In this document: one piece after another, positions 1-64,000 of the stretch
How positions within the stretch are numbered: the stretch's first letter is position 1
How the letters are laid out: every line of letters starts with the position of its first letter
Origin: a virus
Virus record (IMG/VR): IMGVR_UViG_3300027733_000028
Span: 1 to 64,000 of that record
Length of the DNA stretch: 64,000 bases
Strand: one strand, 5' to 3'
Position numbers and translations under genes: made by a program
The notes under the pieces: model-generated
Databases searched by the model: none
The model's input: the letters and a program-made list of their open reading frames with translations, nothing else
What the model was told of the DNA's origin: nothing

Positions 1-1
1 G

Positions 2-3000
2 CTATATGCCGATAGATTTGTTGAAAATACTCAATCACCAATTCCTATTCTTCCTAATGTAGGAGATCCAACATTAGCGGAAAATCAAATACAAACAAAT
101 CCAAAAGGTCTTAAAGTTTATCCTAGAATTATTACAGGTTCTACCGGAATTTATTCAGGTAGATTACTTACATGGGAAGAAACTCAAAAACCGAGGTTTG
201 GTTATTTAAAAGATACCCTTGGTAATGTTTATTCAATAGACAATAATTATAAATGGGATAGCGAATATCAAAATCCAGGAACAACGGCTAAAGGAGATAC
301 ATATACCGATAGTTCATTCTTAAGAGTAAAAGATACTACCGTCAATTGGGCAGCATTTGGCGGATTCCAAGAGCCTTTTAAGTATATTACCACTCAACAA
401 AATGGATTGAATGGAAGTGCTAATTTTGCATTTGATGTACTAAAAAAACCAAAAGGAAAGGATCAGATTAGAATTAAATATATCAATCCTACTAATTCAA
501 AGGCATCTACTAAAATTACAACCGGTAATACCTTTAAAGCTTTAATAGATCAATATACAATTAGAGGAAATTCCAGTCTATCTGCCGGAACTAATGATGG
601 AAATGAATATAGTACTTTAGGTACAACCGATCAAGTTGCTAGTTCAATAGCATTAGCTATTAATAACATAACATCATTAATTACAAGAGATCCTAGTAAT
701 TTCGGTGAAGAAATTTTATTTGAAGCGGTTTCGCAAAAATCGACAGTAGTTGTTTATTATAAAAATACATCTGAAATTTTTAACAATATAGAATTTAGTA
801 TATTTGCTGACGTTCTTTATGCTGAAGATATACCTTATTCCAGTCCTTCCTCTTTATCTGAATGGAATCAAGAACAATATTTAGCATCTCCAATTTTTAC
901 ATCAACCGGTGCCACTTATAATGCATCTCAAATGGGATTTGTTTATAAATATAAATTTGTAGGAGGAAATACGAAACCAGGTACTAGATTTATAATTGAA
1001 AAAGATTTTGTTGATAATTTCCTAGATCAAACCGATAAAACTTATGTTAAAACCGATAAAGGATATTCTACAATAGTTCATGAATACTCGAATTATCTAG
1101 ATTCTCCTCTTTATGAAGGAGCTAATATTGTTGGATTTACCGGACTTGATAAATATTATGTTCTATCGATAACCGAGAAAACTCATTCATTAGAAATAGG
1201 AAGTGAAGGAAAGATACCTTTAAGAAAGCTAATAAAAAATTCAGTTGGTTATCTTTCATTAATGCCTATTAGAGATTTTGATTTTGACTTCTTCAATACA
1301 GATTACAATAAAGATGGAGATGCTTCATTAGACAATCTATTTGAATGGGAATTAGGTGAAGGAGTTTTAGGAGATGGTTATGTTGCCGGTTCTTATGCCG
1401 GAGCCACTTCGCTTTTAGTTACCACTAAAAATGCCTTCACTAATCAAACTTTATATCCTATTCCAGTTGGTGCAAATTCACCTTCATTAAGAGTGGTATT
1501 CGCAAAAAGTCCTACTGGAGAAAAAGGTATGACCGGAGCTCTGCTTAATTTGCATGAAATATACACAACGGTAGATGGCGGAGATACTTGGAACATTTAT
1601 CAATCTCTACCCGCTTTTGATTATATCGATTTAGATTGGGCAGAAAACGATATTTTTATGTCATCTTCATCGGAAGAATATCCTACTATTAGAAAATTTA
1701 GCGTTACTTCGACCGGTGCAAGTCAACTAGCAATTATAAAATTAATGGATTATCCAAATTTTGGAATGCGAACTTTATCGGCTATCAACGAAGATGAGGT
1801 TGTTTTTGCTGGAACTAGAACATATCCTGAACCAGCCGAATATCCTGAATATTTTCCATATCAAAATCAGAATGAATTGTTCTTCTATAACAGACCTTAT
1901 GGTAGATGGACTACGATAGGTGCAACCGCAATAGCTCCAATAACCCGAGCAGATTTAGGTGCTGAAGGTATTCAAGGAGGAATTGGTCAATTTGCAAGCG
2001 GAGATCCACAAGCAACATCTTATCAATCTGCGTATATTGGCTCAAATTTTGGATTTAAACTTCAGGCAAATTTAGTCAATCCTTTTAATTTTTGTCAATT
2101 CGGAATACCGGGTAATACAGGAGGTGGAACTGCTGGAGATATGCCACTTTGGAGTTGTGGTGACGGAAGATTTAAAGTTGGTCCAGATATCGTCGCATAC
2201 AATGGATTAGGTGCATTACTTACTGCTCAAGATATGTCTGGTGGAGGTGCATCTGCTGAATGGGTATTTCAAAATATTTCGACTGGAGCTACTACTGTAG
2301 CAGCGTTTGGTATTACTGGATCTTATTCAGATCATTATAATGTTATGGACGGAAAACCAGTAGGTGCCTTATCTTTCTTTAGTGTTGGAGGAGCTGGATC
2401 TAGCGCATCCGTATATTTGGGAAAAGACATGGTGCTCAGTAATTATTTAGTAAGTAATTATAATACAACTAGAAAATATGTTATCGGAAGAAATATGTGG
2501 AATCAAAATGATTTTGCTACTCAATTCGGTAATTCATTAAATTTAGTATCTGCAACCTTTCCAGAATTCGGAGGAATATTTACTGCAACTTGGAATCAGG
2601 GAGATGATCCTATCTATAATGCCTCATTTGATATGCCAGGACACTCAATTTACATACCTGAGCAAACTGGATGTGTTGCTGCAATTCCAACCGGTACAAA
2701 CACCGATTCATCAATATGGGGCAAAGCGACGAATTTAGATACTGGTTTAATTGGACCGGCAAATCTAACATTCGATTATCGACAAATGTATTGGGATACG
2801 ATTCCAGCAAGTGCTCCAACTGCCGGATATGGTTATGGTTTACCTAAATTTGATGGAATTGATGGTGAATTATACCTTCAAACTGGATATGCCATAGATG
2901 CTATTCAATCGAATAATTTTACTTTTCGATCAATATATCATGTATGGAAGTGGAGTGCTAGTCTAAGTCAATGGCGATGGGAAGATCGTACTCTTTATGA

Positions 3001-6000
3001 TAATGAAATAGCGGTTAAAACGGTTACATTTGAAGATAAACCTATTTGGTTTGGTGTAGCTCCTCTAGGAGGAATTGAGGCAGTAGAAGCTAGTGGCACT
3101 GGAAACTTAAATACTGGAGGAACTATTTTCTCATGGGATGAAGATAGAGGAATTCAAGTTCTTTATTATTTTGGTGGAACTGCTACAGTTCAACCAAGAG
3201 GTTCTTTGATTGACGATCCAACAAACTCGGGTTTTCATCGACTTTTCGGTTGCGCAAGTGGAGGACCTTTTAGTCTTGATCTAGATGCCCTTTATTCAAC
3301 TGCTCTTCCGGCAAATTTTATGTTTCCTAAAGATAATACTGGACAATTCCAAGCTAACAACGGTTCGATGTTTACCACAACATCCACTTTTGGAAGTGGT
3401 ATTTTAGGAGGAATTTCGATTGGATCTTCGGCAAATCCTCATAGATTACATGGAGTATCATCCGCTGGAGGAATTGGCGGACAAGGAGTTGTATGGAGCT
3501 ATGATGCTAATTTACCAATTAATGTTAGTACTTCATATCAAGTAGAAGCTAATTTTAAAGGAGCTACAAATGGAGCTAATCCTCTTTATGCTCCATTCCA
3601 AGGTCCTGAAGGATTCGTTTATGGAGATGTTTATAGCGGATCCGATTTTGGATTAGGAGCTCTTTATAAAATTGCTCCGATTGCTCCTACTGGACAGGTT
3701 TGGTATGGAAATTTTGACACTAATTATATTTCCGGTTTAACTGGATCCGGTACTATATTTGAAGATTATGATGGAGAATCCGAATTCGTTTCGATATCTG
3801 CTACTAAATCTGCGCAATTCCATACTGTTGGTAATACGGTAGTTGCACTATCGAATTATTCAACTGGCCTTATAGGATCTGTAGGAGCTAGTGCTGGTCC
3901 CTGGATTTATGGAACTAAATTTATAGGTTCCACTTCGTTATCCAATCAATATCAACCAATGGGACCTACTGGAGCCAGTGTTGGAGGTACTTCTGGTGGA
4001 TACTTCTATTCATTTAATCGAGTAAAGAATTTCCCTTGGTTAGGATCCACTGCAAATCCGGATTATTATGTTGTAAGTGGACAATCCACATTCGCTAATA
4101 CTTCTGGAGCAACTTCAATTGTAATATCTAGAGGAATTACTGGATTCTCACCTATAACAGATTACGGTATAATTAAACCGATACCTACTAGTCTTAATTT
4201 AGGTTCTGGTCCAGCATACTCAACATCGGCACATGAAAATGATTTTGGATTATTATCTTTATGGACCTTAACTCAAGGAGGAAATCTTCTAAATTCAGTT
4301 ATCGGAACAACTTCAGTCAATGTGGCATGGGGAAGTATCACTTTACCAGGAGCTACTAATACAAGTCCTTCATTTGGAGAAGATCTAGAAATATTCCCAG
4401 TAGATATTCCTGATGAAAATCCATTTGTTCAATGGTGGGCGCTTACCGAGGAATCTAGAAACAATGTTACCGAAGCCGTTGGTGCTGAATCTCCTTTTAC
4501 CATCACTGGAGGATTCCAAAAACTTATTGGTTTATACAATGAATATGATGATACGGCAGATGACATAACAAATGAATATGATCGTCTAAAAGAAAATGAC
4601 AATCCTACACTTTCAGTTTATTCTAGAGTAGTTCCATTTATAAACAAATGGGTTTATGATAATGAATCAACTGACGTTAGAGAAAATGGATATCGTCTAA
4701 ATGTCGATCAAGCATTCGGTATGTTCAATTTTACGCCTTCATTTGATGAATATAATAGAAATCCCAAGCTATTTACTCATGAATGGTATTATCTACAAGA
4801 ATATCCCAAGTATATGACATTCGATGAAAAGCGAAATTCATTTTCATATTTCGATTCAGCAATTATTAATCCTACTGGACCTACTGGTGATTATGCTTCT
4901 TATACAGGAATAACCGGATCTTCCGGTGGTGGTTTATATAGTATAGTCGATGATTATTTCGTTGATTATTTCACTAGAGAAACGGTGGATGGAAATCCAG
5001 TGCCTAGAGATTTTAGATATTCAATATTCAATGGTGGAAACGATTTTGCCTTTGCCGAAGCTTTATTTAGAGGAGCTAAGGTTGCAATTAAAGACCGAAG
5101 TGGTACATCTAATATTGATTATAATGTTGAGGAAATTAAAACAGTTCCTAGCGCAATATATGATGATTATAAATTCTCAGCAATATTAACTTATGGAGAA
5201 TCTACTGCAATCAAAGCTATCAAAAATGATAAATGGAAAACTTTAACGGTTTTAATCGAAGCTGATATGAATGATCCGCTTTTAACAAATTATGTTGGAG
5301 ATCGTTGGATTGATCGTGCTTACTTATACTCGGCAAACGACAAATATAGCTATGTTGGATATGGTGGTGCTTTTCAATATGCCGATATTGTAATTAAAGG
5401 ATCTATTAATGGTTGGGTAGATACTGGAGAATATTTTGAAATTTATAGCGGAACGGATATTAATGGAGAACAACCGGATTTTAGAAATGATTTAACTCTT
5501 AATCAAGAAGGTGGATTCAATTCCGTATACCTAGCTAATACGGTAGGTGTAACTACATACATATATAAATTTGGAGGAATATTTGATATTTCTACTAGAT
5601 CATTTAAATGTACAACGATTGAAGGTCTTCCACTCAATCCAACTTTAACGCCTAATGGTTATAATTCATATGTGAATATTCGAAATGCTTGGCCGGGTTC
5701 AGTGAGAGCAGATTATACAAAACCATTTCAACCAGGAATTGGATCTCGGATATATTATGAATTCGGTGGATATAACGCATATTCTAATATCTTAACCGGT
5801 ATTAGCTTTGCTTCTATTGCCGATGCATTTAATAGTGGAGATCCACATGTTCAATATATTCAAGTAAACGATGATGGTACTGTAGAATTTAATACATTTA
5901 TGCTTTCAGTATTACCACCGGATGATCTTGTTAAAGCCAGTTATTTAGACATTGCTACATCTCAAGATAAACCTTCTGGTCTACAATCATCAGTTGATAT

Positions 6001-7027
6001 TGGATTCGAATTAATAGGTGCACCAAGAGTAGAATTATCTAGAATGAACAGATATCGTGGAGAATATGTTCCCAGATGGTATGATGTTATTAAATTTGTA
6101 GATGAAACGGATCTTAAAGAAGAAGGTCTTCAATATCTTAATATTAATATATGGGATGTTCAACGTGGAGGAAGTGGAAGTACGGCTTCGCCATATTACT
6201 ATTGGAAAGATGAATCGTTAGGAATTATCCCGAATCTTTATGTTTATAAAGTTAATGTTGAAAATCCAAATATAGTTGGTGGACAAAATATAACTGGCTC
6301 AACTCGTTCAATATATCCAGCAATAGGAGAGATTTCTATTGACCATAAAGACTTCTTTGTATTTCGTTCTAATTGGGATCCGTATTATTATTGGAAATAT
6401 ATACGACGTAATATATCTCAAGCGGTTATAGGTACAAGAGAACCTAAAGAAGAAAAAGCTTTTTTTGGATCTAAGGTTATTGCTATTCCGGATTCTCCAA
6501 TTATTGAAAAATTTGATGGAGGAGCTATTGATAGAAACGATTTTGGTCGAAGATCTACTAGGGCTAAAATCAAAACAATAACTCAAGATATTGTATTTGA
6601 AATAACTAATACTACTGCCATACAAAAAGAGTTAACCTTAGATGTTTATGTTACATCAGCATTAAGTAAATGGTTAATCTCCGAAGGATTTGGTGCTGAA
6701 TTTACTAAATATATGGATCCTGATTATTCATTTGATCAGCGAACAATAGACGACGATATCACTAAATACATCGAAGAAAATATCTTTGATCGGTATGAGG
6801 TATCGAACATAACATTCTGGGAAAAGACTTATCAACCAAATATTGTTGAACCTTTGATTCGATTAGATTATACAGATGCTCAAAAGAAAGATAATGGTTA
6901 TGTGGTTTCGACTAATTTCCAAACCGTTCCTTTGGGAAATAACCCATTGAATTTTAGCTTGATATATAAACTACCAACAGACAAGCAAGTGTCTATTTCT
7001 TGCACAGTCACATTAAATAAAAAATAA
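2..7027 (+). CDS. Giant virion structural protein, 5' end outside window
   Basis: The reading frame is open from the first bases of the window, so the TTG at 407 is not the real start and the gene enters from upstream. More than 2,340 residues are visible. The protein is rich in Gly, Ser, Thr, Tyr and Asn, has G-x-T/G-P-T-G patches (near 4870-4925), and carries one clear Asp-box (T-V-D-G-G-D-T-W, near base 1571) of the kind found in sialidase/BNR beta-propellers. No membrane segment is evident. The last ~250 residues are less repetitive and more charged, as in a docking domain. The collagen-like fibre gene follows four bases after the stop. Size and context suggest a tail fibre, baseplate or other virion surface protein; I cannot assign it to a T4 gene. 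Confidence 0.75.
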   Translation, partial: LYADRFVENTQSPIPILPNVGDPTLAENQIQTNPKGLKVYPRIITGSTGIYSGRLLTWEETQKPRFGYLKDTLGNVYSIDNNYKWDSEYQNPGTTAKGDTYTDSSFLRVKDTTVNWAAFGGFQEPFKYITTQQNGLNGSANFAFDVLKKPKGKDQIRIKYINPTNSKASTKITTGNTFKALIDQYTIRGNSSLSAGTNDGNEYSTLGTTDQVASSIALAINNITSLITRDPSNFGEEILFEAVSQKSTVVVYYKNTSEIFNNIEFSIFADVLYAEDIPYSSPSSLSEWNQEQYLASPIFTSTGATYNASQMGFVYKYKFVGGNTKPGTRFIIEKDFVDNFLDQTDKTYVKTDKGYSTIVHEYSNYLDSPLYEGANIVGFTGLDKYYVLSITEKTHSLEIGSEGKIPLRKLIKNSVGYLSLMPIRDFDFDFFNTDYNKDGDASLDNLFEWELGEGVLGDGYVAGSYAGATSLLVTTKNAFTNQTLYPIPVGANSPSLRVVFAKSPTGEKGMTGALLNLHEIYTTVDGGDTWNIYQSLPAFDYIDLDWAENDIFMSSSSEEYPTIRKFSVTSTGASQLAIIKLMDYPNFGMRTLSAINEDEVVFAGTRTYPEPAEYPEYFPYQNQNELFFYNRPYGRWTTIGATAIAPITRADLGAEGIQGGIGQFASGDPQATSYQSAYIGSNFGFKLQANLVNPFNFCQFGIPGNTGGGTAGDMPLWSCGDGRFKVGPDIVAYNGLGALLTAQDMSGGGASAEWVFQNISTGATTVAAFGITGSYSDHYNVMDGKPVGALSFFSVGGAGSSASVYLGKDMVLSNYLVSNYNTTRKYVIGRNMWNQNDFATQFGNSLNLVSATFPEFGGIFTATWNQGDDPIYNASFDMPGHSIYIPEQTGCVAAIPTGTNTDSSIWGKATNLDTGLIGPANLTFDYRQMYWDTIPASAPTAGYGYGLPKFDGIDGELYLQTGYAIDAIQSNNFTFRSIYHVWKWSASLSQWRWEDRTLYDNEIAVKTVTFEDKPIWFGVAPLGGIEAVEASGTGNLNTGGTIFSWDEDRGIQVLYYFGGTATVQPRGSLIDDPTNSGFHRLFGCASGGPFSLDLDALYSTALPANFMFPKDNTGQFQANNGSMFTTTSTFGSGILGGISIGSSANPHRLHGVSSAGGIGGQGVVWSYDANLPINVSTSYQVEANFKGATNGANPLYAPFQGPEGFVYGDVYSGSDFGLGALYKIAPIAPTGQVWYGNFDTNYISGLTGSGTIFEDYDGESEFVSISATKSAQFHTVGNTVVALSNYSTGLIGSVGASAGPWIYGTKFIGSTSLSNQYQPMGPTGASVGGTSGGYFYSFNRVKNFPWLGSTANPDYYVVSGQSTFANTSGATSIVISRGITGFSPITDYGIIKPIPTSLNLGSGPAYSTSAHENDFGLLSLWTLTQGGNLLNSVIGTTSVNVAWGSITLPGATNTSPSFGEDLEIFPVDIPDENPFVQWWALTEESRNNVTEAVGAESPFTITGGFQKLIGLYNEYDDTADDITNEYDRLKENDNPTLSVYSRVVPFINKWVYDNESTDVRENGYRLNVDQAFGMFNFTPSFDEYNRNPKLFTHEWYYLQEYPKYMTFDEKRNSFSYFDSAIINPTGPTGDYASYTGITGSSGGGLYSIVDDYFVDYFTRETVDGNPVPRDFRYSIFNGGNDFAFAEALFRGAKVAIKDRSGTSNIDYNVEEIKTVPSAIYDDYKFSAILTYGESTAIKAIKNDKWKTLTVLIEADMNDPLLTNYVGDRWIDRAYLYSANDKYSYVGYGGAFQYADIVIKGSINGWVDTGEYFEIYSGTDINGEQPDFRNDLTLNQEGGFNSVYLANTVGVTTYIYKFGGIFDISTRSFKCTTIEGLPLNPTLTPNGYNSYVNIRNAWPGSVRADYTKPFQPGIGSRIYYEFGGYNAYSNILTGISFASIADAFNSGDPHVQYIQVNDDGTVEFNTFMLSVLPPDDLVKASYLDIATSQDKPSGLQSSVDIGFELIGAPRVELSRMNRYRGEYVPRWYDVIKFVDETDLKEEGLQYLNINIWDVQRGGSGSTASPYYYWKDESLGIIPNLYVYKVNVENPNIVGGQNITGSTRSIYPAIGEISIDHKDFFVFRSNWDPYYYWKYIRRNISQAVIGTREPKEEKAFFGSKVIAIPDSPIIEKFDGGAIDRNDFGRRSTRAKIKTITQDIVFEITNTTAIQKELTLDVYVTSALSKWLISEGFGAEFTKYMDPDYSFDQRTIDDDITKYIEENIFDRYEVSNITFWEKTYQPNIVEPLIRLDYTDAQKKDNGYVVSTNFQTVPLGNNPLNFSLIYKLPTDKQVSISCTVTLNKK

Positions 7028-7031
7028 GTAA

Positions 7032-9584
7032 ATGGCTAACATTTCAATAAAAGAACTTTTTCCAGCGGATTCGCTAATAAATGCCGTTGAAAAAATAAAT
7101 TTTAACTTCGATCAAGTAATTCTTGGTGGCGGTGGCCCTCAAGGAGATACTGGTGTTACTGGTCCTGCTGGTGGACAAGGTCCAGTAGGAGATCGAGGAA
7201 ATTATTGGTTTGCTGGAACTACTTATGGAGGAGTTACTGGTGATGCCTATGGTAATCCATTAGAATTAGGTGATGGATTTGTAAGTAGTGGAGGAACTGT
7301 CTACATATACTCTTTTACTGGAGGTTCAACCGGATGGTACAATACCGGAATTAATCTTGTTGGTCCTAGTGGTCCTCAAGGAGTTACTGGTGGATCATTC
7401 GAATGGCAATATTTTAGAGGAGCTACCGACATTGGTGTTAACTCATGGATTGCTGCTACTGCATATGGTGCAACTACGACGGTTAGTTCAAATCGAGATA
7501 TTATTTCGTATGTTGGTGCCGAGAAGAATATTGTATTTATGGGATCTACTGGTTGGGCAATTGACCAACTTTCGGATTTTGGTTACTTCCCGACTGGATC
7601 TAATTTACAAAAACAGCTACCTACATTAACAGTAATTCAAAGATATATTGATGGAGATAGTGTTAGTGGAATTGCATTTGGTGCAGTAGGTTTAACTTCT
7701 GGTACTGCTGGAACACTTCCTACTTCAGGAGATCTTAATGAACCGGTATCTGCTCTAGATTTTACATATTATGGATTTGAAACTACAACAACGGATCCTT
7801 GGTATAACGGAACTCTTATACAAAGAGCGGTTATTCACTCACCTAAAATGCCTATGGCAATTAAGATTGGTGGAACCACTCCTCTAGAAACACCGGCTAA
7901 CCTTTATATAGAATCTCAATTCTTAAAATTTAACGATTATCTAAGTGAAAAATCTTGGTTAACCGGAAACGATTCAACCGGATCTACTCCATTAGGTTTT
8001 CATCATATATTTTCAAAATCCGTTGGATTAAATCCTCTTTCAACCGGAGTTGGTAAACAAGGTGCTGTGGTACTTCAAGGAATTGATGGAACTTATTCGA
8101 TAGGATCTTATCAACATCGATTGGGAAATACCATTATTGGTACTACTGCCGGTTTAGCTGGTAATATTGTTGCTGGATTAATTATATCAAGAGGAAATAC
8201 CGGTGGAATTAGTGCATCAAATAATTACGATTCTCATATATCATTACATGCCGATAACACATCAAATGCAGTTGCAAAAATTATTGCTTCAACTGATGCG
8301 AATGGAATTCCTAGAACTCAATTTGCTTCGAGTCGTTTAGGTATTATTGGTGCTACTCCAGGAGCTACTGGATCTGCCGGATTTTTAAAAGGCGCTTGGA
8401 ATTCAGAAAATTATACGCCTAAGGTTCCCTTTCACATCATTCAAGATAGTGGAAATCTAAATACAATTAATGGATCAGGTGCTGGTATATCCAGTTTAAC
8501 TCTTCCTGCAAATTTATCTGGTTTAAGAGTTTTATCAATGACTGATGTTATTGATGCTCGAGGTGGTGGTCTTATTCATGGACTTACTCCAGCTTATAAT
8601 ATTACATCTTTATCAGGTCCAATGGGAGCTACTGTAATTTATTCATGGGATGATATTGTTCTAAGAACATTTGCTAGAGGAGCAACAAATATGTCTCCTA
8701 ACATTTGGGTTAATCCTGGAGGAAGTGCAAATGGTGGATCTTTAATAGTAGGTTTAAGTTTTCCAACTACTTCGTCTAATCTTTTAGGAGGAACCGGTCA
8801 ATATATTAGATCTAAACTTGCCATTGGTGGATCAATAACTGTAGGAGAGATTGCATGGCATAGAGATTATCAACCACCAACAAATGGTATTAGACTTCAA
8901 GGTTCTATATACCAAGGGGTAACCGCAAATAATCCAGGAGCTTCTGCATCATTTGATGGTTATGGATATTATGGAGGAACCGGAGGAATTGGATCTGAAT
9001 CATTTTTAGCGATTGGTGATTCTACATTTACTGCTAGAGCATTAGGTGGATATAAATATTACCAATCACAAGTTGGAAATGGAGGAATTCCATCAATATT
9101 TGCTGGAGCATTCCAAGGACCTATAATTATTGAAGGATCTAATAAAACAACGGATGGAGCAAATGGTCAATTACAAGATATTCGTATAGTTAACTCAAGT
9201 ATGTTTAATCATGCGGCTGCCTTAATTGGAGGAAAAGTTATTATTGGAGGATCTGCATATTCTCAATCATGGTACACAAAAGACCCGTATTATACCGGTG
9301 GTTTAGTTGCTAATGTAGTTGTAGTTGGAGATCCAATAACCGGAGCTACTGTATCAGGACATGGTTTAGGTTATCCTGAAACTGCTGCTCTATCAGTTAA
9401 CTCAACAACTAAAGGTTTTGCACCACCGAGAATGAGCCAGACACAAAGAGTTGCAATGGGATCCGTCGCCCAAGGTCTTATGGTTTATCAAGTAACTGGA
9501 ACTCCCGGTGCTCCTGGTCCTACTGGAGAAGGTTTATATATGTACACTAGTGCTGGATGGACTGGTCCAATGAGATTCTCGTAA
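7032..9584 (+). CDS. Collagen-like tail fibre protein
   Basis: 850 residues. A short N-terminal head (residues 1-32) resembles the attachment segment of phage fibres. It is followed by collagen-like G-x-T/G-P-x triplets (about residues 33-55 and 110-118) and a long Gly/Ser/Thr-rich beta region. The C-terminal ~60 residues (K-G-F-A-P-P-R-M-S-x-T-Q-R, then G-L-M-V-Y) match a tip found on many phage and Bacteroidota surface proteins, ending in a second G-x-P/G-x-T patch. Likely a trimeric virion fibre. It starts four bases after the giant protein's stop, so the two are probably cotranscribed. Which part binds the host cannot be told from sequence. Confidence 0.75.
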   Translation: MANISIKELFPADSLINAVEKINFNFDQVILGGGGPQGDTGVTGPAGGQGPVGDRGNYWFAGTTYGGVTGDAYGNPLELGDGFVSSGGTVYIYSFTGGSTGWYNTGINLVGPSGPQGVTGGSFEWQYFRGATDIGVNSWIAATAYGATTTVSSNRDIISYVGAEKNIVFMGSTGWAIDQLSDFGYFPTGSNLQKQLPTLTVIQRYIDGDSVSGIAFGAVGLTSGTAGTLPTSGDLNEPVSALDFTYYGFETTTTDPWYNGTLIQRAVIHSPKMPMAIKIGGTTPLETPANLYIESQFLKFNDYLSEKSWLTGNDSTGSTPLGFHHIFSKSVGLNPLSTGVGKQGAVVLQGIDGTYSIGSYQHRLGNTIIGTTAGLAGNIVAGLIISRGNTGGISASNNYDSHISLHADNTSNAVAKIIASTDANGIPRTQFASSRLGIIGATPGATGSAGFLKGAWNSENYTPKVPFHIIQDSGNLNTINGSGAGISSLTLPANLSGLRVLSMTDVIDARGGGLIHGLTPAYNITSLSGPMGATVIYSWDDIVLRTFARGATNMSPNIWVNPGGSANGGSLIVGLSFPTTSSNLLGGTGQYIRSKLAIGGSITVGEIAWHRDYQPPTNGIRLQGSIYQGVTANNPGASASFDGYGYYGGTGGIGSESFLAIGDSTFTARALGGYKYYQSQVGNGGIPSIFAGAFQGPIIIEGSNKTTDGANGQLQDIRIVNSSMFNHAAALIGGKVIIGGSAYSQSWYTKDPYYTGGLVANVVVVGDPITGATVSGHGLGYPETAALSVNSTTKGFAPPRMSQTQRVAMGSVAQGLMVYQVTGTPGAPGPTGEGLYMYTSAGWTGPMRFS

Positions 9585-9601
9585 TAAAAAATTAAAAAAT
9601 T

Positions 9602-10381
9602 ATGAAATTTGACTATAAAAAATTGAAGCTTAATCAAATCTTAATGATTGGATTTGTGATTGTGCTGCTTCTATTTCTTAGACAATGTTCAGTTACGGAT
9701 GGTCTTAAAGATGAATTGATGGTAGCCGGACAAAATGAAAAAGCACTTAACGACTCAGTTAGAGAAACAACTAATAAGCTAGGCGAACAAGTTTTTCTAA
9801 AGAACACCTTCATTGCAGACGGTAAGAAACTTAAAGAACTTAATGCGGAACTTTATAGAGAAGTTAAAAATCTAAAGGGTGACGTTAAGATGATTACTAC
9901 CGCCAATGCCGGAATCAAATCGGATCCAATTTATCTGACAAATACCATCACTAAATATGCCGATGGAATTGTAGATATTGGTTGGAAATATGATTCCATC
10001 TTTTCGAAAGGTAATTACAGAAAGTTGGCAGGGATATCTAAGATTCAATACGATTCAGCGAATGTTCTAGATAAAGGAACCACTATAACACAAGATGAAA
10101 TCGGTATCTCGGTGACCACAGGTTTGGTTAAACTTGATGGATCTTATCAAATATTTGTAAAATCTAATTATCCTGGAATGACAATTTCTGATATACAAGG
10201 ATCTATTCTTGACAAGAACATGATTCAATCTGATGAATCTTCTTGGGTATTTGGACCTTATGTAGGTGTTGGTGTTGGTGTTGATCCCATGAATAAAACT
10301 ATTGGACCTAATGTATCTTTTGGATTGGGAATTACATATAACTTGAATAAGAAGATTAAAAGGCTCTTTAAGCCCTTCTAA
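9602..10381 (+). CDS. Membrane-anchored coiled-coil protein, spanin-like candidate
   Basis: 259 residues. One N-terminal membrane segment (about residues 14-27, LMIGFVIVLLLF) is preceded by a Lys-rich cytoplasmic stub and followed by a periplasmic-type coiled coil (about 30-100). The C-terminal part is beta-rich, ending in alternating Gly/Val/aromatic strands (WVFGPYVGVGVGVD) and a basic tail. An inner-membrane anchor, coiled coil and beta-like end that could meet the outer membrane is the layout expected of a unimolecular spanin in a Bacteroidota phage, but no lipobox or family match is certain. It sits between tail genes, where lysis genes are sometimes found. Function is inference. Confidence 0.5.
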   Translation: MKFDYKKLKLNQILMIGFVIVLLLFLRQCSVTDGLKDELMVAGQNEKALNDSVRETTNKLGEQVFLKNTFIADGKKLKELNAELYREVKNLKGDVKMITTANAGIKSDPIYLTNTITKYADGIVDIGWKYDSIFSKGNYRKLAGISKIQYDSANVLDKGTTITQDEIGISVTTGLVKLDGSYQIFVKSNYPGMTISDIQGSILDKNMIQSDESSWVFGPYVGVGVGVDPMNKTIGPNVSFGLGITYNLNKKIKRLFKPF

Positions 10382-10394
10382 ATAATAAACGTAA

Positions 10395-12989
10395 ATGGCT
10401 ACATCTTCAAAATTTATTTTACTTAATGATGCGGTATTGATGGAATACATCTATGCGGATCAGGCTCAAATAAATGTACCAGGGAACGAATTCCGTATCC
10501 CTACTACAACTGCACCGTTATGGAAGACTCAAAATCTACATACCGGAGAATATCAAATTCTTAATGATGATGCTTGTGGAATAATTCAGGATGGTCTTCC
10601 AGTAGGAACGGCTAATATCCGAAATCATTCATATGCTCAAATCTCAAGATCTAAAGTTGCAGAATTAGATATTGATCGTATTGTATTCTATAATGATTTC
10701 GATACAGATCTTACTTCGTCTGCTAGTTTACCTATCAGTTTCAACACAGGAAAATCTCCGGTATATGATACTGTCAAATTTCATCTTGTACAAGGATTTA
10801 ATTTTCAAGGTAATGAAGCTTTTGCGGCATCAATAAAAGCCAAGAAGAGAAATGGAACTAATCTAATTTTAGCCAATATACTTTATTCTAAATCAGATGC
10901 ATGGGAAACTCTTAATCCATCATCATTCTTATTTGGTGGTAGAGTTTATGATTCATATGTAGAAGTAAGAGTTCTTTCTCTTTACAATCTAGTATATGAT
11001 TATTGGTATACTACACTTAATGGAGATTCAGTTGCTGAAAAAATTACGGATGGATCCGGTTTTGAACCTTCTCAAAATATACAAATAGATTTTAGATTTT
11101 TGAATAATCCAACTTTTGTTGATGGACAAAATTATCTAACTTTTTACGAAGGAGTTCAAGCAGAAATACCTACTAAAGATCAATTCGAATCTATTAGTGC
11201 TTATATTGCAGAATCTAATGATGGTGATTATATAGAATTTTATGGAAAATTCAATGGTGATATTATCGAGAATTTTATTCTAGATATTAATGCATCTGGT
11301 TATGATTACATGTTACTTCACGATTTAGTCGTTTCTGAATATGTTTACGATCAAACTAGTGCAACTTATGCGTGGGTACAAACTGCCGATGTTCAACTTT
11401 CACAAGTTGACAATTATGATTTACCCAATACATTTCGTCCAGTAATTAAGAACACGAATGCAATATCTTTTAAAATAGATTATGTACTTCGACTATATAA
11501 TAGATCAGATAATTCACAAATTTGGAAAGCCTCATCTATGATTTCTAGTAAGGTTAATAAATATGGAAGAGTTCTTAAGGCTATTAATTTAGGTTCAAAT
11601 CCTATTCAACTTAAAGTATACAATCAATTAGTATCTAAAGAAATAAATTTACAAAGGGCTTTAGATCCAGTCATTAGCAATGTAAGATATTTGACATCGT
11701 TCACCGACAATAACGCTATTTCTATCGCATGGGATAATATTACTACTGGTGGAACTGCCACTCAAGGAACTATTCAAAATGTGTTACAAAACGGAACTAA
11801 TCTGAGAATATATCCTCAAAGTTTAGGAAGAATAATGGTATCTAAAGGAACCTCGTATGTACGTTTTACTTTATATCAGACTAAAAATAATGCTAATACA
11901 ATTCTAGATCTTTCTGGTCTAGGTGATGTTATTTTAGAATTTGGATCTAATACTGATGAATCTATTACATTTGATGAATTTCCAACAACGGCAGCCGATA
12001 AAGCAAGAGGTCAAGTTGTATTTCGTTTAAATGAAACTCAATCAACTAATATTCTAGGTTTAAAAAATCGAGAATTTAATCTTTACATACGAAATGAAAA
12101 GGGAACTACTGCCGGTTTAACCGGAGTAACTTCTATGGAAATAACCAATACAGCAGCAGCTAATGCTGCATCCTCTAGAGGAGAAAAACAACAACTCTAT
12201 ACTGGTAAATTCTATTCATCTAGCGAATATGCTAAATTAAAAGAAATTGATAAAATTGAAGATCTTCTAATAACCATTAACGAAAAAAATGGTCAAATCA
12301 GTAGACAAGAAACGATTATCGTTGAAAGAAATTCTACCGTTGTTAACAAAGATAATCAAATTTCATCTCTTAATTCTCAATTAACTAAATCTAATTCAGA
12401 TTTATCTCAGGCTTTAACAAATAACGCTGCATTAGTAGCAGCAGATAATATAGAAGACGCTGAATTCAATGCAACAATTGCTTCATTATCAAAACAATTA
12501 TCTACAATTCAATCCGTAGTAGGACAACAAACTACATTTATACAAAATATAAGTAATGAAAAGACTACATTGACTAACGAGAATAATCGTTTGCTAGCTT
12601 TAATAAGTACTCTTAATGCAACAATCTCTGCTTTACGAGCAGTTCCAGTTCAACAACCGATTCAGACTTTTACTCCTATAGAAGTTAGAAACTTTGGAAC
12701 TTCTAGTAGTATTTCTGCGAATACCAATTTGATAAGCTCTCCTACTGCAATAACTAGAAATGAAGTAGCAGTATTACCTCCTTCTTCTTCAGTTATATCT
12801 AGTCCTGTTCCTAGTTTTGCAGTTACTCCAGTATCAGCTCCTAGAGTGGTAACGGTTTCTCCGAATGTAATTGCCGCTCCATCGGTAACAATTTCAGTTC
12901 CTGCACCTTTCCAAACTGCAATTAAAGGAACTAATGTTAAAGGAACTAATGTTAAAGGAACTTCATCTAAAGGAACAAATCAACAATAA
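10395..12989 (+). CDS. Large tail or baseplate structural protein with coiled-coil C-terminus
   Basis: 864 residues. Residues 1 to about 600 look beta-rich and mixed, as in tail fibre or baseplate proteins. Residues about 615-750 form a predicted coiled coil (repeated Asn/Gln/Leu heptads). The tail is rich in Pro, Ser, Val and Ala and ends in near-identical K-G-T-N-V repeats encoded by a 15-base tandem repeat at the 3' end. The stop is followed directly by the ATG of the tail-tube-like gene, indicating one operon. The coiled coil suggests an oligomeric fibre or tail-length element. No T4 counterpart was recognised. Confidence 0.6.
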   Translation: MATSSKFILLNDAVLMEYIYADQAQINVPGNEFRIPTTTAPLWKTQNLHTGEYQILNDDACGIIQDGLPVGTANIRNHSYAQISRSKVAELDIDRIVFYNDFDTDLTSSASLPISFNTGKSPVYDTVKFHLVQGFNFQGNEAFAASIKAKKRNGTNLILANILYSKSDAWETLNPSSFLFGGRVYDSYVEVRVLSLYNLVYDYWYTTLNGDSVAEKITDGSGFEPSQNIQIDFRFLNNPTFVDGQNYLTFYEGVQAEIPTKDQFESISAYIAESNDGDYIEFYGKFNGDIIENFILDINASGYDYMLLHDLVVSEYVYDQTSATYAWVQTADVQLSQVDNYDLPNTFRPVIKNTNAISFKIDYVLRLYNRSDNSQIWKASSMISSKVNKYGRVLKAINLGSNPIQLKVYNQLVSKEINLQRALDPVISNVRYLTSFTDNNAISIAWDNITTGGTATQGTIQNVLQNGTNLRIYPQSLGRIMVSKGTSYVRFTLYQTKNNANTILDLSGLGDVILEFGSNTDESITFDEFPTTAADKARGQVVFRLNETQSTNILGLKNREFNLYIRNEKGTTAGLTGVTSMEITNTAAANAASSRGEKQQLYTGKFYSSSEYAKLKEIDKIEDLLITINEKNGQISRQETIIVERNSTVVNKDNQISSLNSQLTKSNSDLSQALTNNAALVAADNIEDAEFNATIASLSKQLSTIQSVVGQQTTFIQNISNEKTTLTNENNRLLALISTLNATISALRAVPVQQPIQTFTPIEVRNFGTSSSISANTNLISSPTAITRNEVAVLPPSSSVISSPVPSFAVTPVSAPRVVTVSPNVIAAPSVTISVPAPFQTAIKGTNVKGTNVKGTSSKGTNQQ
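12921..12986 (+). repeat. 15-base tandem repeat coding for K-G-T-N-V
   Basis: About four copies of a unit of the form TTAAAGGAACTAATG lie head to tail at the 3' end of the 864-residue tail protein gene. The first two are nearly perfect; the last two diverge (N-V becomes S-S and N-Q). The unit length is a multiple of three, so copy number can change without breaking the frame. Confidence 0.85.
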
Positions 12990-13556
12990 ATGATACTTCA
13001 AAATAGAAATGATCTTTTTAAAGTTGAGTTACCTAGAATATTCGTACCTCAAGAAATAAAAGATCGATACGCACCATACCTCTTTAGGATGCCAACTCCA
13101 GTAACGGATGTGGCCGATATTGTGAATTATTCTATTCAATCAATAACTATTCCTAATTTTAATTTTCAACCAATTGAACAGGTTAAGCCTGGTTATTATG
13201 CAGAAGCTAAAGGTACTACAAGAAGATTTCGTCAAGCTCTATCACCAGAGATGTTAATTGATAGAAACTTCACCGTCACATTTCAGCTGTTAGACGGAAA
13301 TGTTAATTATTGGATATTATTAGAAACATTCTTTCATTATTATAGCTTTGATAATCGTAATCCATATACATTTGATGTTCCTATTGGTATATTTGATGCT
13401 GAAGGAAATAAGATGTACTCATCAATATTCAAAGATTGTTTGTTTACCGGAATGAATCAATTCACACTTTCTTATTCAGAATTAACTCCTGAATTTAGAA
13501 CCTTCGAAGCTACATTTGCATTTAATGAGATAAAATTAGAATTTGAAACTCAATAA
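12990..13556 (+). CDS. Tail-tube-like protein (gp19 fold candidate)
   Basis: 188 residues, close to the T4 tail tube gp19 (163). The layout matches: an N-terminal 'N-D-L-F-K-V-E-L' strand, a central 'R-N-F-T-V-T-F' strand, and a C-terminal 'E-F-R-T-F-E-A-T-F-A-F' strand like the end of gp19 and of the related gp48/gp54 tube caps. It would form rings in the inner tube of the contractile tail. The start abuts the stop of the preceding gene. Because gp19, gp48 and gp54 share this fold, the exact identity is open; the canonical gp18/gp19 pair may lie outside the window. Confidence 0.55.
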   Translation: MILQNRNDLFKVELPRIFVPQEIKDRYAPYLFRMPTPVTDVADIVNYSIQSITIPNFNFQPIEQVKPGYYAEAKGTTRRFRQALSPEMLIDRNFTVTFQLLDGNVNYWILLETFFHYYSFDNRNPYTFDVPIGIFDAEGNKMYSSIFKDCLFTGMNQFTLSYSELTPEFRTFEATFAFNEIKLEFETQ

Positions 13557-13557
13557 A

Positions 13558-14196
13558 ATGAAATTTTACAAATATCATGAATTTCTAAATGAGGCATCTA
13601 TTGCATCGGTGATTGATAGAATAGGAAATGAAGAGAATATTCAAATTGAAAATATGGATGATTATGTTAATCATTTCATAAATATAGGCGCAAAAAGGAT
13701 TGCCGGCGGTTCATCTGCTGAAATACTCGAATACCAAGGTGGAGTTATCAAGATATATGCTCCTATCAATGATCCAGGAATGACTAGATATTTAGCATTT
13801 TGTTTATCTAATAAAACGAATTCATATACTCCTAAAATAGAAAAAATTCTAAAGGTTTGGGCCAATGAAGAAAGATGGATATTTGCAGTATTCATGGAAA
13901 ATCTAGAAAAACCAAGTGGAGATTTTACCAATGAATTAAACATGTATTTAGAAACTCAATTAAAGGGATATCGTTTCGGTAATAATAAAGAGGATACCAA
14001 CTTTTTTGAAGGTTTAAAATCTATTATAATTAAATATTCAAAAGATTCAGATAAAAAATCTTTAAACGATATAATTGCATTCCTTAATGGATCAATTGAC
14101 AAATATCGATATCAGGTAGATTTTGGTCCTCAGAATTGGATGATGCGAAGAGGTCAATTAGTTTTAATTGATCCATTTTGGCCAAGTATGGAATAG
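13558..14196 (+). CDS. Kinase-like protein with capsid-targeting-type N-terminus
   Basis: 212 residues from the ATG at 13558, preferred over an earlier in-frame start at 13543 because it places the tag MKFYKYHEFLNE right at the N-terminus, followed by A (a gp21-type site). Residues about 40-65 (G-G-S-S-A-E-I, then G-G-V-I-K-I-Y) resemble the glycine loop and Lys strand of kinases. Near the C-terminus D-F-G-P-Q-N-W-M-M-R and L-V-L-I-D-P-F match the catalytic Asp/Asn and metal Asp segment of the compact phage protein-kinase/APH-like family. Likely a small phosphotransferase carried in the capsid. The substrate is unknown. The gene begins two bases after the tail-tube-like gene. Confidence 0.55.
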   Translation: MKFYKYHEFLNEASIASVIDRIGNEENIQIENMDDYVNHFINIGAKRIAGGSSAEILEYQGGVIKIYAPINDPGMTRYLAFCLSNKTNSYTPKIEKILKVWANEERWIFAVFMENLEKPSGDFTNELNMYLETQLKGYRFGNNKEDTNFFEGLKSIIIKYSKDSDKKSLNDIIAFLNGSIDKYRYQVDFGPQNWMMRRGQLVLIDPFWPSME

Positions 14197-14203
14197 GATT
14201 GAA

Positions 14204-14211
14204 TATATAAA
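14204..14211 (+). promoter_or_regulatory. Late-promoter-like TATATAAA motif
   Basis: TATATAAA lies 22 bases before the start at 14234, in a 37-base gap. The same element recurs before many head and tail genes here and resembles the T4 late -10 box TATAAATA. A gp55-like factor is encoded at 46882. Confidence 0.5.
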
Positions 14212-14233
14212 TTAATATAAAAACAACAAACTA

Positions 14234-14539
14234 ATGAATATCATTCCAACATTTGATGGATTTATTAACGAAGGAAAGATTTCCATCGGAAAAATGAATT
14301 TTTTTGTACGAGTTTTTAACGATGCAAAAGGACTATACGTACAATTTATACCGGATGGCAAGACTTTAGATAAATTTTCTAAGAATGACATGGTAGAAAA
14401 TATAAAAGATAAACTAGATTCAGCAATGCCTCAATTTGCAAGTGCTCTTTGGTTCGCAATTGACAATCAAGCCACAGGAGTAATTTTCAGATTAGACCCA
14501 TATAAATTAGAAGAAATAATTACAAAAGCTATTAAATAA
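14234..14539 (+). CDS. Small putative capsid-packaged protein
   Basis: 101 residues, no known family. The N-terminus MNIIPTFDGFINE followed by G fits the recurrent capsid-targeting tag of this genome; cleavage after Glu13 would leave an ~88-residue mixed alpha/beta protein. A late-promoter-like box lies 22 bases upstream. The stop overlaps the start of the next tagged gene by one base, so they are cotranscribed. Function beyond probable packaging is unknown. Confidence 0.6.
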   Translation: MNIIPTFDGFINEGKISIGKMNFFVRVFNDAKGLYVQFIPDGKTLDKFSKNDMVENIKDKLDSAMPQFASALWFAIDNQATGVIFRLDPYKLEEIITKAIK

Positions 14540-14904
14540 TGAAAACATTCAAAGAATATCTTATTGAAAGTAATACTTTCTCTGAAGAAGAAATCAAAGC
14601 ACTTAATGAAAATCTTAAGTCTGAATTAACTGAAGCTGAAGAAGCTAAAATCGATAAAGCTATCAAAGAATTTTGTAGTCAATATCTTGATAAAAACAAG
14701 AATATAAAAGAATTTAATGAAGAGCTTACAAATGAAGGTTTTCTAGGATCTATCCTAGGAGGTCTTACCGGTTTTGCTCTAGGATCTTCGATCGGTAAAA
14801 TTATTGCAAATGTACTAGGTATTGAGAGAGGCGTAATTTACGATTTACTAACAAGTAGACTTGTTGGAGCTGCATTAGGTGCTGCATTAGGAAAACGTGT
14901 ATGA
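14539..14904 (+). CDS. Putative packaged glycine-zipper protein
   Basis: 121 residues. The N-terminus MKTFKEYLIE is almost the T4 capsid targeting sequence, followed by S. An acidic helical segment (about residues 15-66) precedes a second site of the same type (E-E-L-T-N-E, then G-F-L-G). The C-terminal half is a hydrophobic, Gly/Ala-rich segment (G-x3-G-x3-G spacing) typical of glycine-zipper, membrane-active helices, ending in K-R-V. Two cuts by the prohead protease would release a ~55-residue membrane-seeking peptide. A role in membrane insertion during DNA ejection is inference. It overlaps the RuvC-like gene by four bases. Confidence 0.6.
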   Translation: MKTFKEYLIESNTFSEEEIKALNENLKSELTEAEEAKIDKAIKEFCSQYLDKNKNIKEFNEELTNEGFLGSILGGLTGFALGSSIGKIIANVLGIERGVIYDLLTSRLVGAALGAALGKRV

Positions 14905-15518
14905 TAATAGGAATTGATTTCTCAATTAACAGTACAGCCGTATCTATAAACGAAGGAGGTAACCTCACTCTATTTTCATTCGTTCCAAATTTTCAATCAG
15001 GTAAAGCCGCATTCAGAACACATGATGCAATACGAGAAATTGTCACGGTTGTTAGCTATAATAAAGAACCTAATACTAAAGATAGTTTAGAAGATCAAAG
15101 AATTAAGATTCGTAATGCTAACGAATTATCCGATCAAATAATATCTCACATTAGACCTTATTTAGAAGAAGCAGAATTTATCAATATAGAAGGTTTCTCA
15201 TTTGGATCTAAAGGAAATTCTTTCATCGATCTAATATCATACAATACATTTTTAAAAGTAAAACTGCTACAAATTGTAGGAGAGAAGATTTGGGTTATCC
15301 CTCCAAAATCTATTAAGAAGCTATATACAGGAAATGGCAATGCTTCAAAATGTATGATGGTTAATCGTTTCATGATGGATTCTTCTCCTCTTCGAGATAA
15401 AATCACCGAACTTGAATTTATTCAAGAAGGAGAATACGCTATCCCTAAACCGATTGACGATATTGTTGATGCCGTAGCTCTTTCTCGATTAAACCCGAGT
15501 ACACAATCCATCATATAA
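14901..15518 (+). CDS. RuvC-like Holliday junction resolvase
   Basis: 205 residues with the RNase H-fold acidic residues in RuvC order: G-I-D-F-S at residues 4-8 (Asp6), I-E-G-F-S-F-G near residue 95 (Glu), and D-D-I-V-D-A near residue 186 (paired Asp). It should cut Holliday junctions and branched DNA as a Mg-dependent dimer. In T4 the debranching enzyme before packaging is the unrelated gp49 (endonuclease VII); no gp49 is seen in this window, so this enzyme may do that job. It is located with head/tail genes rather than replication genes, which fits a late role. Confidence 0.75.
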   Translation: MIIGIDFSINSTAVSINEGGNLTLFSFVPNFQSGKAAFRTHDAIREIVTVVSYNKEPNTKDSLEDQRIKIRNANELSDQIISHIRPYLEEAEFINIEGFSFGSKGNSFIDLISYNTFLKVKLLQIVGEKIWVIPPKSIKKLYTGNGNASKCMMVNRFMMDSSPLRDKITELEFIQEGEYAIPKPIDDIVDAVALSRLNPSTQSII

Positions 15519-15539
15519 GTAGTTAAAGACTGTAATTTC

Positions 15540-17369
15540 ATGAAAGTTAATATTATAACTAGGCTCACTCGACCTGAATACCTTAAAGAGGTTTGGAAAT
15601 CTATAGAAGATTCTCGAGTAGATAACATCCAGATAAATTGGCATGTTATCATTGACATATTAGGTAATTTCTCAATATCCTCAGAACTTCTTAGGTTTAT
15701 TGAGAGTAAAACTACCTCGATCATTATGGAAAAAGGTGAACCAAACACTTTTGGATATAGCCTAATCAATAATCTAATTGATACTTTACCCGATGATGAA
15801 TGGATATACATTCTTGACGATGATAATGCAATACATCCTGAATTTTTCAAAATCGTACAAGAAAGAGTTAACCTTCCCGGAATCTGGGCATTCAATCAAT
15901 TAGTCGAAGGAAAAGACTTTACGAAATTACATATCAGAGAAGCCACTCTCGATAATATGAGATGGCAAGGAGTAGATGTTGGCCAACTACTTATTCATAA
16001 AGGAACAATGAATCCACATCGTTTTCATGCTCATTATAGTGGAGATGGATATTTCATCAATGCCATCAAGGCAGAAAAACCCGAGATATTTCATTTCATT
16101 AATGAAACCCTTACTAATTACAATTATTTTCAGAAGAAGAAGCTCAATAGAAAACTTCCAAGAATTCTATTAATACACGATAAAGATGTTGAGTTAATAT
16201 CCAACAATCCACCTTATTTTGAATGTGAAGAACTTACAGTTAAAAGAATAGAGAAATATGATGAATCGGTCGTTTCTGAATTTAATCCAGATTGTATTTT
16301 ATCGATTGGCGGTGAATGGAAAGATTATCCTGAGCTAGCTAATTCATCATTTGACTTTAAACAAAGGTGGTTGCATTTCGAAGAGTACTCACCAGAAATA
16401 GGAGAAGATGCCTATCAATGTGCAACTGCCTATATTCTAAATAGACAAACCACTCAACCGCTTTTAAGTATTATTACTCCAATATACAATACTGGAGATA
16501 AGCTAAGAAGAACTTATAAATCAATCAAAGAACAAACTTACACGAATTGGGAATGGGTTATTGTTGACGATTCGACAGATGAATATACCTCTAATCTTGC
16601 AAAAGAAATCGAGAAAGATGATTCGAGAGTAACTGTCTATCGAATACTTCCAATTAGTGGTGGAATTATTGGTGAAGCCAAATATCGTGCATTCATGCTT
16701 TCTCGAGGAGAAATTCTTATGGAAATGGATCATGATGATGAGCTACATCCAGAAGCAAATGAATATATTATTAAGGCTTATAATCGATATCCAGATGCCG
16801 GTTTCTATTATTCAGATTGTATAGAGATTAACGAAAAACACGAATCTTTAACTTATGGACCTGATGGAACATGGGCTTTAGGTTATGGTAAATATTATGA
16901 TTATCATCATAATGGAAGAGATTACAAATCCGTAGATCAACCTAATATTAATCCTCTTACTATTCGCCACATTGTGGCTGTTCCAAATCACTTTCGTGCT
17001 TGGCGAAGAGATGTTTATCTTTCAGTTGGATCTCATAATAGAAGATTATCCATAGCTGATGATTATGAGTTAATCGTTAGAACATTCCTACAAACTCGAA
17101 TGGTTCACATTCCAAAACCTCTCTACTTCCAATATTATCATGGAGGAAATTCTCAAGATGATGGTAATGCAAGAGCCGATATTCAAAGAAGAGTAAGATC
17201 TATTTCAGTTTTCTATAACTGGGATATCAGAAACAGATTCCGTCAATTAGGCGTAGAAGATTGGGCATTCGTTGATTCTAATTGGCCTTGGTACGAATCA
17301 CCAAAATTCGGTGAGGAAGAGAAGTATGTTAATTATCTTTTAGATATTAATGAGAATGAAGGAGAATGA
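15540..17369 (+). CDS. Two-domain glycosyltransferase
   Basis: 609 residues. The N-terminal ~150 residues look like a GT-A fold with an acidic D-D-D-N motif in W-I-Y-I-L-D-D-D-N. The second half, from about residue 306 (L-S-I-I-T-P-I-Y-N), is a classical GT2 domain with a D-D-S motif and M-D-H-D-D-E near residue 394 as nucleotide-sugar/metal site. The middle (about 195-300) is a linker domain of unknown type. No signal peptide or membrane segment. It may modify host surface glycans, phage DNA or virion proteins such as the adjacent tail proteins; the sequence does not decide. The acceptor is unknown. Confidence 0.75.
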   Translation: MKVNIITRLTRPEYLKEVWKSIEDSRVDNIQINWHVIIDILGNFSISSELLRFIESKTTSIIMEKGEPNTFGYSLINNLIDTLPDDEWIYILDDDNAIHPEFFKIVQERVNLPGIWAFNQLVEGKDFTKLHIREATLDNMRWQGVDVGQLLIHKGTMNPHRFHAHYSGDGYFINAIKAEKPEIFHFINETLTNYNYFQKKKLNRKLPRILLIHDKDVELISNNPPYFECEELTVKRIEKYDESVVSEFNPDCILSIGGEWKDYPELANSSFDFKQRWLHFEEYSPEIGEDAYQCATAYILNRQTTQPLLSIITPIYNTGDKLRRTYKSIKEQTYTNWEWVIVDDSTDEYTSNLAKEIEKDDSRVTVYRILPISGGIIGEAKYRAFMLSRGEILMEMDHDDELHPEANEYIIKAYNRYPDAGFYYSDCIEINEKHESLTYGPDGTWALGYGKYYDYHHNGRDYKSVDQPNINPLTIRHIVAVPNHFRAWRRDVYLSVGSHNRRLSIADDYELIVRTFLQTRMVHIPKPLYFQYYHGGNSQDDGNARADIQRRVRSISVFYNWDIRNRFRQLGVEDWAFVDSNWPWYESPKFGEEEKYVNYLLDINENEGE

Positions 17370-17516
17370 AGGAGATTAACCTAACTAGTAAATACTAGTA
17401 CTGCCTGAAGAACTATATTATTTCCTCGATCACCTTAGATAAAGGTTATATGACAATTAGATAGGGGCAGATTCAGTATTGATATATAAACTGAATAAAA
17501 TTAAATTTAGCTTCTA
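17370..17516 (+). promoter_or_regulatory. Structured leader upstream of the PA14 tail gene
   Basis: A 147-base non-coding stretch. An ACTAGT-aaat-ACTAGT hairpin (17384-17399) is followed by a region that can be closed by CTGCCT (17401-17406) pairing with GGGCAG (17465-17470), enclosing ACCTT/AAGGT (17432-17436 with 17442-17446). TATATAAA at 17483-17490 lies 26 bases before the ATG. Best seen as a leader or a termination/promoter region between two units; a structured RNA is possible. No tRNA features. Confidence 0.4.
17483..17490 (+). promoter_or_regulatory. Late-promoter-like TATATAAA motif
   Basis: Same element as before other late genes; 26 bases upstream of the ATG at 17517. Confidence 0.5.
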
Positions 17517-18383
17517 ATGGCAAATAGTAGAGCATTCGCATATAACCCGACTCTCGTGAGTGTAGCCGGAGCAACCAATTATGGATATCTATGTGTTGGA
17601 TATCCGTCAGTTTCCTATGAATCTACTGGATTAACTTGGTGGGGTGGACCTAGTGAAGGTAAAGGTTATGTGATTGCTGCTGCTCTTCCAGGTGCTACTC
17701 AACCAACATCAGATCCAAATCGCCCTTTTGCCTCCGTGCAATTTTGGGGTACTGAAGTTCTTGTTGGTCCAACTAGTAATAATGCATTTCTTACATTAGC
17801 AAATTCTATAGGATCCACCACATTCACAACGGTCACTAATGCAACGAATTGGTTAACTGCTAATGGATACTGGACTTCATATTTACCTTATGTTGCTGGA
17901 TTATATAAGACAACATATAGTGGATATTTTGCTGACAATGTTAGTTTCTTTGCAACGGCAACTCCTGCTTCAGTAGGAAATAATCCGGCAACATCTGTAC
18001 AAACAACCTCTATATTTGAACCGGCTACTGATGATGGAACTAATTTCAGTTGTCAATGGTTGGGATATTTCAAACCAACAACCACCGAAACCTACACATT
18101 TTTCACGTCATCCGATGATGCATCGTATGTTTGGGTTGGAAGTAATGCACAAACCGGATTTACTACCGGAAATGCAACGGTTAATAATGGAGGTGCTCAT
18201 GGACCCACTGAAAGATCTGGTTCTATAGCTTTAACCGCTGGAGTTTATTATCCAATCCGAATACAATTTGGCGAACAAGGTGGAGGAGATGTAATGACAT
18301 TTAATTACTCAACTCCAACTATTACTAAAACAACAAACGTAACCGGATTAGTTTTCTATAATTCAACAACTAACAATTTCTAA
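17517..18383 (+). CDS. Tail-associated protein with PA14-like domain
   Basis: 288 residues. The first ~115 residues are paralogous to the N-terminus of the next protein (both start M-A-x-x-R-x-F-A-Y-N and share G-L-T-W-x-G-G-P and N-G-Y-W-T). Residues about 135-285 resemble a PA14/GLEYA carbohydrate-binding fold: W-L-G-Y-F-K-P-T-T-T-E-T-Y-T-F, then S-D-D-A-S-Y-V-W-V-G, then the late strand containing F-G-E-Q-G-G-G-D. No signal peptide. Probably a virion decoration or receptor-binding element: shared attachment module plus exchangeable glycan-binding tip. Confidence 0.6.
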   Translation: MANSRAFAYNPTLVSVAGATNYGYLCVGYPSVSYESTGLTWWGGPSEGKGYVIAAALPGATQPTSDPNRPFASVQFWGTEVLVGPTSNNAFLTLANSIGSTTFTTVTNATNWLTANGYWTSYLPYVAGLYKTTYSGYFADNVSFFATATPASVGNNPATSVQTTSIFEPATDDGTNFSCQWLGYFKPTTTETYTFFTSSDDASYVWVGSNAQTGFTTGNATVNNGGAHGPTERSGSIALTAGVYYPIRIQFGEQGGGDVMTFNYSTPTITKTTNVTGLVFYNSTTNNF

Positions 18384-18387
18384 TTAA

Positions 18388-19665
18388 ATGGCAACCACTA
18401 GAACTTTCGCATATAATGTTGGTGCTACCGTTTCCGGTACTCAAAAGATGGGATCTATTGCAATAGGAAGACCTACTTCAGGATTCTTTGCAACCGGATT
18501 AACCTGGAGAGGTGGTCCTGATGAAGATCTTGGATATATTATTGCATATACTGCAACTCCTCCGAGAACTGCCGGAGGCAATACTATATCTATTTCGGTA
18601 AATGACATTGGATATAAAAGATCGATTGCTAAGACTGATCAATCATTTATAAATTTGGCTAATCAAATTGGTGCTACATCTTTTGCATCCGCAATTGCTG
18701 CAAAAACCTGGTTAAATACAAACGGATACTGGACAAATTGGATACCAATAATTGATTCAGGATTAGTTCTGTATTTAGATGCAGGCTTAACTGCAAGTTA
18801 TCCTCGTACTGGAACTACTTGGATTGATTTATCTGCATCTGGTAATATTGCAACTTTAGTTAACGGACCAACATTTAGTAGTACGAATGAGGGAAATTTT
18901 ATATTTGATGGAGTAAATGATTATTGTTCAACCTCTCTAGTAAAAACTTTTACATCCATGACAATACAGGTTTGGTTTCGTGGAGATGGTGCTAATCAAA
19001 ATGGAACATATGGTTTTGCAGGAGTAGTAGCAAATAGAACTTCTCCGGCAGATGCAACTGGATTACTATTAAATAACAATAATAATAAATCATTAGGGTA
19101 TAGTTGGAATGGTGTAACAAATACATGGAGTTGGAATTCTGGATTAGTATTAGATTATTATGGATGGCATTTTTTATCATTAACCGTAACACCAACATTA
19201 GCAACCGCATTTTTGAATGGAGCTACTGCTACTAACGTGGTTAATCACGCATCAACATCAATAACAAGTTTAGCAATAGGTAAAGATTATGTTACTGAAC
19301 GATATGTTACTGGAGGCATAGCCTCCGTATCCGTTTATGATAGAGCTCTATCTAACGCAGAAGTTCTCCAAAATTACAATGCAACTAAGGATAGGTTTGC
19401 CAATGCAACTATCGGTTATACCGTGTATAACGGTTGTAATGCTGCTTCTGCGGTAATTTGGGTTGCATCTGCTGGACTTACTGTTGGTAAAACTGTTTAT
19501 GCGGATTCTAATTTAACTACACTATATGCTAGCCAAACATTTTCTCAAAATGTCTGGCCAGATGATCCTGACTATTCCGCTGACGGAATAGTAACTAATA
19601 GTTCTGGAATAATTACTTCAATTACGCAAACAATAGGCGGCTGTAATGTACAAACCTATTGTTAA
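18388..19665 (+). CDS. Tail-associated protein with LamG-like domain
   Basis: 425 residues. The N-terminal ~115 residues are paralogous to the preceding protein. Residues about 130-320 form a LamG/concanavalin-A-like domain (G-L-V-L-Y-L-D-A-G, F-D-G-V-N-D-Y-C, and I-Q-V-W-F-R). The C-terminal ~80 residues form a small Cys-containing module resembling the end of the protein at 61864 (T-V-Y-x-D-x-x-L-T). Likely a glycan- or protein-binding surface protein of the virion. The ATG is four bases after the previous stop. Confidence 0.6.
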   Translation: MATTRTFAYNVGATVSGTQKMGSIAIGRPTSGFFATGLTWRGGPDEDLGYIIAYTATPPRTAGGNTISISVNDIGYKRSIAKTDQSFINLANQIGATSFASAIAAKTWLNTNGYWTNWIPIIDSGLVLYLDAGLTASYPRTGTTWIDLSASGNIATLVNGPTFSSTNEGNFIFDGVNDYCSTSLVKTFTSMTIQVWFRGDGANQNGTYGFAGVVANRTSPADATGLLLNNNNNKSLGYSWNGVTNTWSWNSGLVLDYYGWHFLSLTVTPTLATAFLNGATATNVVNHASTSITSLAIGKDYVTERYVTGGIASVSVYDRALSNAEVLQNYNATKDRFANATIGYTVYNGCNAASAVIWVASAGLTVGKTVYADSNLTTLYASQTFSQNVWPDDPDYSADGIVTNSSGIITSITQTIGGCNVQTYC

Positions 19666-19689
19666 ACGATTAAATATAAAATAAAACTT

Positions 19690-19956
19690 ATGCAAGAGTA
19701 TAAAAACCGAAAATTTATGATTTTTAATGTATCGGAATTATCCCAAATCAATTTTGAAGAAGTGTTAGAATCTTCAATTGATACTTCAAGAAAAAGCATA
19801 GATGGAACAAAAACTTTTGTGAAGTGGGAAGGTGAAATCCCAGAATGTGTTAATAATTTAACAACTAAACATGGTCCATATACATACGAAGAAATAATTC
19901 CAATTTTATCCGCTTCCGAATGGACATCAAATGAACAAACCGAGGTTACTATATAA
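19690..19956 (+). CDS. Conserved-looking small protein of unknown function
   Basis: 88 residues with no recognised family. Acidic at the N-terminus, with a central F-V-K-W-E-G-E-I-P segment and a terminal Y-T-Y-E-E-I-I-P-I-L helix. It looks like a small soluble globular protein. A TAAATATAAA stretch at 19671-19680 precedes it. It sits three bases before the pirin gene and is probably cotranscribed with it. Confidence 0.6.
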   Translation: MQEYKNRKFMIFNVSELSQINFEEVLESSIDTSRKSIDGTKTFVKWEGEIPECVNNLTTKHGPYTYEEIIPILSASEWTSNEQTEVTI

Positions 19957-19959
19957 TTT

Positions 19960-20631
19960 ATGATAATACATAGACCATATACCACTAGAGGAAACGTAAA
20001 AGCTGATTGGATTAATTCATATAGAACATTTAGTTTTCCAAATTATTATGATCCTAATTATATGAATTTTAGTGATCTCCAAACTATCAATGATGATAGA
20101 GTTCAGCCAGGTGGTCATGTTCCTTTACATGAACATAAGAATATGGAAATATTTGGTTATGTTGTTGAAGGTACTTGTAGACACACCGATAGTCACGGTA
20201 AATCTTTAGATATACCATCAGGTTCCGTTCAAAGAATGAGTACCGGTTTAGGTATAAAACATACTGAAGGGAATGCTTCAGATAAACCAAATAGATATTT
20301 ACAACTTTGGATAAGACCAAACGAACTTAATACGGAATCTTATCACGAATGGCATCAATTCACTAGAGAAGATAAATTAAATAAATTTTGTGATATAACA
20401 GAAAAATTGCCAATCAAACAAGATGCTAAATTATTAGCAGGTATATTTACTGAAGATTTTAAATTTGAAATTAAAAGCAACCGAAAATATTATTTATATG
20501 TGGTAAATGGTTCAATTAACGTAAATGGTTTAGATATTATTGAAGGAGATGGTTTAAGTTATATTGAAGAAGAATCAATAAATATCTCTCCAAAAGAAGA
20601 ATCTGAAATTATAGTATTTGATTTAAGATAA
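19960..20631 (+). CDS. Pirin-family cupin protein
   Basis: 223 residues. The N-terminal cupin carries the pirin metal motif P-L-H-E-H-K-N-M-E (about residues 55-63) and later I-K-H-T-E-G-N, matching the His, His, His, Glu ligands of YhhW-like pirins. The C-terminal half is the second, degenerate cupin barrel. Cellular relatives act as quercetin 2,3-dioxygenases or redox-sensing regulators. In a phage this is an accessory host-derived gene; substrate and role are unknown. No signal peptide. The start is clear (ATG three bases after the preceding stop). Confidence 0.8.
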   Translation: MIIHRPYTTRGNVKADWINSYRTFSFPNYYDPNYMNFSDLQTINDDRVQPGGHVPLHEHKNMEIFGYVVEGTCRHTDSHGKSLDIPSGSVQRMSTGLGIKHTEGNASDKPNRYLQLWIRPNELNTESYHEWHQFTREDKLNKFCDITEKLPIKQDAKLLAGIFTEDFKFEIKSNRKYYLYVVNGSINVNGLDIIEGDGLSYIEEESINISPKEESEIIVFDLR

Positions 20632-20654
20632 AAAACATATAAGATAAATATATT

Positions 20655-21263
20655 ATGAAACATATACAAAGCTTCGACGATTTCTTAAATGAAGAAGAGA
20701 AGAAACCTAGAGTAGGTCATACTGTAAAAAGAGGACATTACAAATCAGATCCACCCGATATTGGTCTTTATTCTAAAGGAGGAAGAGACGCAATTAAAGG
20801 AACTGGATATGCCAACAAAGAAAAGGCAGAATTTACGGTAAAAGAGTTAGATAAACTTATGGACAAAGGTGAAAACGTTTGGGCTATGTCAATTGCAACT
20901 ACTATGGAATCTCGAGCTAAAAAACATCCTCATCAATCAGATGGAATGCGAGATGCCATGAAGATATTTCGTGAATGGATTGATAAAAATAAGAAAAGTG
21001 AAGGTGTTGAAGAAGCTGAAAGTAAAACTCTATTTTCTCCGGGTAAAGATGATGCAGTAAAAGGAACCGGTTATAAAGATGCAGAAGCGGCAAACAAAAC
21101 AATCACCATCATTAATAAATTAAATAAAACCGATCATAGTCACGCAATGGCAATTGCTACGACTATGGAGAATCGAGCTAAAACCCATAAATTTAGCACA
21201 CCTGATATGAAAGCTGCTGCCAAGATATTTAGAGAATGGATTGATAAAAATAGAACTACATAA
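20655..21263 (+). CDS. Putative packaged protein with duplicated DUF3175-like domain
   Basis: 202 residues. The N-terminal tag MKHIQSFDDFLNE precedes E, fitting the capsid-targeting pattern. Two copies of an ~75-residue module follow (about 35-115 and 122-202), each with G-K/G-G-x-D-A-x-K-G-T-G-Y, then A-M-(S/A)-I-A-T-T-M-E-(S/N)-R-A-K, then K-I-F-R-E-W-I-D-K-N. The modules resemble the small DUF3175 family, whose function is unknown. Basic overall, so DNA contact in the head is possible. The ATG of the next gene overlaps the stop. Confidence 0.6.
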   Translation: MKHIQSFDDFLNEEEKKPRVGHTVKRGHYKSDPPDIGLYSKGGRDAIKGTGYANKEKAEFTVKELDKLMDKGENVWAMSIATTMESRAKKHPHQSDGMRDAMKIFREWIDKNKKSEGVEEAESKTLFSPGKDDAVKGTGYKDAEAANKTITIINKLNKTDHSHAMAIATTMENRAKTHKFSTPDMKAAAKIFREWIDKNRTT

Positions 21264-21448
21264 TGAATAATGCCTGGCTATATAACAGAAACCGAATAAT
21301 GCGTCAACGATCAGATGAGCAATTACTTCAACAAATGACAAATGCTCAACCAATTGATTTGCCTTTAGAGCAAACGATGTTACTTTTGTTAAATGACGAT
21401 ATCACAACCGTTACATCAATAGGAACCGGTTTAACTGGTCCTGCATAA
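21263..21448 (+). CDS. Small protein of unknown function
   Basis: 61 residues, overlapping the previous stop by one base. Basic N-terminus (R-N-R-I-M-R-Q-R), then a Leu-rich segment and an S-I-G-T-G-L-T-G-P-A tail like the G-x-T patches in structural proteins here. No family recognised. It is followed by the gp32 leader. Confidence 0.5.
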   Translation: MNNAWLYNRNRIMRQRSDEQLLQQMTNAQPIDLPLEQTMLLLLNDDITTVTSIGTGLTGPA

Positions 21449-21638
21449 TTTTTTGAAACCGAAATCTCATTTGAAGTGAGATACATATAATAATTATAAC
21501 ATCTAAAAAATGTTATAACCAAGTAAGTAGAACAAGCTTAGATTAGGTGAAACTAATTTAATCCGGAGTAAGTAAGTGAATCTAAGATTTAAGTAAGTTC
21601 ATATTAAATAAACAACGTAAATAAAAAAGTAAGTAAAC
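21449..21638 (+). promoter_or_regulatory. Structured leader of the gp32 gene
   Basis: A 190-base gap. Elements: ATCTCA/TGAGAT hairpin (21464-21482); a 9-bp stem TTATAACAT/ATGTTATAA (21494-21502 with 21510-21518); an 8-bp stem CTTAGATT/AATCTAAG (21537-21544 with 21579-21586); and AAGTAAGT-type repeats at 21521, 21567-21577, 21591 and 21627, the last five bases before the ATG. T4 gp32 represses its own translation by binding a structured, A/U-rich leader; this one could work similarly, which is inference. Confidence 0.5.
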
Positions 21639-22562
21639 ATGGAAAACAAATTCGACATCTTTAATCTGTCTTTGGAAGATTTCAAAACAGAAGAAAAACC
21701 AAAATCTGGTCAGGATCTTTACAAAACAGATCCTAAATTATCTAAGGACTCTATCTACAGAGCAATCGTTCGTTTCATACCGAACGTTAAAAACCCAAAG
21801 AAATCTTTCGTTAAAAAATTCTCATACTGGTTGGAAGACGCAGGTGGAAATGGATTTTACGTAGATTGTCCTTCATCAATTGGTGACAAATCAATTATTC
21901 AAGACACTTTCTGGAAGCTATACAAATCGGAATCCGCTTTCGATAAAAAACAAGCTGAAAAGATTAAACGTAAAGAGTACTACTACTCTCTTGTTTATAT
22001 CATGAAAGATCCACAACGTCCTGAATACGAAAACACCGTACAAATCCTTCGTTACCCTCGTGCCGTTAAGAAATTAATCGATTCGCAAATTCAACCAGAT
22101 GTTACTGATTTGGAAATGGGAACCGAACCAACTAACGTTTTCGACTTCTTCGAAGGAAAAGACTTCTCATTAAAAGTTACAATGAAAGGTGGTTATTGGA
22201 ATTATGACGAATGTAAATTCGCTCAAGCTAAAACTCCTATCACGGTAAATGCAGTTAAAATGGATAACAATTCAGAATCACGTAAAATGATTATGGACCT
22301 TTACGAAGGTGCTGCTGATATTGAAATCTATGACTTCAAACAATGGGATGAAGAATTAAGAAATAAGGTTAACAACGTATTGAGTGAAATTACAGGAAAT
22401 CCCGGTGCTGCTTATAATGCAGTCACTTCTCCTGCTAAAACTGCTTCAGCTCCTCAACGAACTGAATCTGCTCCTAAAAAAGAAGAATCAATTCCTACTC
22501 CATCTAATCCAGGTACCGATGAAAACATCGAGGATTGGTTGAAAGAATTTGATATCAAGTAA
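21639..22562 (+). CDS. 32: Single-stranded DNA-binding protein, gp32-like
   Basis: 307 residues, close to T4 gp32 (301). A short acidic/basic N-terminus precedes the core (about 35-210) with the gp32-like pattern S-I-Y-R-A-I-V-R-F-I-P and an F-E-G-K-D-F-S-L-K segment. A flexible Pro/Ala/Ser/Glu linker leads to an acidic end (E-N-I-E-D-W-L-K-E-F-D), the part that in T4 recruits replication partners. The zinc-binding Cys/His set of T4 gp32 is not obvious. Codon use (AAC, CGT, TTC) differs from neighbours and suggests high expression. It opens the replication block and is followed by a terminator. Confidence 0.8.
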   Translation: MENKFDIFNLSLEDFKTEEKPKSGQDLYKTDPKLSKDSIYRAIVRFIPNVKNPKKSFVKKFSYWLEDAGGNGFYVDCPSSIGDKSIIQDTFWKLYKSESAFDKKQAEKIKRKEYYYSLVYIMKDPQRPEYENTVQILRYPRAVKKLIDSQIQPDVTDLEMGTEPTNVFDFFEGKDFSLKVTMKGGYWNYDECKFAQAKTPITVNAVKMDNNSESRKMIMDLYEGAADIEIYDFKQWDEELRNKVNNVLSEITGNPGAAYNAVTSPAKTASAPQRTESAPKKEESIPTPSNPGTDENIEDWLKEFDIK

Positions 22563-22587
22563 TCAAATCTTATTAACACAAATTCAT

Positions 22588-22615
22588 AAAGGGGTTCTAT
22601 ATGGACCCCTTTTTT
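22588..22615 (+). terminator. Intrinsic terminator after gp32
   Basis: AAAGGGGT (22588-22595) pairs with ACCCCTTT (22605-22612) around a nine-base loop, followed by T residues. It ends the gp32 transcript. An in-frame ATG in its loop (22601) is therefore unlikely to start gp61. Confidence 0.85.
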
Positions 22616-22627
22616 CTTATAATAAAT

Positions 22628-23698
22628 ATGGAATTAAAAGAATCTTCGAGGAATCATATTACATCGTTGATAGATTCAATTCTCCATGAACAATTTTCAG
22701 GAGAAAAGGCACAACCAAAAATATATCGAGATCGTATAAATTTTGCATGCCCTTATTGTGGCGATTCACATGGTGCTCACAAGAAACGTGGAAATATTTA
22801 TTGGAAAAATTTAAAATTTCATTGCTACAATGGTGGATGTCCTAAACCACATACTACGGTAGTTGATTTTTTAAAAGATCATGGAAAATCTTTCAATAAG
22901 AAAGATGAACTTATTTATGTACTAGATTTTATTCAAGCAAATACGATTGTAGTACCAACTAAAGATTATCTTCAAGTAGGTATATTTGGCGAACTTCGAA
23001 AAGGTGCAATACCTTTAATTGAAGTAAAAACCAAGCTAAATCTAATTGATCCAAATAAGAATTTAAGAATTGAAGCATATTTAAAAGCTCGATTCATGCA
23101 TTACAAAATGGAATTCTTTGCATACGATCCTAAACGAGATCAACTCTACATATTCAATCTAACACCAGATAAACAAAGTGTATTAGGTTGGCAAATTCGT
23201 AATTTCGGTAAAAGAACCGATGAAGCAAAATATGTAAGTTATAATATGGAAAAAATGCATCTCATCGTTCGAGAAAAACTTCTAGAAGGAAGTGGTGAAA
23301 CGGTAATGCGTTTAAATACTTTATCACTTTTCTTCAATATAATGTTAACCGACTTTACTCAAATGGTAACTGTATTTGAAGGTCCAATGGATGCATTTCT
23401 TTGTAAAAATGCAATAGCACTTTCAGGAATCGATAAACCATTTGATATGTTTAATGAAATGCCTAATATGCGTTATCTATTTGATAATGATTATATTGGC
23501 AGAAAGAAAATGGAAGATATCTTAAAGAAAAAACGATCAGTATTTATGTGGAATAAAATCATAAGAGATTATAAGATACGTGAAAAGGTGAAAGATCTAC
23601 AAGATCTATTCGCTTATTGTTGGAAAACTAAGAATGAAGCAATTAAAAATTATGGTGAATACTTTACATCAAATCCCCTCGATATCAGATCTGTATAG
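22628..23698 (+). CDS. 61: DNA primase, gp61-like
   Basis: 356 residues from the ATG at 22628 (T4 gp61: 342). An earlier in-frame ATG at 22601 lies inside the terminator hairpin and is rejected. A zinc-binding domain is at residues about 42-72 (C-P-Y-C-G-D and H-C-Y-N-G-G-C). The TOPRIM-like core includes V-F-E-G-P-M-D-A-F near residue 250 and L-F-D-N-D. It synthesises RNA primers for the lagging strand together with gp41. TTATAATAAAT lies just before the start. It is followed by a small gene one base after the stop. Confidence 0.85.
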   Translation: MELKESSRNHITSLIDSILHEQFSGEKAQPKIYRDRINFACPYCGDSHGAHKKRGNIYWKNLKFHCYNGGCPKPHTTVVDFLKDHGKSFNKKDELIYVLDFIQANTIVVPTKDYLQVGIFGELRKGAIPLIEVKTKLNLIDPNKNLRIEAYLKARFMHYKMEFFAYDPKRDQLYIFNLTPDKQSVLGWQIRNFGKRTDEAKYVSYNMEKMHLIVREKLLEGSGETVMRLNTLSLFFNIMLTDFTQMVTVFEGPMDAFLCKNAIALSGIDKPFDMFNEMPNMRYLFDNDYIGRKKMEDILKKKRSVFMWNKIIRDYKIREKVKDLQDLFAYCWKTKNEAIKNYGEYFTSNPLDIRSV

Positions 23699-23699
23699 A

Positions 23700-23912
23700 A
23701 TGGAAAACGAAGCTAAAAAACTCGAAGAATTTGAGGAACAAAATCTCAAAGCGCCAATAGATTTTATCGCATCCGAGAAATTAGTAGCCGAAGATCTACA
23801 TAAACAATTTGAGATTCCCAGCATAAAATATAAAGAAAGACCCAAAAATAAGGGTAAGGCCATTGTGGTAAAACCTAATCGAAAACAAAAGGCTACTAAT
23901 AATTTATTTTAA
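23700..23912 (+). CDS. Small basic protein between gp61 and UvsY
   Basis: 70 residues from the ATG at 23700; a longer frame from 23634 lies inside gp61 and is less likely. An acidic helix (L-E-E-F-E-E-Q) is followed by a basic middle and the C-terminus Q-K-A-T-N-N-L-F. That end resembles a short sliding-clamp-binding peptide, but this is only a pattern. Its stop overlaps the uvsY start by one base. Possible small replication accessory or transcription cofactor; unassigned. Confidence 0.55.
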   Translation: MENEAKKLEEFEEQNLKAPIDFIASEKLVAEDLHKQFEIPSIKYKERPKNKGKAIVVKPNRKQKATNNLF

Positions 23913-24358
23913 TGACACCAGAAGAACAAAAAGTCGAAACCTTAGATACCGCATTAACATCTGAAAGAGATGATTTTTCAGTAAAGATTCTTGAGCTAAT
24001 CAAGAGTATTAACGATGTATCTAAAATTGCAGAGGCTCAAGTTCTTATGTTATCTTATCGTCACATGATGGTTGATAAGATAACTAAATATCGAGTAGCA
24101 CTTTACAAAAAGAAAACATCGGATTCAAATTATCGAAAACTTCGATATGAATATTATAAAACTCAACATGATGTTAGATTAGATCATCGAGAAATTAACC
24201 AATACATTGATTCGGATATGGCACTTAGAATCCGTCAAACTGAATTACTAGAATCTCAAGTAAACTTCTTTCAACAATGTGTTGAAACTCTCGATAAAAT
24301 GGGATTCTCAATAAAGAATCGAATACAAATCGAGGAAATTAATCAACGAGCATACTAA
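23912..24358 (+). CDS. uvsY: Recombination mediator, UvsY-like
   Basis: 148 residues (T4 UvsY: 137), all alpha-helical. The C-terminal half follows the UvsY pattern: a basic Y-R-K-L-R-Y-E-Y-Y-K segment, an acidic 'D-S-D-M-A-L' turn, then a long helix ending D-K-M-G-F-S-I-K-N-R, matching the T4 ...K-S-R-G-F-A-I-K end. It loads UvsX onto gp32-coated single strands. Position next to uvsW repeats the T4 arrangement. It overlaps the uvsW start by one base. Confidence 0.7.
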   Translation: MTPEEQKVETLDTALTSERDDFSVKILELIKSINDVSKIAEAQVLMLSYRHMMVDKITKYRVALYKKKTSDSNYRKLRYEYYKTQHDVRLDHREINQYIDSDMALRIRQTELLESQVNFFQQCVETLDKMGFSIKNRIQIEEINQRAY

Positions 24359-25881
24359 TGGAATGGAACTTAACACATAACGATAAAATACTTACTTTAG
24401 TTTCTGCAACGGAAATGGAGATAGAACAACTCAATTTGACATTTGAACGTGAAGTAGCAAATGCCAAATGGGATCCAAGAGTAAAGAAAGGTTGGTGGAA
24501 TGGGAAAATTTCTTATTTCAAATCAAACCGATATCTTCCTGCTGGATTATGGGATGAACTAGTAGGATTAGGAAGACAATATAATTTTGAACTTAAAATC
24601 AATGGTATTGAACGTAAATTCGATCGAGATATTACGATGGAAGATTTACAAGCTTGGGTTGATGATCGTTGGAAAGATGCTAAGATGAAACCTCGAGATT
24701 ATCAAGTTGAAGCCGTATTCAATATTGTTAAATATCAAAATTGTTTAGCTGAACTTGCTACATCTGCTGGTAAGACCTTAATTACTTACATGGCAATCGC
24801 CTATTTGCTAGAAACTCAAAGATCTCACAAGATTTTAATGATCGTTCCTACCGTTGACCTTGTTGTACAAGGAACAGAAGATTTTTATGAATATAACGAA
24901 GAGTCTTGTAGATTAAAGCTAGACATTCAACAAATATTTGCTGGATCTATTATTCGAGAAAAATCTAACGTAGTTATCGGTACATATCAATCTCTGGTTA
25001 AAAAAGAAAAATCATATTTCGACGAATTCGATGCTGTTATTGTAGATGAAACTCATAAAGCTAAATCTGCATCAATTAAAACTATTCTTGAAAAATGTGA
25101 AAACGCAACAAGGAAATTTGGTTTATCTGGAACTATTCCAAAACCAGGAACTCTTGATAGATTAACTCTTATGGCATATACCGGACCGGTTATATCTAAT
25201 GTTCGTGCTGATTTTTTAATTGAACAAGGACATATCACTCCATGTGAAGTATATGTAGTTGAAATGGATTATGCCACTAAAGAAGTTAAAGAAGGATTCA
25301 AAACTTTATTTCAAAGATCAGAAGATGATCGTAAGAAGCTACTTCATATGGAACAAAATTATGCAATCCAATCCGAAGAACGATTAGATTTTATTACCGA
25401 TCTAATTCTAAAGAACAAGAAAAATGCATTAGTTCTTTTTTATCGAATCGAATATGGCCAAAAAATATTCAATAAGCTAAGAGATAAAACCGATCGAAGA
25501 GTACTTTACATAGATGGTGGAATTGACAAAGATGTCAGAGAAACTCATCGTGAAGCCCTCGAAGAAGGTGAAGAGAAAATAATGATTGCATCATATGGAA
25601 CTTTCTCAACCGGTATCAACGTAAAGAATATTCATACGGTATATCTAACTGAATCATTCAAATCAGAAGTAATTATTCGTCAATCTATTGGTAGAGGATT
25701 AAGATTACATGAAGATAAGAAAAAACTTCTCATAGTTGACTTCGTGGATGATTTTAGATCAGGAAAATTTCAAAACTACTTATATAAGCACTCTATAGCT
25801 CGTCAAGCTATCTACGACGATCAAAACTTTCCATACACCATAAAAACCGTAGATCTTCAGAGAATATATAATAAAAAATAG
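24358..25881 (+). CDS. uvsW: RNA/DNA helicase, UvsW-like
   Basis: 507 residues (T4 UvsW: 587). An N-terminal substrate-binding domain (about 1-100) precedes a superfamily 2 helicase: Q-like motif R-D-Y-Q at about 118, Walker A T-S-A-G-K-T near 132, D-E-T-H near 229, L-S-G-T-I-P, and motif VI Q-S-I-G-R-G-L-R. UvsW unwinds R-loops and branched DNA and drives the switch from origin- to recombination-dependent replication. It directly follows uvsY. Confidence 0.85.
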   Translation: MEWNLTHNDKILTLVSATEMEIEQLNLTFEREVANAKWDPRVKKGWWNGKISYFKSNRYLPAGLWDELVGLGRQYNFELKINGIERKFDRDITMEDLQAWVDDRWKDAKMKPRDYQVEAVFNIVKYQNCLAELATSAGKTLITYMAIAYLLETQRSHKILMIVPTVDLVVQGTEDFYEYNEESCRLKLDIQQIFAGSIIREKSNVVIGTYQSLVKKEKSYFDEFDAVIVDETHKAKSASIKTILEKCENATRKFGLSGTIPKPGTLDRLTLMAYTGPVISNVRADFLIEQGHITPCEVYVVEMDYATKEVKEGFKTLFQRSEDDRKKLLHMEQNYAIQSEERLDFITDLILKNKKNALVLFYRIEYGQKIFNKLRDKTDRRVLYIDGGIDKDVRETHREALEEGEEKIMIASYGTFSTGINVKNIHTVYLTESFKSEVIIRQSIGRGLRLHEDKKKLLIVDFVDDFRSGKFQNYLYKHSIARQAIYDDQNFPYTIKTVDLQRIYNKK

Positions 25882-25891
25882 TAGACTCAGA

Positions 25892-26098
25892 ATGGCGATA
25901 CTAAAGTTCAAACAATTTCGTAATGTACGAAATGAGACTAAAGCGACTAAATTAAAAGAGAAAGCCTCAACTGCTTTCAAAGAAGCATATTATTCTAAAT
26001 TAGAAGCTTTAGGTGCTAAAGATGCATCTGAATTAAATGATGCTCAGCTTACTCAATTCTTAGATGAATTAAAAACCTACCGAAACCAACAATCATAA
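25892..26098 (+). CDS. Small helical protein, weak capsid-tag candidate
   Basis: 68 residues, charged and helical. The N-terminus MAILKFKQFRNVRNE followed by T loosely resembles the capsid-targeting tag (F-x-x-F, then N-E) but with basic residues in place of acidic ones. The rest is a Lys/Ala/Glu helical hairpin. The stop overlaps the next start by one base. Could be a small internal head protein; weak evidence. Confidence 0.5.
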   Translation: MAILKFKQFRNVRNETKATKLKEKASTAFKEAYYSKLEALGAKDASELNDAQLTQFLDELKTYRNQQS

Positions 26099-27324
26099 TG
26101 GCAGAACTACAATCATTAAAGTCGATATTTCAAAGAGAAGGCTTGGAATTCATCCAAAAACTTTTCAACAATTTTGTGGTTGTTTCTGAGAAAGTTGGTG
26201 GGACTAGATTTGCATTTGAAAAAACCGAAAATGGTTTATCTTTCTTTAAGAAGGAAGGTAAAATCACTAAGGTCGATAGATCTTTATCTAAATTATACGA
26301 ACAACCTATTAGGTATATTGAAACTTTATCCAAAGATATTATAAAAGAACTTCCTGAAGGTTATCGTTATGGATTCCGATACTTCTTAAATACCAAACCG
26401 GAAGCTATTCAATATGATAATATGCCTCTCAATGGTTTAATTCTAACCGATCTTCAAAGAACATCTGATGGAAAAATGATTGAAGATCCTAAAATTCTTC
26501 AAAAAATATCAGATCTTTTAACCGTTCAATCACCTCCAATTATTTGGTATGGTAAATTAGACGACGCTCAAAAAGAAGACCTTTTGACATTTATAAAGAC
26601 GGCAGAATCCGAGCTAACTTTACTTTATAAAACCTCTTCATTTACAAAATATGTGGTTTCTATACTGAATCCAAAGTTAAAGAAAACTGCACTTAATAAT
26701 GATTTGAACAAACCGATTGATTCAATCATATTCAAATTCATATCTGATGAAAATCAAGAAACCGTCTCTGCTAAAGTAGTAGATCCCATTATTGCAAATG
26801 TAAACCGCGATAAAAAAGTTGATAGAGAACCAACGGATATGTATGGAATTATCCTATCTGATATCGTTGAATTTCTTAAAATTACCGGTCTTGGCCAATA
26901 TAGTTTAAAAGAAACTGAAGAAGAGGAAAGATTCCTTGAGTTAATGTGCTTGGTATATAATAAATATATTAAGAAAAATGAATACAAATATGAAGGCGTA
27001 GAAATGGATCCTCTTTCATTTAATTCGGTTCCTCAATTTGATCTTAATATCGGATTCATTACTAACGAAGAAACTCGCGAATTCCTAGAGAAATCTAAAA
27101 TGAATAAAATCATATTCCGAATTCTTGTATCTTCTATAATTAAACCCAAGAAGAAACCTACCGGAACTCTTACCGATCTTCTCTTAAAAGAACTTAAATT
27201 GATTGCCGATAAGATTTCCATCAAAGTTCAAGGCAAATCAGACACAAACAAAAATGAAGGTCTTGCAACATTTGAAGACTTCCTAAAAAGAAAACAGGAA
27301 GGTAAATATATAATAAAAGACTAA
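26098..27324 (+). CDS. Nucleotidyltransferase/RNA-ligase-like protein (tentative)
   Basis: 408 residues. Residues about 28-42 (V-V-V-S-E-K-V-G-G-T-R-F) resemble ligase motif I (K-x-D-G). Later segments N-G-L-I-L-T-D, D-S-I-I-F-K-F and S-A-K-V-V-D-P sit where ligase motifs III, IV and V would be. The usual motif IV E-G is replaced by D-S, so the enzyme may be altered or inactive, or the resemblance coincidental. The C-terminal ~150 residues are helical and unique. The location between recombination genes and small head genes gives no decisive clue. Confidence 0.4.
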   Translation: MAELQSLKSIFQREGLEFIQKLFNNFVVVSEKVGGTRFAFEKTENGLSFFKKEGKITKVDRSLSKLYEQPIRYIETLSKDIIKELPEGYRYGFRYFLNTKPEAIQYDNMPLNGLILTDLQRTSDGKMIEDPKILQKISDLLTVQSPPIIWYGKLDDAQKEDLLTFIKTAESELTLLYKTSSFTKYVVSILNPKLKKTALNNDLNKPIDSIIFKFISDENQETVSAKVVDPIIANVNRDKKVDREPTDMYGIILSDIVEFLKITGLGQYSLKETEEEERFLELMCLVYNKYIKKNEYKYEGVEMDPLSFNSVPQFDLNIGFITNEETREFLEKSKMNKIIFRILVSSIIKPKKKPTGTLTDLLLKELKLIADKISIKVQGKSDTNKNEGLATFEDFLKRKQEGKYIIKD

Positions 27325-27332
27325 AACACCAA

Positions 27333-27593
27333 ATGAAAGCTATTCCAAAATTTAATGAGTTTAAAACTGTAGGTATGAATGAAGCCCATGATAATGTTGA
27401 GCATTACATGTTCTTTAAGAATATCGAAACTATTAAAATGATGATCGATGATCTTATGCAAATGAATCCTACTGAAGTAGATATGCTTTTGAATAATGGA
27501 CACGATTGGGCAGCTGATCATATTGCATCTTCAAAAGATGATATTCAAGAAGTTACTGACTTCCTTAAAGGAGAAATAAAACAACAATCATAA
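27333..27593 (+). CDS. Small putative packaged protein
   Basis: 86 residues. The N-terminus MKAIPKFNEFKTVGMNE followed by A is a longer form of the capsid-targeting tag. The mature part (V-E-H-Y-M-F-F, then G-H-D-W-A-A-D-H-I and S-K-D-D-I) is a compact helical protein that looks conserved, with His and Asp residues that could bind metal. Function unknown. Confidence 0.6.
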   Translation: MKAIPKFNEFKTVGMNEAHDNVEHYMFFKNIETIKMMIDDLMQMNPTEVDMLLNNGHDWAADHIASSKDDIQEVTDFLKGEIKQQS

Positions 27594-27608
27594 AAAAAAC
27601 ATCTAAGT

Positions 27609-27965
27609 ATGTCACAAGATCTAAACGAAGGAACTCATCAAATTAAACGCAAATATGCGGAACATGGAGCAATCAATGTATATGAAAGAGGTCCAATCAG
27701 AAACAAAATTATTGAATTCGTAAAAAACAAACATGTTACGGAATCTGAACTTAAAGATTATGTTAAGAAATTAGCAGAAGATCGTGGAGCTGATTTTGAC
27801 TCTAACAAATGGTTCAAAAGAAATGAAAGATATTTTGAATCATATCAAAACCGAGGTCAACAAGTTTATACTCTTTCTAAATTTGGTCAACGAGTTTATG
27901 AGTATATTGTTAAAGCTCAAGCACAAAAACAAATCAACGAATCTGTTGGTTTATTCAAATTCTAA
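27609..27965 (+). CDS. Small winged-helix-like protein of unknown function
   Basis: 118 residues, basic. Helical N-terminal half (I-R-N-K-I-I-E-F-V) and a segment that could be a winged helix (S-N-K-W-F-K-R-N-E-R-Y-F, then V-Y-T-L-S-K-F-G). The protein begins M-S-Q-D-L-N-E-G and contains Q-I-N-E-S near its end, both possible prohead protease sites. DNA binding is a guess from charge and pattern. Confidence 0.5.
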   Translation: MSQDLNEGTHQIKRKYAEHGAINVYERGPIRNKIIEFVKNKHVTESELKDYVKKLAEDRGADFDSNKWFKRNERYFESYQNRGQQVYTLSKFGQRVYEYIVKAQAQKQINESVGLFKF

Positions 27966-27983
27966 ATAAAAATTAACATAAAT

Positions 27984-29009
27984 ATGAAATTACTTAACTT
28001 TAATGAGTTCATTACTCATCTAAATGAATCACAAGAACTTCTATTAGAAGCTTTCAATTCGAGCATTCTACAAAGCATCGTGACTAAACAACGTCAAGGA
28101 GGAATTGATAAGAAATTCTTTGATATGCTTTCTAAAAACTATGGTATTGCTCCTTCTGAAGTAACTAACCTAGATATTAATATCGTTCAACCTGCAGATG
28201 CTGCTAAATATGCGGCTGCAAATCCAAATCAAATCTTAATTTATTATTCAACAACTGAAAAGGAAAATCCTTATGTTTCCAAAGATGGTAAATATTACTA
28301 CGGAACAATTAAAGCAGATGTTCCTTTAGCTATCGTTAAAGGTAAATTATTCATGGGGTTATCTTATGATCGTTGGGCTTCCAAAGGTGGAAAAGCCGTA
28401 TATAAATTAGTTCCTGGAACCGATGCTGGTTCTTCATTAGGACTTGATAACAAACAAGGTAGTGGATATGGTTCTAGTGGAATCAATACCCTTAAGAAAA
28501 TGGCAGATATTTCTGATATCGTTTATGCCATCAATCCGGATACAGTTCCTTCATCTAAACAAACTAGAGATGATCGAAAAGAATCTAAATCTGGTGCTGC
28601 TGCTTTTATCGATGATAAACAATTTAAAGCGGACAATCAAGCTAGATATGAAGCTATTTTAAAAGATCGTGCTTCTAATGAAGATATTGATGCAATAGTT
28701 TCTGCCGCAATCGAAGAGCTTACTGCACAAATTAAAGCGGCCGTAGCTAAAAAGACCATGACCAAATATGGAGATATTCTTGTTGGAACTTCACCTAAAG
28801 GAAGAGAAGTTAAAATGAGTGATGCTGGTAATCATATGAGTAACATTCTTAGAGATTATGGTTATTATGCTCAAGGTAAAAATGATCAAGCTAAATCTGA
28901 AGAACGTTGGGGTGAAATGGACAAATACCAACGTGATAGATCTGCTCAATATGCTAAATCTATTAAAGACGCTTATAACAAGATTAGTACTTTTAATTAC
29001 GCTTGGTAA
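27984..29009 (+). CDS. Putative packaged protein of 341 residues
   Basis: The N-terminus MKLLNFNEFITHLNE followed by S fits the capsid-targeting tag; another L-L-L-E-A site follows nearby. The body is soluble alpha/beta with Y-Y-Y-G and W-A-S-K-G-G segments, a G-S-G-Y-G-S-S-G loop and a charged helical C-terminus. No family recognised. The relatively large size makes an enzymatic or toxin-like internal protein possible, but no catalytic motif is evident. The next gene begins one base after the stop. Confidence 0.6.
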   Translation: MKLLNFNEFITHLNESQELLLEAFNSSILQSIVTKQRQGGIDKKFFDMLSKNYGIAPSEVTNLDINIVQPADAAKYAAANPNQILIYYSTTEKENPYVSKDGKYYYGTIKADVPLAIVKGKLFMGLSYDRWASKGGKAVYKLVPGTDAGSSLGLDNKQGSGYGSSGINTLKKMADISDIVYAINPDTVPSSKQTRDDRKESKSGAAAFIDDKQFKADNQARYEAILKDRASNEDIDAIVSAAIEELTAQIKAAVAKKTMTKYGDILVGTSPKGREVKMSDAGNHMSNILRDYGYYAQGKNDQAKSEERWGEMDKYQRDRSAQYAKSIKDAYNKISTFNYAW

Positions 29010-29010
29010 T

Positions 29011-29517
29011 ATGCCATCAACTTCAATTGCACAACAAAGACTTATGGGTCAGGCTTACGCTCTCAAAACTGGAGAGCTTAAGTCTTCTGACTTAGATCCT
29101 AAATATCGAAAACAAATAGAAGATCTAGCCGCATCAATGACAGAAAAAGACCTAAAAGACTTTGCTGAAACATCACATAAAGGCCTACCACAAAAAATAA
29201 AAGAAAACTATAAAATGAATAAACACATACCTACGTTCGAATCTTTCATTAATGAAAACATTGATGTTAAATATTGGGCAGGATATAATGATGATGCTGG
29301 AGTTCAAGGACAAAGCAAACATTATTCAGATAAATCAACAGATTTTGAGGATACCTTTGAAGATGCTGTTACTGAATGGAACCAAGAAGCTGATGGTGAA
29401 AATATGATAAAAGGTGCTCAAATTCAAAAGATCAAGAAATTAGCACAAGAATTCTTCAAGAAAGCCGGTTGGATATCTGTTAATGTTGTCCAAGCAATGA
29501 TTACTCAAGAATCTTAA
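29011..29517 (+). CDS. DUF3008-like domain fused to a capsid-tagged protein
   Basis: 168 residues from the ATG one base after the previous stop (an earlier in-frame ATG lies inside the upstream gene and is rejected). Residues 1-66 resemble the small DUF3008 family (Q-Q-R-L-M-G-Q-A-Y, K-D-L-K-D-F-A-E-T, H-K-G-L-P). Residue 69 is an internal Met (ATG at 29215) opening a perfect tag, MNKHIPTFESFINE, then an ~85-residue domain. The A-rich sequence before 29215 looks like a normal start region of this phage. Either a natural fusion or two overlapping products from one frame. Confidence 0.6.
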   Translation: MPSTSIAQQRLMGQAYALKTGELKSSDLDPKYRKQIEDLAASMTEKDLKDFAETSHKGLPQKIKENYKMNKHIPTFESFINENIDVKYWAGYNDDAGVQGQSKHYSDKSTDFEDTFEDAVTEWNQEADGENMIKGAQIQKIKKLAQEFFKKAGWISVNVVQAMITQES

Positions 29518-29519
29518 TA

Positions 29520-29756
29520 ATGAAACCTATAAAAGAAAATACTTCTGCTGCAACACCTGCTTCTGTAAATGGAATGGGTGCTCCGGCATTGCCAGGTAAT
29601 CCTGGAACTCAAGCTGGATTCGTCTCACAAAAGACAGGATCCGGTGATATACCTTATTCGTTGGTTAAAGGCCAACCGAAGAAAAAGAAGAAATCCTCCT
29701 TCAAGAAATTTAAAGACTTCATTAAAGGAAGCGAGGAAGTTAGAACTGCCTTTTAA
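29520..29756 (+). CDS. Small protein sharing the N-arm motif of the major capsid protein
   Basis: 78 residues. Residues about 15-43 match the segment near residues 50-80 of the major capsid protein: V-N-G-M-G-A, then P-G-N-P-G-T-Q, then F, then G-S-G-D. M-K-P-I-K-E-N at the start could be a cut site. The second half is Lys-rich (K-K-K-K-K-S-S-F-K-K-F-K-D-F). Probably interacts with the capsid or DNA inside the head; not a known family. Confidence 0.6.
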   Translation: MKPIKENTSAATPASVNGMGAPALPGNPGTQAGFVSQKTGSGDIPYSLVKGQPKKKKKSSFKKFKDFIKGSEEVRTAF

Positions 29757-29791
29757 GTTAGCGGTCCTTAATAAAACAGAGAAAATGGACA

Positions 29792-30013
29792 GTGATAATT
29801 GTAAAACGAACATTCAACAAATTGTCTTGGAGGACGATTTGCCTGATCCTAGCAACATTCTTCAACCCTCTTGGATTCGACGCCTTATTCGCTTTGGTGA
29901 CGAAACTGACTGGATCTTATCTAATAACCGATATTATCTTCTATTCCATTTCGGCATTCTTTTTTGGTTTATATTTTTTAACCGATCCAAATAAAAAGTT
30001 TTCTACAAAGTAA
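29792..30013 (+). CDS. Small membrane protein, two segments
   Basis: 73 residues from a GTG at 29792. Two hydrophobic segments (about residues 17-35 and 46-62) with the positively charged ends expected of an inner-membrane hairpin, and W-R-T-I-C-L-I-L, F-N-P-L-G-F-D-A-L-F and F-G-L-Y-F segments that look like a real conserved membrane protein. A different frame with an ATG at 29785 (69 residues, to 29994) overlaps and also ends in aromatic residues; I prefer the GTG frame. Holin-like or envelope-acting function is possible but unproven. Confidence 0.5.
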   Translation: MIIVKRTFNKLSWRTICLILATFFNPLGFDALFALVTKLTGSYLITDIIFYSISAFFFGLYFLTDPNKKFSTK

Positions 30014-30021
30014 AATCCCAA

Positions 30022-30040
30022 CATATAATTTCATATAATT
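30022..30040 (+). promoter_or_regulatory. Paired CATATAATT motif upstream of dut
   Basis: Two copies of CATATAATT, at 30022 and 30032, ten bases apart, followed by ATAAAATCATATG with the dut start. The arrangement is nearly the same as upstream of gp41 (38977/38988). Candidate early or middle promoter or regulator site. Confidence 0.45.
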
Positions 30041-30050
30041 ATAAAATCAT

Positions 30051-30542
30051 ATGAAATTTCTAAAAGTACGTAATGTGAAGTCACCTATCCGAGGAACTTC
30101 AAGATCTGCCGGTATCGATTTTTTTGTTCCTGATGAATGGAATGAAGGTCAACCATACTCAATACCTCCAGGAGGCAGAGTTCTAATTCCCAGTGGAATC
30201 AAAGTAAATGTAATTGATGGTCATGCTCTTATTGCTTTTAATAAGAGTGGAATTGCCACGAAGAAAGGTATTGTCGTAGGTGCTGAAGTAGTTGATGAAG
30301 ATTACCAAGGAGAAATTCATTTACATATTATAAACACAAATCAACTAACCGAAACTTTCGGTGATAGTGCTTATGCAATAGATACTGGTTATGTAGACAT
30401 TATTCCAGGTGAAAAATTAATGCAATTTATTTTGCTACCTATTAATTATTCAATGCCAGAAGAAGTCGAAACCATCGATGATCTATATGATGGTGTTACT
30501 GAAAGAGGTGAAGGTGGATTTGGATCAACTGGATTAAAATAA
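30051..30542 (+). CDS. dut: dUTPase, trimeric type
   Basis: 163 residues with all five trimeric dUTPase motifs: A-G-I-D-F-F (1), N-K-S-G-I-A (2), V-V-D-E-D-Y-Q-G-E (3), P-G-E-K-L-M-Q-F (4) and R-G-E-G-G-F-G-S-T-G (5). It hydrolyses dUTP to dUMP and keeps uracil out of phage DNA. It heads the nucleotide/polymerase operon. T4 uses a different dCTPase/dUTPase (gp56); the trimeric type is common in other phages. Confidence 0.92.
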   Translation: MKFLKVRNVKSPIRGTSRSAGIDFFVPDEWNEGQPYSIPPGGRVLIPSGIKVNVIDGHALIAFNKSGIATKKGIVVGAEVVDEDYQGEIHLHIINTNQLTETFGDSAYAIDTGYVDIIPGEKLMQFILLPINYSMPEEVETIDDLYDGVTERGEGGFGSTGLK

Positions 30543-30555
30543 AAAAAAACAAATT

Positions 30556-30783
30556 ATGCAAAATCAAAATTTAAAAGGACCGAGTGTCGATTTATCGATG
30601 ACAACCGCTGTAAAATGTGAAGCTGAAGATTGTGAGAATGAACGTTTCCGAGAAGTATATTTGATTCGTAAAATATCATCTATAATTACCGGAAGTGCTA
30701 AAGATTCTTACATGCCAATACCAACTTTCGAGTGCACTAAATGCGGTCATATAAATAAAGAATTCACCGTAAAAACAACGTAA
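30556..30783 (+). CDS. Small zinc-ribbon protein
   Basis: 75 residues with C-E-A-E-D-C near residue 21 and C-T-K-C-G near residue 61, a likely four-Cys zinc site. Stop and the polymerase start are contiguous (taaatg). Small zinc-ribbon genes often sit beside phage polymerase genes; function unknown, possibly replication accessory. Confidence 0.65.
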   Translation: MQNQNLKGPSVDLSMTTAVKCEAEDCENERFREVYLIRKISSIITGSAKDSYMPIPTFECTKCGHINKEFTVKTT

Positions 30784-32184
30784 ATGATATTAGATATTGA
30801 AAACAATTTCAATGAATTAACCATTTCTTATTTCAATAAGGAAGGAAATATTCGTTTAAAGAAATATAAACTAACTGAAGAACAATGTTCCAATTGGCGA
30901 TTATGTTCTGAATCCGATACCAAGAAATCTACACAATTCAGGAATTGGGATGGAAAACCAGTAAAGAAAGTTAAAGATAAAAAACTTCAAAAATTCTCCA
31001 TCTATGAATTTATCAACAATTTAGAAGATGAAGATAAAGATGAAATTATCGGCTTCCATCTTCCTAAAATACAATCCGTCGATATTGAAACTGAAGTAAT
31101 TGATTCTTTTCCAGATCCAAATATTGCTCGAGAAAGAATCACCACAATTGCAATTTCAACAGAAACTAATAAAACTATTGTTCTTGGTTGGAAAAAGATC
31201 ACAAAAGAACAAGAGAAAGAAATATTCGATAAACATCGAGAATATCTGAAAAACTTCGGTGATTGGGATTTCAAATATATTTGTTTCGAGGATGAATTCA
31301 ATATGATGTATACTTTTGTTAATCAATTTATTCCAAATTTCTCCGTAATGATTGGATGGAATTTTATGAACTTTGACTGGAAATACATCTATAATCGTTG
31401 TAAAAAGCTCGGGATAGATATTACCTCGGCTTCTCCTAGTAAGAAAGTACAAGGTAATGACAATATCTTAATGCACGTTGGTATTATCGATTATCTTGAT
31501 ATTTATAGAAGATGGGATAGAACAGTAGCTATCAAAGAAAGCAATTCATTAGATTTTGTTGCTAGTGCTGTTTTAGGAACAACCAAATTAAAGTACAATG
31601 GAACTCTACAAGAGTTATACGAAAATGATTATGACAAATACATTTTATATAATGCCGTCGATGCTGCATTGGTGTCTTTAATACATCGTAAATTAAAAAC
31701 TCTTAATATGGTATTCTCTATCGGATGTATTTGTCGCGTTCCCATCTATCGAGCTTCCTCGGCTGTGAATGTTACTGAAGCTCTTCTTTGGAAAGGATTC
31801 TATAATCGAAATCAAGTAATTGCCGATGATAGAACCGAAAAAATCAAAGGATCTTATGAAGGTGCTTATGTTAAAGAACCTGAACCAGGAATGTTCAGAG
31901 CGGCAACATGTTTTGATTATGCATCTCTATATCCATCAATTATGCGTCAATACAATGTGTCACCTGAATCATTCTTACGAAAAGAATTAAACCAAGAAAA
32001 TCTAGAAAAATATCGTCAAGATCCCAATTTCGTTGTATCGGTTACCGGTGCAATATATGATAACTCTAAGGTTTCTGTGTTAAAAGAAATTCTAACCGAC
32101 CTTTATACTGAACGTAAAACGAATAAAAATCGTGGACTCGATATCGAAAGATCTCTAATTAAAATAAAAAAGAAAAATGCCTAA
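30784..32184 (+). CDS. 43A: DNA polymerase family B, N-terminal part (split gp43)
   Basis: 466 residues covering the N-terminal domain, the 3'-5' exonuclease (Exo I D-I-E-T-E near residue 100, Exo II N-F-M-N-F-D-W, Exo III Y-N-A-V-D) and the first half of the palm, including motif A, D-Y-A-S-L-Y-P-S, near residue 377. It ends in the fingers helix (L-Y-T-E-R-K-T, then K-K-K-N-A) before motif B. The missing part is encoded at 36242. The two halves total ~868 residues, close to T4 gp43 (898), and should assemble into one enzyme. The stop overlaps the nrdB start by eight bases. Confidence 0.9.
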   Translation: MILDIENNFNELTISYFNKEGNIRLKKYKLTEEQCSNWRLCSESDTKKSTQFRNWDGKPVKKVKDKKLQKFSIYEFINNLEDEDKDEIIGFHLPKIQSVDIETEVIDSFPDPNIARERITTIAISTETNKTIVLGWKKITKEQEKEIFDKHREYLKNFGDWDFKYICFEDEFNMMYTFVNQFIPNFSVMIGWNFMNFDWKYIYNRCKKLGIDITSASPSKKVQGNDNILMHVGIIDYLDIYRRWDRTVAIKESNSLDFVASAVLGTTKLKYNGTLQELYENDYDKYILYNAVDAALVSLIHRKLKTLNMVFSIGCICRVPIYRASSAVNVTEALLWKGFYNRNQVIADDRTEKIKGSYEGAYVKEPEPGMFRAATCFDYASLYPSIMRQYNVSPESFLRKELNQENLEKYRQDPNFVVSVTGAIYDNSKVSVLKEILTDLYTERKTNKNRGLDIERSLIKIKKKNA

Positions 32185-33181
32185 ACTATTCGAAGAACGA
32201 TTGGAGTACAAGCCCTTTGAGTACCCTGTGTACTATAATGAAGGATGGTTAAAACAAATGCAAGCATTTTGGCTGCATACAGAAATACAAATGCAAGGTG
32301 ATGTAAAAGATTGGAAAGAACACCTTCTTCCTCATGAAAAAAATCTAGTTGGAAATATTCTTCTTGGTTTCGCACAAACTGAATGTGCTGTTTCTGATTA
32401 TTGGACTGGAATGGTTACTAAATGGTTTCCTAAACATGAAATCAAACAAATGGCAATAGCCTTTGGTTCTCAAGAAACAATACATGCAACTGCATATTCT
32501 TATCTGAATGAAACTTTAGGTCTTGAAGATTTTGCTGCTTTTATGCATGAACCTACTATTGCTGCTAAATTCGAATATCTACTTTCAACGGAATCTGATT
32601 ATACTCATGAAGATCTAATAAAATCTCCTAAGGCTAGAAAAGATGCTGCTAAATCGCTTGCTATCTTTTCTGCATTTGCTGAAGGTGTTTCTTTATATTC
32701 ATCGTTTGCCGTTTTATATTCTTTTCAAATGCGAAACATGCTTAAAGGAATTGGTCAACAAATGAAATGGTCAGTAAGAGATGAATCACTACATTCTAAA
32801 ATGGGTTGCCAACTATTCCGTCATATGTGTGAAGAGTATCCTGAATTAAAGGAAGATGTTCGTTATGAAGTTGAATATGCTGCGAAACTTATGGTAGATA
32901 TGGAACATAAATTTATTAATAAAATATTCGAAGAAGGAGATTTACTAAATCTCAAAGCTGAAGATGTTAAAAACTTTATTTCTCGTAGAGCAAATGAAAA
33001 GCTAATGGAATTAGGTTACGATCCTATTTTAGAATATGATATTGAATCAGCTAATCAATTAGAATGGTTCGATCACTTAACTGGTGGAACTACACATACC
33101 GACTTTTTTGCTATTCGTTCAACTGATTATGCAAAAGCCGGTGAAGGTGAAGATTGGTCCGATGATGAACTATGGAATTAA
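32177..33181 (+). CDS. nrdB: Ribonucleotide reductase class I small subunit
   Basis: 334 residues. Metal ligands are visible in order: Q-T-E-C (first Glu), E-T-I-H 31 residues later, then A-E-G-V-S, then D-E-S-L-H. The tyrosyl-radical Tyr lies seven residues after the second Glu (E-T-I-H-A-T-A-Y), as in E. coli. It makes the radical used by NrdA. The first ligand is Glu where E. coli has Asp. Start lies within the end of the N-terminal polymerase gene. Confidence 0.92.
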   Translation: MPKLFEERLEYKPFEYPVYYNEGWLKQMQAFWLHTEIQMQGDVKDWKEHLLPHEKNLVGNILLGFAQTECAVSDYWTGMVTKWFPKHEIKQMAIAFGSQETIHATAYSYLNETLGLEDFAAFMHEPTIAAKFEYLLSTESDYTHEDLIKSPKARKDAAKSLAIFSAFAEGVSLYSSFAVLYSFQMRNMLKGIGQQMKWSVRDESLHSKMGCQLFRHMCEEYPELKEDVRYEVEYAAKLMVDMEHKFINKIFEEGDLLNLKAEDVKNFISRRANEKLMELGYDPILEYDIESANQLEWFDHLTGGTTHTDFFAIRSTDYAKAGEGEDWSDDELWN

Positions 33182-33195
33182 AAATTAAGTAATAT

Positions 33196-35004
33196 ATGGA
33201 AGAAAGAAAAGATAATATAAATCATCATGGAACCGAATTAGGTTGGGAACTCGGTGTAGATTTTCCTATGTGGGGAAATACCGAGATTTACGTAAAGACA
33301 ATATCTAAAGGATATTTGTTAAAAGGAGAGACTCCTAAAGATGCCTATTGGCGAGTATGTACAACCGTAGCAAAACGTTTAGGCAAACCAGAAATGGCTT
33401 CTAAATTCTTTGATTATATTTGGAAAGGTTGGTTAAATCTAGCTACTCCAGTTCTTTCAAATACCGGAACTGAACGAGGTCTTCCAATATCATGTTTTGG
33501 TATTGATGTTGCCGATTCAATTTTTGATATTGGTACCAAGAATCTGGAACTTATGTTGCTTGCTAAACATGGTGGTGGTGTTGGAGTTGGTATTAATCAA
33601 ATCCGACCTGCCGGAACAATAATCAAGAATAATGGAACATCTGATGGTGTCGTTCCTTTTTGTAAAATTTATGATTCAACTATTTTAGCAACTTCACAAG
33701 GAAGTGTTAGACGAGGCGCTGCTTCTGTTAATATTGATATTGAACACAATGATTTTTGGGAATGGTTAGAAATTCGAGAACCAAAAGGTGATGTTAATCG
33801 ACAATCTCTTAATCTGCATCAATGCGTTATTATCTCTGATGCATTTATGAATAAAGTTGAACAAGGAGATAAAGAAGCAAGATCAAGATGGACTGCAGTA
33901 CTTCGTAAACGACGTACAACCGGTGAACCATATATCATGTACAAAGGAAATGTTAATCGCAACAATCCTGAAGCCTATAAACAAAATGGTCTTAAAGTTT
34001 ACATGACTAATATTTGTTCAGAAATTACTTTACATACCGACGAATCTCATTCATTTGTATGTTGTTTATCTTCTATTAATCTTGCTAAATATGATGAATG
34101 GAAAGATACTGATCTTATTTACACATCAACTTGGTTTTTAGATGGTGTACTTGAAGAATTTATACAGAAAGCAAAATACATGAGCGGATTTACCAATTCT
34201 GTTAGATCTGCCGAAAAAGGAAGAGCATTAGGTCTTGGAGTTTTAGGATGGCATACTTATTTACAAGATAAAGGGCTTCCTTTCGAAGGTCTTCTTGCAA
34301 GATTCGAAACTCGCAAGATATTCTCTCAAATTAAGCTAGAATCTGATCAAGCTTCTAGAGATATGGCTAGAGAATATGGAGAACCACTTTGGTGTATTGG
34401 AACTGGAATGCGTAATACTCATTTACGAGCAATTGCACCAACCGTATCCAATTCTAAATTAAGTGGAAATGTATCTGCTGGTATTGAACCATGGGCAGCA
34501 AACGTATTTACCGAACAAACTGCTAAAGGAACTTTCATTCGTAAAAATCCTACATTGGAGAAATATCTTAAACGTATGAAACGTAATCAAAAAGAAGTAT
34601 GGGATCAAATACTTATTGATGGTGGATCGATTCAAGGTTTACAATTTCTAGATGATTGGTTCTTTCACCGAGATTCTTTGGTAAATAAAGAAAAGATCGA
34701 AACTTTATCTGATATTGAAAAAACCGAATTGATTCCATTCAAAGATGTATTTAAGACATTCAAAGAAATTAATCAATTGGAATTAGTAAAACAAGCCGGA
34801 TTACGTCAACAATACATTGACCAATCAGTTTCTCTTAATCTTGCATTTCCTACTGAAGCTACTCCTAAATTTATCAATCAAGTTCATATGGAAGCTTACA
34901 AACAAGGAATTAAAACACTCTATTACATGAGAACCGAATCTGTTCTTCGAGGTGATATTGCCGCTAAAGCACTCGATGAAAATTGTGCATCTTGCGACGG
35001 ATAG
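33196..35004 (+). CDS. nrdA: Ribonucleotide reductase class I large subunit
   Basis: 602 residues, shorter than E. coli NrdA (761) because the N-terminal ATP-cone is absent or reduced, suggesting loss of overall activity control. Active-site residues are present: S-C-F (first Cys), N-I-C-S-E (Asn, Cys, Glu), V-C-C-L (second Cys), L-Y-Y-M (radical-path Tyr pair) and the C-terminal C-A-S-C that passes electrons. It reduces ribonucleoside diphosphates together with NrdB. A terminator follows. Confidence 0.93.
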   Translation: MEERKDNINHHGTELGWELGVDFPMWGNTEIYVKTISKGYLLKGETPKDAYWRVCTTVAKRLGKPEMASKFFDYIWKGWLNLATPVLSNTGTERGLPISCFGIDVADSIFDIGTKNLELMLLAKHGGGVGVGINQIRPAGTIIKNNGTSDGVVPFCKIYDSTILATSQGSVRRGAASVNIDIEHNDFWEWLEIREPKGDVNRQSLNLHQCVIISDAFMNKVEQGDKEARSRWTAVLRKRRTTGEPYIMYKGNVNRNNPEAYKQNGLKVYMTNICSEITLHTDESHSFVCCLSSINLAKYDEWKDTDLIYTSTWFLDGVLEEFIQKAKYMSGFTNSVRSAEKGRALGLGVLGWHTYLQDKGLPFEGLLARFETRKIFSQIKLESDQASRDMAREYGEPLWCIGTGMRNTHLRAIAPTVSNSKLSGNVSAGIEPWAANVFTEQTAKGTFIRKNPTLEKYLKRMKRNQKEVWDQILIDGGSIQGLQFLDDWFFHRDSLVNKEKIETLSDIEKTELIPFKDVFKTFKEINQLELVKQAGLRQQYIDQSVSLNLAFPTEATPKFINQVHMEAYKQGIKTLYYMRTESVLRGDIAAKALDENCASCDG

Positions 35005-35025
35005 TAAAAACTAATTAACATATTT

Positions 35026-35054
35026 AAGGGATTCATTTTTATGGATCCCTTTTT
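35026..35054 (+). terminator. Intrinsic terminator after nrdA
   Basis: AAGGGAT (35026-35032) pairs with ATCCCTT (35045-35051) around a 12-base loop, followed by T residues. CATATAATT starts directly downstream, as if the next unit begins here. Confidence 0.8.
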
Positions 35055-35063
35055 CATATAATT
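35055..35063 (+). promoter_or_regulatory. CATATAATT motif
   Basis: Single copy immediately after the nrdA terminator, four bases before the ATG at 35068. Same word as upstream of dut, gp41 and gp44. Confidence 0.4.
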
Positions 35064-35067
35064 AAAT

Positions 35068-35280
35068 ATGGCGATATTACATCATTTAAGTAAACCTAAA
35101 TCTAGACAAGATATTGTCTTTGAAGAAGATCTAGCAATGGATTCAGATGGATGGTTCATTCGAGTAAAACACATAAACAAAAAAGACGGATCTACCGCTA
35201 GTTCATCGTGTATTATACTCAAAGATATGGAACAATGGCTAAATACTTATATCCGAGATGGATATGCAGAGCTTACTTAA
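35068..35280 (+). CDS. Small protein of unknown function
   Basis: 70 residues, mixed charge. Contains D-G-W-F-I-R-V-K-H and S-S-S-C-I-I-L strands and a terminal helix. Looks like a small beta domain. Lies between nrdA and the clamp gene inside the interval that splits the polymerase. Not recognised. Confidence 0.6.
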   Translation: MAILHHLSKPKSRQDIVFEEDLAMDSDGWFIRVKHINKKDGSTASSSCIILKDMEQWLNTYIRDGYAELT

Positions 35281-35320
35281 TAATCAAATCAATCATAAAA
35301 TAATAAACAAATCAATAAAA

Positions 35321-36067
35321 ATGAAAATTAAAATCACGAAAATTTCCGTTGCAAATTTATCTATGTTAGTAAGGAAAATGTTGCTAATGGACAATTCAAT
35401 CTATTTGAATTTTGATAGTGAAAGAATTTGGTCAGATGTTTATACTCCAACAAAGGATGTTGTAAAATCTAATTACCTTCCAATCGCCAGCGTATTTGAA
35501 TTTGAATCACCAATAACACAACCAATTAAGTTATCGTTCTATTCAGGATCTAAGCTACTCGAATGTTTAAAATATTTTGATGCACATCATCTTTCTGCCG
35601 AAGTATCTTGCTTCGAAGATATGGAAGATAAACTAATCTATGCAGATAAAATCATTCTACAAGATCAAAAACTAAAAATTGAAATTGCCTGTCAAGATAT
35701 TTCTTTAGGATTCACTTCAATGACTCCAGATCAAACCATTCGAGCATTTGATCTTGGTAGTGAAGAATTCCAATTTATCTTAGCCGCTGAAGACTTCAAT
35801 AAAATTGTATCTTTACAAACAATGGATAAGGGTGAATTACTATCAATTTATTCCGACGAACAAGGTGTACATATCAAAAATGAAGGATTTGATATTATCG
35901 TAGATGATCGAGTAAAAATCAAATCTACTCCAAAAAATATCTTCAAATCTTTTCTATCTAGAATTGATAAAGAAACTTATCGCATCCATGTTTGTTCTAA
36001 TAAATTAATTCTTGATTCAACTGAAACAAACACAAAATTAGCTCTAAACCTAGCAATAACAGAATAA
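35321..36067 (+). CDS. 45: Sliding clamp, gp45-like
   Basis: 248 residues from the ATG at 35321 (T4 gp45: 228); an in-frame start at 35258 lies within the preceding gene. The pattern of alternating strands, a helix with S-G-S-K-L-L-E-C-L, and a mid-linker fits the two-domain clamp fold that forms a trimeric ring. It tethers the polymerase and, in T4, also activates late transcription with gp33 and gp55. Sequence identity is low, so assignment also uses the context between polymerase halves. Confidence 0.65.
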   Translation: MKIKITKISVANLSMLVRKMLLMDNSIYLNFDSERIWSDVYTPTKDVVKSNYLPIASVFEFESPITQPIKLSFYSGSKLLECLKYFDAHHLSAEVSCFEDMEDKLIYADKIILQDQKLKIEIACQDISLGFTSMTPDQTIRAFDLGSEEFQFILAAEDFNKIVSLQTMDKGELLSIYSDEQGVHIKNEGFDIIVDDRVKIKSTPKNIFKSFLSRIDKETYRIHVCSNKLILDSTETNTKLALNLAITE

Positions 36068-36072
36068 AAATT

Positions 36073-36249
36073 ATGTACAACCTATACCCAAAATTTATTC
36101 ATTACAATGAATATACGAAAAAATGGTTCGCTTTCGATAGAGAAGAAGCCGTTTTATATCTTAACGATAATACACAAATGGAATCTCTTAAAGAATACAA
36201 TTCAATTGAAGATTTATTAAAGGACCATAAACAAAAAACAAATGATTAA
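36073..36249 (+). CDS. Very small protein upstream of the polymerase C-terminal gene
   Basis: 58 residues, starting five bases after the clamp stop and overlapping the next start by eight bases. Aromatic N-terminus (M-Y-N-L-Y-P-K-F), W-F-A-F-D-R-E-E-A and an acidic helix. Tight spacing on both sides supports a real gene. Function unknown. Confidence 0.55.
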   Translation: MYNLYPKFIHYNEYTKKWFAFDREEAVLYLNDNTQMESLKEYNSIEDLLKDHKQKTND

Positions 36250-37450
36250 TTTCAATCCAGAAAAAATTGCAATAGAAGATATTCCAGCACTTCTCGAATC
36301 CCTATCAGGTAAAGATCGAGAAGATGCTATAACCGCTCTTAAAGCCGAACAACTTCGATGCAGTACTCAGGAACAGGGAATTAAACTAATTATTAACTCA
36401 ATTTATGGAGCCTTCGCGAATGAGTATTTTCACTTCTATAATATTTCAGTTGCAGAAACAGTAACTCTTCAAGGACAAGATGCTATCAAATTTACTGAAC
36501 GTATGGTTGATAAGTATTTCAAAGAATTCTTTCATCGAGACAAACCTTTACTAACTGAATTAGGTGTTATCGAAAACCAAGTAGTTCCTAGAATCAAAGG
36601 TAATGTTTGGAAATATACCGATACGGATTCAGGTTATTTAATCTTCGAAGAATGTATGGAAGCGGTTCAATGGAAAGGTACCGTAAAAGAATTTGTTCTA
36701 ACTCTTAATTCCTTTAGATTATCTGATTATATTAAGAAAGTTCTTAATGATTATGCCAAAACATTTCAAACCGAAAATTATCTAGATTTCGAATTAGAAA
36801 CTATTGCAGAAAATGCAATTTGGGTAGCTAAGAAAAAATACATCCAAAATATCATTTGGAAAGATGGTAAAGATTACGATAATCTTTCATATATCAAAAC
36901 AACTGGTCTAGAAATTATTCAATCATCAACTCCTGTATTTTGCAGAGGTAAACTTATCGATGCTGTAAAGTATATGTTCTCAAAAGGTAAGATTACCGAA
37001 AAAGACGTAAGTGATTTAGTTAAGCTAATCAAAGAAATCAAACGAGAATTTAAGCTATCTAATATTGAAAAAATTTCAATGGGTCGTTCGGTTTCCGATT
37101 ATCAAAAATTTGTAATCAACGATAACGATAAGCTAGAACTTCAAAAAGGTTGTCCTATTCATGTTCGAGCAGCAGCACATTACAATTATTTACTTAATCA
37201 AAATCCCAAACTTAAAGGTAAATACGAAATGATTCGATCAGGTGATAAGCTAAAATGGTATCATGCAAACGATTCATTTTGTGATGTATTCGCCTATAAA
37301 GCAGGAATGCATCCCATGGAAATTGCTCCTAAAATGAATATTGAAAGACAATTTCAAGGATCAATTCTAGATCCACTTAATCGAATCATAACGCCAACAG
37401 GTATTCCGGCTTTGAATCCTTCATTGGCATATACAGTAAGCCTTTTCTAA
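36242..37450 (+). CDS. 43B: DNA polymerase family B, C-terminal part (split gp43)
   Basis: 402 residues. It begins with a new ~40-residue helical lead, then motif B (K-L-I-I-N-S-I-Y-G, near residue 47), motif C (Y-T-D-T-D-S, near residue 124) and the thumb (with K-K-K-Y). It completes the palm and fingers of the protein at 30784. The C-terminus ends S-L-A-Y-T-V-S-L-F, in the place where T4 gp43 carries its clamp-binding peptide. The two halves are separated by about 4 kb of RNR and clamp genes. Confidence 0.9.
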   Translation: MINFNPEKIAIEDIPALLESLSGKDREDAITALKAEQLRCSTQEQGIKLIINSIYGAFANEYFHFYNISVAETVTLQGQDAIKFTERMVDKYFKEFFHRDKPLLTELGVIENQVVPRIKGNVWKYTDTDSGYLIFEECMEAVQWKGTVKEFVLTLNSFRLSDYIKKVLNDYAKTFQTENYLDFELETIAENAIWVAKKKYIQNIIWKDGKDYDNLSYIKTTGLEIIQSSTPVFCRGKLIDAVKYMFSKGKITEKDVSDLVKLIKEIKREFKLSNIEKISMGRSVSDYQKFVINDNDKLELQKGCPIHVRAAAHYNYLLNQNPKLKGKYEMIRSGDKLKWYHANDSFCDVFAYKAGMHPMEIAPKMNIERQFQGSILDPLNRIITPTGIPALNPSLAYTVSLF

Positions 37451-37478
37451 CATATAAAAATTAAATTAAATAAACAAC

Positions 37479-38672
37479 ATGAGCAAAGAATTTACAATTG
37501 GTGAGCTTCAGAAAGAGCTTAGAAAAATCAATCCATTTGGTGACGTTATCAGCAAATCGGAATTTTCAAAAATAACAGAATGGATCGATACTGGAAATTA
37601 TCATCTAAACGCAGTTTTTAGTGGTGATCTTTTCGGTGGTATTCCTAACAATCGAACAATATGTTTAGCTGGTGATTCAGGTACTGGTAAAACATTCTTA
37701 CTTCTTAATATGGTCGCAAAAGCTCAGGAAATGGGTTATTATGTGGTTTATTATGATACTGAAGGTGCAGTCGATGTAGATAACATTCAATCATTTGGAG
37801 TTAATCCTGAAAGATTCGATCATCAACCGGTTTCAGATATTGCAAAATTCAGAACTTCTATTACCACATTAGTGAAAAAAATGATGGAAGCTAAACAAGC
37901 TAAAATGACTCTACCTAAAATCATGATTTGTCTCGATTCGTTAGGGATGCTTGCAACTACAAAAGAAATTGATGATGCAATCAGTGGAAATACTGCCGCT
38001 GATATGACTCGTGCAAAATCGATTCGCTCTTTATTCCGTATTATTACTTCTGATCTAACTGGTCTTGGAATTCCATTCGTATTTACAAATCACACATACG
38101 CTTCTACTGGAATGTTCCCTACAGTGAACCTATCCGGTGGTGGAGGTTTAATCTATTCGGCTTCTGTTATCTTGGCTTTATCTAAAGCTCAAATTAAAGA
38201 AGGAACCGTACAAACTGGAATTATTGTTACCGTTAAAACTCTTAAAAATCGTTTTGGTAAACCAATTCCTATTAAGTTTCATATCCGTTGGGATAAAGGA
38301 ATGAACCCTTATATTGGAATGGAAGAATATATGAATTGGGAAACTTGTGGTATTCAAAAAGGAAATTTAATTACCGATAAAGAATACGAGAAAATGAGCG
38401 ATAAAGATAAAGCAACCGCTCATTCTTTTGATTATCAAGGTGAAACCAAATACTTCATTCCTCGCGAAACTGCTCGTAATTATATAGTTAAACATTTAGG
38501 AAAGGGTATTCCAGCTAATGAATTATTTACTCCGGAAGTTTGGACTAACGAAATACTACAGATGATTAATGAAAAATGTATTAAACCTAAATTCAGCTAT
38601 GGAATTAATTCTGCTGAAGATGAAGTTGAATCAATTTTCTTAAACTCTGATGATATTAGCGATGCTGAATAA
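37479..38672 (+). CDS. uvsX: Recombinase, UvsX-like
   Basis: 397 residues (T4 UvsX: 391). Walker A G-D-S-G-T-G-K-T at about residue 65, the RecA Glu in Y-D-T-E-G-A, Walker B I-M-I-C-L-D-S-L, and loop residues N-L-S-G-G-G-G. It forms filaments on single-stranded DNA and drives strand exchange. CATATAAAAATTAA lies in the leader. The next gene starts inside its 3' end. Confidence 0.92.
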   Translation: MSKEFTIGELQKELRKINPFGDVISKSEFSKITEWIDTGNYHLNAVFSGDLFGGIPNNRTICLAGDSGTGKTFLLLNMVAKAQEMGYYVVYYDTEGAVDVDNIQSFGVNPERFDHQPVSDIAKFRTSITTLVKKMMEAKQAKMTLPKIMICLDSLGMLATTKEIDDAISGNTAADMTRAKSIRSLFRIITSDLTGLGIPFVFTNHTYASTGMFPTVNLSGGGGLIYSASVILALSKAQIKEGTVQTGIIVTVKTLKNRFGKPIPIKFHIRWDKGMNPYIGMEEYMNWETCGIQKGNLITDKEYEKMSDKDKATAHSFDYQGETKYFIPRETARNYIVKHLGKGIPANELFTPEVWTNEILQMINEKCIKPKFSYGINSAEDEVESIFLNSDDISDAE

Positions 38673-38973
38673 AGAACAAATAAAAATCAAATACATGCTC
38701 GGATCTTTTCGAGATGAACTAGATTTTCCTACATATGAGGACTTCCTCTACCTAGTACATAATTGGTACTGGGTAGAAGGTGGTCATAATTTTATACATA
38801 CATATCGTGGTTTAGAAGAAACCGGTAATGTGATTTTTCCAGATTCAACCTTGAAAGAAAAACTAAACGGAAACATTGAACAATATAACGACCTTATTAG
38901 CAATTTGCTAAAGGACAACAAAATAAAAGTAAATAAAGATACTAAATTCACAATATACTATGAAGTTCTATAA
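38650..38973 (+). CDS. Small protein after UvsX, unknown function
   Basis: 107 residues, or 103 if the ATG at 38662 is used; both starts lie within the uvsX 3' end. Aromatic and acidic (W-Y-W-V-E-G-G-H, then a Lys/Asp helix). The arrangement with uvsX and gp41 suggests a replication/recombination accessory. No family recognised. Confidence 0.55.
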   Translation: MILAMLNKEQIKIKYMLGSFRDELDFPTYEDFLYLVHNWYWVEGGHNFIHTYRGLEETGNVIFPDSTLKEKLNGNIEQYNDLISNLLKDNKIKVNKDTKFTIYYEVL

Positions 38974-38976
38974 CAA

Positions 38977-38996
38977 CATATAATTAACATATAATT
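38977..38996 (+). promoter_or_regulatory. Paired CATATAATT motif upstream of gp41
   Basis: CATATAATT at 38977 and again at 38988, 11 bases apart, followed by ATAAAATCTATG with the gp41 start. Nearly the same composite element as upstream of dut. Confidence 0.45.
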
Positions 38997-39005
38997 ATAA
39001 AATCT

Positions 39006-40304
39006 ATGATTGGATCATCCGAATTTGAAAAGGCGTTTTACTTATATACCTGTAAAAACCCAGAATACTTATCAAGTATTGACGAAGGATTTTACGATAA
39101 CGACGAAATCTCGACTTTACACAAAATCACAAAAGGCTTTCACAGTAGATTTTCACAAATTCCTACCCGAGACCAAGTTAAATTAATTGCTAGACAAGAT
39201 CAATTTAAAGATCGAATCACGGAATCTATTATAGATCTTGTATTCGACGAACCTCTTGATTCATACGATCCTGATTGGATTCGAGAAACTAGTGAAGCTT
39301 GGATTCTTTGGAAATCTCTAGATAAATCTTTGATTGATACAATCGAATATGTTAAAACTGTAAAGGTTAATCCTGATAATGTTAAAGACGTAATTCAAAA
39401 AGTAAAATCTCTTATTAATGAAAGAAACTCTATTACTTTTGATAAGGACTTAGGTAAAGACTTCTTCTCTGCTGAAAATCACATACCTACAGCAAATTCT
39501 AAAATCACCACATGTCATAATTTCGTTGATAATTTCAGTGGTGGTTATCGAACAAAATCTTTAATTGTATATGCCGGTGAACAAAATGTCGGTAAATCAA
39601 TTTGGTTAGCTAATGATGCTGTAAATTATGTTCGTGCAGGTTTCGATGTTGCAGTAATAACTGCTGAAATGGCAGATATTGATTTCATTCATCGTATCGG
39701 TGCAAACCTATTAAATGTTAAAGTAAGTGAATACGAAAGAAAATCTAAAGAATCAGGATTTATACAAACTCGTTTAGCTTCTTTAGCAAATGGAGTAATC
39801 CCTACTGGAAATCTATTCGTTAAAGAATATCCAACTTCTCAAGTAACTGTTCCTGAAATTGAAATGTATTTAAGAGAATTAGAATTAACTAAAGGAATTA
39901 AACTTAAAGTAATTATAATTGACTATATTAATATTCTAGCAAATTATCGAAATCCCAATACAGAAAATACTTACATGAAGATTAAACAAATCGCCGAAGA
40001 TCTTCGTGCTATGGCAGTTCGAAACGATTGGGTTGTAATAACTGCTACTCAAATTAATCGAAGTGGTTATGATTCAACTGAATTAAACCTAGGAAATATC
40101 GCTGAATCTGCCGGATTATCACATACTGCCGATATGATTTATGGTATTATACAAGATACCTCAATGCATATGAATAATGAATATTGGTTGAAACTATTAA
40201 AAATAAGAAACGGTTCTGGTAAAAACAGCCGAACCATGTATCGAATAAATTATGAATATATGAGATTAACTGAAAGCGATACAACAATAACAGCAAGTAT
40301 ATAA
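39006..40304 (+). CDS. 41: Replicative helicase, gp41-like (DnaB family)
   Basis: 432 residues (T4 gp41: 475). N-terminal helical domain (about 1-150), then a RecA-like core with Walker A G-E-Q-N-V-G-K-S near residue 191, Walker B K-V-I-I-I-D-Y-I-N, T-A-T-Q-I-N-R-S, and a terminal segment with K-I-R-N-G. It unwinds DNA at the fork as a hexamer with gp61. Confidence 0.9.
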   Translation: MIGSSEFEKAFYLYTCKNPEYLSSIDEGFYDNDEISTLHKITKGFHSRFSQIPTRDQVKLIARQDQFKDRITESIIDLVFDEPLDSYDPDWIRETSEAWILWKSLDKSLIDTIEYVKTVKVNPDNVKDVIQKVKSLINERNSITFDKDLGKDFFSAENHIPTANSKITTCHNFVDNFSGGYRTKSLIVYAGEQNVGKSIWLANDAVNYVRAGFDVAVITAEMADIDFIHRIGANLLNVKVSEYERKSKESGFIQTRLASLANGVIPTGNLFVKEYPTSQVTVPEIEMYLRELELTKGIKLKVIIIDYINILANYRNPNTENTYMKIKQIAEDLRAMAVRNDWVVITATQINRSGYDSTELNLGNIAESAGLSHTADMIYGIIQDTSMHMNNEYWLKLLKIRNGSGKNSRTMYRINYEYMRLTESDTTITASI

Positions 40305-40305
40305 A

Positions 40306-40803
40306 ATGAATACTCCAGAAAATAACATACCAGAAAATGAATTATCGGAAGATGGTCTACCATTAGTTCCTGAAGAAAATGCAGTAAAACGAGATAAAAT
40401 ATTCGATAACGATTACGATCAAATCGAATTAGAAAGTTCCAATCAAACGTTTTCTATTGATGATTCTTATAAAGCTCATTCCATCGAAGATTCAATCGAT
40501 GTTGATCTAGTGAAAGAAAGACTATATGAAGAAATTGCTAAAGTCGAGAAATATCAAGCATACCTAGAACCCATCAATGGTGAATTTAAGAAAATTGGAA
40601 AATCTGAAATTAATGAAATATACAGTCATTTAATTAAAGCAATTGGTCCAGGAACTCGAATTGAAATTTACTCTTGTATGTGTGAAATATATGAAATATC
40701 ACCTGACAAATTCTACGAATCTTTATCTAATAAGTTCAAAACCGAACTTATTCAAGATCTCAAGTCCCGAGGATATTTACAAAACATAAAAGCACTTTTT
40801 TAA
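40306..40803 (+). CDS. Candidate late-transcription coactivator, gp33-like
   Basis: 165 residues. The first ~70 residues are acidic and disordered. The last ~65 (Y-S-C-M-C-E-I-Y-E-I-S-P-D-K-F, then K-T-E-L-I-Q-D-L) resemble the helical core pattern of T4 gp33, and the protein ends N-I-K-A-L-F, a possible clamp-binding peptide like the L-D-F-L-L end of gp33. It lies between gp41 and gp47 with one-base overlaps. Assignment is weak and based on remembered pattern only. Confidence 0.4.
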   Translation: MNTPENNIPENELSEDGLPLVPEENAVKRDKIFDNDYDQIELESSNQTFSIDDSYKAHSIEDSIDVDLVKERLYEEIAKVEKYQAYLEPINGEFKKIGKSEINEIYSHLIKAIGPGTRIEIYSCMCEIYEISPDKFYESLSNKFKTELIQDLKSRGYLQNIKALF

Positions 40804-41879
40804 TGAAGATAAACGCAAACAAAGCAATCATTGTATCCGATACACACTTAGGAGCAAGGTCAAATTCTGCTGAATGGTTAACCACAATGATGGATTGGTT
40901 TCGCGAAGATTTTATACCTAAAGCAAAAGAGCTTTACGAACCAGGAACAATTCTAATACATACTGGTGATGTATTTGATAATCGTCAATCTATTAATCTA
41001 ATGGTTCTTCATGAAGGAATGGCAATATTCGAAGAACTTGGTCATATTTTTGATGCTATATACATTATAGCCGGAAATCATGATGTTATGAAAAAAACAT
41101 CAAACGACATATCATCTTTAGATTGCTTAAAATACATTCCTAAAGTACATATCATCAAAGAACCTACTTTAGCAGATATCAATGGAACCAAAGCTCTATT
41201 TATGCCTTGGAGAACCGATGTTAATGAAGAAAAAACTTGTATTGCCGAATTTGGTAAAGAAGATCCTAAACTTCTATTCTGTCATACTAACATCTACTCG
41301 CTTAAATTTGATAATTCAAGAGATGTAGAAGAAGGTCTTCATGCCGATGATCTAAAAACCTACGAACGAGTTTATTCTGGTCATATACATTGGGGACAGA
41401 AACGAGGAAATGTAACAATGGTTGGCAATCCATATCAAATGACTCGTTCCGATGCTGGAAATCCAAAAGGATTCTATGAATTTAACTTCAATACCTTTGA
41501 AGAAACTTTTCATGAGAATACTTATTCACCTAAGTTTGTTAGAGTTCATCTAAATCGTTATTTAGAGAATACTTTAGGAGAGATATTAGATGAATGTAGG
41601 AATAACAGAGTTGATCTGTATATACCTTCGCACTATATACTTAAATACCAAGTTAATCCAATCATAGACGCCATCTCAGAAGTGGCTAGGAAGCTAGAGG
41701 TATTCCCATTTGAAGAAGATCAAAATATTGATATCAATGGAGAAGATCTAGAAACACTTTCAATATTTGAAATGTGCCAAAAATACATCACTCAAATGCG
41801 TAGTGTAGATGATTCCGTAAAGAAAAGAATCGAGGTTAAAATCTCTAATTTATACAATCAAACCATCAAAGAAATTTAA
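40803..41879 (+). CDS. 47: Recombination nuclease subunit, gp47-like (SbcD family)
   Basis: 358 residues (T4 gp47: 339). Metallophosphoesterase motifs in order: V-S-D-T-H-L-G, H-T-G-D-V-F-D, A-G-N-H-D, then C-H-T-N and S-G-H-I-H-W-G. With gp46 it forms the Mre11/Rad50-type complex that processes DNA ends for recombination. The stop and the gp46 start are adjacent. Confidence 0.92.
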   Translation: MKINANKAIIVSDTHLGARSNSAEWLTTMMDWFREDFIPKAKELYEPGTILIHTGDVFDNRQSINLMVLHEGMAIFEELGHIFDAIYIIAGNHDVMKKTSNDISSLDCLKYIPKVHIIKEPTLADINGTKALFMPWRTDVNEEKTCIAEFGKEDPKLLFCHTNIYSLKFDNSRDVEEGLHADDLKTYERVYSGHIHWGQKRGNVTMVGNPYQMTRSDAGNPKGFYEFNFNTFEETFHENTYSPKFVRVHLNRYLENTLGEILDECRNNRVDLYIPSHYILKYQVNPIIDAISEVARKLEVFPFEEDQNIDINGEDLETLSIFEMCQKYITQMRSVDDSVKKRIEVKISNLYNQTIKEI

Positions 41880-41880
41880 T

Positions 41881-43551
41881 ATGCGAATTCAAACAGTAGA
41901 ATGGAAAAATTTCAATAGTTATGGAAATCAAATTCAGAAGATTGAATTTGAAAAAGATGCAGGAGATTTATACCTGCTTCTAGGATCTAATGGTCATGGA
42001 AAATCTACAATATCAGAAGTAATTACATTTGCTCTTTACGGTAGAATTGAAAGAAAAAACAAATCAGATCTTCCTAATAGAATTAATAAAAACCTTTGGT
42101 GTCGAATCGTTATTCGATCGAAAAATAAATTAGTCGAAATTACTCGTGGAGTATCTCCTAATCTATTTGAAGTTAAAATAGATACGGTTACTTATGATAC
42201 TGCTGGTAATGCAAATGTCCAAGATTATCTAGAAACCGAAATATTCGATATTCCATATCAAGTATTTAAGAATATCATTGTACTTTCAATTAATGATTTT
42301 AGATCATTCTTAACAATGTCTACTGGTGATAAACGAAACATCGTAGATAGGCTATTTGGATTCACTATAATTAATCAAATGCGTGACCAAATTAGATCAG
42401 AAAGAAAAGATCTTCGCGAAAGAATTAAAACGCTTAGTGATGAGCTAAATATTATTCAAGAATCCATTGAATCTGTCAATACTAAAATTTCTACATTAGA
42501 ATCTTCTAAAAAAGTAGATCGAATTAGATTAATAGAAGAATACAAAGGGAAAATTAAAGATATGATTGAACAAAAACGTAAGATCAATGATGCTTTAGCC
42601 TTAGTTAAAACCAAAGAAACCGACTTTAATGATGCAATCAAATCAAAAGGGAATGAAAAAGAACAATTATCTTTTGAGCTAAGAAATGCAGTAAATTCAT
42701 TAAAGCTATACAACAATGCAAAATGTCCTACATGTAATGCAGATCTAAATACAGAAAATCATCAACATCTTAAATCTGAATTAGAAGAGAAAGTAAGAAC
42801 CAAACAGGAAGAATATAACGATATCCAAGAAGAATATCTAGACCTTTCCGGCAAAATGAATTCTCTTTCTTCTAAAATAAAAGAAATGGATTCATCTTGT
42901 ATTAAGATCAATCTTCTTATCGGACAATACAAAAATGAAGCTGAAAGAATTGCTAAAGAGACTCGAGAAGAAGATATGGATTATCTTAATGAAATCTTAT
43001 CCGAGAATGAAACTAAACTTCTTGAAAGAAAATCTAGCGTCTCTAATAACTCAACCGAAGATACCTTCTTAGATATTGTTGAAAGTGTACTTGGCGATGA
43101 TGGTGTTAAGAATTTAGCTATGAAAACTATCATTCCAACCATCAATCAATCTATTCAAAATATGTCTAAACAAATGCACTTACCTTATTTGATTAGATTC
43201 GATGAAAAATTCGATTGTTCGATACACTCTTTAGGTGAAGAAATTAATGCTCGAAGCATGTCAACTGGTGAACGTAAAAAAGCAGATTTTGTTATTATTA
43301 TCTCTCTTTTAAGATTGCTTAAAATTAGATATCCTTCATTAAACCTTCTTTTCTTAGATGAAATATTCTCATCAGTAGATTCTGGAGGTATTTATGAAAT
43401 TTTAAAAATTCTAAAAGATGTATCGGTTGAAAATTCATTAAACACATGGGTAGTTAACCATACAGAACTTCCAATAGAACTTTTCGATAAAAGAGTTGAA
43501 GCTATAAAAGAATCTGGGTTCTCTAAATTGCATATAGAAAATATCTCGTAA
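41881..43551 (+). CDS. 46: Recombination ATPase subunit, gp46-like (SbcC/Rad50 family)
   Basis: 556 residues (T4 gp46: 560). Walker A G-S-N-G-H-G-K-S-T near residues 34-42; coiled coils (about 165-280 and 290-390) around a zinc hook C-P-T-C near residue 281; ABC signature M-S-T-G-E-R near 460; Walker B L-L-F-L-D-E. Works with gp47. Confidence 0.93.
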   Translation: MRIQTVEWKNFNSYGNQIQKIEFEKDAGDLYLLLGSNGHGKSTISEVITFALYGRIERKNKSDLPNRINKNLWCRIVIRSKNKLVEITRGVSPNLFEVKIDTVTYDTAGNANVQDYLETEIFDIPYQVFKNIIVLSINDFRSFLTMSTGDKRNIVDRLFGFTIINQMRDQIRSERKDLRERIKTLSDELNIIQESIESVNTKISTLESSKKVDRIRLIEEYKGKIKDMIEQKRKINDALALVKTKETDFNDAIKSKGNEKEQLSFELRNAVNSLKLYNNAKCPTCNADLNTENHQHLKSELEEKVRTKQEEYNDIQEEYLDLSGKMNSLSSKIKEMDSSCIKINLLIGQYKNEAERIAKETREEDMDYLNEILSENETKLLERKSSVSNNSTEDTFLDIVESVLGDDGVKNLAMKTIIPTINQSIQNMSKQMHLPYLIRFDEKFDCSIHSLGEEINARSMSTGERKKADFVIIISLLRLLKIRYPSLNLLFLDEIFSSVDSGGIYEILKILKDVSVENSLNTWVVNHTELPIELFDKRVEAIKESGFSKLHIENIS

Positions 43552-43562
43552 TTACACGAGAA

Positions 43563-43570
43563 TATATAAA
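43563..43570 (+). promoter_or_regulatory. Late-promoter-like TATATAAA motif
   Basis: TATATAAA 14 bases upstream of the gp15-like start, at the switch from replication to morphogenesis genes. Confidence 0.5.
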
Positions 43571-43584
43571 ATAAAAGATACTAA

Positions 43585-44469
43585 TTGTCTCAATACGATC
43601 TTCATTTTAATAAAGATGACGTTTATTTTAGAAACGTCATGGTTGGGTTGCTAGCGACTCTTTATGATTCCATCAAATGGTATAATCAGACCGGAAGGGG
43701 TGTTAGCGATAAAAGAGAAATTAAAGTTCCTTTTTATTTTAGTACAACCGGTACTGAACGTTACTTACAAGATAACTTCCTAAATAATATAGATTTTGAT
43801 CCTCAATTATTAGAGGCAGAATCATTCTATAACAAGATTCCTAGAGGAATATGTGACTTTTCTGGAATTTCTATTGAAACTTCGGCTATCGTTAATAAGT
43901 TTGTTCGTATGAATAGACTTAAACAAGAAGAGGATGGTACTCTTAATACCTATAATTACGAAACCTATATGGTTCCCATGATTATGAATGTAGATTGCAC
44001 AATCTATTTGGATTCTATTTTAGATCAATTGAAATGTTCAGAGGCTATTATCAAAACTTTCTATAAGAATAAAGTTTATCAAGTGGATATTGGTTATACT
44101 AGAATACCATGTCTAATTATGTTCCCAGATGATCTTGCCAATGAAAGAACCGTAGAATTCACATTCAATGATAAGAAAGAATTCAAGGTAACTTTTTCTC
44201 TTCAAATTAAGAGTCATTTACCGATATTTAGACCAGAAACCGAGATTTTTGCTGGAAATACTATGCAAGGATTCATTTCATCTACAGTAGCTCCTCCTTT
44301 TACTTTAGGACCTACCGGAATAATTGGAAATACTGGAGCTAGTGGATCGTCAACAACCGATCCAAATTACAACGCAACCACTGTTACGCAAATAAATAGT
44401 GCAATCCCATCAGCGGATCCTGTGCCTTGGCCAAAATCAACTGATCCCCAAGGACCTATTAATGCATAA
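43585..44469 (+). CDS. 15: Tail terminator/sheath stabiliser, gp15-like
   Basis: 294 residues from a TTG start; no suitable ATG exists before the conserved Y-F-R-N-V-M-V-G-L-L region, which aligns with F-R-R-Y-A-T-L-M-G-D-L at the very start of T4 gp15. Other shared features: a P-F-Y-F-S-T-T strand, N-M-x-C-T-I-Y-like middle, and the final F-S-L-Q-I-K. It would cap the tail tube and lock the sheath. The last ~65 residues are an extra G-P-T-G/collagen-like and Thr/Asn-rich extension not seen in T4 gp15. Confidence 0.65.
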   Translation: MSQYDLHFNKDDVYFRNVMVGLLATLYDSIKWYNQTGRGVSDKREIKVPFYFSTTGTERYLQDNFLNNIDFDPQLLEAESFYNKIPRGICDFSGISIETSAIVNKFVRMNRLKQEEDGTLNTYNYETYMVPMIMNVDCTIYLDSILDQLKCSEAIIKTFYKNKVYQVDIGYTRIPCLIMFPDDLANERTVEFTFNDKKEFKVTFSLQIKSHLPIFRPETEIFAGNTMQGFISSTVAPPFTLGPTGIIGNTGASGSSTTDPNYNATTVTQINSAIPSADPVPWPKSTDPQGPINA

Positions 44470-44478
44470 AAACAAAGA

Positions 44479-44486
44479 TATATAAT
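44479..44486 (+). promoter_or_regulatory. Late-promoter-like TATATAAT motif
   Basis: Variant of the late element, 16 bases before the ATG at 44503. Confidence 0.45.
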
Positions 44487-44502
44487 AAAATCAAGAAGTG
44501 AC

Positions 44503-45255
44503 ATGAGTATCAAATCTTACGACGAATTTGTAAACGAACATTTAATAGGAGCTTACTCTTATTACGGACAAGGGTCATTATACCCTATTGTAAAAAAATT
44601 AGCTGAAGAAGGAAAAACCCCTCAACAAGTTTATACCTACCTTACAACTTTAGGAATTGACGAAGAACGCAAACAACGTGTTCTTGGTCAAGTATTTGAA
44701 AGAGTGAATGAAGGTTTATTTGAAGATGATGACATCCTTAAGGCTGATACATCTGACCTTACTAAAGGAATTCCACCATCAAAAGCTAAACCCGATGAAG
44801 ATGTTAAAGATGCCTTAGATAAATTGAAAAAGGGAGATAGTGACGATATGGAAGATAAAGCAGAAGATGGTGAAACTAAAACTGACGATGATGATGCTTC
44901 CGCTAAAGTTGCTGCATTACAATCTGCTCTTAAAGATGCAGAAAAGCTAGAAAAAATCAAGAAAATCCTTGGAGAATCTATGGAAATGGAAATTGAAGGA
45001 ATCGAAGATGAAGTATTAGTTGACGTTTTAGATTATCATTTAGATGAAAAACTCGATCCTAAAGTTAGAGCTAAATTGAAAGACGACGATTTCGTATTTC
45101 CAGTTAAAAGATCATGGCCTATACATGACGAAAAACATGGTAAAACTGCATTAGTTTGGGCAACTTGGCCACAATATAAAGATCTTAAAAATGATATCGT
45201 TAAAGCCGTTATCAAAAAATATCCTAACCTTAAAGGTGTAGGTGCTGCAAAGTAA
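44503..45255 (+). CDS. Putative packaged head protein of 250 residues
   Basis: N-terminus MSIKSYDEFVNE followed by H, a capsid-targeting-type tag. A second site R-V-N-E-G lies near residue 69. A helical first half is followed by a very acidic, disordered middle (about 75-140) and a C-terminal domain of ~60 residues (F-V-F-P-V-K-R-S-W-P-I-H, then A-L-V-W-A-T-W) like a small conserved domain found in phage head-associated proteins. Could be a scaffold core or internal protein. It is followed closely by the frameshifted head gene. Confidence 0.6.
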   Translation: MSIKSYDEFVNEHLIGAYSYYGQGSLYPIVKKLAEEGKTPQQVYTYLTTLGIDEERKQRVLGQVFERVNEGLFEDDDILKADTSDLTKGIPPSKAKPDEDVKDALDKLKKGDSDDMEDKAEDGETKTDDDDASAKVAALQSALKDAEKLEKIKKILGESMEMEIEGIEDEVLVDVLDYHLDEKLDPKVRAKLKDDDFVFPVKRSWPIHDEKHGKTALVWATWPQYKDLKNDIVKAVIKKYPNLKGVGAAK

Positions 45256-45283
45256 AATCATTAAAACAAAAAAACATATAAAC

Positions 45284-46690
45284 ATGTCAAAATTAAAAAC
45301 CGCTTTCGAATCTGCTTCTTTGAAAGATAGAGTTTCAACTCTACTTGAGAGTATTGATAGAAACAACACATCTAAATTTATTGCTGAACGTATTCTTTCT
45401 AGATTCGCTACAGTAGAAGTTTCTGAAGGAACTACAACTGCAACTGATGCATACACATACCTAATGGGTAAAGGTGTTGAACAAGCAAAAGCAAAAAGTG
45501 TTGCTAATGCTGCTATCAACGAATCAACTTCACGGGTTGCTAATCCTTACTTAATTGAAAAGGTAAATATCATGAGAACCGCAGTTAAAGAATTATCTGC
45601 TTATTCTTGGATGCCAGTTATTAACGATTACATCAAAGAATGTAATAACATCCTTGCTGAAAATGAATTTGCTATCTTAGTTGAATCTGTTATTTTTGAT
45701 CTTGAAAATCACAGAGAATCTAAATTCTATATGAATGCAATTAATAAACTTCGTGAATGTTCAAATGCAGAAAATCCAGTATTTGCCATATCTGAAGATC
45801 TTACATCAGAAAAATGGATTCCTCTAGTTAAACAATTAGTTGAATTTGCTGAAAAATCTAAAGGATCTCTTTCAGAAAGCGATAGTAACTACAAAGTTTC
45901 TAAAGTTTATTCTCCAGTTATCATTAACGAAGAAGAAAAATCTTATACATTCTATTCTAACGGAAAAATGTTAACGATTAAAGGTGAAGAAATCACTGAA
46001 TCTACAATTACTCCTGATGAAAAATTTAAAGGATTACTTAACTTAATGGAATCATCTACTATCGTTAAAAACGGTATGAGATTCTATCCTAAGGCTGGAT
46101 CTATTTTAGATGTTACCTTCGAAGCAGATGGTACTAAAATTACAGTTGATGGTAAATTGGTTGAAGCTGCTAATCTAGAAACACATTTACTTAAAACTGG
46201 TCTTTTCAAATTCAACGAAATCAATAAAGTTAATGTTATCAATCGTGCAATTGCCGAAGGTGCAGAAATTAAAGATATGGATTTCGCTTACCGAGTTGAA
46301 TCTAAAAAATTCCGTGGAGTATCTACAACTGTATTTACTATTGCAGAAAATATCTACATTCAAAAGGTTAATCCTGCAATGAATGTTAATGAATTTGTTA
46401 AAGCTGAAACTGCTGAAGCCGCCGTATCAATCGTTAAAGAATTTATGAATTATGATATTACTAATTCTTTGACTAAATTGATTGAAGCTGAAGAAGTTAC
46501 TAAAGCTAAAATTGCTGATGAAAACTCTAAAATTGAAAGAAAAATTCAATTCTTACAAGAGAAATTAGAAGAACTTAACAGAATCGAGAAATTATCCGTT
46601 TACGATATTGAGCATATAAATAAAGCGAAAGCTATAGTAGAGAGTGAAATTAACACTCAATCCGAAGAGCTTACAAAAAAAAACTCTTAA
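45284..46690 (+). CDS. Head-associated protein, zero-frame product
   Basis: 468 residues from the ATG at 45284 (an earlier in-frame start at 45242 lies in the previous gene). The N-terminus (M-S-K-L-K-T-A-F-E-S-A-S) loosely recalls the capsid tag, with E-S/E-A sites such as A-I-N-E-S. Mixed alpha/beta middle; coiled coil near the C-terminus (about 420-465). It ends just past a nine-A run; a coherent coding region continues in the -1 frame to 46878. The full protein is probably ~530 residues. Likely a prohead core or internal head protein. Confidence 0.6.
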   Translation: MSKLKTAFESASLKDRVSTLLESIDRNNTSKFIAERILSRFATVEVSEGTTTATDAYTYLMGKGVEQAKAKSVANAAINESTSRVANPYLIEKVNIMRTAVKELSAYSWMPVINDYIKECNNILAENEFAILVESVIFDLENHRESKFYMNAINKLRECSNAENPVFAISEDLTSEKWIPLVKQLVEFAEKSKGSLSESDSNYKVSKVYSPVIINEEEKSYTFYSNGKMLTIKGEEITESTITPDEKFKGLLNLMESSTIVKNGMRFYPKAGSILDVTFEADGTKITVDGKLVEAANLETHLLKTGLFKFNEINKVNVINRAIAEGAEIKDMDFAYRVESKKFRGVSTTVFTIAENIYIQKVNPAMNVNEFVKAETAEAAVSIVKEFMNYDITNSLTKLIEAEEVTKAKIADENSKIERKIQFLQEKLEELNRIEKLSVYDIEHINKAKAIVESEINTQSEELTKKNS

Positions 46691-46878
46691 TTGAAGCAAG
46701 TGACGATTATGTCGTTGCTACTTTAGCTGAACCCTTTAAAGGTTTGGCAAAAGGTGATTCAGTAAAGATGGACGCTTTAGATTTTACCAAAAGAGGAGAT
46801 GATGATATGGTTGATATTATTATGCCTGATGGAAGTAAAGCTCAAGCGAAAAAAAGAATACTTTTCGCTAAAATTTAA
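46675..46878 (+). CDS. -1-frame extension of the 45284 gene
   Basis: Nine A residues (46675-46683) include a perfect A-AAA-AAA slippery heptamer in the zero frame. In the -1 frame coding continues K-K-K-L-L-I-E-A-S-D-D-Y for ~65 residues to a stop at 46876-46878. The extension (V-V-A-T-L-A-E-P-F-K-G-L-A-K-G-D-S-V-K) has the look of a small beta-barrel domain and no good start of its own (first ATG at 46770 would cut it). Either programmed frameshifting or a one-base indel. Confidence 0.6.
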   Translation, partial: KKKLLIEASDDYVVATLAEPFKGLAKGDSVKMDALDFTKRGDDDMVDIIMPDGSKAQAKKRILFAKI

Positions 46879-46881
46879 AAA

Positions 46882-47238
46882 ATGGCAATATACGTAAAAC
46901 CAAAAGAACTATACGAAGAAATTTGTATATCACTAGAGCAAAAGAAACTAACTCCAAAGGCGGAGAAGATGCTCATATTAATAGCTGAACGAGCTAATCA
47001 AAAGCTAAGATATGAAAATCCAATGGACCGAGAGGATTGTATCGCTTTTGCTCTTTTGGATTTGTTCAAGTACTGGGATCGATTCAAACCAGAAAAAACT
47101 AAAAACGCATTTGCATTCTATACACAAGTTGCAAAGAATGCATATGCTAAAGGATGGAATAAACTACATCCAGGTAAATACAAAGGAACTTTATCACTTG
47201 ATGGTGGTATGGATCGCGAAGGTATCTACTCAATATAA
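46882..47238 (+). CDS. 55: Late sigma factor, gp55-like
   Basis: 118 residues (T4 gp55: 185). The central part matches the gp55/sigma region 2 pattern: D-R-E-D-C-I-A-F-A-L-L-D-L-F-K-Y-W-D-R-F, then K-N-A-F-A-F-Y-T-Q-V-A-K-N-A, then K-G-W. This would contact the -10-like late promoter box. It lacks the C-terminal clamp-binding peptide of T4 gp55 and ends G-M-D-R-E-G-I-Y-S-I. Cotranscribed with the head gene cluster; three bases after the -1-frame stop. Confidence 0.7.
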   Translation: MAIYVKPKELYEEICISLEQKKLTPKAEKMLILIAERANQKLRYENPMDREDCIAFALLDLFKYWDRFKPEKTKNAFAFYTQVAKNAYAKGWNKLHPGKYKGTLSLDGGMDREGIYSI

Positions 47239-47246
47239 AATATAAT

Positions 47247-47525
47247 ATGAGCACTATTAAAACATTTTCGGAATTCATTAATGAAGCTGCAAGAAGCAAT
47301 GAAGCTCTTAAGTATGTAACTTCTAAATACAAAGATCAACGAATTAATTCAGTTACATTTAATGAAGTTCTAGTTCCTTTAGCTAATCACCTAGATGATT
47401 ATGCTGATAGAGAAATGGGTGATTTAGAGTATTCGAAGAAAACATTTGCTGCTTTTAAAGCTCTAGTAGATTTAATGGTCGTGGATCAAATCGAATCAGA
47501 CAAATATCATCGAGGGGAAATATAA
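47247..47525 (+). CDS. Small putative packaged protein
   Basis: 92 residues. MSTIKTFSEFINE followed by A is one of the clearest capsid-targeting tags. The mature ~79 residues are a helical bundle (L-V-P-L-A-N-H-L-D-D-Y-A-D). No family recognised. Confidence 0.65.
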   Translation: MSTIKTFSEFINEAARSNEALKYVTSKYKDQRINSVTFNEVLVPLANHLDDYADREMGDLEYSKKTFAAFKALVDLMVVDQIESDKYHRGEI

Positions 47526-47534
47526 AATAATTGA

Positions 47535-47930
47535 ATGTACGCAATTAAAACCTTTTCAGAATTCGTTAATGAAGGTAAAACTTCAGGATTTAATAGAACT
47601 TATACTATGGGTTCTACTTGGTGGGCTTTATGGAAAATTGAAAACAAAGAAGATTATACTATAAAACAAGATTCTTTTACTAAAACTTTCGAAGTGTATA
47701 CTAAAGATAAAGAACCTAAATTATCTTTCGTTTTTGATTATGGTCGTAATGTAGTTTTCACCAATGATTCACCTAAACAATTTGAGTTAAAAAGAGTTGA
47801 TCCTAAAGCAAAAGCTAAAGCCGAAGAAACCGATGCCGAAACTGGTAAAAAAGAAGTTCTTCCTGGTGGAACTCCAAAAGAGGAAGAAGCAGAAGGTGAA
47901 TTAGAAACCGATAAAACAGAAGAAGAATAA
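47535..47930 (+). CDS. Small putative packaged protein with acidic tail
   Basis: 131 residues. MYAIKTFSEFVNE followed by G is a clear tag. Residues about 20-90 are beta-rich with W-W-A-L-W and aromatic residues; the last ~45 are Glu/Lys-rich and probably disordered. Nine bases separate it from the previous gene. Confidence 0.65.
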   Translation: MYAIKTFSEFVNEGKTSGFNRTYTMGSTWWALWKIENKEDYTIKQDSFTKTFEVYTKDKEPKLSFVFDYGRNVVFTNDSPKQFELKRVDPKAKAKAEETDAETGKKEVLPGGTPKEEEAEGELETDKTEEE

Positions 47931-47934
47931 AAAA

Positions 47935-47942
47935 TATATAAT
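47935..47942 (+). promoter_or_regulatory. Late-promoter-like TATATAAT motif
   Basis: Four bases before the ATG at 47947. If used as a promoter, the transcript would be nearly leaderless or serve a downstream gene. Confidence 0.35.
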
Positions 47943-47946
47943 AACA

Positions 47947-48267
47947 ATGAATCATTTACCAACATACTCGGATTTTATTCTAGGTCCTCCAATTGCATTT
48001 GATGGAACCAACTTAAAAGTTGGTCAAAGCATTGTAGCTGCTGATGGTTACTCGGGTATTATAATTTCAAGAGAAATGGTTAATGGACGAATAATGTTCA
48101 GGGATCATTTAGGAGTACATCATTTAGTTGAATCGCATAATGTAGTTATCGATGAAGCCATTAATGAAGATCTCAATGGTGGGAAGTTACCAAAGGTATA
48201 CTTGCTGCTGATGCAATTAAAACAGGAATGGCTATTGCCGGTGGTGGTCTTGCTATTGCCGCAGTAA
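47947..48267 (+). CDS. N-terminal part of a frame-broken head protein
   Basis: Nominally 106 residues, but only the first ~78 look like protein; the end (Y-L-L-L-M-Q-L-K-Q) is out-of-frame hydrophobic noise. The N-terminus M-N-H-L-P-T-Y-S-D-F-I-L is a weak variant of the capsid tag. A small beta domain follows (L-K-V-G-Q-S-I, F-R-D-H-L-G-V-H-H-L). Shifting back one base near 48181-48183 joins it to the next frame. Likely one gene broken by a one-base deletion or error. Confidence 0.5.
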   Translation: MNHLPTYSDFILGPPIAFDGTNLKVGQSIVAADGYSGIIISREMVNGRIMFRDHLGVHHLVESHNVVIDEAINEDLNGGKLPKVYLLLMQLKQEWLLPVVVLLLPQ

Positions 48268-48812
48268 TTTTCTCTCAATGGTTTGCCGGTATCTCTCAGA
48301 AAATGATTGCCGCTAGAAAAGATGCTAAATTGAAAGCTTCGGCTGGAGCAATCGCTACTAAATTTAACGATGATCCAGAATTAAATGGATTTATGACTAA
48401 ACTTCAACAATTCCCTTATATGAAGCCTCTTATGGCAGGTAAAAGAGAAACTGTTAAAGTTGCTGCCAATAATAAAGAAAGATCTAAGATCTTAAGAGAA
48501 ATGGCTAAATATGTAAAATCTAAACTAAATCAAGAAGAAATGGAATTCTTTATAGAAGTTAATAAGATGCTTAAAACCAAACCATTAGAAACTAATGATG
48601 GTCAAAAAGTTGAAGAAGATTTGCAACAAATGGCCGATGCTGTTTTAGATCCATCAAATTCTAATGCAGAATCTTCTATTAATAAAGATCCAAATAGAAC
48701 TGTTGGTACAGGAACTTATACCTCTACTGCATCAGATCTAAATGTGAAAACTAAAGGTATATACAAAACTAATGATCCTGCATCTGGTGGTTGGAATCCA
48801 ATTATGACTTAA
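48183..48812 (+). CDS. C-terminal part of the frame-broken head protein
   Basis: In the -1 frame from about 48183 the peptide reads E-V-T-K-G-I-L-A-A-D-A-I-K-T-G, then a hydrophobic Gly/Ala segment (A-G-G-G-L-A-I-A-A-V-I-F), then ~165 helical, charged residues. The first ATG (48228) lies inside the hydrophobic segment, so it is unlikely to be the true start. With the preceding piece this gives a ~285-residue protein: small beta domain, membrane-like helix, helical C-terminus. Possibly an internal head protein acting at the membrane on ejection; inference. Confidence 0.5.
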   Translation, partial: EVTKGILAADAIKTGMAIAGGGLAIAAVIFSQWFAGISQKMIAARKDAKLKASAGAIATKFNDDPELNGFMTKLQQFPYMKPLMAGKRETVKVAANNKERSKILREMAKYVKSKLNQEEMEFFIEVNKMLKTKPLETNDGQKVEEDLQQMADAVLDPSNSNAESSINKDPNRTVGTGTYTSTASDLNVKTKGIYKTNDPASGGWNPIMT

Positions 48813-48838
48813 TTAGGCATATAACTATATGTCATAGA

Positions 48839-48848
48839 TAAATATAAA
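48839..48848 (+). promoter_or_regulatory. AT-rich late-promoter-like element
   Basis: TAAATATAAA, 18 bases before the ATG at 48867. Weaker match to the late element, same position class. Confidence 0.35.
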
Positions 48849-48866
48849 AAACAAAATAATACAAAT

Positions 48867-49169
48867 ATGAAAAATTTAATGTCTTTCGACGAATTCGTAG
48901 TTAATGAAGCTGGTAAATACGATGCTTCAGGATTTAATCCGGCAGCAGAAGCTACTAGCGATGAATTCAATCAAGAATTAACTCCAGGAAAAAAATACAA
49001 TGTTAAAAAAGGAGAAGAAACTTCTCTTTGCATTTATCAAGGTAATACTGACGGAGTTTATATCTTCAACCCAGAAGCTAAAGAAGATGGTATAACTACT
49101 TCTCCATGTGAATTTACTGAAGCTGAATATGCTGCTGCATTTAAAGCTGGTGAAATCGTTGCTGCTTAA
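48867..49169 (+). CDS. Small putative packaged protein, single-copy repeat domain
   Basis: 100 residues. Tag MKNLMSFDEFVVNE followed by A. Then one copy of a ~60-residue domain (L-T-P-G-K-K-Y, I-Y-Q-G-x-T-D-G-V-Y-I-F-N, then an acidic helix ending A-G-E-I-V) that occurs twice more in the next protein. Confidence 0.65.
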   Translation: MKNLMSFDEFVVNEAGKYDASGFNPAAEATSDEFNQELTPGKKYNVKKGEETSLCIYQGNTDGVYIFNPEAKEDGITTSPCEFTEAEYAAAFKAGEIVAA

Positions 49170-49190
49170 TTAAAAACTTAAAAATTCTAT

Positions 49191-49976
49191 ATGAAGAATC
49201 TAAAAACATTTTCTGAATTCGTATCAGAAGCCGCTGAATTTAATCCAGCTAATACATCTGATATAGATGTTCTATTGCCTGCAATTAAATCTGCATCAGA
49301 GCTAATGCCTGGTAAAGAATACGTCATTAAATTAGATGGTAAAACTCATTCGAATATGATGTATCAAGGAGTAAGTGATGGTAGTTATATCTTCAATTCC
49401 GAAGATATGGAAACTGTGCTTAATCTTAAGGATGACCAAATTAATAGTGCTGTTTCTGATGGTGGTGTTCAACCAGTAAATGAAGCAGTTAAAAGAACTG
49501 CAGATCAAGTAAATAAAGATGCAGAAGATCGAATCAAAAATCAAATTGCTCGTTATTCAGAAATGATGAAATCTAAACCAGAAAAAGCTAATGTTTATAA
49601 AGCTCAATTGGATTTAGCTCATGCTAAAATGACGGTTGTTAATTTGAAGAAAAAGGTTGATGCTCTAAGAGAATCTACCGAATTAGATGAATCTAAACTT
49701 TATAAAGGAAAAGAAGTTTTACCTGATTATATTGATCCACGAAGAGATTTTGGTGCTCCTGTTAAAAACAGTAAAGAGTTAAAAGTTGGTGCTGAATATG
49801 TTATATATGAGCCTGGAATGGATAACTGGCAAGCAGAAAACATTTATCAAGGTTACACTGGTGGAATTCATATATTCAATTCATCTACACAATTTGGTGA
49901 AGCGGAACCTCTAGAATTAACTGACAAAGAATTAGAATCAGCTATTAAAGATGGCGAAATTATTAAACAAAACTAA
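49191..49976 (+). CDS. Putative packaged protein with two repeat domains
   Basis: 261 residues. Tag MKNLKTFSEFVSE followed by A. Repeat domain copy 1 is at about 37-97 (L-M-P-G-K-E-Y, M-Y-Q-G-V-S-D-G-S-Y-I-F-N), a helical linker at about 100-165 with a further site P-V-N-E-A at its start, and copy 2 at about 197-258 (L-K-V-G-A-E-Y, I-Y-Q-G-Y-T-G-G-I-H-I-F-N). Paralogous to the preceding gene, so a duplicated internal-protein family. Confidence 0.65.
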   Translation: MKNLKTFSEFVSEAAEFNPANTSDIDVLLPAIKSASELMPGKEYVIKLDGKTHSNMMYQGVSDGSYIFNSEDMETVLNLKDDQINSAVSDGGVQPVNEAVKRTADQVNKDAEDRIKNQIARYSEMMKSKPEKANVYKAQLDLAHAKMTVVNLKKKVDALRESTELDESKLYKGKEVLPDYIDPRRDFGAPVKNSKELKVGAEYVIYEPGMDNWQAENIYQGYTGGIHIFNSSTQFGEAEPLELTDKELESAIKDGEIIKQN

Positions 49977-49990
49977 TAATTTCAACATGT

Positions 49991-50473
49991 ATGCGCTCAA
50001 TAAAAGGAAACAAACCAACTAAGAAATCAGGTTTCGTTCAAGGATATTTCCCTATCCAAGAGTGCAAGAAATACTTCGGTAATGGACCAATCATTTACCG
50101 TTCATCATGGGAAAAGAAATTTTGCTTATATTGCGAAAGGAATCCGGAGATCATTCAGTGGTCTTCGGAATCGCTTTCTATTAAATACTTCAATCCTTTA
50201 GACGAGAAATATCATACATATTTCCCTGATTTTTTGGTAAAAACTTCTAATGAAAGAACCATTATAGTTGAAGTTAAACCCAAGGCTCAATTAACGAAGC
50301 CAAATCCTCCAAAACGTAAAACTCCCAAACAACTAGAAAGTTATAAATGGGCATATTCAGCTTTTGTTACTAATATGTGCAAAAAGAAATATGCCGAAGA
50401 GTATGCTAAAAATAGAGGTTGGGAATATATGTTAGTCACTGAAGATTTTTTTACCAAAACCCTTAATTCATGA
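49991..50473 (+). CDS. 4: Head completion protein, gp4-like
   Basis: 160 residues (T4 gp4: 150). Shared signature: I-I-Y-R-S-S-W-E, then W-S-S-E, then Y-F-P-D-F and V-E-V-K-P-K, a PD-(D/E)xK-nuclease-like arrangement. It is needed to finish the filled head before tail joining. The start of the next gene overlaps its end. Confidence 0.85.
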   Translation: MRSIKGNKPTKKSGFVQGYFPIQECKKYFGNGPIIYRSSWEKKFCLYCERNPEIIQWSSESLSIKYFNPLDEKYHTYFPDFLVKTSNERTIIVEVKPKAQLTKPNPPKRKTPKQLESYKWAYSAFVTNMCKKKYAEEYAKNRGWEYMLVTEDFFTKTLNS

Positions 50474-51201
50474 AAGGGCTATTAGATCTTTTTGGAATGC
50501 TTTTGGACCTTATTAAAGTCCAAGCTAATACAAATCCTGAAACTCCTCAATCTGAAGGCGTCGATGATGCGTATCAATGGTTCATTGACACACTCAAAGA
50601 TACTCGAAATAAAAGAGTAGTTGAAACTGGTGATAATAAACTTAAGCCTGGTAAAATATACGTTTTTAAATACGATCCAAAATATAAGACCGTTCTAGAT
50701 TATTATGATATGCATCCTATTGTTATTGCATTAGGTCAAGTTATGACAGAGAATGGAAAGTTAGAAGTTGGTATCAATATTAGTTGGTATCCTCCAAAAG
50801 CTAGAAAATATATTGTTGGTAAAATTAGAGAAATGTATAAACCTCTATATGAAGCCGCATCAAAGAAGAATCCATTTGATGGACAAGAACAAGCATTCGT
50901 ACCTATTGATTTGTATGCTCTTAAAGTTGCTCTAGATAGAGCCGGTTTATCATATGCCGTAAGAACTTATATTCCAGATAGAATAAAATCACCTAAAGCA
51001 ATTGTTTGTTATGAAGATTGGGAAATTGTTTCTAGAATGGATAAGCCTAAGATTTTTCCACAATTAGAAGGGAAAGTTTCGTTGTTCGATGTATATAAAG
51101 GATTTGAACTTTATCTTAGATCTCAAATGAGTAATGGTGCCGCAAACGCTAAGAAACGAGAGATGGCGAAAAAACTAAATAGATATAAATTCATAAAATA
51201 A
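50470..51201 (+). CDS. Possible DNA end protector, gp2-like
   Basis: 243 residues (T4 gp2: 274). Central segment L-K-P-G-K-I-Y-V-F-K-Y-D-P-K, then Y-Y-D-M-H-P and N-I-S-W-Y-P-P-K-A-R resembles proteins annotated as gp2 DNA end protector in T4-like phages. A hydrophobic N-terminus (about 1-15) is followed by a disordered linker. gp2 and gp4 are near neighbours in T4, which fits. The assignment comes from remembered pattern and context. Confidence 0.5.
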   Translation: MKGLLDLFGMLLDLIKVQANTNPETPQSEGVDDAYQWFIDTLKDTRNKRVVETGDNKLKPGKIYVFKYDPKYKTVLDYYDMHPIVIALGQVMTENGKLEVGINISWYPPKARKYIVGKIREMYKPLYEAASKKNPFDGQEQAFVPIDLYALKVALDRAGLSYAVRTYIPDRIKSPKAIVCYEDWEIVSRMDKPKIFPQLEGKVSLFDVYKGFELYLRSQMSNGAANAKKREMAKKLNRYKFIK

Positions 51202-51264
51202 GTAATTGAAGTCATTATGGCTCGATCACAACGAATAAATAATAAAATACTAAAATAAACTAAT

Positions 51265-52878
51265 ATGGCAGGCTTTGTAAATAGAGAGGAAACCTACGCT
51301 GGTAGACCATCCGCATCTTCGAGAAATGTCGTTTCTAAAGCTCTTAAGTCGTTATCATCTTTCGGGATGATATACGATGATATGGTTCTTAGAAACTCAA
51401 AAGCCATAGGTATCAATGAAGACCGTTTCGGTTGGAGATTAGATCCAAGAAATGCAGCCGGTGGTGAATATGACGATTATGCTCTATTTGCCAACCTTTC
51501 AATGACGGATATTAATCTCCGTAAAAGTATTTCTATTTTTGACAAATCTTATATTAAAAAGAGAGAGGATCTTAGAAAATTCTCTATTCAAGATGAAATT
51601 GAAGAGATTCTCGATACCCTATGTGACGAATGTGTCGTCTATGACGAAAAAAATTACTTCTGTACACCATTAACTTTTGATGATCAGACACTTGAACCGG
51701 AAACACTAGAAGCCGTTAAGTATGCATTAGATACAAACTTTAAAAGAGTTTATCAATACTTTGGTTTCAATAACGATATTTCTGCTTGGTCTTATTTTCG
51801 TAAATGGTTAATTGATGGATATCTCGCATTTGAGATTATCTACAATAAAGAACAAACTAGAATTATCGGTTTCAAAGAACTTGATCCAGTATCTTTAGAA
51901 CCAGGTCTTGATAAAGAGGGTAAGAAAATTTGGAAACAATTTAAAGCTCAACCTGGTAAAGAAAGAGTTATATATGATTCTCAACTAATTTATCTTTCAT
52001 ATGCACATGCCAATACCGTAAGTCGTGTTTCTTACGTAGAACGTCTTATTCGTGCATTTAACTTGCTTCGTATCATGGAGCATTCAAGAGTTATTTGGGC
52101 TACGGTAAATGCCTCATTCAAAACTAAATTTGTAATTCCGGTTGGTGGTAAATCCAAAACTAGAGCTCGTCAAAGCTTAGGTGTTTTGATGCAAAATTAT
52201 CGTGAGAATATTGATTTTGATACAGAATCAGGAGAACTTAAAGTTAACGGTAAACCAATGATGCCTTTCAATAAAGAGTATTGGTTACCATCCGGTGAAG
52301 CTGGAGAACCTACTATCGAGAATATTGGTAATGATGGTCCAGATTTATCAGATACAGATGCTCTTAAATATTTCCGAGAAAAACTAATTAAAGTATCTAA
52401 AATTCCTCTTTCTCGTTTTGATATGGAATCACCTCCATCATGGGAAATGAATGCTGAAGGTATGACAAGAGATGAAATTAAATTTGGTCGTTTTGTTAAT
52501 CGTATGCGTTCAGTTTATCAAGAGATTCTTGTTAAACCATTATGGATTCAAATGTGTTTAGACTTTCCAGAACTTAAAGAAGATGATGCTTTTAAAGCTC
52601 AAATTGGAATTAAGTTTAACAAATATAACATCTTTGAAGAAATGAAAGAAATTGAAATCCTTCAAAAACGTCTAGATTTTGTTACTTCAATGAAAGATGG
52701 TCTTGTTGAACAAGATGCTAATATGAACGAAATCAAGTATTTTGCATCAGAATTCTTAATTCAACGTTTCTTAGGTTTATCATCAGATGATATCCGAACT
52801 AATAAGAAAATGAAAGAAATTGAAGATGAAGAAAAAATTGCTTCTGCTAAGAAAGCTGCTGAAGCAACTGGAATGTAA
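51265..52878 (+). CDS. 20: Portal protein, gp20-like
   Basis: 537 residues (T4 gp20: 524). The C-terminal half carries the portal signature M-T-R-D-E-I-K-F-G-R-F-V followed by a helix and W-I-Q-M, with P-L-S-R-F as in gp20. Twelve copies form the packaging vertex, prohead initiator and neck attachment. Directly upstream of the protease and capsid genes, as in T4. Confidence 0.9.
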   Translation: MAGFVNREETYAGRPSASSRNVVSKALKSLSSFGMIYDDMVLRNSKAIGINEDRFGWRLDPRNAAGGEYDDYALFANLSMTDINLRKSISIFDKSYIKKREDLRKFSIQDEIEEILDTLCDECVVYDEKNYFCTPLTFDDQTLEPETLEAVKYALDTNFKRVYQYFGFNNDISAWSYFRKWLIDGYLAFEIIYNKEQTRIIGFKELDPVSLEPGLDKEGKKIWKQFKAQPGKERVIYDSQLIYLSYAHANTVSRVSYVERLIRAFNLLRIMEHSRVIWATVNASFKTKFVIPVGGKSKTRARQSLGVLMQNYRENIDFDTESGELKVNGKPMMPFNKEYWLPSGEAGEPTIENIGNDGPDLSDTDALKYFREKLIKVSKIPLSRFDMESPPSWEMNAEGMTRDEIKFGRFVNRMRSVYQEILVKPLWIQMCLDFPELKEDDAFKAQIGIKFNKYNIFEEMKEIEILQKRLDFVTSMKDGLVEQDANMNEIKYFASEFLIQRFLGLSSDDIRTNKKMKEIEDEEKIASAKKAAEATGM

Positions 52879-52894
52879 TCATAATAAACCTAGA

Positions 52895-52902
52895 TATATA
52901 AA
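52895..52902 (+). promoter_or_regulatory. Late-promoter-like TATATAAA motif
   Basis: In the 41-base gap before the prohead protease gene, 17 bases from the ATG. Confidence 0.5.
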
Positions 52903-52919
52903 AAAATCAACTAAGTAAA

Positions 52920-54821
52920 ATGAGTCAAAAGTATTTGCTCGTATTGGAAAGATCTTCTTCTGAATTGGACATCAAAACAGAAGGTGACAATTACATCCTA
53001 GAAGGAATCTTTACAGAAATCGGCGTTAAAAACAAAAACAATCGTATTTACGACGAAAAGGAAGTTCTTCCTCACATAGATGAACTTCTTCAAAAAGTAA
53101 AAGGAAGTAAACTTTTAGGTGAATTAGATCATCCTAAATCTTTTGAAGTTTCTTTAAAAAATGCTTCTCATGTTATTGAAGCTTTAGATTACGACAAAAA
53201 CACTAAGAAGGTAATGGGAAGAATCCGTTTACTTAATACTAGTGCTGGAAAAGAAGCAAAGGCTCTGGTTGATGCTGGTATTCCTTTACACATTTCTAGT
53301 CGTGCTGCTGGAGTGGTTGAAAGTAATGGTCACGTTAAAATCAAAAAAATGTTTACTTACGATTTAGTTGCAGATCCTGGATTTGCTAATGCTGAATTAT
53401 CAAGAGTAAATGAAGCATTTGGATTTGAAATGGATGATACATTAGGTCTTTACGAAATGCCTTATAGTGCTAAATTAGCCGAGTCTTTCGAAGATCACGA
53501 AAAAATTGATGAAAACAAACAAACTCAAAACATAAACAAATCTTCAAAAATGAATAATACAACAGAGAACATATCAGTTGAAGATTTTAACGAATATACA
53601 AAAATCGTTAAAAACGAAATTGAAAATCTTAAAAAACAAATCGCTGAAAGTAACACTGATTCTGTAACTGAAAGTACTGAATCATTAGTTAAGTACACTG
53701 AAACTATTGCCAAACGAGTAAATCAAATCCAAGAAAATTTAGGATCTTTAAAAGAGAACTTCGATCATTTGATATCTCACAATGATTACATCGTAGAAAA
53801 CCTTGAAAAGGTTAAAGATTACGCTGAAATGGTTGGCGAAAAATCAAATCAAGGAATTAACTACTCAGAAAAACTTGCTGAATCGGTTGACCACTTAATT
53901 GAATATACTAAAATGGTTGCTGAAAAAGCAGATAGTGGAATTTCTTACACTGAAAGAATTGCTGAATCTGTTGATTCTTCGATCGAATATCAAAATCATG
54001 TTGCTAAAGAAGTTAATGAGCGTTTTGCTTATCAAACTTACATCAATGAACAAGTTGACAATATCATTTCACATACCGATTATATCGTTGAAGGTTGTGA
54101 TTCAATTATTAAGTACAGTGAGTACCTAAAAGAGAATCAAGCAAGCTTAACCGGTTATATGGATTATGTTGTTAAAGGTCTTAACGAAGGTACTTCTAAT
54201 AACGATCCATCCGATAATAACAAATCTGAAAATGCAAACGAAGATGATACTAAAGTAAATGAAAATGCTGAAGCTATCAATTCAACTGAAAGTGCTGATG
54301 ATTTTGAAAATGAAATTAACTCTAGAGTTGATGCTATTTTAGAATCTGCTAAATCCCAAAAAGATGAAGAGAAAAAATCTAAAATGCATTTCTTTAATTT
54401 CTTAGCTGAATCTAAAAGAAACGAATTTGAATCTTTAACTGCTGAAGTTCAAGAAAAAATTGTTGATCTTTTCGAAAATACTAAATGGTACGGATCAATT
54501 GATGCTAATAACATCTGGGAATCTGCTTTCACTAAACCAGTTGCTAAAAATGATTGGTTAGCTAATATGCCAAATCGTTATAACGAAGCTTGGAATTCTT
54601 TAAACGAATCTCAAAAGAATGCTATTAAAGCTCAAGCATCAGTAAGAGTTCTTAGTACACAATATCAAATCGATTCATTTTGGTCTTCAAGAGATTTAAG
54701 AGTTTCTAAAGTAGAATCAACTGAACCGGTTGCTCCTATTAACGAATCTTCTAAGTATGAAACTCCTCAAGATTATATGGATACTGTTGCTGCTGAATTA
54801 AAACGTAGATTCAAAAGATAA
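52920..54821 (+). CDS. 21: Prohead protease (gp21-like) fused to scaffold-like coiled coil
   Basis: 633 residues. Residues 1 to about 165 match the gp21 protease (T4: 212 residues): G-E-L-D-H-P with His71, I-S-S-R-A with Ser126/127, and Y-D-L-V-A-D-P-G-F. A site R-V-N-E-A at residue 165 could allow self-release. Residues about 211-420 form repeated coiled-coil units (E-Y-T-K-M-V-A-E-K-A, then E-R-I-A-E-S-V), followed by an acidic linker and a globular C-terminus with P-I-N-E-S. The second part looks like the prohead core scaffold gp22, normally a separate gene. Met211 (ATG at 53550) lies in spacer-like sequence and may start scaffold alone. Confidence 0.8.
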   Translation: MSQKYLLVLERSSSELDIKTEGDNYILEGIFTEIGVKNKNNRIYDEKEVLPHIDELLQKVKGSKLLGELDHPKSFEVSLKNASHVIEALDYDKNTKKVMGRIRLLNTSAGKEAKALVDAGIPLHISSRAAGVVESNGHVKIKKMFTYDLVADPGFANAELSRVNEAFGFEMDDTLGLYEMPYSAKLAESFEDHEKIDENKQTQNINKSSKMNNTTENISVEDFNEYTKIVKNEIENLKKQIAESNTDSVTESTESLVKYTETIAKRVNQIQENLGSLKENFDHLISHNDYIVENLEKVKDYAEMVGEKSNQGINYSEKLAESVDHLIEYTKMVAEKADSGISYTERIAESVDSSIEYQNHVAKEVNERFAYQTYINEQVDNIISHTDYIVEGCDSIIKYSEYLKENQASLTGYMDYVVKGLNEGTSNNDPSDNNKSENANEDDTKVNENAEAINSTESADDFENEINSRVDAILESAKSQKDEEKKSKMHFFNFLAESKRNEFESLTAEVQEKIVDLFENTKWYGSIDANNIWESAFTKPVAKNDWLANMPNRYNEAWNSLNESQKNAIKAQASVRVLSTQYQIDSFWSSRDLRVSKVESTEPVAPINESSKYETPQDYMDTVAAELKRRFKR

Positions 54822-54929
54822 AATATCCAAGAGATCATAGATAAATAGATTATAATATTCCACCACACTAAGATGCAAAAAGTGTAACGGAAAACTAAAC
54901 AATAAAACAACAAAATAAAACATTTAAAA
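54822..54929 (+). promoter_or_regulatory. Leader of the major capsid protein gene
   Basis: A 108-base gap with AGATAAATAGATTATAATATT (54842-54860 region) as a possible promoter, then a long A-rich leader with an ACACT/AGTGT hairpin option. The length is unusual for this compact genome and fits a strongly expressed gene. Confidence 0.4.
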
Positions 54930-56540
54930 ATGTACTTAATTAACGAAAGTGAAATTTTTTCAAAATGGGCTCCAATTATCGAGTCTAATACTGGAATCAC
55001 TGAGCGTGCTAGAGTTGAGTGGATGTCAAAATATTGCCATAACCACGAATTATATGAGAACAACTCATATGCACAACTAGGCGCTGTGAACGGTATGGGT
55101 GCTACTCGTTTCCCTGGAAACCCTGGTACTCAAGATGCTTTTGCTACATCCACTTCTGGATCTGGTGATAAAGCTCACACATTGCTACCTCTTGCTATGC
55201 AAGTTGCAGCTCAAACAATCGGATTGGATTTAGTTCCAGTCGTGCCAATGCCTGGTCCAATGGGTGTATTAACTTACTTGGATTTCGTATATGCTGGTGG
55301 TAAAACTGCTGGTACTGGTGCTGATGTTCCTTTAATGGTTAAATTAGACTACGGTTCTAACACTATCCCTTCATTTACTGTAGGTGGTTCTGGTGCTTCT
55401 GGTGGTGCTACTTTCTACATGGTAGGATCTTCTCGTTTGGATGGTAATCCAATCTTACGTGTTGCTGGAACTTTAACTGGTTCTAACACAATCAAAGATT
55501 GTTTAACTAACATCACAATCGGTGGTGCTTCTGCTGGAACTGTTACTAACTATTCTATCGAATTAGTTAAAGCTTTAGAAGATCACATCACTGGATTCTC
55601 TGGTAATGCTCTTGCTAACAACGATTACACTGGATTTGATATTAACGATCCATATTCTCGTAACGACGGTGAAAGTACTACAGATAACGTAATGAACTTA
55701 AGTCTATTCAACAAATCAGTTGAAGCTAAGACTTTCCAAGTTGCTGCTGCTGTTACTCGTGAGCAAGTTCAAGACTTGAAACAATTTGGTATTGATGCAG
55801 TTTCTCAAGTAGAAGCAGTTCTTATCAATGAGTTAACTCAATCAATTAACAAGAACATCCTTGGACGTATCTTCGCTTTAGGAGAAAGAAACCACGAATA
55901 CGTAATCCGTACTCAAGGTCAAAACTTCTTCTTGAACTTAGGTGCTACTGCCCTTTTAGTTTCTAACTCTGCGTCAGCAACTAACTTCGGTTCATTTATC
56001 CAATCAACTACTTTACGTGGTGCTACAATGGCTGCTACTGAAAACGTTAACTCTGCTTCAGAAAACATGCATACTCGTCAACGTAAAATTATGTCTAAAG
56101 TATTAGCTATCGCTAACTTAATCGCTATTAGAGGTCGTCGTGGACCAGCTACTTTCGTAGTTACTAACGGTCAAGTTTGTTCAGCTTTACAAGACGTTGC
56201 TGGTTTCGTACCTGCTCCAATGGCTAACACAATTAACCAAATGAGTGGTTCACTTTATCCTATCGGTACTTTAGCTGGTATGGCAGTGTACAACGATCCT
56301 AACATGAACTGGGCAGATACTCGTTTCTGCGTAGGTCGTAAAGGTGACGGTAACTCTCCAGGATTAGTATTCATGCCTTATTTAATGGCTGAAAGCGTTC
56401 AAACTATCGCTGAAGGTACTATGGCTCCTAAAGTTGCGGTTAAATCTCGTTATGCTTTAGTTGAAGCTGGTTTCCACCCAGAAACTATGTACTTAACTTC
56501 AGGTGTATCTTTAAGTGCTACATTCGGTTCTTTAGTATAA
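54930..56540 (+). CDS. 23: Major capsid protein, gp23-like
   Basis: 536 residues (T4 gp23: 521). The N-terminus contains S-E-I-F-S-K-W-A-P-I-I-E, matching A-E-L-L-N-K-W-K-P-L-L in T4, followed by a removable arm and then G-A-V-N-G-M-G-A-T-R-F. The core includes P-M-P-G-P-M-G-V, V-T-R-E-Q-V-Q-D-L and R-G-R-R-G-P-A. Maturation by the gp21-like protease is expected after a Glu within the first ~70 residues. Codon use (AAC, CGT, GGT) shows strong bias, unlike neighbours. A textbook terminator follows. Confidence 0.93.
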   Translation: MYLINESEIFSKWAPIIESNTGITERARVEWMSKYCHNHELYENNSYAQLGAVNGMGATRFPGNPGTQDAFATSTSGSGDKAHTLLPLAMQVAAQTIGLDLVPVVPMPGPMGVLTYLDFVYAGGKTAGTGADVPLMVKLDYGSNTIPSFTVGGSGASGGATFYMVGSSRLDGNPILRVAGTLTGSNTIKDCLTNITIGGASAGTVTNYSIELVKALEDHITGFSGNALANNDYTGFDINDPYSRNDGESTTDNVMNLSLFNKSVEAKTFQVAAAVTREQVQDLKQFGIDAVSQVEAVLINELTQSINKNILGRIFALGERNHEYVIRTQGQNFFLNLGATALLVSNSASATNFGSFIQSTTLRGATMAATENVNSASENMHTRQRKIMSKVLAIANLIAIRGRRGPATFVVTNGQVCSALQDVAGFVPAPMANTINQMSGSLYPIGTLAGMAVYNDPNMNWADTRFCVGRKGDGNSPGLVFMPYLMAESVQTIAEGTMAPKVAVKSRYALVEAGFHPETMYLTSGVSLSATFGSLV

Positions 56541-56574
56541 TCCTAAAAAGATTAACTAATCTAACTATAAAATT

Positions 56575-56604
56575 AAAGAGCTTCCTTCGGGAAGCTCTTT
56601 TTTT
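56575..56604 (+). terminator. Strong intrinsic terminator after the capsid gene
   Basis: AAAGAGCTTCC (56575-56585), a TTCG tetraloop, GGAAGCTCTTT (56590-56600), and a T run: an 11-bp perfect stem. Confidence 0.95.
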
Positions 56605-56626
56605 GTTTGTAGCTTTTGCATGAATA

Positions 56627-56634
56627 TATAAATA
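56627..56634 (+). promoter_or_regulatory. Exact T4-type late promoter box TATAAATA
   Basis: TATAAATA, also read as TATATAAA from 56625, 21 bases before the ATG at 56656 and just after the capsid terminator. Best late-promoter match in the window. Confidence 0.6.
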
Positions 56635-56643
56635 AAATACGAT

Positions 56644-56652
56644 CATATAATT
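56644..56652 (+). promoter_or_regulatory. CATATAATT motif
   Basis: Same word as upstream of dut, gp41 and gp44, here three bases before the ATG at 56656 and downstream of the late box. The only case where both elements occur together. Confidence 0.35.
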
Positions 56653-56655
56653 GAA

Positions 56656-57279
56656 ATGATATATCCCAGTCAAGCCATTCAAATTAGACCAGATCTAATA
56701 GAATACCGAGAACTTTGTTCAAAATTTGGTTATCAACCAAGCAAAGAAGAATATGAGGAGACTCTTAAATTTCTTTTATTATTTCATACTGGAATAGGCC
56801 ATACATGTGAATCTAGTGAAGTAGATTTTTTCTATGAAAATATGGATATGCATCTTCTAGAAAATAATGTTAATGAATCTCTTTTTGAATCCGCTTTAAT
56901 AGCAGAAGATTCAAACACCGTTGCCGATGTCGCAAAAGAGAAAGATGCGGCATTAGGACTTGTAGCTGCTGCCGGTGTTGGTGCTGCTGGTGCAGTGGCT
57001 GGTGCTGGAGCATTAGCAGTAGTTGGAGTAGTGAAAGTTGGAGGACTTATTCAATATCTATTTAAAAAAGGTAAAGTAAAAAGTGCTGCAAAAGCAGAAC
57101 TTGGAGTTGCTATGAAAAAATTAGAACCTTATCAAGAGATATACAAGATAAAAAAGGAATTGGCTACTCTTAAAGGAGAAGAATTCACTGGATTATCTTC
57201 GTTACCTGGAATGCCATCTGCTCCAGGATCACCTGCCGAGAAAAAATCTGCTCCTGCTCCTGCCTCTAAAAAGAAATAA
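56656..57279 (+). CDS. Head-region protein with glycine-zipper segment
   Basis: 207 residues. Helical N-terminal domain (about 1-85) with N-V-N-E-S, then a Gly/Ala-rich hydrophobic segment (about 100-130, A-G-V-G-A-A-G-A-V-A-G-A-G-A) suited to membrane insertion, a basic helix, and a Pro/Ala/Lys tail (P-A-P-A-S-K-K-K). Possibly cleaved at N-V-N-E to release the membrane-active part. Not a known family. Confidence 0.6.
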   Translation: MIYPSQAIQIRPDLIEYRELCSKFGYQPSKEEYEETLKFLLLFHTGIGHTCESSEVDFFYENMDMHLLENNVNESLFESALIAEDSNTVADVAKEKDAALGLVAAAGVGAAGAVAGAGALAVVGVVKVGGLIQYLFKKGKVKSAAKAELGVAMKKLEPYQEIYKIKKELATLKGEEFTGLSSLPGMPSAPGSPAEKKSAPAPASKKK

Positions 57280-57298
57280 TACCAAAAAGATAATATAC

Positions 57299-59884
57299 AT
57301 GATGACTAAAAATCTAGAAAATCTTATAAGAGACGAGTATTTAATTGCTCTATATGAAAAACAAATATTAGAAAATTTTGATAGTGCTGAGGTAGAAACC
57401 TTATTTTCTGAATTTGTTTTAAATATATCAGAACATTTTAACTTATCTATAGATGAAGATGCAACAATAGAAGATGTTATGGAAGCATTTTCAGATTGGG
57501 ATCTTTCTGATAACGAAACGTATCAAGAGCTTATTGAGGCAGTTAAAAGAAAACCTCGAGCTAAAAGAAAACCTGCTAGGCCGGCTGCCAAGAAACCTGC
57601 TGCTAAGAAACCGGCACCTAAACCTAAGGCAAAATCGGATGCCAAACCAAAACCGGATGCTAAACCAAAAGCCGAGGCAAAGCCAAAAGCGGAAGAGAAA
57701 CCTAAAGGAGAAGAAAAACCTAAAGGTGAAGAAAAACCTAAATCTAATCCAGAAGCAGATGCTAAAAAGATAGAAAAGATTAATGCAGAAAAGAAGAAGA
57801 TTGACGATGAGTCTAAATCGATATCTCAACAATTAGAAACCGAGAAAGATACAGATAAAAAAGGTGAATTAGAAGCAAAGAAAAAAGGTCTTAGAGCTGA
57901 TTCCGCTATGTTATTAGCAAGTAAAAAGAAACTTGAAGGTGCTGATGATGCAAAAGAGGCATCTCAAATAGCTAAGGCTAAATCTGATGCTGCTAAAAAT
58001 TACGATGAGTATATAAAGATCAAACAGCAAATATCTAAATTAGGTGAATCTGCTAATGAAGCAGAAGAATTAACTCCGGCTACTCCTGCTACTCCAGCTG
58101 CTCCTATTGCTGCTGATCCCAAGATTAAAGAAGAAAAAGAAAAACTTGAAGCTGCTGCGAAAGTTGCACTTATTGCTTCATTAGAAGGAGATTTAGCTGC
58201 CGCTAAAATCGGAATAACCACTGCTACACCTGAAAGTAAAGCAGCTGCCCAATTAACTCATGATAATCTTGTAAAGAAAATAGAAGATTTAAAAAAGGAT
58301 TCTGGTGGAACTCCAGCAACCGAAGAAAAACCTAAAGTAGATCCTGAAGCAGTCAAAGCTGCAGAAGCTAAAGTAAAAACTGCAACCGAAGCTAAAACCA
58401 ATGCTGAAAAAGCATTAGCCGATAATAAGGATGAAACTAAAACCGAAGAATTAAAGAAAGCAGTTGCAGATGAAGATATTAAAGTTAAGGCTGCTGAAGG
58501 AGAATTAACTAAAGCTAAAGGTGAAGATGTAAAAACTCCTGGAACTGAAGAAAAACCTAAAGTAGATCCTGAAGCAGTCAAAGCTGCAGAAGCTGAAGTT
58601 GAAAAGGCTAAAACCGCACTTAAAACAGCAACTGAAGCTAAGGCTGCTCTAAAATCAGATGCAACTCCTGAAGAGAAGACTAAGGCAGAAACCGAAGTCA
58701 CTAATGCTCAAACGGCTTTAGATACTGCAAATACGAACTTAACTAAAGCTAAAGGTGAAGATGTAAAAACCCCTAAAAAAGGAGAAACTGAAGTTGATCA
58801 GGCTGCTATTGATTCCGCAAAGAAGAAAGTTGAAGAAGCTACAAAGGCACTTGAAACCGCAAAAGCGGCTAAGGCTGCTTTAAAATCAGACGCAACCGAA
58901 GAAGAAAAAGCTGCTGCCGAAACTGCCATTACTAATGCTCAAACGGCTTTAGAAACGGCAAACGGTGAATTGACTAAAGCTGAAGGTGCTGGAAAATCCG
59001 TAAAAAAAGAAGATCCAGCAAAACCTGCTAAAAATGTTTCACCTGAAGATAAAGCCAAAATAGAAAAATTAGAAGCTAGAGCAAAAGCTTTAGAAGAAGA
59101 TATTGATCAGAAATCAGATATTAATGATGAGCAATTCGATGCATTAGGGCAGAAAAGTAATGAAATTGCTGGAGATAATGGTATGCTTAAAAATCTCTTA
59201 ACTAAAATCAGATTAGAAAACACTATAGAATATAATAACATGAGACTTAAATTGTCTAGTGATAAAGATTCCGAAAAAATTGAGGATCAAAACAAAACAG
59301 CAGAAAAAACAATCGCTAAAGCAGACGCTAATCTTACGGATGCCGAATCTCAATCTTCTGAGGATGCAGAAAAAAATGCAACTCCAGAACAAAAGGCGGA
59401 ATTAAAGAAAGCCCAAGAAGCAGCGGCTAAAGAGGCTGCTAAAGGTGGTGAAGGTGGAGAAGAAGATACCGAAGCTAAATTTGCTGCTCAAAAGAAAGAA
59501 AGAGAAGCAGCCGAAAAAGCCTCTCAAGGAAAAGGTAGAGATGCTGATATAGAAGCAGTTGGTGATACTCAAGCAGCAAAAGAGAAAGATTTTAAAATAA
59601 AATCATTAGATAAGAAAGTTAGTGCTATATCTGTTGCTTGGCAAAAAATGCAAGATGAAGCTAGTAAAGCAGAAGGTGACGATAAACCTAAAAAAGAAAA
59701 AGCCGCTGCTGCAATTGAAGCCAATCTTAATAAAGCAAAAGAAGAATTAACCGCATTAAAAGGAGGAACTCCTAAGCCTAATGAATCTCTTAATGATTTT
59801 GACTCACAAATCTGGGCAATCGAATTTATTCTAGAGAGAATCAATCAACAAATGGAAGAATATCAATTCTTAATTAATGAATAA
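57299..59884 (+). CDS. Large Lys/Ala/Glu-rich repeat protein, histone-tail-like region
   Basis: 861 residues. An N-terminal acidic helical domain (1 to about 80) precedes a Lys/Ala/Pro-rich stretch (about 84-155, K-P-A-A-K-K-P, repeated K-P-K-A/G-E-E) like histone H1 tails. Then come long coiled-coil regions built from ~75-78-residue modules (D-P-E-A-V-K-A-A-E-A, A-L-K-S-D-A-T). It ends in a hydrophobic/acidic helix Q-F-L-I-N-E. Likely an internal head, scaffold or DNA-condensing protein; evidence is composition and position only. The start codon pair ATGATG leaves a one-residue uncertainty. Confidence 0.6.
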   Translation: MMTKNLENLIRDEYLIALYEKQILENFDSAEVETLFSEFVLNISEHFNLSIDEDATIEDVMEAFSDWDLSDNETYQELIEAVKRKPRAKRKPARPAAKKPAAKKPAPKPKAKSDAKPKPDAKPKAEAKPKAEEKPKGEEKPKGEEKPKSNPEADAKKIEKINAEKKKIDDESKSISQQLETEKDTDKKGELEAKKKGLRADSAMLLASKKKLEGADDAKEASQIAKAKSDAAKNYDEYIKIKQQISKLGESANEAEELTPATPATPAAPIAADPKIKEEKEKLEAAAKVALIASLEGDLAAAKIGITTATPESKAAAQLTHDNLVKKIEDLKKDSGGTPATEEKPKVDPEAVKAAEAKVKTATEAKTNAEKALADNKDETKTEELKKAVADEDIKVKAAEGELTKAKGEDVKTPGTEEKPKVDPEAVKAAEAEVEKAKTALKTATEAKAALKSDATPEEKTKAETEVTNAQTALDTANTNLTKAKGEDVKTPKKGETEVDQAAIDSAKKKVEEATKALETAKAAKAALKSDATEEEKAAAETAITNAQTALETANGELTKAEGAGKSVKKEDPAKPAKNVSPEDKAKIEKLEARAKALEEDIDQKSDINDEQFDALGQKSNEIAGDNGMLKNLLTKIRLENTIEYNNMRLKLSSDKDSEKIEDQNKTAEKTIAKADANLTDAESQSSEDAEKNATPEQKAELKKAQEAAAKEAAKGGEGGEEDTEAKFAAQKKEREAAEKASQGKGRDADIEAVGDTQAAKEKDFKIKSLDKKVSAISVAWQKMQDEASKAEGDDKPKKEKAAAAIEANLNKAKEELTALKGGTPKPNESLNDFDSQIWAIEFILERINQQMEEYQFLINE
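58322..59003 (+). repeat. Tandem ~225-234-base coding modules
   Basis: An exact 48-base copy at 58322-58369 recurs at 58547-58594 (225 bases on). A 30-base block at 58507 recurs at 58741 (234 bases), and a 23-base block at 58700 recurs at 58931 (231 bases). All spacings are multiples of three. Confidence 0.85.
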
Positions 59885-60372
59885 TGGAAATATTTAGACA
59901 AAATCTAGGTAAACGTCCAACGAAGTTCGGTATCGTTCTCGATCGATTAAAACCTAGATATCAAAAAATATTGAAGAAGAATCCCATCATTCGTAATTAT
60001 TCTACGGATGATAGGCTTCTTAAATGTATCTTCAAAATAGAAGATCGATTAATACAAGTATCACATCTAAAAAGAGTTTTTATCGAACCTAAAAGTGGAG
60101 AAATATCTTCATTTAAAATCATCAGGGAATCATATCATCAATTTGATTGGAATTGTACTTTTTGCAATAAACCTATCAAATCTCGTATAGATAATTATGA
60201 ACCAGGAAACTTTACTTGCATGAAATGCGAGAATACATATATTAAAGGAACTCGAAAAATTCCAAGAAGAATTATCGAGGAATCTTTGAGATTCACAGAA
60301 CATGTGAAAACCTTAATGAAAGAAGATCAAAAGAAAATTATAAAATATATCAAGAAAAATGATGAATCTTAA
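59884..60372 (+). CDS. Zinc-finger-like protein of unknown function
   Basis: 162 residues, basic. Central C-T-F-C-N and C-M-K-C-E pairs (about residues 96-120) indicate a four-Cys zinc site; helical basic ends suggest nucleic acid contact. It overlaps both neighbours by a few bases (start shared with the previous stop region, stop inside the next gene). Not a known T4 protein. Confidence 0.65.
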   Translation: MEIFRQNLGKRPTKFGIVLDRLKPRYQKILKKNPIIRNYSTDDRLLKCIFKIEDRLIQVSHLKRVFIEPKSGEISSFKIIRESYHQFDWNCTFCNKPIKSRIDNYEPGNFTCMKCENTYIKGTRKIPRRIIEESLRFTEHVKTLMKEDQKKIIKYIKKNDES

Positions 60373-61864
60373 ATACTTCAGTGATTTTGTTAACGAAGCA
60401 AAAACCACTGACGCAAAAACTGTTAAAAATCCGAGAGTTAAATTAGTACTTCTAACAAATGCTAGTAAAGAATCTCATACAGTTCCTACCTTTGCAGCCG
60501 AATGTAAAAAAATGGGTGCTGAATTTATCGTTATTGATATTAGTACAGCAATGATTGCCGAAACCAAAGATGGTAATTTTCTAATCAGTGATAAAGAAAA
60601 TCCCAAAGGTCTTAAAATCAATGCTGATAATACCGCAATTCTTACTCGTCGTGGAGTTGTTAGAAATACTTATACAAAATCTCTAGTTGAAAAACTTCAA
60701 GATAATAACTTCTTTGTGGTTAATACTCTTGAAGCTATTATGGCTTGCGAAAACAAATATGTTACTACTAAAATCCTTAAAGAAGCTGGAATTCCAGTTC
60801 CTAAAACTGCAATCGTTGATGGAGAAGATTCTATTGATAGAGCGGTTAAAGATATTGGTGGTAAATTTCCAGTAGTATGTAAGATACTTTCCGGATCTCA
60901 AGGAATTGGAGTTTCTATCGTTGATTCTCTTGCTTCTCTTAAATCAGTTCTACAAACCATTTGGAAAGTGGATCCTTCAGTTGAAATCTTGATTCAAGAG
61001 AAAATTGAATCTGAATATGATTTAAGAATACACGTTTTGACGAGAAAATTCAACTCGCCAACACCAGAAGATACAGATTCAGTACTTCTTGGTTATATGA
61101 GAAGAAATCGTGTTAAAAAAGACTTCCGTACCAATTACTCATTAGGAGGAACTGTTGAAAAAACTAAAGTAACTCCAGAACAAGAAAAAATTGCTATCGA
61201 ATCAGCTAAGGCGGTTGGTTGCAATTGGTGTGGTGTGGATATTATTGTAGATAAGAAAACTGGAAAAAATTACGTACTTGAAGTTAATGCTTCTCCCGGA
61301 ACTACCGGATTAAAGAAAGCAACTGGAGTTAACGTGGTTAAAGATATCGTTCAATTCTTAATGGATAAAACCAATTGGATTCGTTCTAGAAAACGTGTTG
61401 GATTCCGTGAAGTTATTACAATTCCTAATATTGGAGATATGGTTGCTAAATTTGATACCGGTAATGGATCTCTTTCATGCACAATCACTTATGATAAATT
61501 AGATGTAAATGAGAAAGAGAAGATTGTTAAATGGACACTTGGTGGAAGAGATTTTGAATCTAAATTTGTAGGATTCACTGAAACTGAAGTAGGTGATACT
61601 ATCGAGAAACGTCCTGTTATCGAAATGGATATTCAATTTGCTGGTAAAGTTTATAAGAAAGTTCAAGTTGCATTAGATGATCGCTCAACCAAGAGTACTA
61701 AATTCCTTGTGAATCGTAAATTCATGGAGAGAATTGGTTGTTCCGTTGATCCAATGAGAACCTTCATCGTATCCTCATTCCCAGTAGCTTATCATGGTGG
61801 AGAAGCGAAGAAAGAGCCACATGCCGGAATTATTTTCGAATGGGATAAAAAGAAAACTAAATAA
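60359..61864 (+). CDS. ATP-grasp ligase fused to RimK-type zinc-protease-like domain, capsid-tagged
   Basis: 501 residues. Residues 1-13 (MMNLKYFSDFVNE, then A) form a clear capsid-targeting tag. Residues about 27-335 are a RimK-like ATP-grasp ligase: C-K-I-L-S-G-S-Q-G-I-G-V near 174-185, E-Y-D-L-R near 219, and metal/ATP residues in L-E-V-N-A-S-P-G (307-314). Residues about 345-480 resemble the retropepsin-like 'ATP-dependent zinc protease' domain linked to RimK genes, with F-D-T-G (365-368) and V-A-L-D-D-R. It may add amino acids to, or trim, a host protein after injection. Substrate unknown. Confidence 0.75.
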   Translation: MMNLKYFSDFVNEAKTTDAKTVKNPRVKLVLLTNASKESHTVPTFAAECKKMGAEFIVIDISTAMIAETKDGNFLISDKENPKGLKINADNTAILTRRGVVRNTYTKSLVEKLQDNNFFVVNTLEAIMACENKYVTTKILKEAGIPVPKTAIVDGEDSIDRAVKDIGGKFPVVCKILSGSQGIGVSIVDSLASLKSVLQTIWKVDPSVEILIQEKIESEYDLRIHVLTRKFNSPTPEDTDSVLLGYMRRNRVKKDFRTNYSLGGTVEKTKVTPEQEKIAIESAKAVGCNWCGVDIIVDKKTGKNYVLEVNASPGTTGLKKATGVNVVKDIVQFLMDKTNWIRSRKRVGFREVITIPNIGDMVAKFDTGNGSLSCTITYDKLDVNEKEKIVKWTLGGRDFESKFVGFTETEVGDTIEKRPVIEMDIQFAGKVYKKVQVALDDRSTKSTKFLVNRKFMERIGCSVDPMRTFIVSSFPVAYHGGEAKKEPHAGIIFEWDKKKTK

Positions 61865-62322
61865 TGGCACTTCCTAGTAGCGGTGCAATTGGATTAGATG
61901 CCATATATACAGAATTAAGTGGAGGTAATCAACGTCCACGTACAGGAATAAGTCTTAAATTTGCATCTATTGGAACTTATGTCGCAATTAATCCAAATAG
62001 TGGACATAAACCAAATGAAGTTGCTCCTTTTAGTATTAGCTCTTGGTATTCATACGATCAAACGGCTTCTGCCGCATATAGTTATACTTTTGGTGATGGA
62101 CCATTTCCATTTCCTGGTAGAGCTTGTGCATTTGGTCCAGGTATTGGAACTCAAACGCTTTTCTCAGCAGATTCAGAAATAACTTTTGGAACCATCCTAT
62201 ATACGGATCAAGAATTAACCTCTGCTTTTGCTGGAATGAGCCAATGGTGGTACCGTACCAATTATTCAGTTTATCAAATTGATAATGGAGGATCCGTCCA
62301 AGATATTTCAACCTGTGATTAA
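61864..62322 (+). CDS. Small tail-fibre-type protein
   Basis: 152 residues starting M-A-L-P-S-S-G-A-I-G-L, a common start of phage fibre and adhesin subunits. Gly/Ser/Tyr-rich middle; the C-terminal ~45 residues (I-L-Y-T-D-Q-E-L-T, then D-I-S-T-C) resemble the end of the LamG protein at 18388. Probably a surface or fibre-tip component. The ATG overlaps the preceding stop by one base. Confidence 0.6.
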   Translation: MALPSSGAIGLDAIYTELSGGNQRPRTGISLKFASIGTYVAINPNSGHKPNEVAPFSISSWYSYDQTASAAYSYTFGDGPFPFPGRACAFGPGIGTQTLFSADSEITFGTILYTDQELTSAFAGMSQWWYRTNYSVYQIDNGGSVQDISTCD

Positions 62323-62564
62323 TTCAATAAACTTAATTTTTTGTTTAAAAGAGATCATCAGGTGATCTCTTTATTCCCATGTGGTATTATATAAAAGAGA
62401 TCTTAAAGTATCTTAGATGATCTCTCGGATACTCCTCTATACAATAGAGAATCCTCTAGTTAATTAACACCAAAATGTTAATAAGTTTTGAAAAATAATT
62501 GACTAAAAATTTTTTTATTCCACTTATTTGTATTATATTTGTTATAACCAATTAATATAAACAT
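62323..62564 (+). promoter_or_regulatory. Intergenic boundary with hairpins and a candidate host-type promoter
   Basis: 242 bases without a gene. Three hairpins are listed or implied: AAAGAGATCA/TGATCTCTTT (62348-62372), AGAGATC/GATCTCT (62396-62425, using the same words), and CTCTAT/ATAGAG (62435-62449). TATATTTG at 62534-62541 matches the Bacteroidota -7 box TAnnTTTG, but no good -33 box sits at the right distance. Marks the end of the late cluster and the start of an early-type unit. Confidence 0.5.
62348..62372 (+). terminator. Probable terminator after the fibre gene
   Basis: Ten-bp perfect stem with a five-base loop, symmetrical A/T ends; the 3' T run is short, so it may work in both directions. 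Confidence 0.6.
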
Positions 62565-62759
62565 ATGAAATTAACTATCGATCTTAAATTCTTCGCTTAC
62601 TTCGTAATTGCATTTCTCGTTTCCTTTTCAATCGTCTCAGGATTTGCACAAAGGTACATTCATTTTGCTGCCGTGGAAAACGAAATGGCTTGCTTCACAC
62701 TTTCTTCTACTATGGCCGTAATTTGTTTATTTGCCTCTTTCGAACGAGTAAAAAAGTAA
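62565..62759 (+). CDS. Small membrane protein
   Basis: 64 residues with two hydrophobic segments (about 9-27 and 42-57) and charged ends. No signal-peptidase site obvious. First gene of the unit containing gp44, with a host-type promoter candidate upstream, so perhaps early. Function unknown; membrane-altering roles are possible. Confidence 0.6.
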   Translation: MKLTIDLKFFAYFVIAFLVSFSIVSGFAQRYIHFAAVENEMACFTLSSTMAVICLFASFERVKK

Positions 62760-62768
62760 TTTGTCAAT

Positions 62769-62777
62769 CATATAATT
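62769..62777 (+). promoter_or_regulatory. CATATAATT motif upstream of gp44
   Basis: Single copy 20 bases before the gp44 ATG; same word as upstream of other replication genes. Confidence 0.4.
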
Positions 62778-62797
62778 AAAACAATTCAAATCTTAAT

Positions 62798-63748
62798 ATG
62801 AAGGTATCAAATATGTTATGGACCGAGAAATATCGTCCAAAGGTTCTAGAAGAACTTATTCTCCCTGAACGTGTCTTTGCCAAAGTTAAAAATGGCGTAT
62901 ATCAAAATCTACTTTTTTATGGTGGTCCAGGCAGTGGAAAAACTTCTACGGCAAAAGTACTTGCCAAAGAACATCCAACAATGTATATCAATTGCTCATC
63001 AGAAACTGGTGTCGATGTGGTTCGCACAAAAATCACAGAATTCTGCTCGACTCTTTCTGTAATCGATGGTGAACGTAAAATGAAAGTGGTTATTCTCGAC
63101 GAGTTCGATGGTGTATCTGATCAATATATGAAAGCTCTTCGTGGAACAATCGAACAATTTCATAAAACTGCTCGTTTTATTGCAACTTGTAATTACTTCA
63201 ATAAGATTCCCGATAATATTCAATCTCGATTCGAATGTATTAACTTCGACTTTTCCGACGAAGAATCTAAAGAAATCGAAAAGAAATATCTTCGTCGAGT
63301 ATTTGATATTCTTAAGACTGAAGGTATGGAAATCGAAAAAGATGCTTTACTTGAATTAGTTCGTCGTAAATTCCCAGATCTTCGTGCTACCATCTCGATT
63401 CTTCAAGGTTATAATGCCGAAGGAAGAAATAAAATTACATCCGAAGATGTGAAGAAATTTCATGGTGTATTCCGTGATCTTTACGAACACATATTCTCAA
63501 CTAATGACGAAATCAAGAATTATCAATTTCTCGTTTCCAATTACTCAAATCGAGTTGAAGATGTTATTCAAGCATTAGGAACTGAATTTATCGAATATAT
63601 TCAACTCGAAAAACCTCATCTAATGCGTAAAGTTGGTGAAATCTGTTTCGAAACAAATCGACACTCTTACGAACAACGTTTTGTAATTGATCCGGTAATT
63701 ACCATGCTTTCTTTGGTTTATAAAATACAGGCAATCGTACGATCTTAA
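62798..63748 (+). CDS. 44: Clamp loader large subunit, gp44-like
   Basis: 316 residues (T4 gp44: 319). AAA+ ATPase: W-T-E-K-Y-R-P-K at the start, Walker A G-G-P-G-S-G-K-T near residues 42-49, Walker B V-V-I-L-D-E-F-D, A-T-C-N sensor, and arginine-finger-like Q-S-R-F-E. With gp62 it loads gp45 onto primer ends; no gp62 gene was recognised in this window. Confidence 0.92.
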   Translation: MKVSNMLWTEKYRPKVLEELILPERVFAKVKNGVYQNLLFYGGPGSGKTSTAKVLAKEHPTMYINCSSETGVDVVRTKITEFCSTLSVIDGERKMKVVILDEFDGVSDQYMKALRGTIEQFHKTARFIATCNYFNKIPDNIQSRFECINFDFSDEESKEIEKKYLRRVFDILKTEGMEIEKDALLELVRRKFPDLRATISILQGYNAEGRNKITSEDVKKFHGVFRDLYEHIFSTNDEIKNYQFLVSNYSNRVEDVIQALGTEFIEYIQLEKPHLMRKVGEICFETNRHSYEQRFVIDPVITMLSLVYKIQAIVRS

Positions 63749-63757
63749 ATCACTAGA

Positions 63758-63765
63758 TATATAAA
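63758..63765 (+). promoter_or_regulatory. Late-promoter-like TATATAAA motif
   Basis: 18 bases upstream of the tagged gene at 63784, directly after gp44. Confidence 0.5.
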
Positions 63766-63783
63766 GTAATAAAACATCAGAAT

Positions 63784-64000
63784 ATGAAACATATACAAAA
63801 TTTTGAGGAATTCGTTAACGAATCGATCATAAACGAAGGTAAATTCACTGACGTTTGGCCAACAATGCCTTACGGAGATTGGAAATCTGAATATGACATT
63901 CCAAATAGCATTCAAAAAGAGCTATACCTGGAACTTCAATCTAAATTAGGTTCTAAGTCAGTAAAGGTAAAAGAAGACATTGAAGACCGAGCAAAATCTC
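63784..64000 (+). CDS. Putative packaged protein, 3' end outside window
   Basis: The first 72 residues are visible. MKHIQNFEEFVNE followed by S is a clear tag, and I-I-N-E-G five residues later could be a second site. The rest (D-V-W-P-T-M-P-Y-G-D-W) is soluble, with no family recognised. Cut by the window edge. Confidence 0.65.
   Translation, partial: MKHIQNFEEFVNESIINEGKFTDVWPTMPYGDWKSEYDIPNSIQKELYLELQSKLGSKSVKVKEDIEDRAKS

Follow-up and report, generated by a model that had tools for sequence, protein, structure and literature searches.

Results

Tagged genes and head genes in the window

The record IMGVR_UViG_3300027733_000028 (207,040 bases) is the genome sequence of a large T4-like virus with a host among Bacteroidota-type bacteria; the window, i.e. 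the whole stretch of DNA considered here, comprises its first 64,000 bases. The window encodes a group of head genes and a series of genes whose products begin with a common short tag (Table 1). An earlier note had listed 14 starts with this pattern, and all of them proved to be ATG codons of plus-strand open reading frames (ORFs) with the described N-terminus: 11 contain the strict T4-spaced motif and three a displaced cut site. The latter (27333, FNEFKTVGMNE; 27984, FNEFITHLNE; 48867, FDEFVVNE) keep the aromatic pair with the xNE site shifted by 1-5 residues, and some orthologues of 27333 read F..FVNE without displacement. The tagged proteins, taken in that note to be otherwise unrelated, are mostly so, but 48867 and 49191 have a domain in common, as do 20655 and 174080, a tagged KTSC protein encoded outside the window.

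Table 1. Tagged genes and head genes in the window (slash, predicted cut position).
Position	Strand	Feature	Remarks
13558..14196	+	tagged protein, MKFYKYHEFLNE/A, 212 aa	strict motif
14234..14539	+	tagged protein, MNIIPTFDGFINE/G, 101 aa	strict motif; tagged orthologue in relative G005
14539..14904	+	tagged protein, MKTFKEYLIE/S	strict motif
20655..21263	+	tagged protein, MKHIQSFDDFLNE, 202 aa	strict motif
27333..27593	+	tagged protein, displaced site, MKAIPKFNEFKTVGMNE/A	N-terminal pattern
27984..29009	+	tagged protein, displaced site, MKLLNFNEFITHLNE/S, 341 aa	
29215..29517	+	tagged protein, MNKHIPTFESFINE/N, 100 aa	strict motif; internal ATG of ORF 28858-29517
44503..45255	+	tagged protein, MSIKSYDEFVNE, 250 aa	extra site ERVNE/GLFED
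45284..46690	+	untagged 468-aa protein	several [ILVM][NS]E sites
47247..47525	+	tagged protein, MSTIKTFSEFINE/A, 92 aa	strict motif; possible second site RSNE/A
47535..47930	+	tagged protein, MYAIKTFSEFVNE/G, 131 aa	strict motif
47947..48812	+	degenerate member, MNHLPTYSDFILGPP	aromatic pair, cut site absent
48867..49169	+	tagged protein, displaced site, MKNLMSFDEFVVNE/A, 100 aa	domain in common with 49191
49191..49976	+	probable tagged polyprotein, MKNLKTFSEFVSE/A	strict motif and internal site
51265..52878	+	portal protein, gp20 homologue	phrog_213, 7e-72
52920..54821	+	prohead protease (gp21 homologue) fused to scaffold-like C-terminal part	phrog_207, 6e-42
54930..56540	+	major capsid protein, gp23 homologue	phrog_138, 8e-36
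60359..61864	+	tagged RimK-family alpha-L-glutamate ligase, MMNLKYFSDFVNE/A	TIGR00768, Pfam RimK
63784..64000	+	tagged protein, MKHIQNFEEFVNE/S, second site IINE/G	strict motif; ORF ends at 64182, beyond the window

The product of 13558 has no Pfam match, and that of 44503 has tagged orthologues in six relatives. In 14539 a second conserved site, LTNE/GFLGSILGG, precedes a hydrophobic, glycine-rich C-terminal part. The degenerate member at 47947 is orthologous to a tagged gene of a relative (G003_77778), and its two ORFs (47947-48267 and 48228-48812) seem to be parts of a single gene split by a frameshift.

Frequency and retention of the tag

The strict motif was defined as [FYW]..[FYW][ILVMFA].E with T4 spacing, required to begin at residue 2-9. 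The whole-genome search proposed in the earlier note found it on 33 of the 291 genes of the full 207-kb record, a count slightly inflated by a few alternative starts picked to suit the tag, against 0.69 genes expected among 291 from the internal rate of the motif in proteins (Poisson P about 3e-43); shuffling residues 2-30 of every gene gave 0.65 matches on average and at most 5 across 1000 trials. Hand curation, which added displaced cut sites, raised the number of tagged genes in the record to 41, so that the original estimate of at least 13 proteins was sound as far as it went but understated a genome-wide set; a 254-kb sibling assembly, which lengthens the record by 48.8 kb, contributes three more. 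The consensus of the 33 strict tags is M-K-x-I-x-T-[FY]-x-x-F-[LIV]-N-E-[AGS], with the final E present in 33/33, N in 28/33 and F as the second aromatic residue in 29/33, and these leaders finish within the first 10-19 residues. The tag is thus a short N-terminal leader with aromatics three apart followed by hydrophobic-x-Glu, the layout of the T4-type capsid-targeting system. NE dipeptides are barely more frequent in tagged proteins (4.8 vs 4.3 per 1000); the signal sits in defined sites and not in composition. No tag was found on the 39 core (conserved) genes, compared with 38 of the 257 other genes (P 0.004); replication, tail and nucleotide-metabolism core genes with named homologues all lack it, although an equal frequency in replication proteins had been named beforehand as the outcome that would speak against a packaging tag. 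A T4-type late promoter (TATAAATA) was sought upstream of the tagged genes and found in 0 of 41.

The bodies of the 249 tagged proteins identified in seven phages form 134 families, 33 of which are represented in this record. The excess of tags over chance recurs in six relatives, and comparison of tagged genes among related phages revealed that the tag is retained in 204 of 237 orthologue pairs though the leaders diverge in sequence and length; for example, E/GGAYGHL is invariant among intact 134103 orthologues, whose leaders vary. Two apparent losses (G005_74133 and G003_231750) look like leaders with non-ATG starts. T4, KVP40 and S-PM2 yielded about 4-5 motif matches each, in line with the earlier statement that T4 has only a few such proteins. 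In PAU, PTm1, MaF61 and the first 200 kb of Lak-B1 the tag is absent or near chance level, and the system therefore does not extend to all phages of this branch of the T4 superfamily. None of the tagged proteins has a T4 homologue at E 1e-5, IPI-III and Alt included; homology of the bodies to these proteins is not needed for the mechanism discussed below.

Protease and scaffold

The gp21 homologue reported in the earlier note is indeed encoded and, aligned with T4 gp21, keeps the catalytic Ser140 and the His-Pro motif GEL[ND]HP. Behind its protease domain lies a conserved site, RVNE/AFG, and four more sites are located within the scaffold; in related phages RVNE/[ASN]FG is conserved immediately after the protease domain. 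The cut motif [ILVM][NS]E/[AGSN] is enriched in the protease-fused scaffold of 7/7 related phages (4-7 sites vs 0.5-0.7 expected), whereas 11 large non-head control proteins contain 0-2 sites. The product of 45284..46690 is a candidate prohead core protein (three [ILVM][NS]E sites vs 0.6 expected, P 0.02). At the N-terminus of the major capsid protein no clear NE site was seen; ELYE or IIES may be cut instead.

Exchangeable leaders and polyproteins

Four tags are 93-98% identical in DNA over codons 1-14, whereas their flanks are only 27-57% identical, i.e. the leader behaves as a cassette. The cut site behaves as a joint: a second site at residues 13-40 occurs in 8 of 41 tagged vs 3 of 250 untagged genes (P 1e-5), and in 13 of 16 cases a module swapped between an internal and an N-terminal position was exchanged at a cut site, compared with a mean of 3.7 and a maximum of 10 in 2000 trials of a shifted null. 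Some of the cargo consists of polyproteins, namely 136672-138195 and probably 49191-49976, whose modules are flanked by internal NE sites and recur straight after an N-terminal tag in other phages. The product of 49191 is arranged as tag, domain, site PVNE/A (Glu at residue 98), module and a second copy of the first domain, the middle module corresponding to a separately tagged protein (G003_57455). The modules of the 136672 polyprotein are small, with no Pfam domain above cut-off. This polyprotein form of internal-protein cargo is new here.

Enzymes among the tagged proteins

Many tagged proteins are small and without known function. Some are enzymes, namely a RimK-type ligase, a cytidylyltransferase, a glycosyltransferase and a PAP2 phosphatase, and further ones were recognized by motif only. 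The ligase (60359) matches TIGR00768 (1e-44; 153 bits, above the curated cut-off of 143.4) and Pfam RimK (2e-34); alignment to 7qyr and 5zct identified an ATP-grasp enzyme with GVDI and EVNASPG motifs, and its C-terminal region is a RimB/RloA2-like retropepsin. At all 26 homologous loci the leader ends in NEA. Two further proteins are encoded outside the window. In 134103, KTDG, which fits the ligase motif KxDG, is invariant in eight sequences, and T4 Rnl2 and Rnl1 ranked top in a fold search, but with E of 0.05-0.12 and a model pLDDT of only 69. In 173301, an ADP-ribosyltransferase-like R-S-E motif pattern is unique among 3256 proteins; no profile match was obtained, and the structure model is poor (pLDDT 38).

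Discussion

The spacing of the tag is identical to that of the T4 IPIII leader (MKTYQEFIAE), in which Y4 and F7 govern targeting and I8 and E10 processing (PMC9026906), and T4 IPI also has a displaced cut site, like some of the tags described here. Together with the gp21 homologue, the cut motif in its fused scaffold, the lack of tags on core genes and their retention across orthologues, this bears out the likeness to the T4 tag originally proposed and strongly supports, at the level of sequence, the interpretation of the shared N-terminus as a T4-type capsid-targeting propeptide. Because the label matches that of T4 exactly, the tagged proteins should enter the head and then lose it, and it is very likely that they are packaged and cleaved at the tag. 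Docking on the prohead core, which in this phage is the scaffold part of the protease polypeptide, would rely on the aromatic side of the leader, with F/Y at i, F at i+3 and Leu/Ile/Val at i+4. Cleavage after Glu in [LIV]NE/[AGS] by the gp21-like protease would then remove the leader, and the body would remain in the head beside the DNA and be delivered at infection. As an exchangeable cassette, the leader is joined in near-identical DNA to differing bodies. The cut motif doubles as an internal joint, and several small effectors could thus be chained in one polyprotein, to be separated in the prohead. By analogy with T4, injection of the tagged proteins as effectors is probable, perhaps with roles against first-response defences and in early takeover of the host. 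The virus thus probably delivers a toolkit of proteins at infection, partly in cuttable chains.

It is unlikely that most tagged proteins, packaged and cut, work inside the head in core assembly or DNA packing and are not delivered. T4 IPIII takes part in head morphogenesis (PMC9026906), and most of the tagged proteins are small with no known function, as such a role would allow; however, the high turnover of the 134 body families is unlike that of structural parts, it is hard to see what the RimK ligase, glycosyltransferase, cytidylyltransferase and PAP2 domains would do inside a head, and T4 IPIII without its targeting sequence acts in the host cytoplasm, while IPI inhibits GmrSD (PMC9391042). 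We consider it quite improbable that the N-terminus serves some other purpose, such as regulation or sending proteins to a membrane, a replication compartment or turnover, or is a conserved translation-initiation element. The restriction of tags to the N-terminus and the near-identical DNA in one cluster would agree with this, but not the exact T4 spacing, the same motif within the scaffold and between modules, or the persistence of the protein pattern across orthologues that differ in leader sequence and length; an N-terminal address would also leave the internal NE joints unexplained. Descent of all tagged genes from one expanded family, which the related bodies of 48867/49191 and 20655/174080 might suggest, is rejected as extremely improbable, since the bodies contain unrelated domains and form 134 families, 33 of them in this record. 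Chance or compositional bias, conceivable for a short motif in an AT-rich genome in which a looser DNA version of the pattern gives up to 8 control matches per strand, is refuted by 33 strict genes where shuffles and internal rate predict fewer than one, and by the same excess in six relatives.

Returning to packaging and delivery, it seems somewhat more likely than not that in this clade of large Bacteroidota phages a short exchangeable leader and a protease-site joint allow almost any protein, single or chained, to be loaded into the head, and that about a tenth of the genes would encode virion-delivered effectors, including RNA-repair-like and protein-modifying enzymes. Anti-defence roles are known or suspected for the internal proteins of T4 (IPI acts against GmrSD, and IPIII is required on strain ECOR17; PMC9391042), yet any one phage is known to have only a few. 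With a leader that can be read, proteins that enter the host alongside phage DNA can be sought by sequence; seven phages already provide 249 candidates in 134 families, most of them of unknown function and plausibly active ahead of all phage gene expression. Loading several effectors in a single targeting event, as the polyprotein layout would permit, would be novel, and a leader set for Bacteroidota phages would serve protein delivery.

Comparison with known systems

No earlier description of such a system was found in the accessible parts of open-access papers on 'capsid targeting sequence', which deal with T4, SPN3US, P1, P22 and T4-based vaccines or vectors, and the passages searched in work on phages of Bacteroidota (the 'moraphage' and bS21-phage papers) do not mention such leaders. 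In P1 DarB, an N-terminal signal suffices to package a reporter, but more than nine residues are needed and the Dar proteins have no common consensus (PMC9024508). Polyvalent proteins of phages and conjugative elements also deliver several effector domains on one polypeptide, and their catalogue includes ADP-ribosyltransferases and polymerase-beta nucleotidyltransferases (PMC5512222). They are, however, large polypeptides with several catalytic domains and often an embedded metallopeptidase, a make-up not found in 136672; their release is commonly predicted to depend on peptidase domains of their own, or else they are left uncut (PMC5512222), whereas the modules described here are small and joined by sites for a separate prohead protease. 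In giant phages of the phiKZ-like and SPN3US-like groups, many head proteins, the ejection proteins, are cut after Glu by a gp21-related protease, as is predicted for our set, but their propeptides mostly exceed 100 residues and lack a common short leader (PMC5694885), compared with 10-19 residues in our strict set.

T4 Alt is a packaged and processed enzyme delivered to the host, as some of the tagged enzymes may be, but there is no match to Alt, and only 173301 has ADP-ribosyltransferase-like motifs. The closest likeness is to T4 IPI, IPII and IPIII, with which the present system has in common a leader of 10-19 residues, aromatics three apart, a hydrophobic-x-Glu site, a gp21-type protease and small, diverse bodies. 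T4 has a handful of internal proteins, whereas the 207 kb considered here encode about 41, among them enzymes and proteins of 500 residues; in addition, the consensus ends in NE, protease and scaffold form a single polypeptide, and some of the cargo consists of polyproteins. The set is a new and greatly enlarged version of the internal-protein system of T4.

The N-terminal tag and its conservation

The earlier note had described a shared N-terminus at fourteen starts, which was borne out at 14/14. A search of the whole record found the strict T4-spaced motif ([FYW]..[FYW][ILVMFA].E) in 33/291 genes (simple ORF calls, some starts being picked to fit the tag), against an expectation of 0.69 from the internal motif rate and 0.65 from shuffles (maximum 5 in 1000). 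The consensus of the 33 tags is MKxIxT[FY]xxF[LIV]NE[AGS], the last Glu being invariant, and eight further genes keep the aromatic pair with a displaced cut site (41 in total). As a positive control, the identical scan of T4 recovered two strict genes of the internal-protein type, namely IPII and IPIII, with MKTYQEFIAEA; the displaced class contained MKTFKEFTSTTTPVSTITEA (IPI). The hypothetical T4 protein gp61.1 (NC_000866 18966-19130) begins with MKTFKEFIKED, a strict capsid-targeting match, and is a possible unrecognised T4 internal protein.

When tagged genes were compared among related phages (partly genome fragments), the tag was kept in 204/237 orthologue pairs between genomes, and many of the remaining 33 are degenerate leaders or start-codon artefacts. 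The RimK-like gene 60359 (genes are named by start coordinate) has 26 related loci, with identity down to 45%; the N-terminal leader ends in NEA in all of them, varies in sequence and length, and sometimes lacks the aromatic pair. The leader of the RNA-ligase-like gene 134103 is between about 20 and about 40 residues long, and E|GGAYGHL ("|", predicted cut after Glu) is invariant in intact orthologues. A variable leader before a constant site is what would be seen, at the sequence level, if the leader were removable and the mature N-terminus fixed. Among the neighbours 84424, 84693, 85159 and 85766, the DNA of codons 1-14 is 93-98% identical, whereas the 30 bases upstream and codons 15-40 are 30-57% and 27-46% identical; these are therefore copies of one leader on different bodies.

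Distribution among phages and genome setting

Strict tags occur in 48/449, 29/321, 31/217, 26/217, 18/116 and 18/232 genes of the related genomes G002, G003, G006, G009, G010 and G005, respectively (0.3-1.1 expected in each), and 14, including that of a ligase orthologue, were found in 200 kb of the 462-kb phage LR756500. The strict scan gave 4 in T4, 5 in 200 kb of KVP40, 4 in S-PM2, 3 in MA9V-1, 2 in PTm1, and none in PAU, MaF61 or 200 kb of Lak-B1. These counts therefore indicate a strong expansion, in one T4-superfamily lineage, of a pre-existing device.

The 207,040-base IMG/VR record, whose first 64,000 bases are the window, is lengthened to 254 kb by a sibling record whose capsid protein is identical. 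In the phage collection, this capsid protein is nearest to a 462-kb metagenomic phage (54%), followed by Prevotella Lak phages (40%), with 32-34% to Tenacibaculum, Sphingomonas PAU and Chryseobacterium phages; because of its nearness to the Lak, Tenacibaculum, PAU and Chryseobacterium phages, the host is probably a Bacteroidota bacterium. Between 64292 and 200443 of the record lie fourteen promoters of nearly the same sequence, GTTAATAACTTT...ATTTTTTTATTCC...TATTATATTTG, which contain a TAnnTTTG box of Bacteroidota type; none of them is within the window or directly upstream of a tagged gene. T4 DNA polymerase gp43 is matched by two separate stretches of the window, 30784-32184 and 36242-37450; ribonucleotide reductase genes lie in the interval, and the polymerase gene appears to be split. 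Two ORFs at 47947-48812 resemble a single gene broken by a frameshift, appear as one gene in the G003 and G005 orthologues, and could reflect an assembly error. Low-complexity repeats on both strands at the record end (204861-207040) are probably tail-fibre repeats.

Probable packaging and cleavage

In T4 IPIII, targeting is governed by residues 4 and 7 and processing by residues 8 and 10 (PMC9026906). In MKTYQEFIAE these are two aromatics, a hydrophobic residue and Glu, and the tags studied here share this register. The window contains a T4-type head module, in which the gp21 (prohead protease) homologue reported earlier was confirmed, with Ser at T4 position 140 and a GEL[ND]HP motif, as a fusion with the scaffold. 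The fused scaffold is enriched in the tags' own cut site, [ILVM][NS]E[AGSN], in 7/7 relatives (4-7 sites vs 0.5-0.7 expected; 0-2 in eleven large non-head controls), and RVNE|[ASN]FG is conserved immediately after the protease domain, the expected place for autocleavage. An equal frequency of the pattern in replication proteins had been named beforehand as counting against a packaged cargo set; this did not arise, as the tag is present in 0/39 conserved core genes (those with homologues in T4, PAU, PTm1, MA9V-1 or MaF61) vs 38/257 others (P 0.004). The tagged proteins are thus very likely, on sequence grounds, to be packaged and cleaved and, by analogy, likely to be injected.

Predicted cargo and proposed polyproteins

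The earlier suggestion that the cargo includes enzymes held, a RimK-family ligase, a cytidylyltransferase-like protein, a glycosyltransferase and a PAP2 phosphatase being recognised.

Tagged proteins, polyproteins and head genes by record coordinate
Feature	Coordinates	Detail
RimK-family ligase	60359	RimB/RloA2-like C-terminal region
Glycosyltransferase	92923	family 2
RNA-ligase-like	134103	motif only: KTDG
Cytidylyltransferase-like	136068	
Polymerase-beta-type	138195; 170905	motif only: GS..GD[IV]D
DUF5856 protein	141253	
ADP-ribosyltransferase-like	173301	motif only
KTSC protein	174080	
PAP2 phosphatase	174685	
Polyprotein	136672-138195	507 aa, outside window; [VI][NS]E[AG] at five internal positions (0.3 expected)
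Protein with internal site	49191-49976	window; PVNE|AVKRTADQVNKD
Portal	51265-52878	
Protease-scaffold fusion	52920-54821	gp21 homologue
Major capsid protein	54930-56540	

For 134103, T4 RNA ligases rank first in a fold search, with weak matches, and in some relatives (G010 13960/15245, L128; L224 and L225) what looks like an intein interrupts the motif precisely between K and TDG. We hypothesise that the RNA-ligase-like protein, the candidate nucleotidyltransferases and a tagged P-loop protein of G010 may form an RNA-repair set delivered at entry.

Inter-site stretches of the 507-residue polyprotein recur within different tagged proteins elsewhere in the related phages; ESVNE|GETLIFDEIG, e.g., is found in G002 directly after the N-terminal tag, as MKNLQTYEEFLNE|GQYFIFDEIG. 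Likewise, the module behind the internal site of 49191-49976 is encoded separately in G003, with a tag of its own: MKNFESFDEFLNE|ATKRTPDQVNKD. Among 16 such internal/N-terminal exchanges, which include mutual orthologues and are hence partly non-independent, the hydrophobic-x-Glu site is aligned with the partner's tag Glu in 13 (shifted-position null: mean 3.7, maximum 10 in 2000 trials), and internal site density in the clade is about twofold higher in tagged than in untagged proteins (1.63 vs 0.75 per 1000). These observations are best explained if the site cut by the prohead protease serves as a general joint between modules, some cargo being loaded as a chain and then separated in the prohead. 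In 14539-14904, a hydrophobic glycine-rich segment, GFLGSILGGLTGFALGSSIGKIIANVLGI, follows the conserved site LTNE, is itself conserved in relatives, and is possibly a membrane-active mature peptide.

Compared with the capsid-targeting system of T4, the system described here is much expanded, and, judged against open-access literature, polyprotein cargo is its new element.
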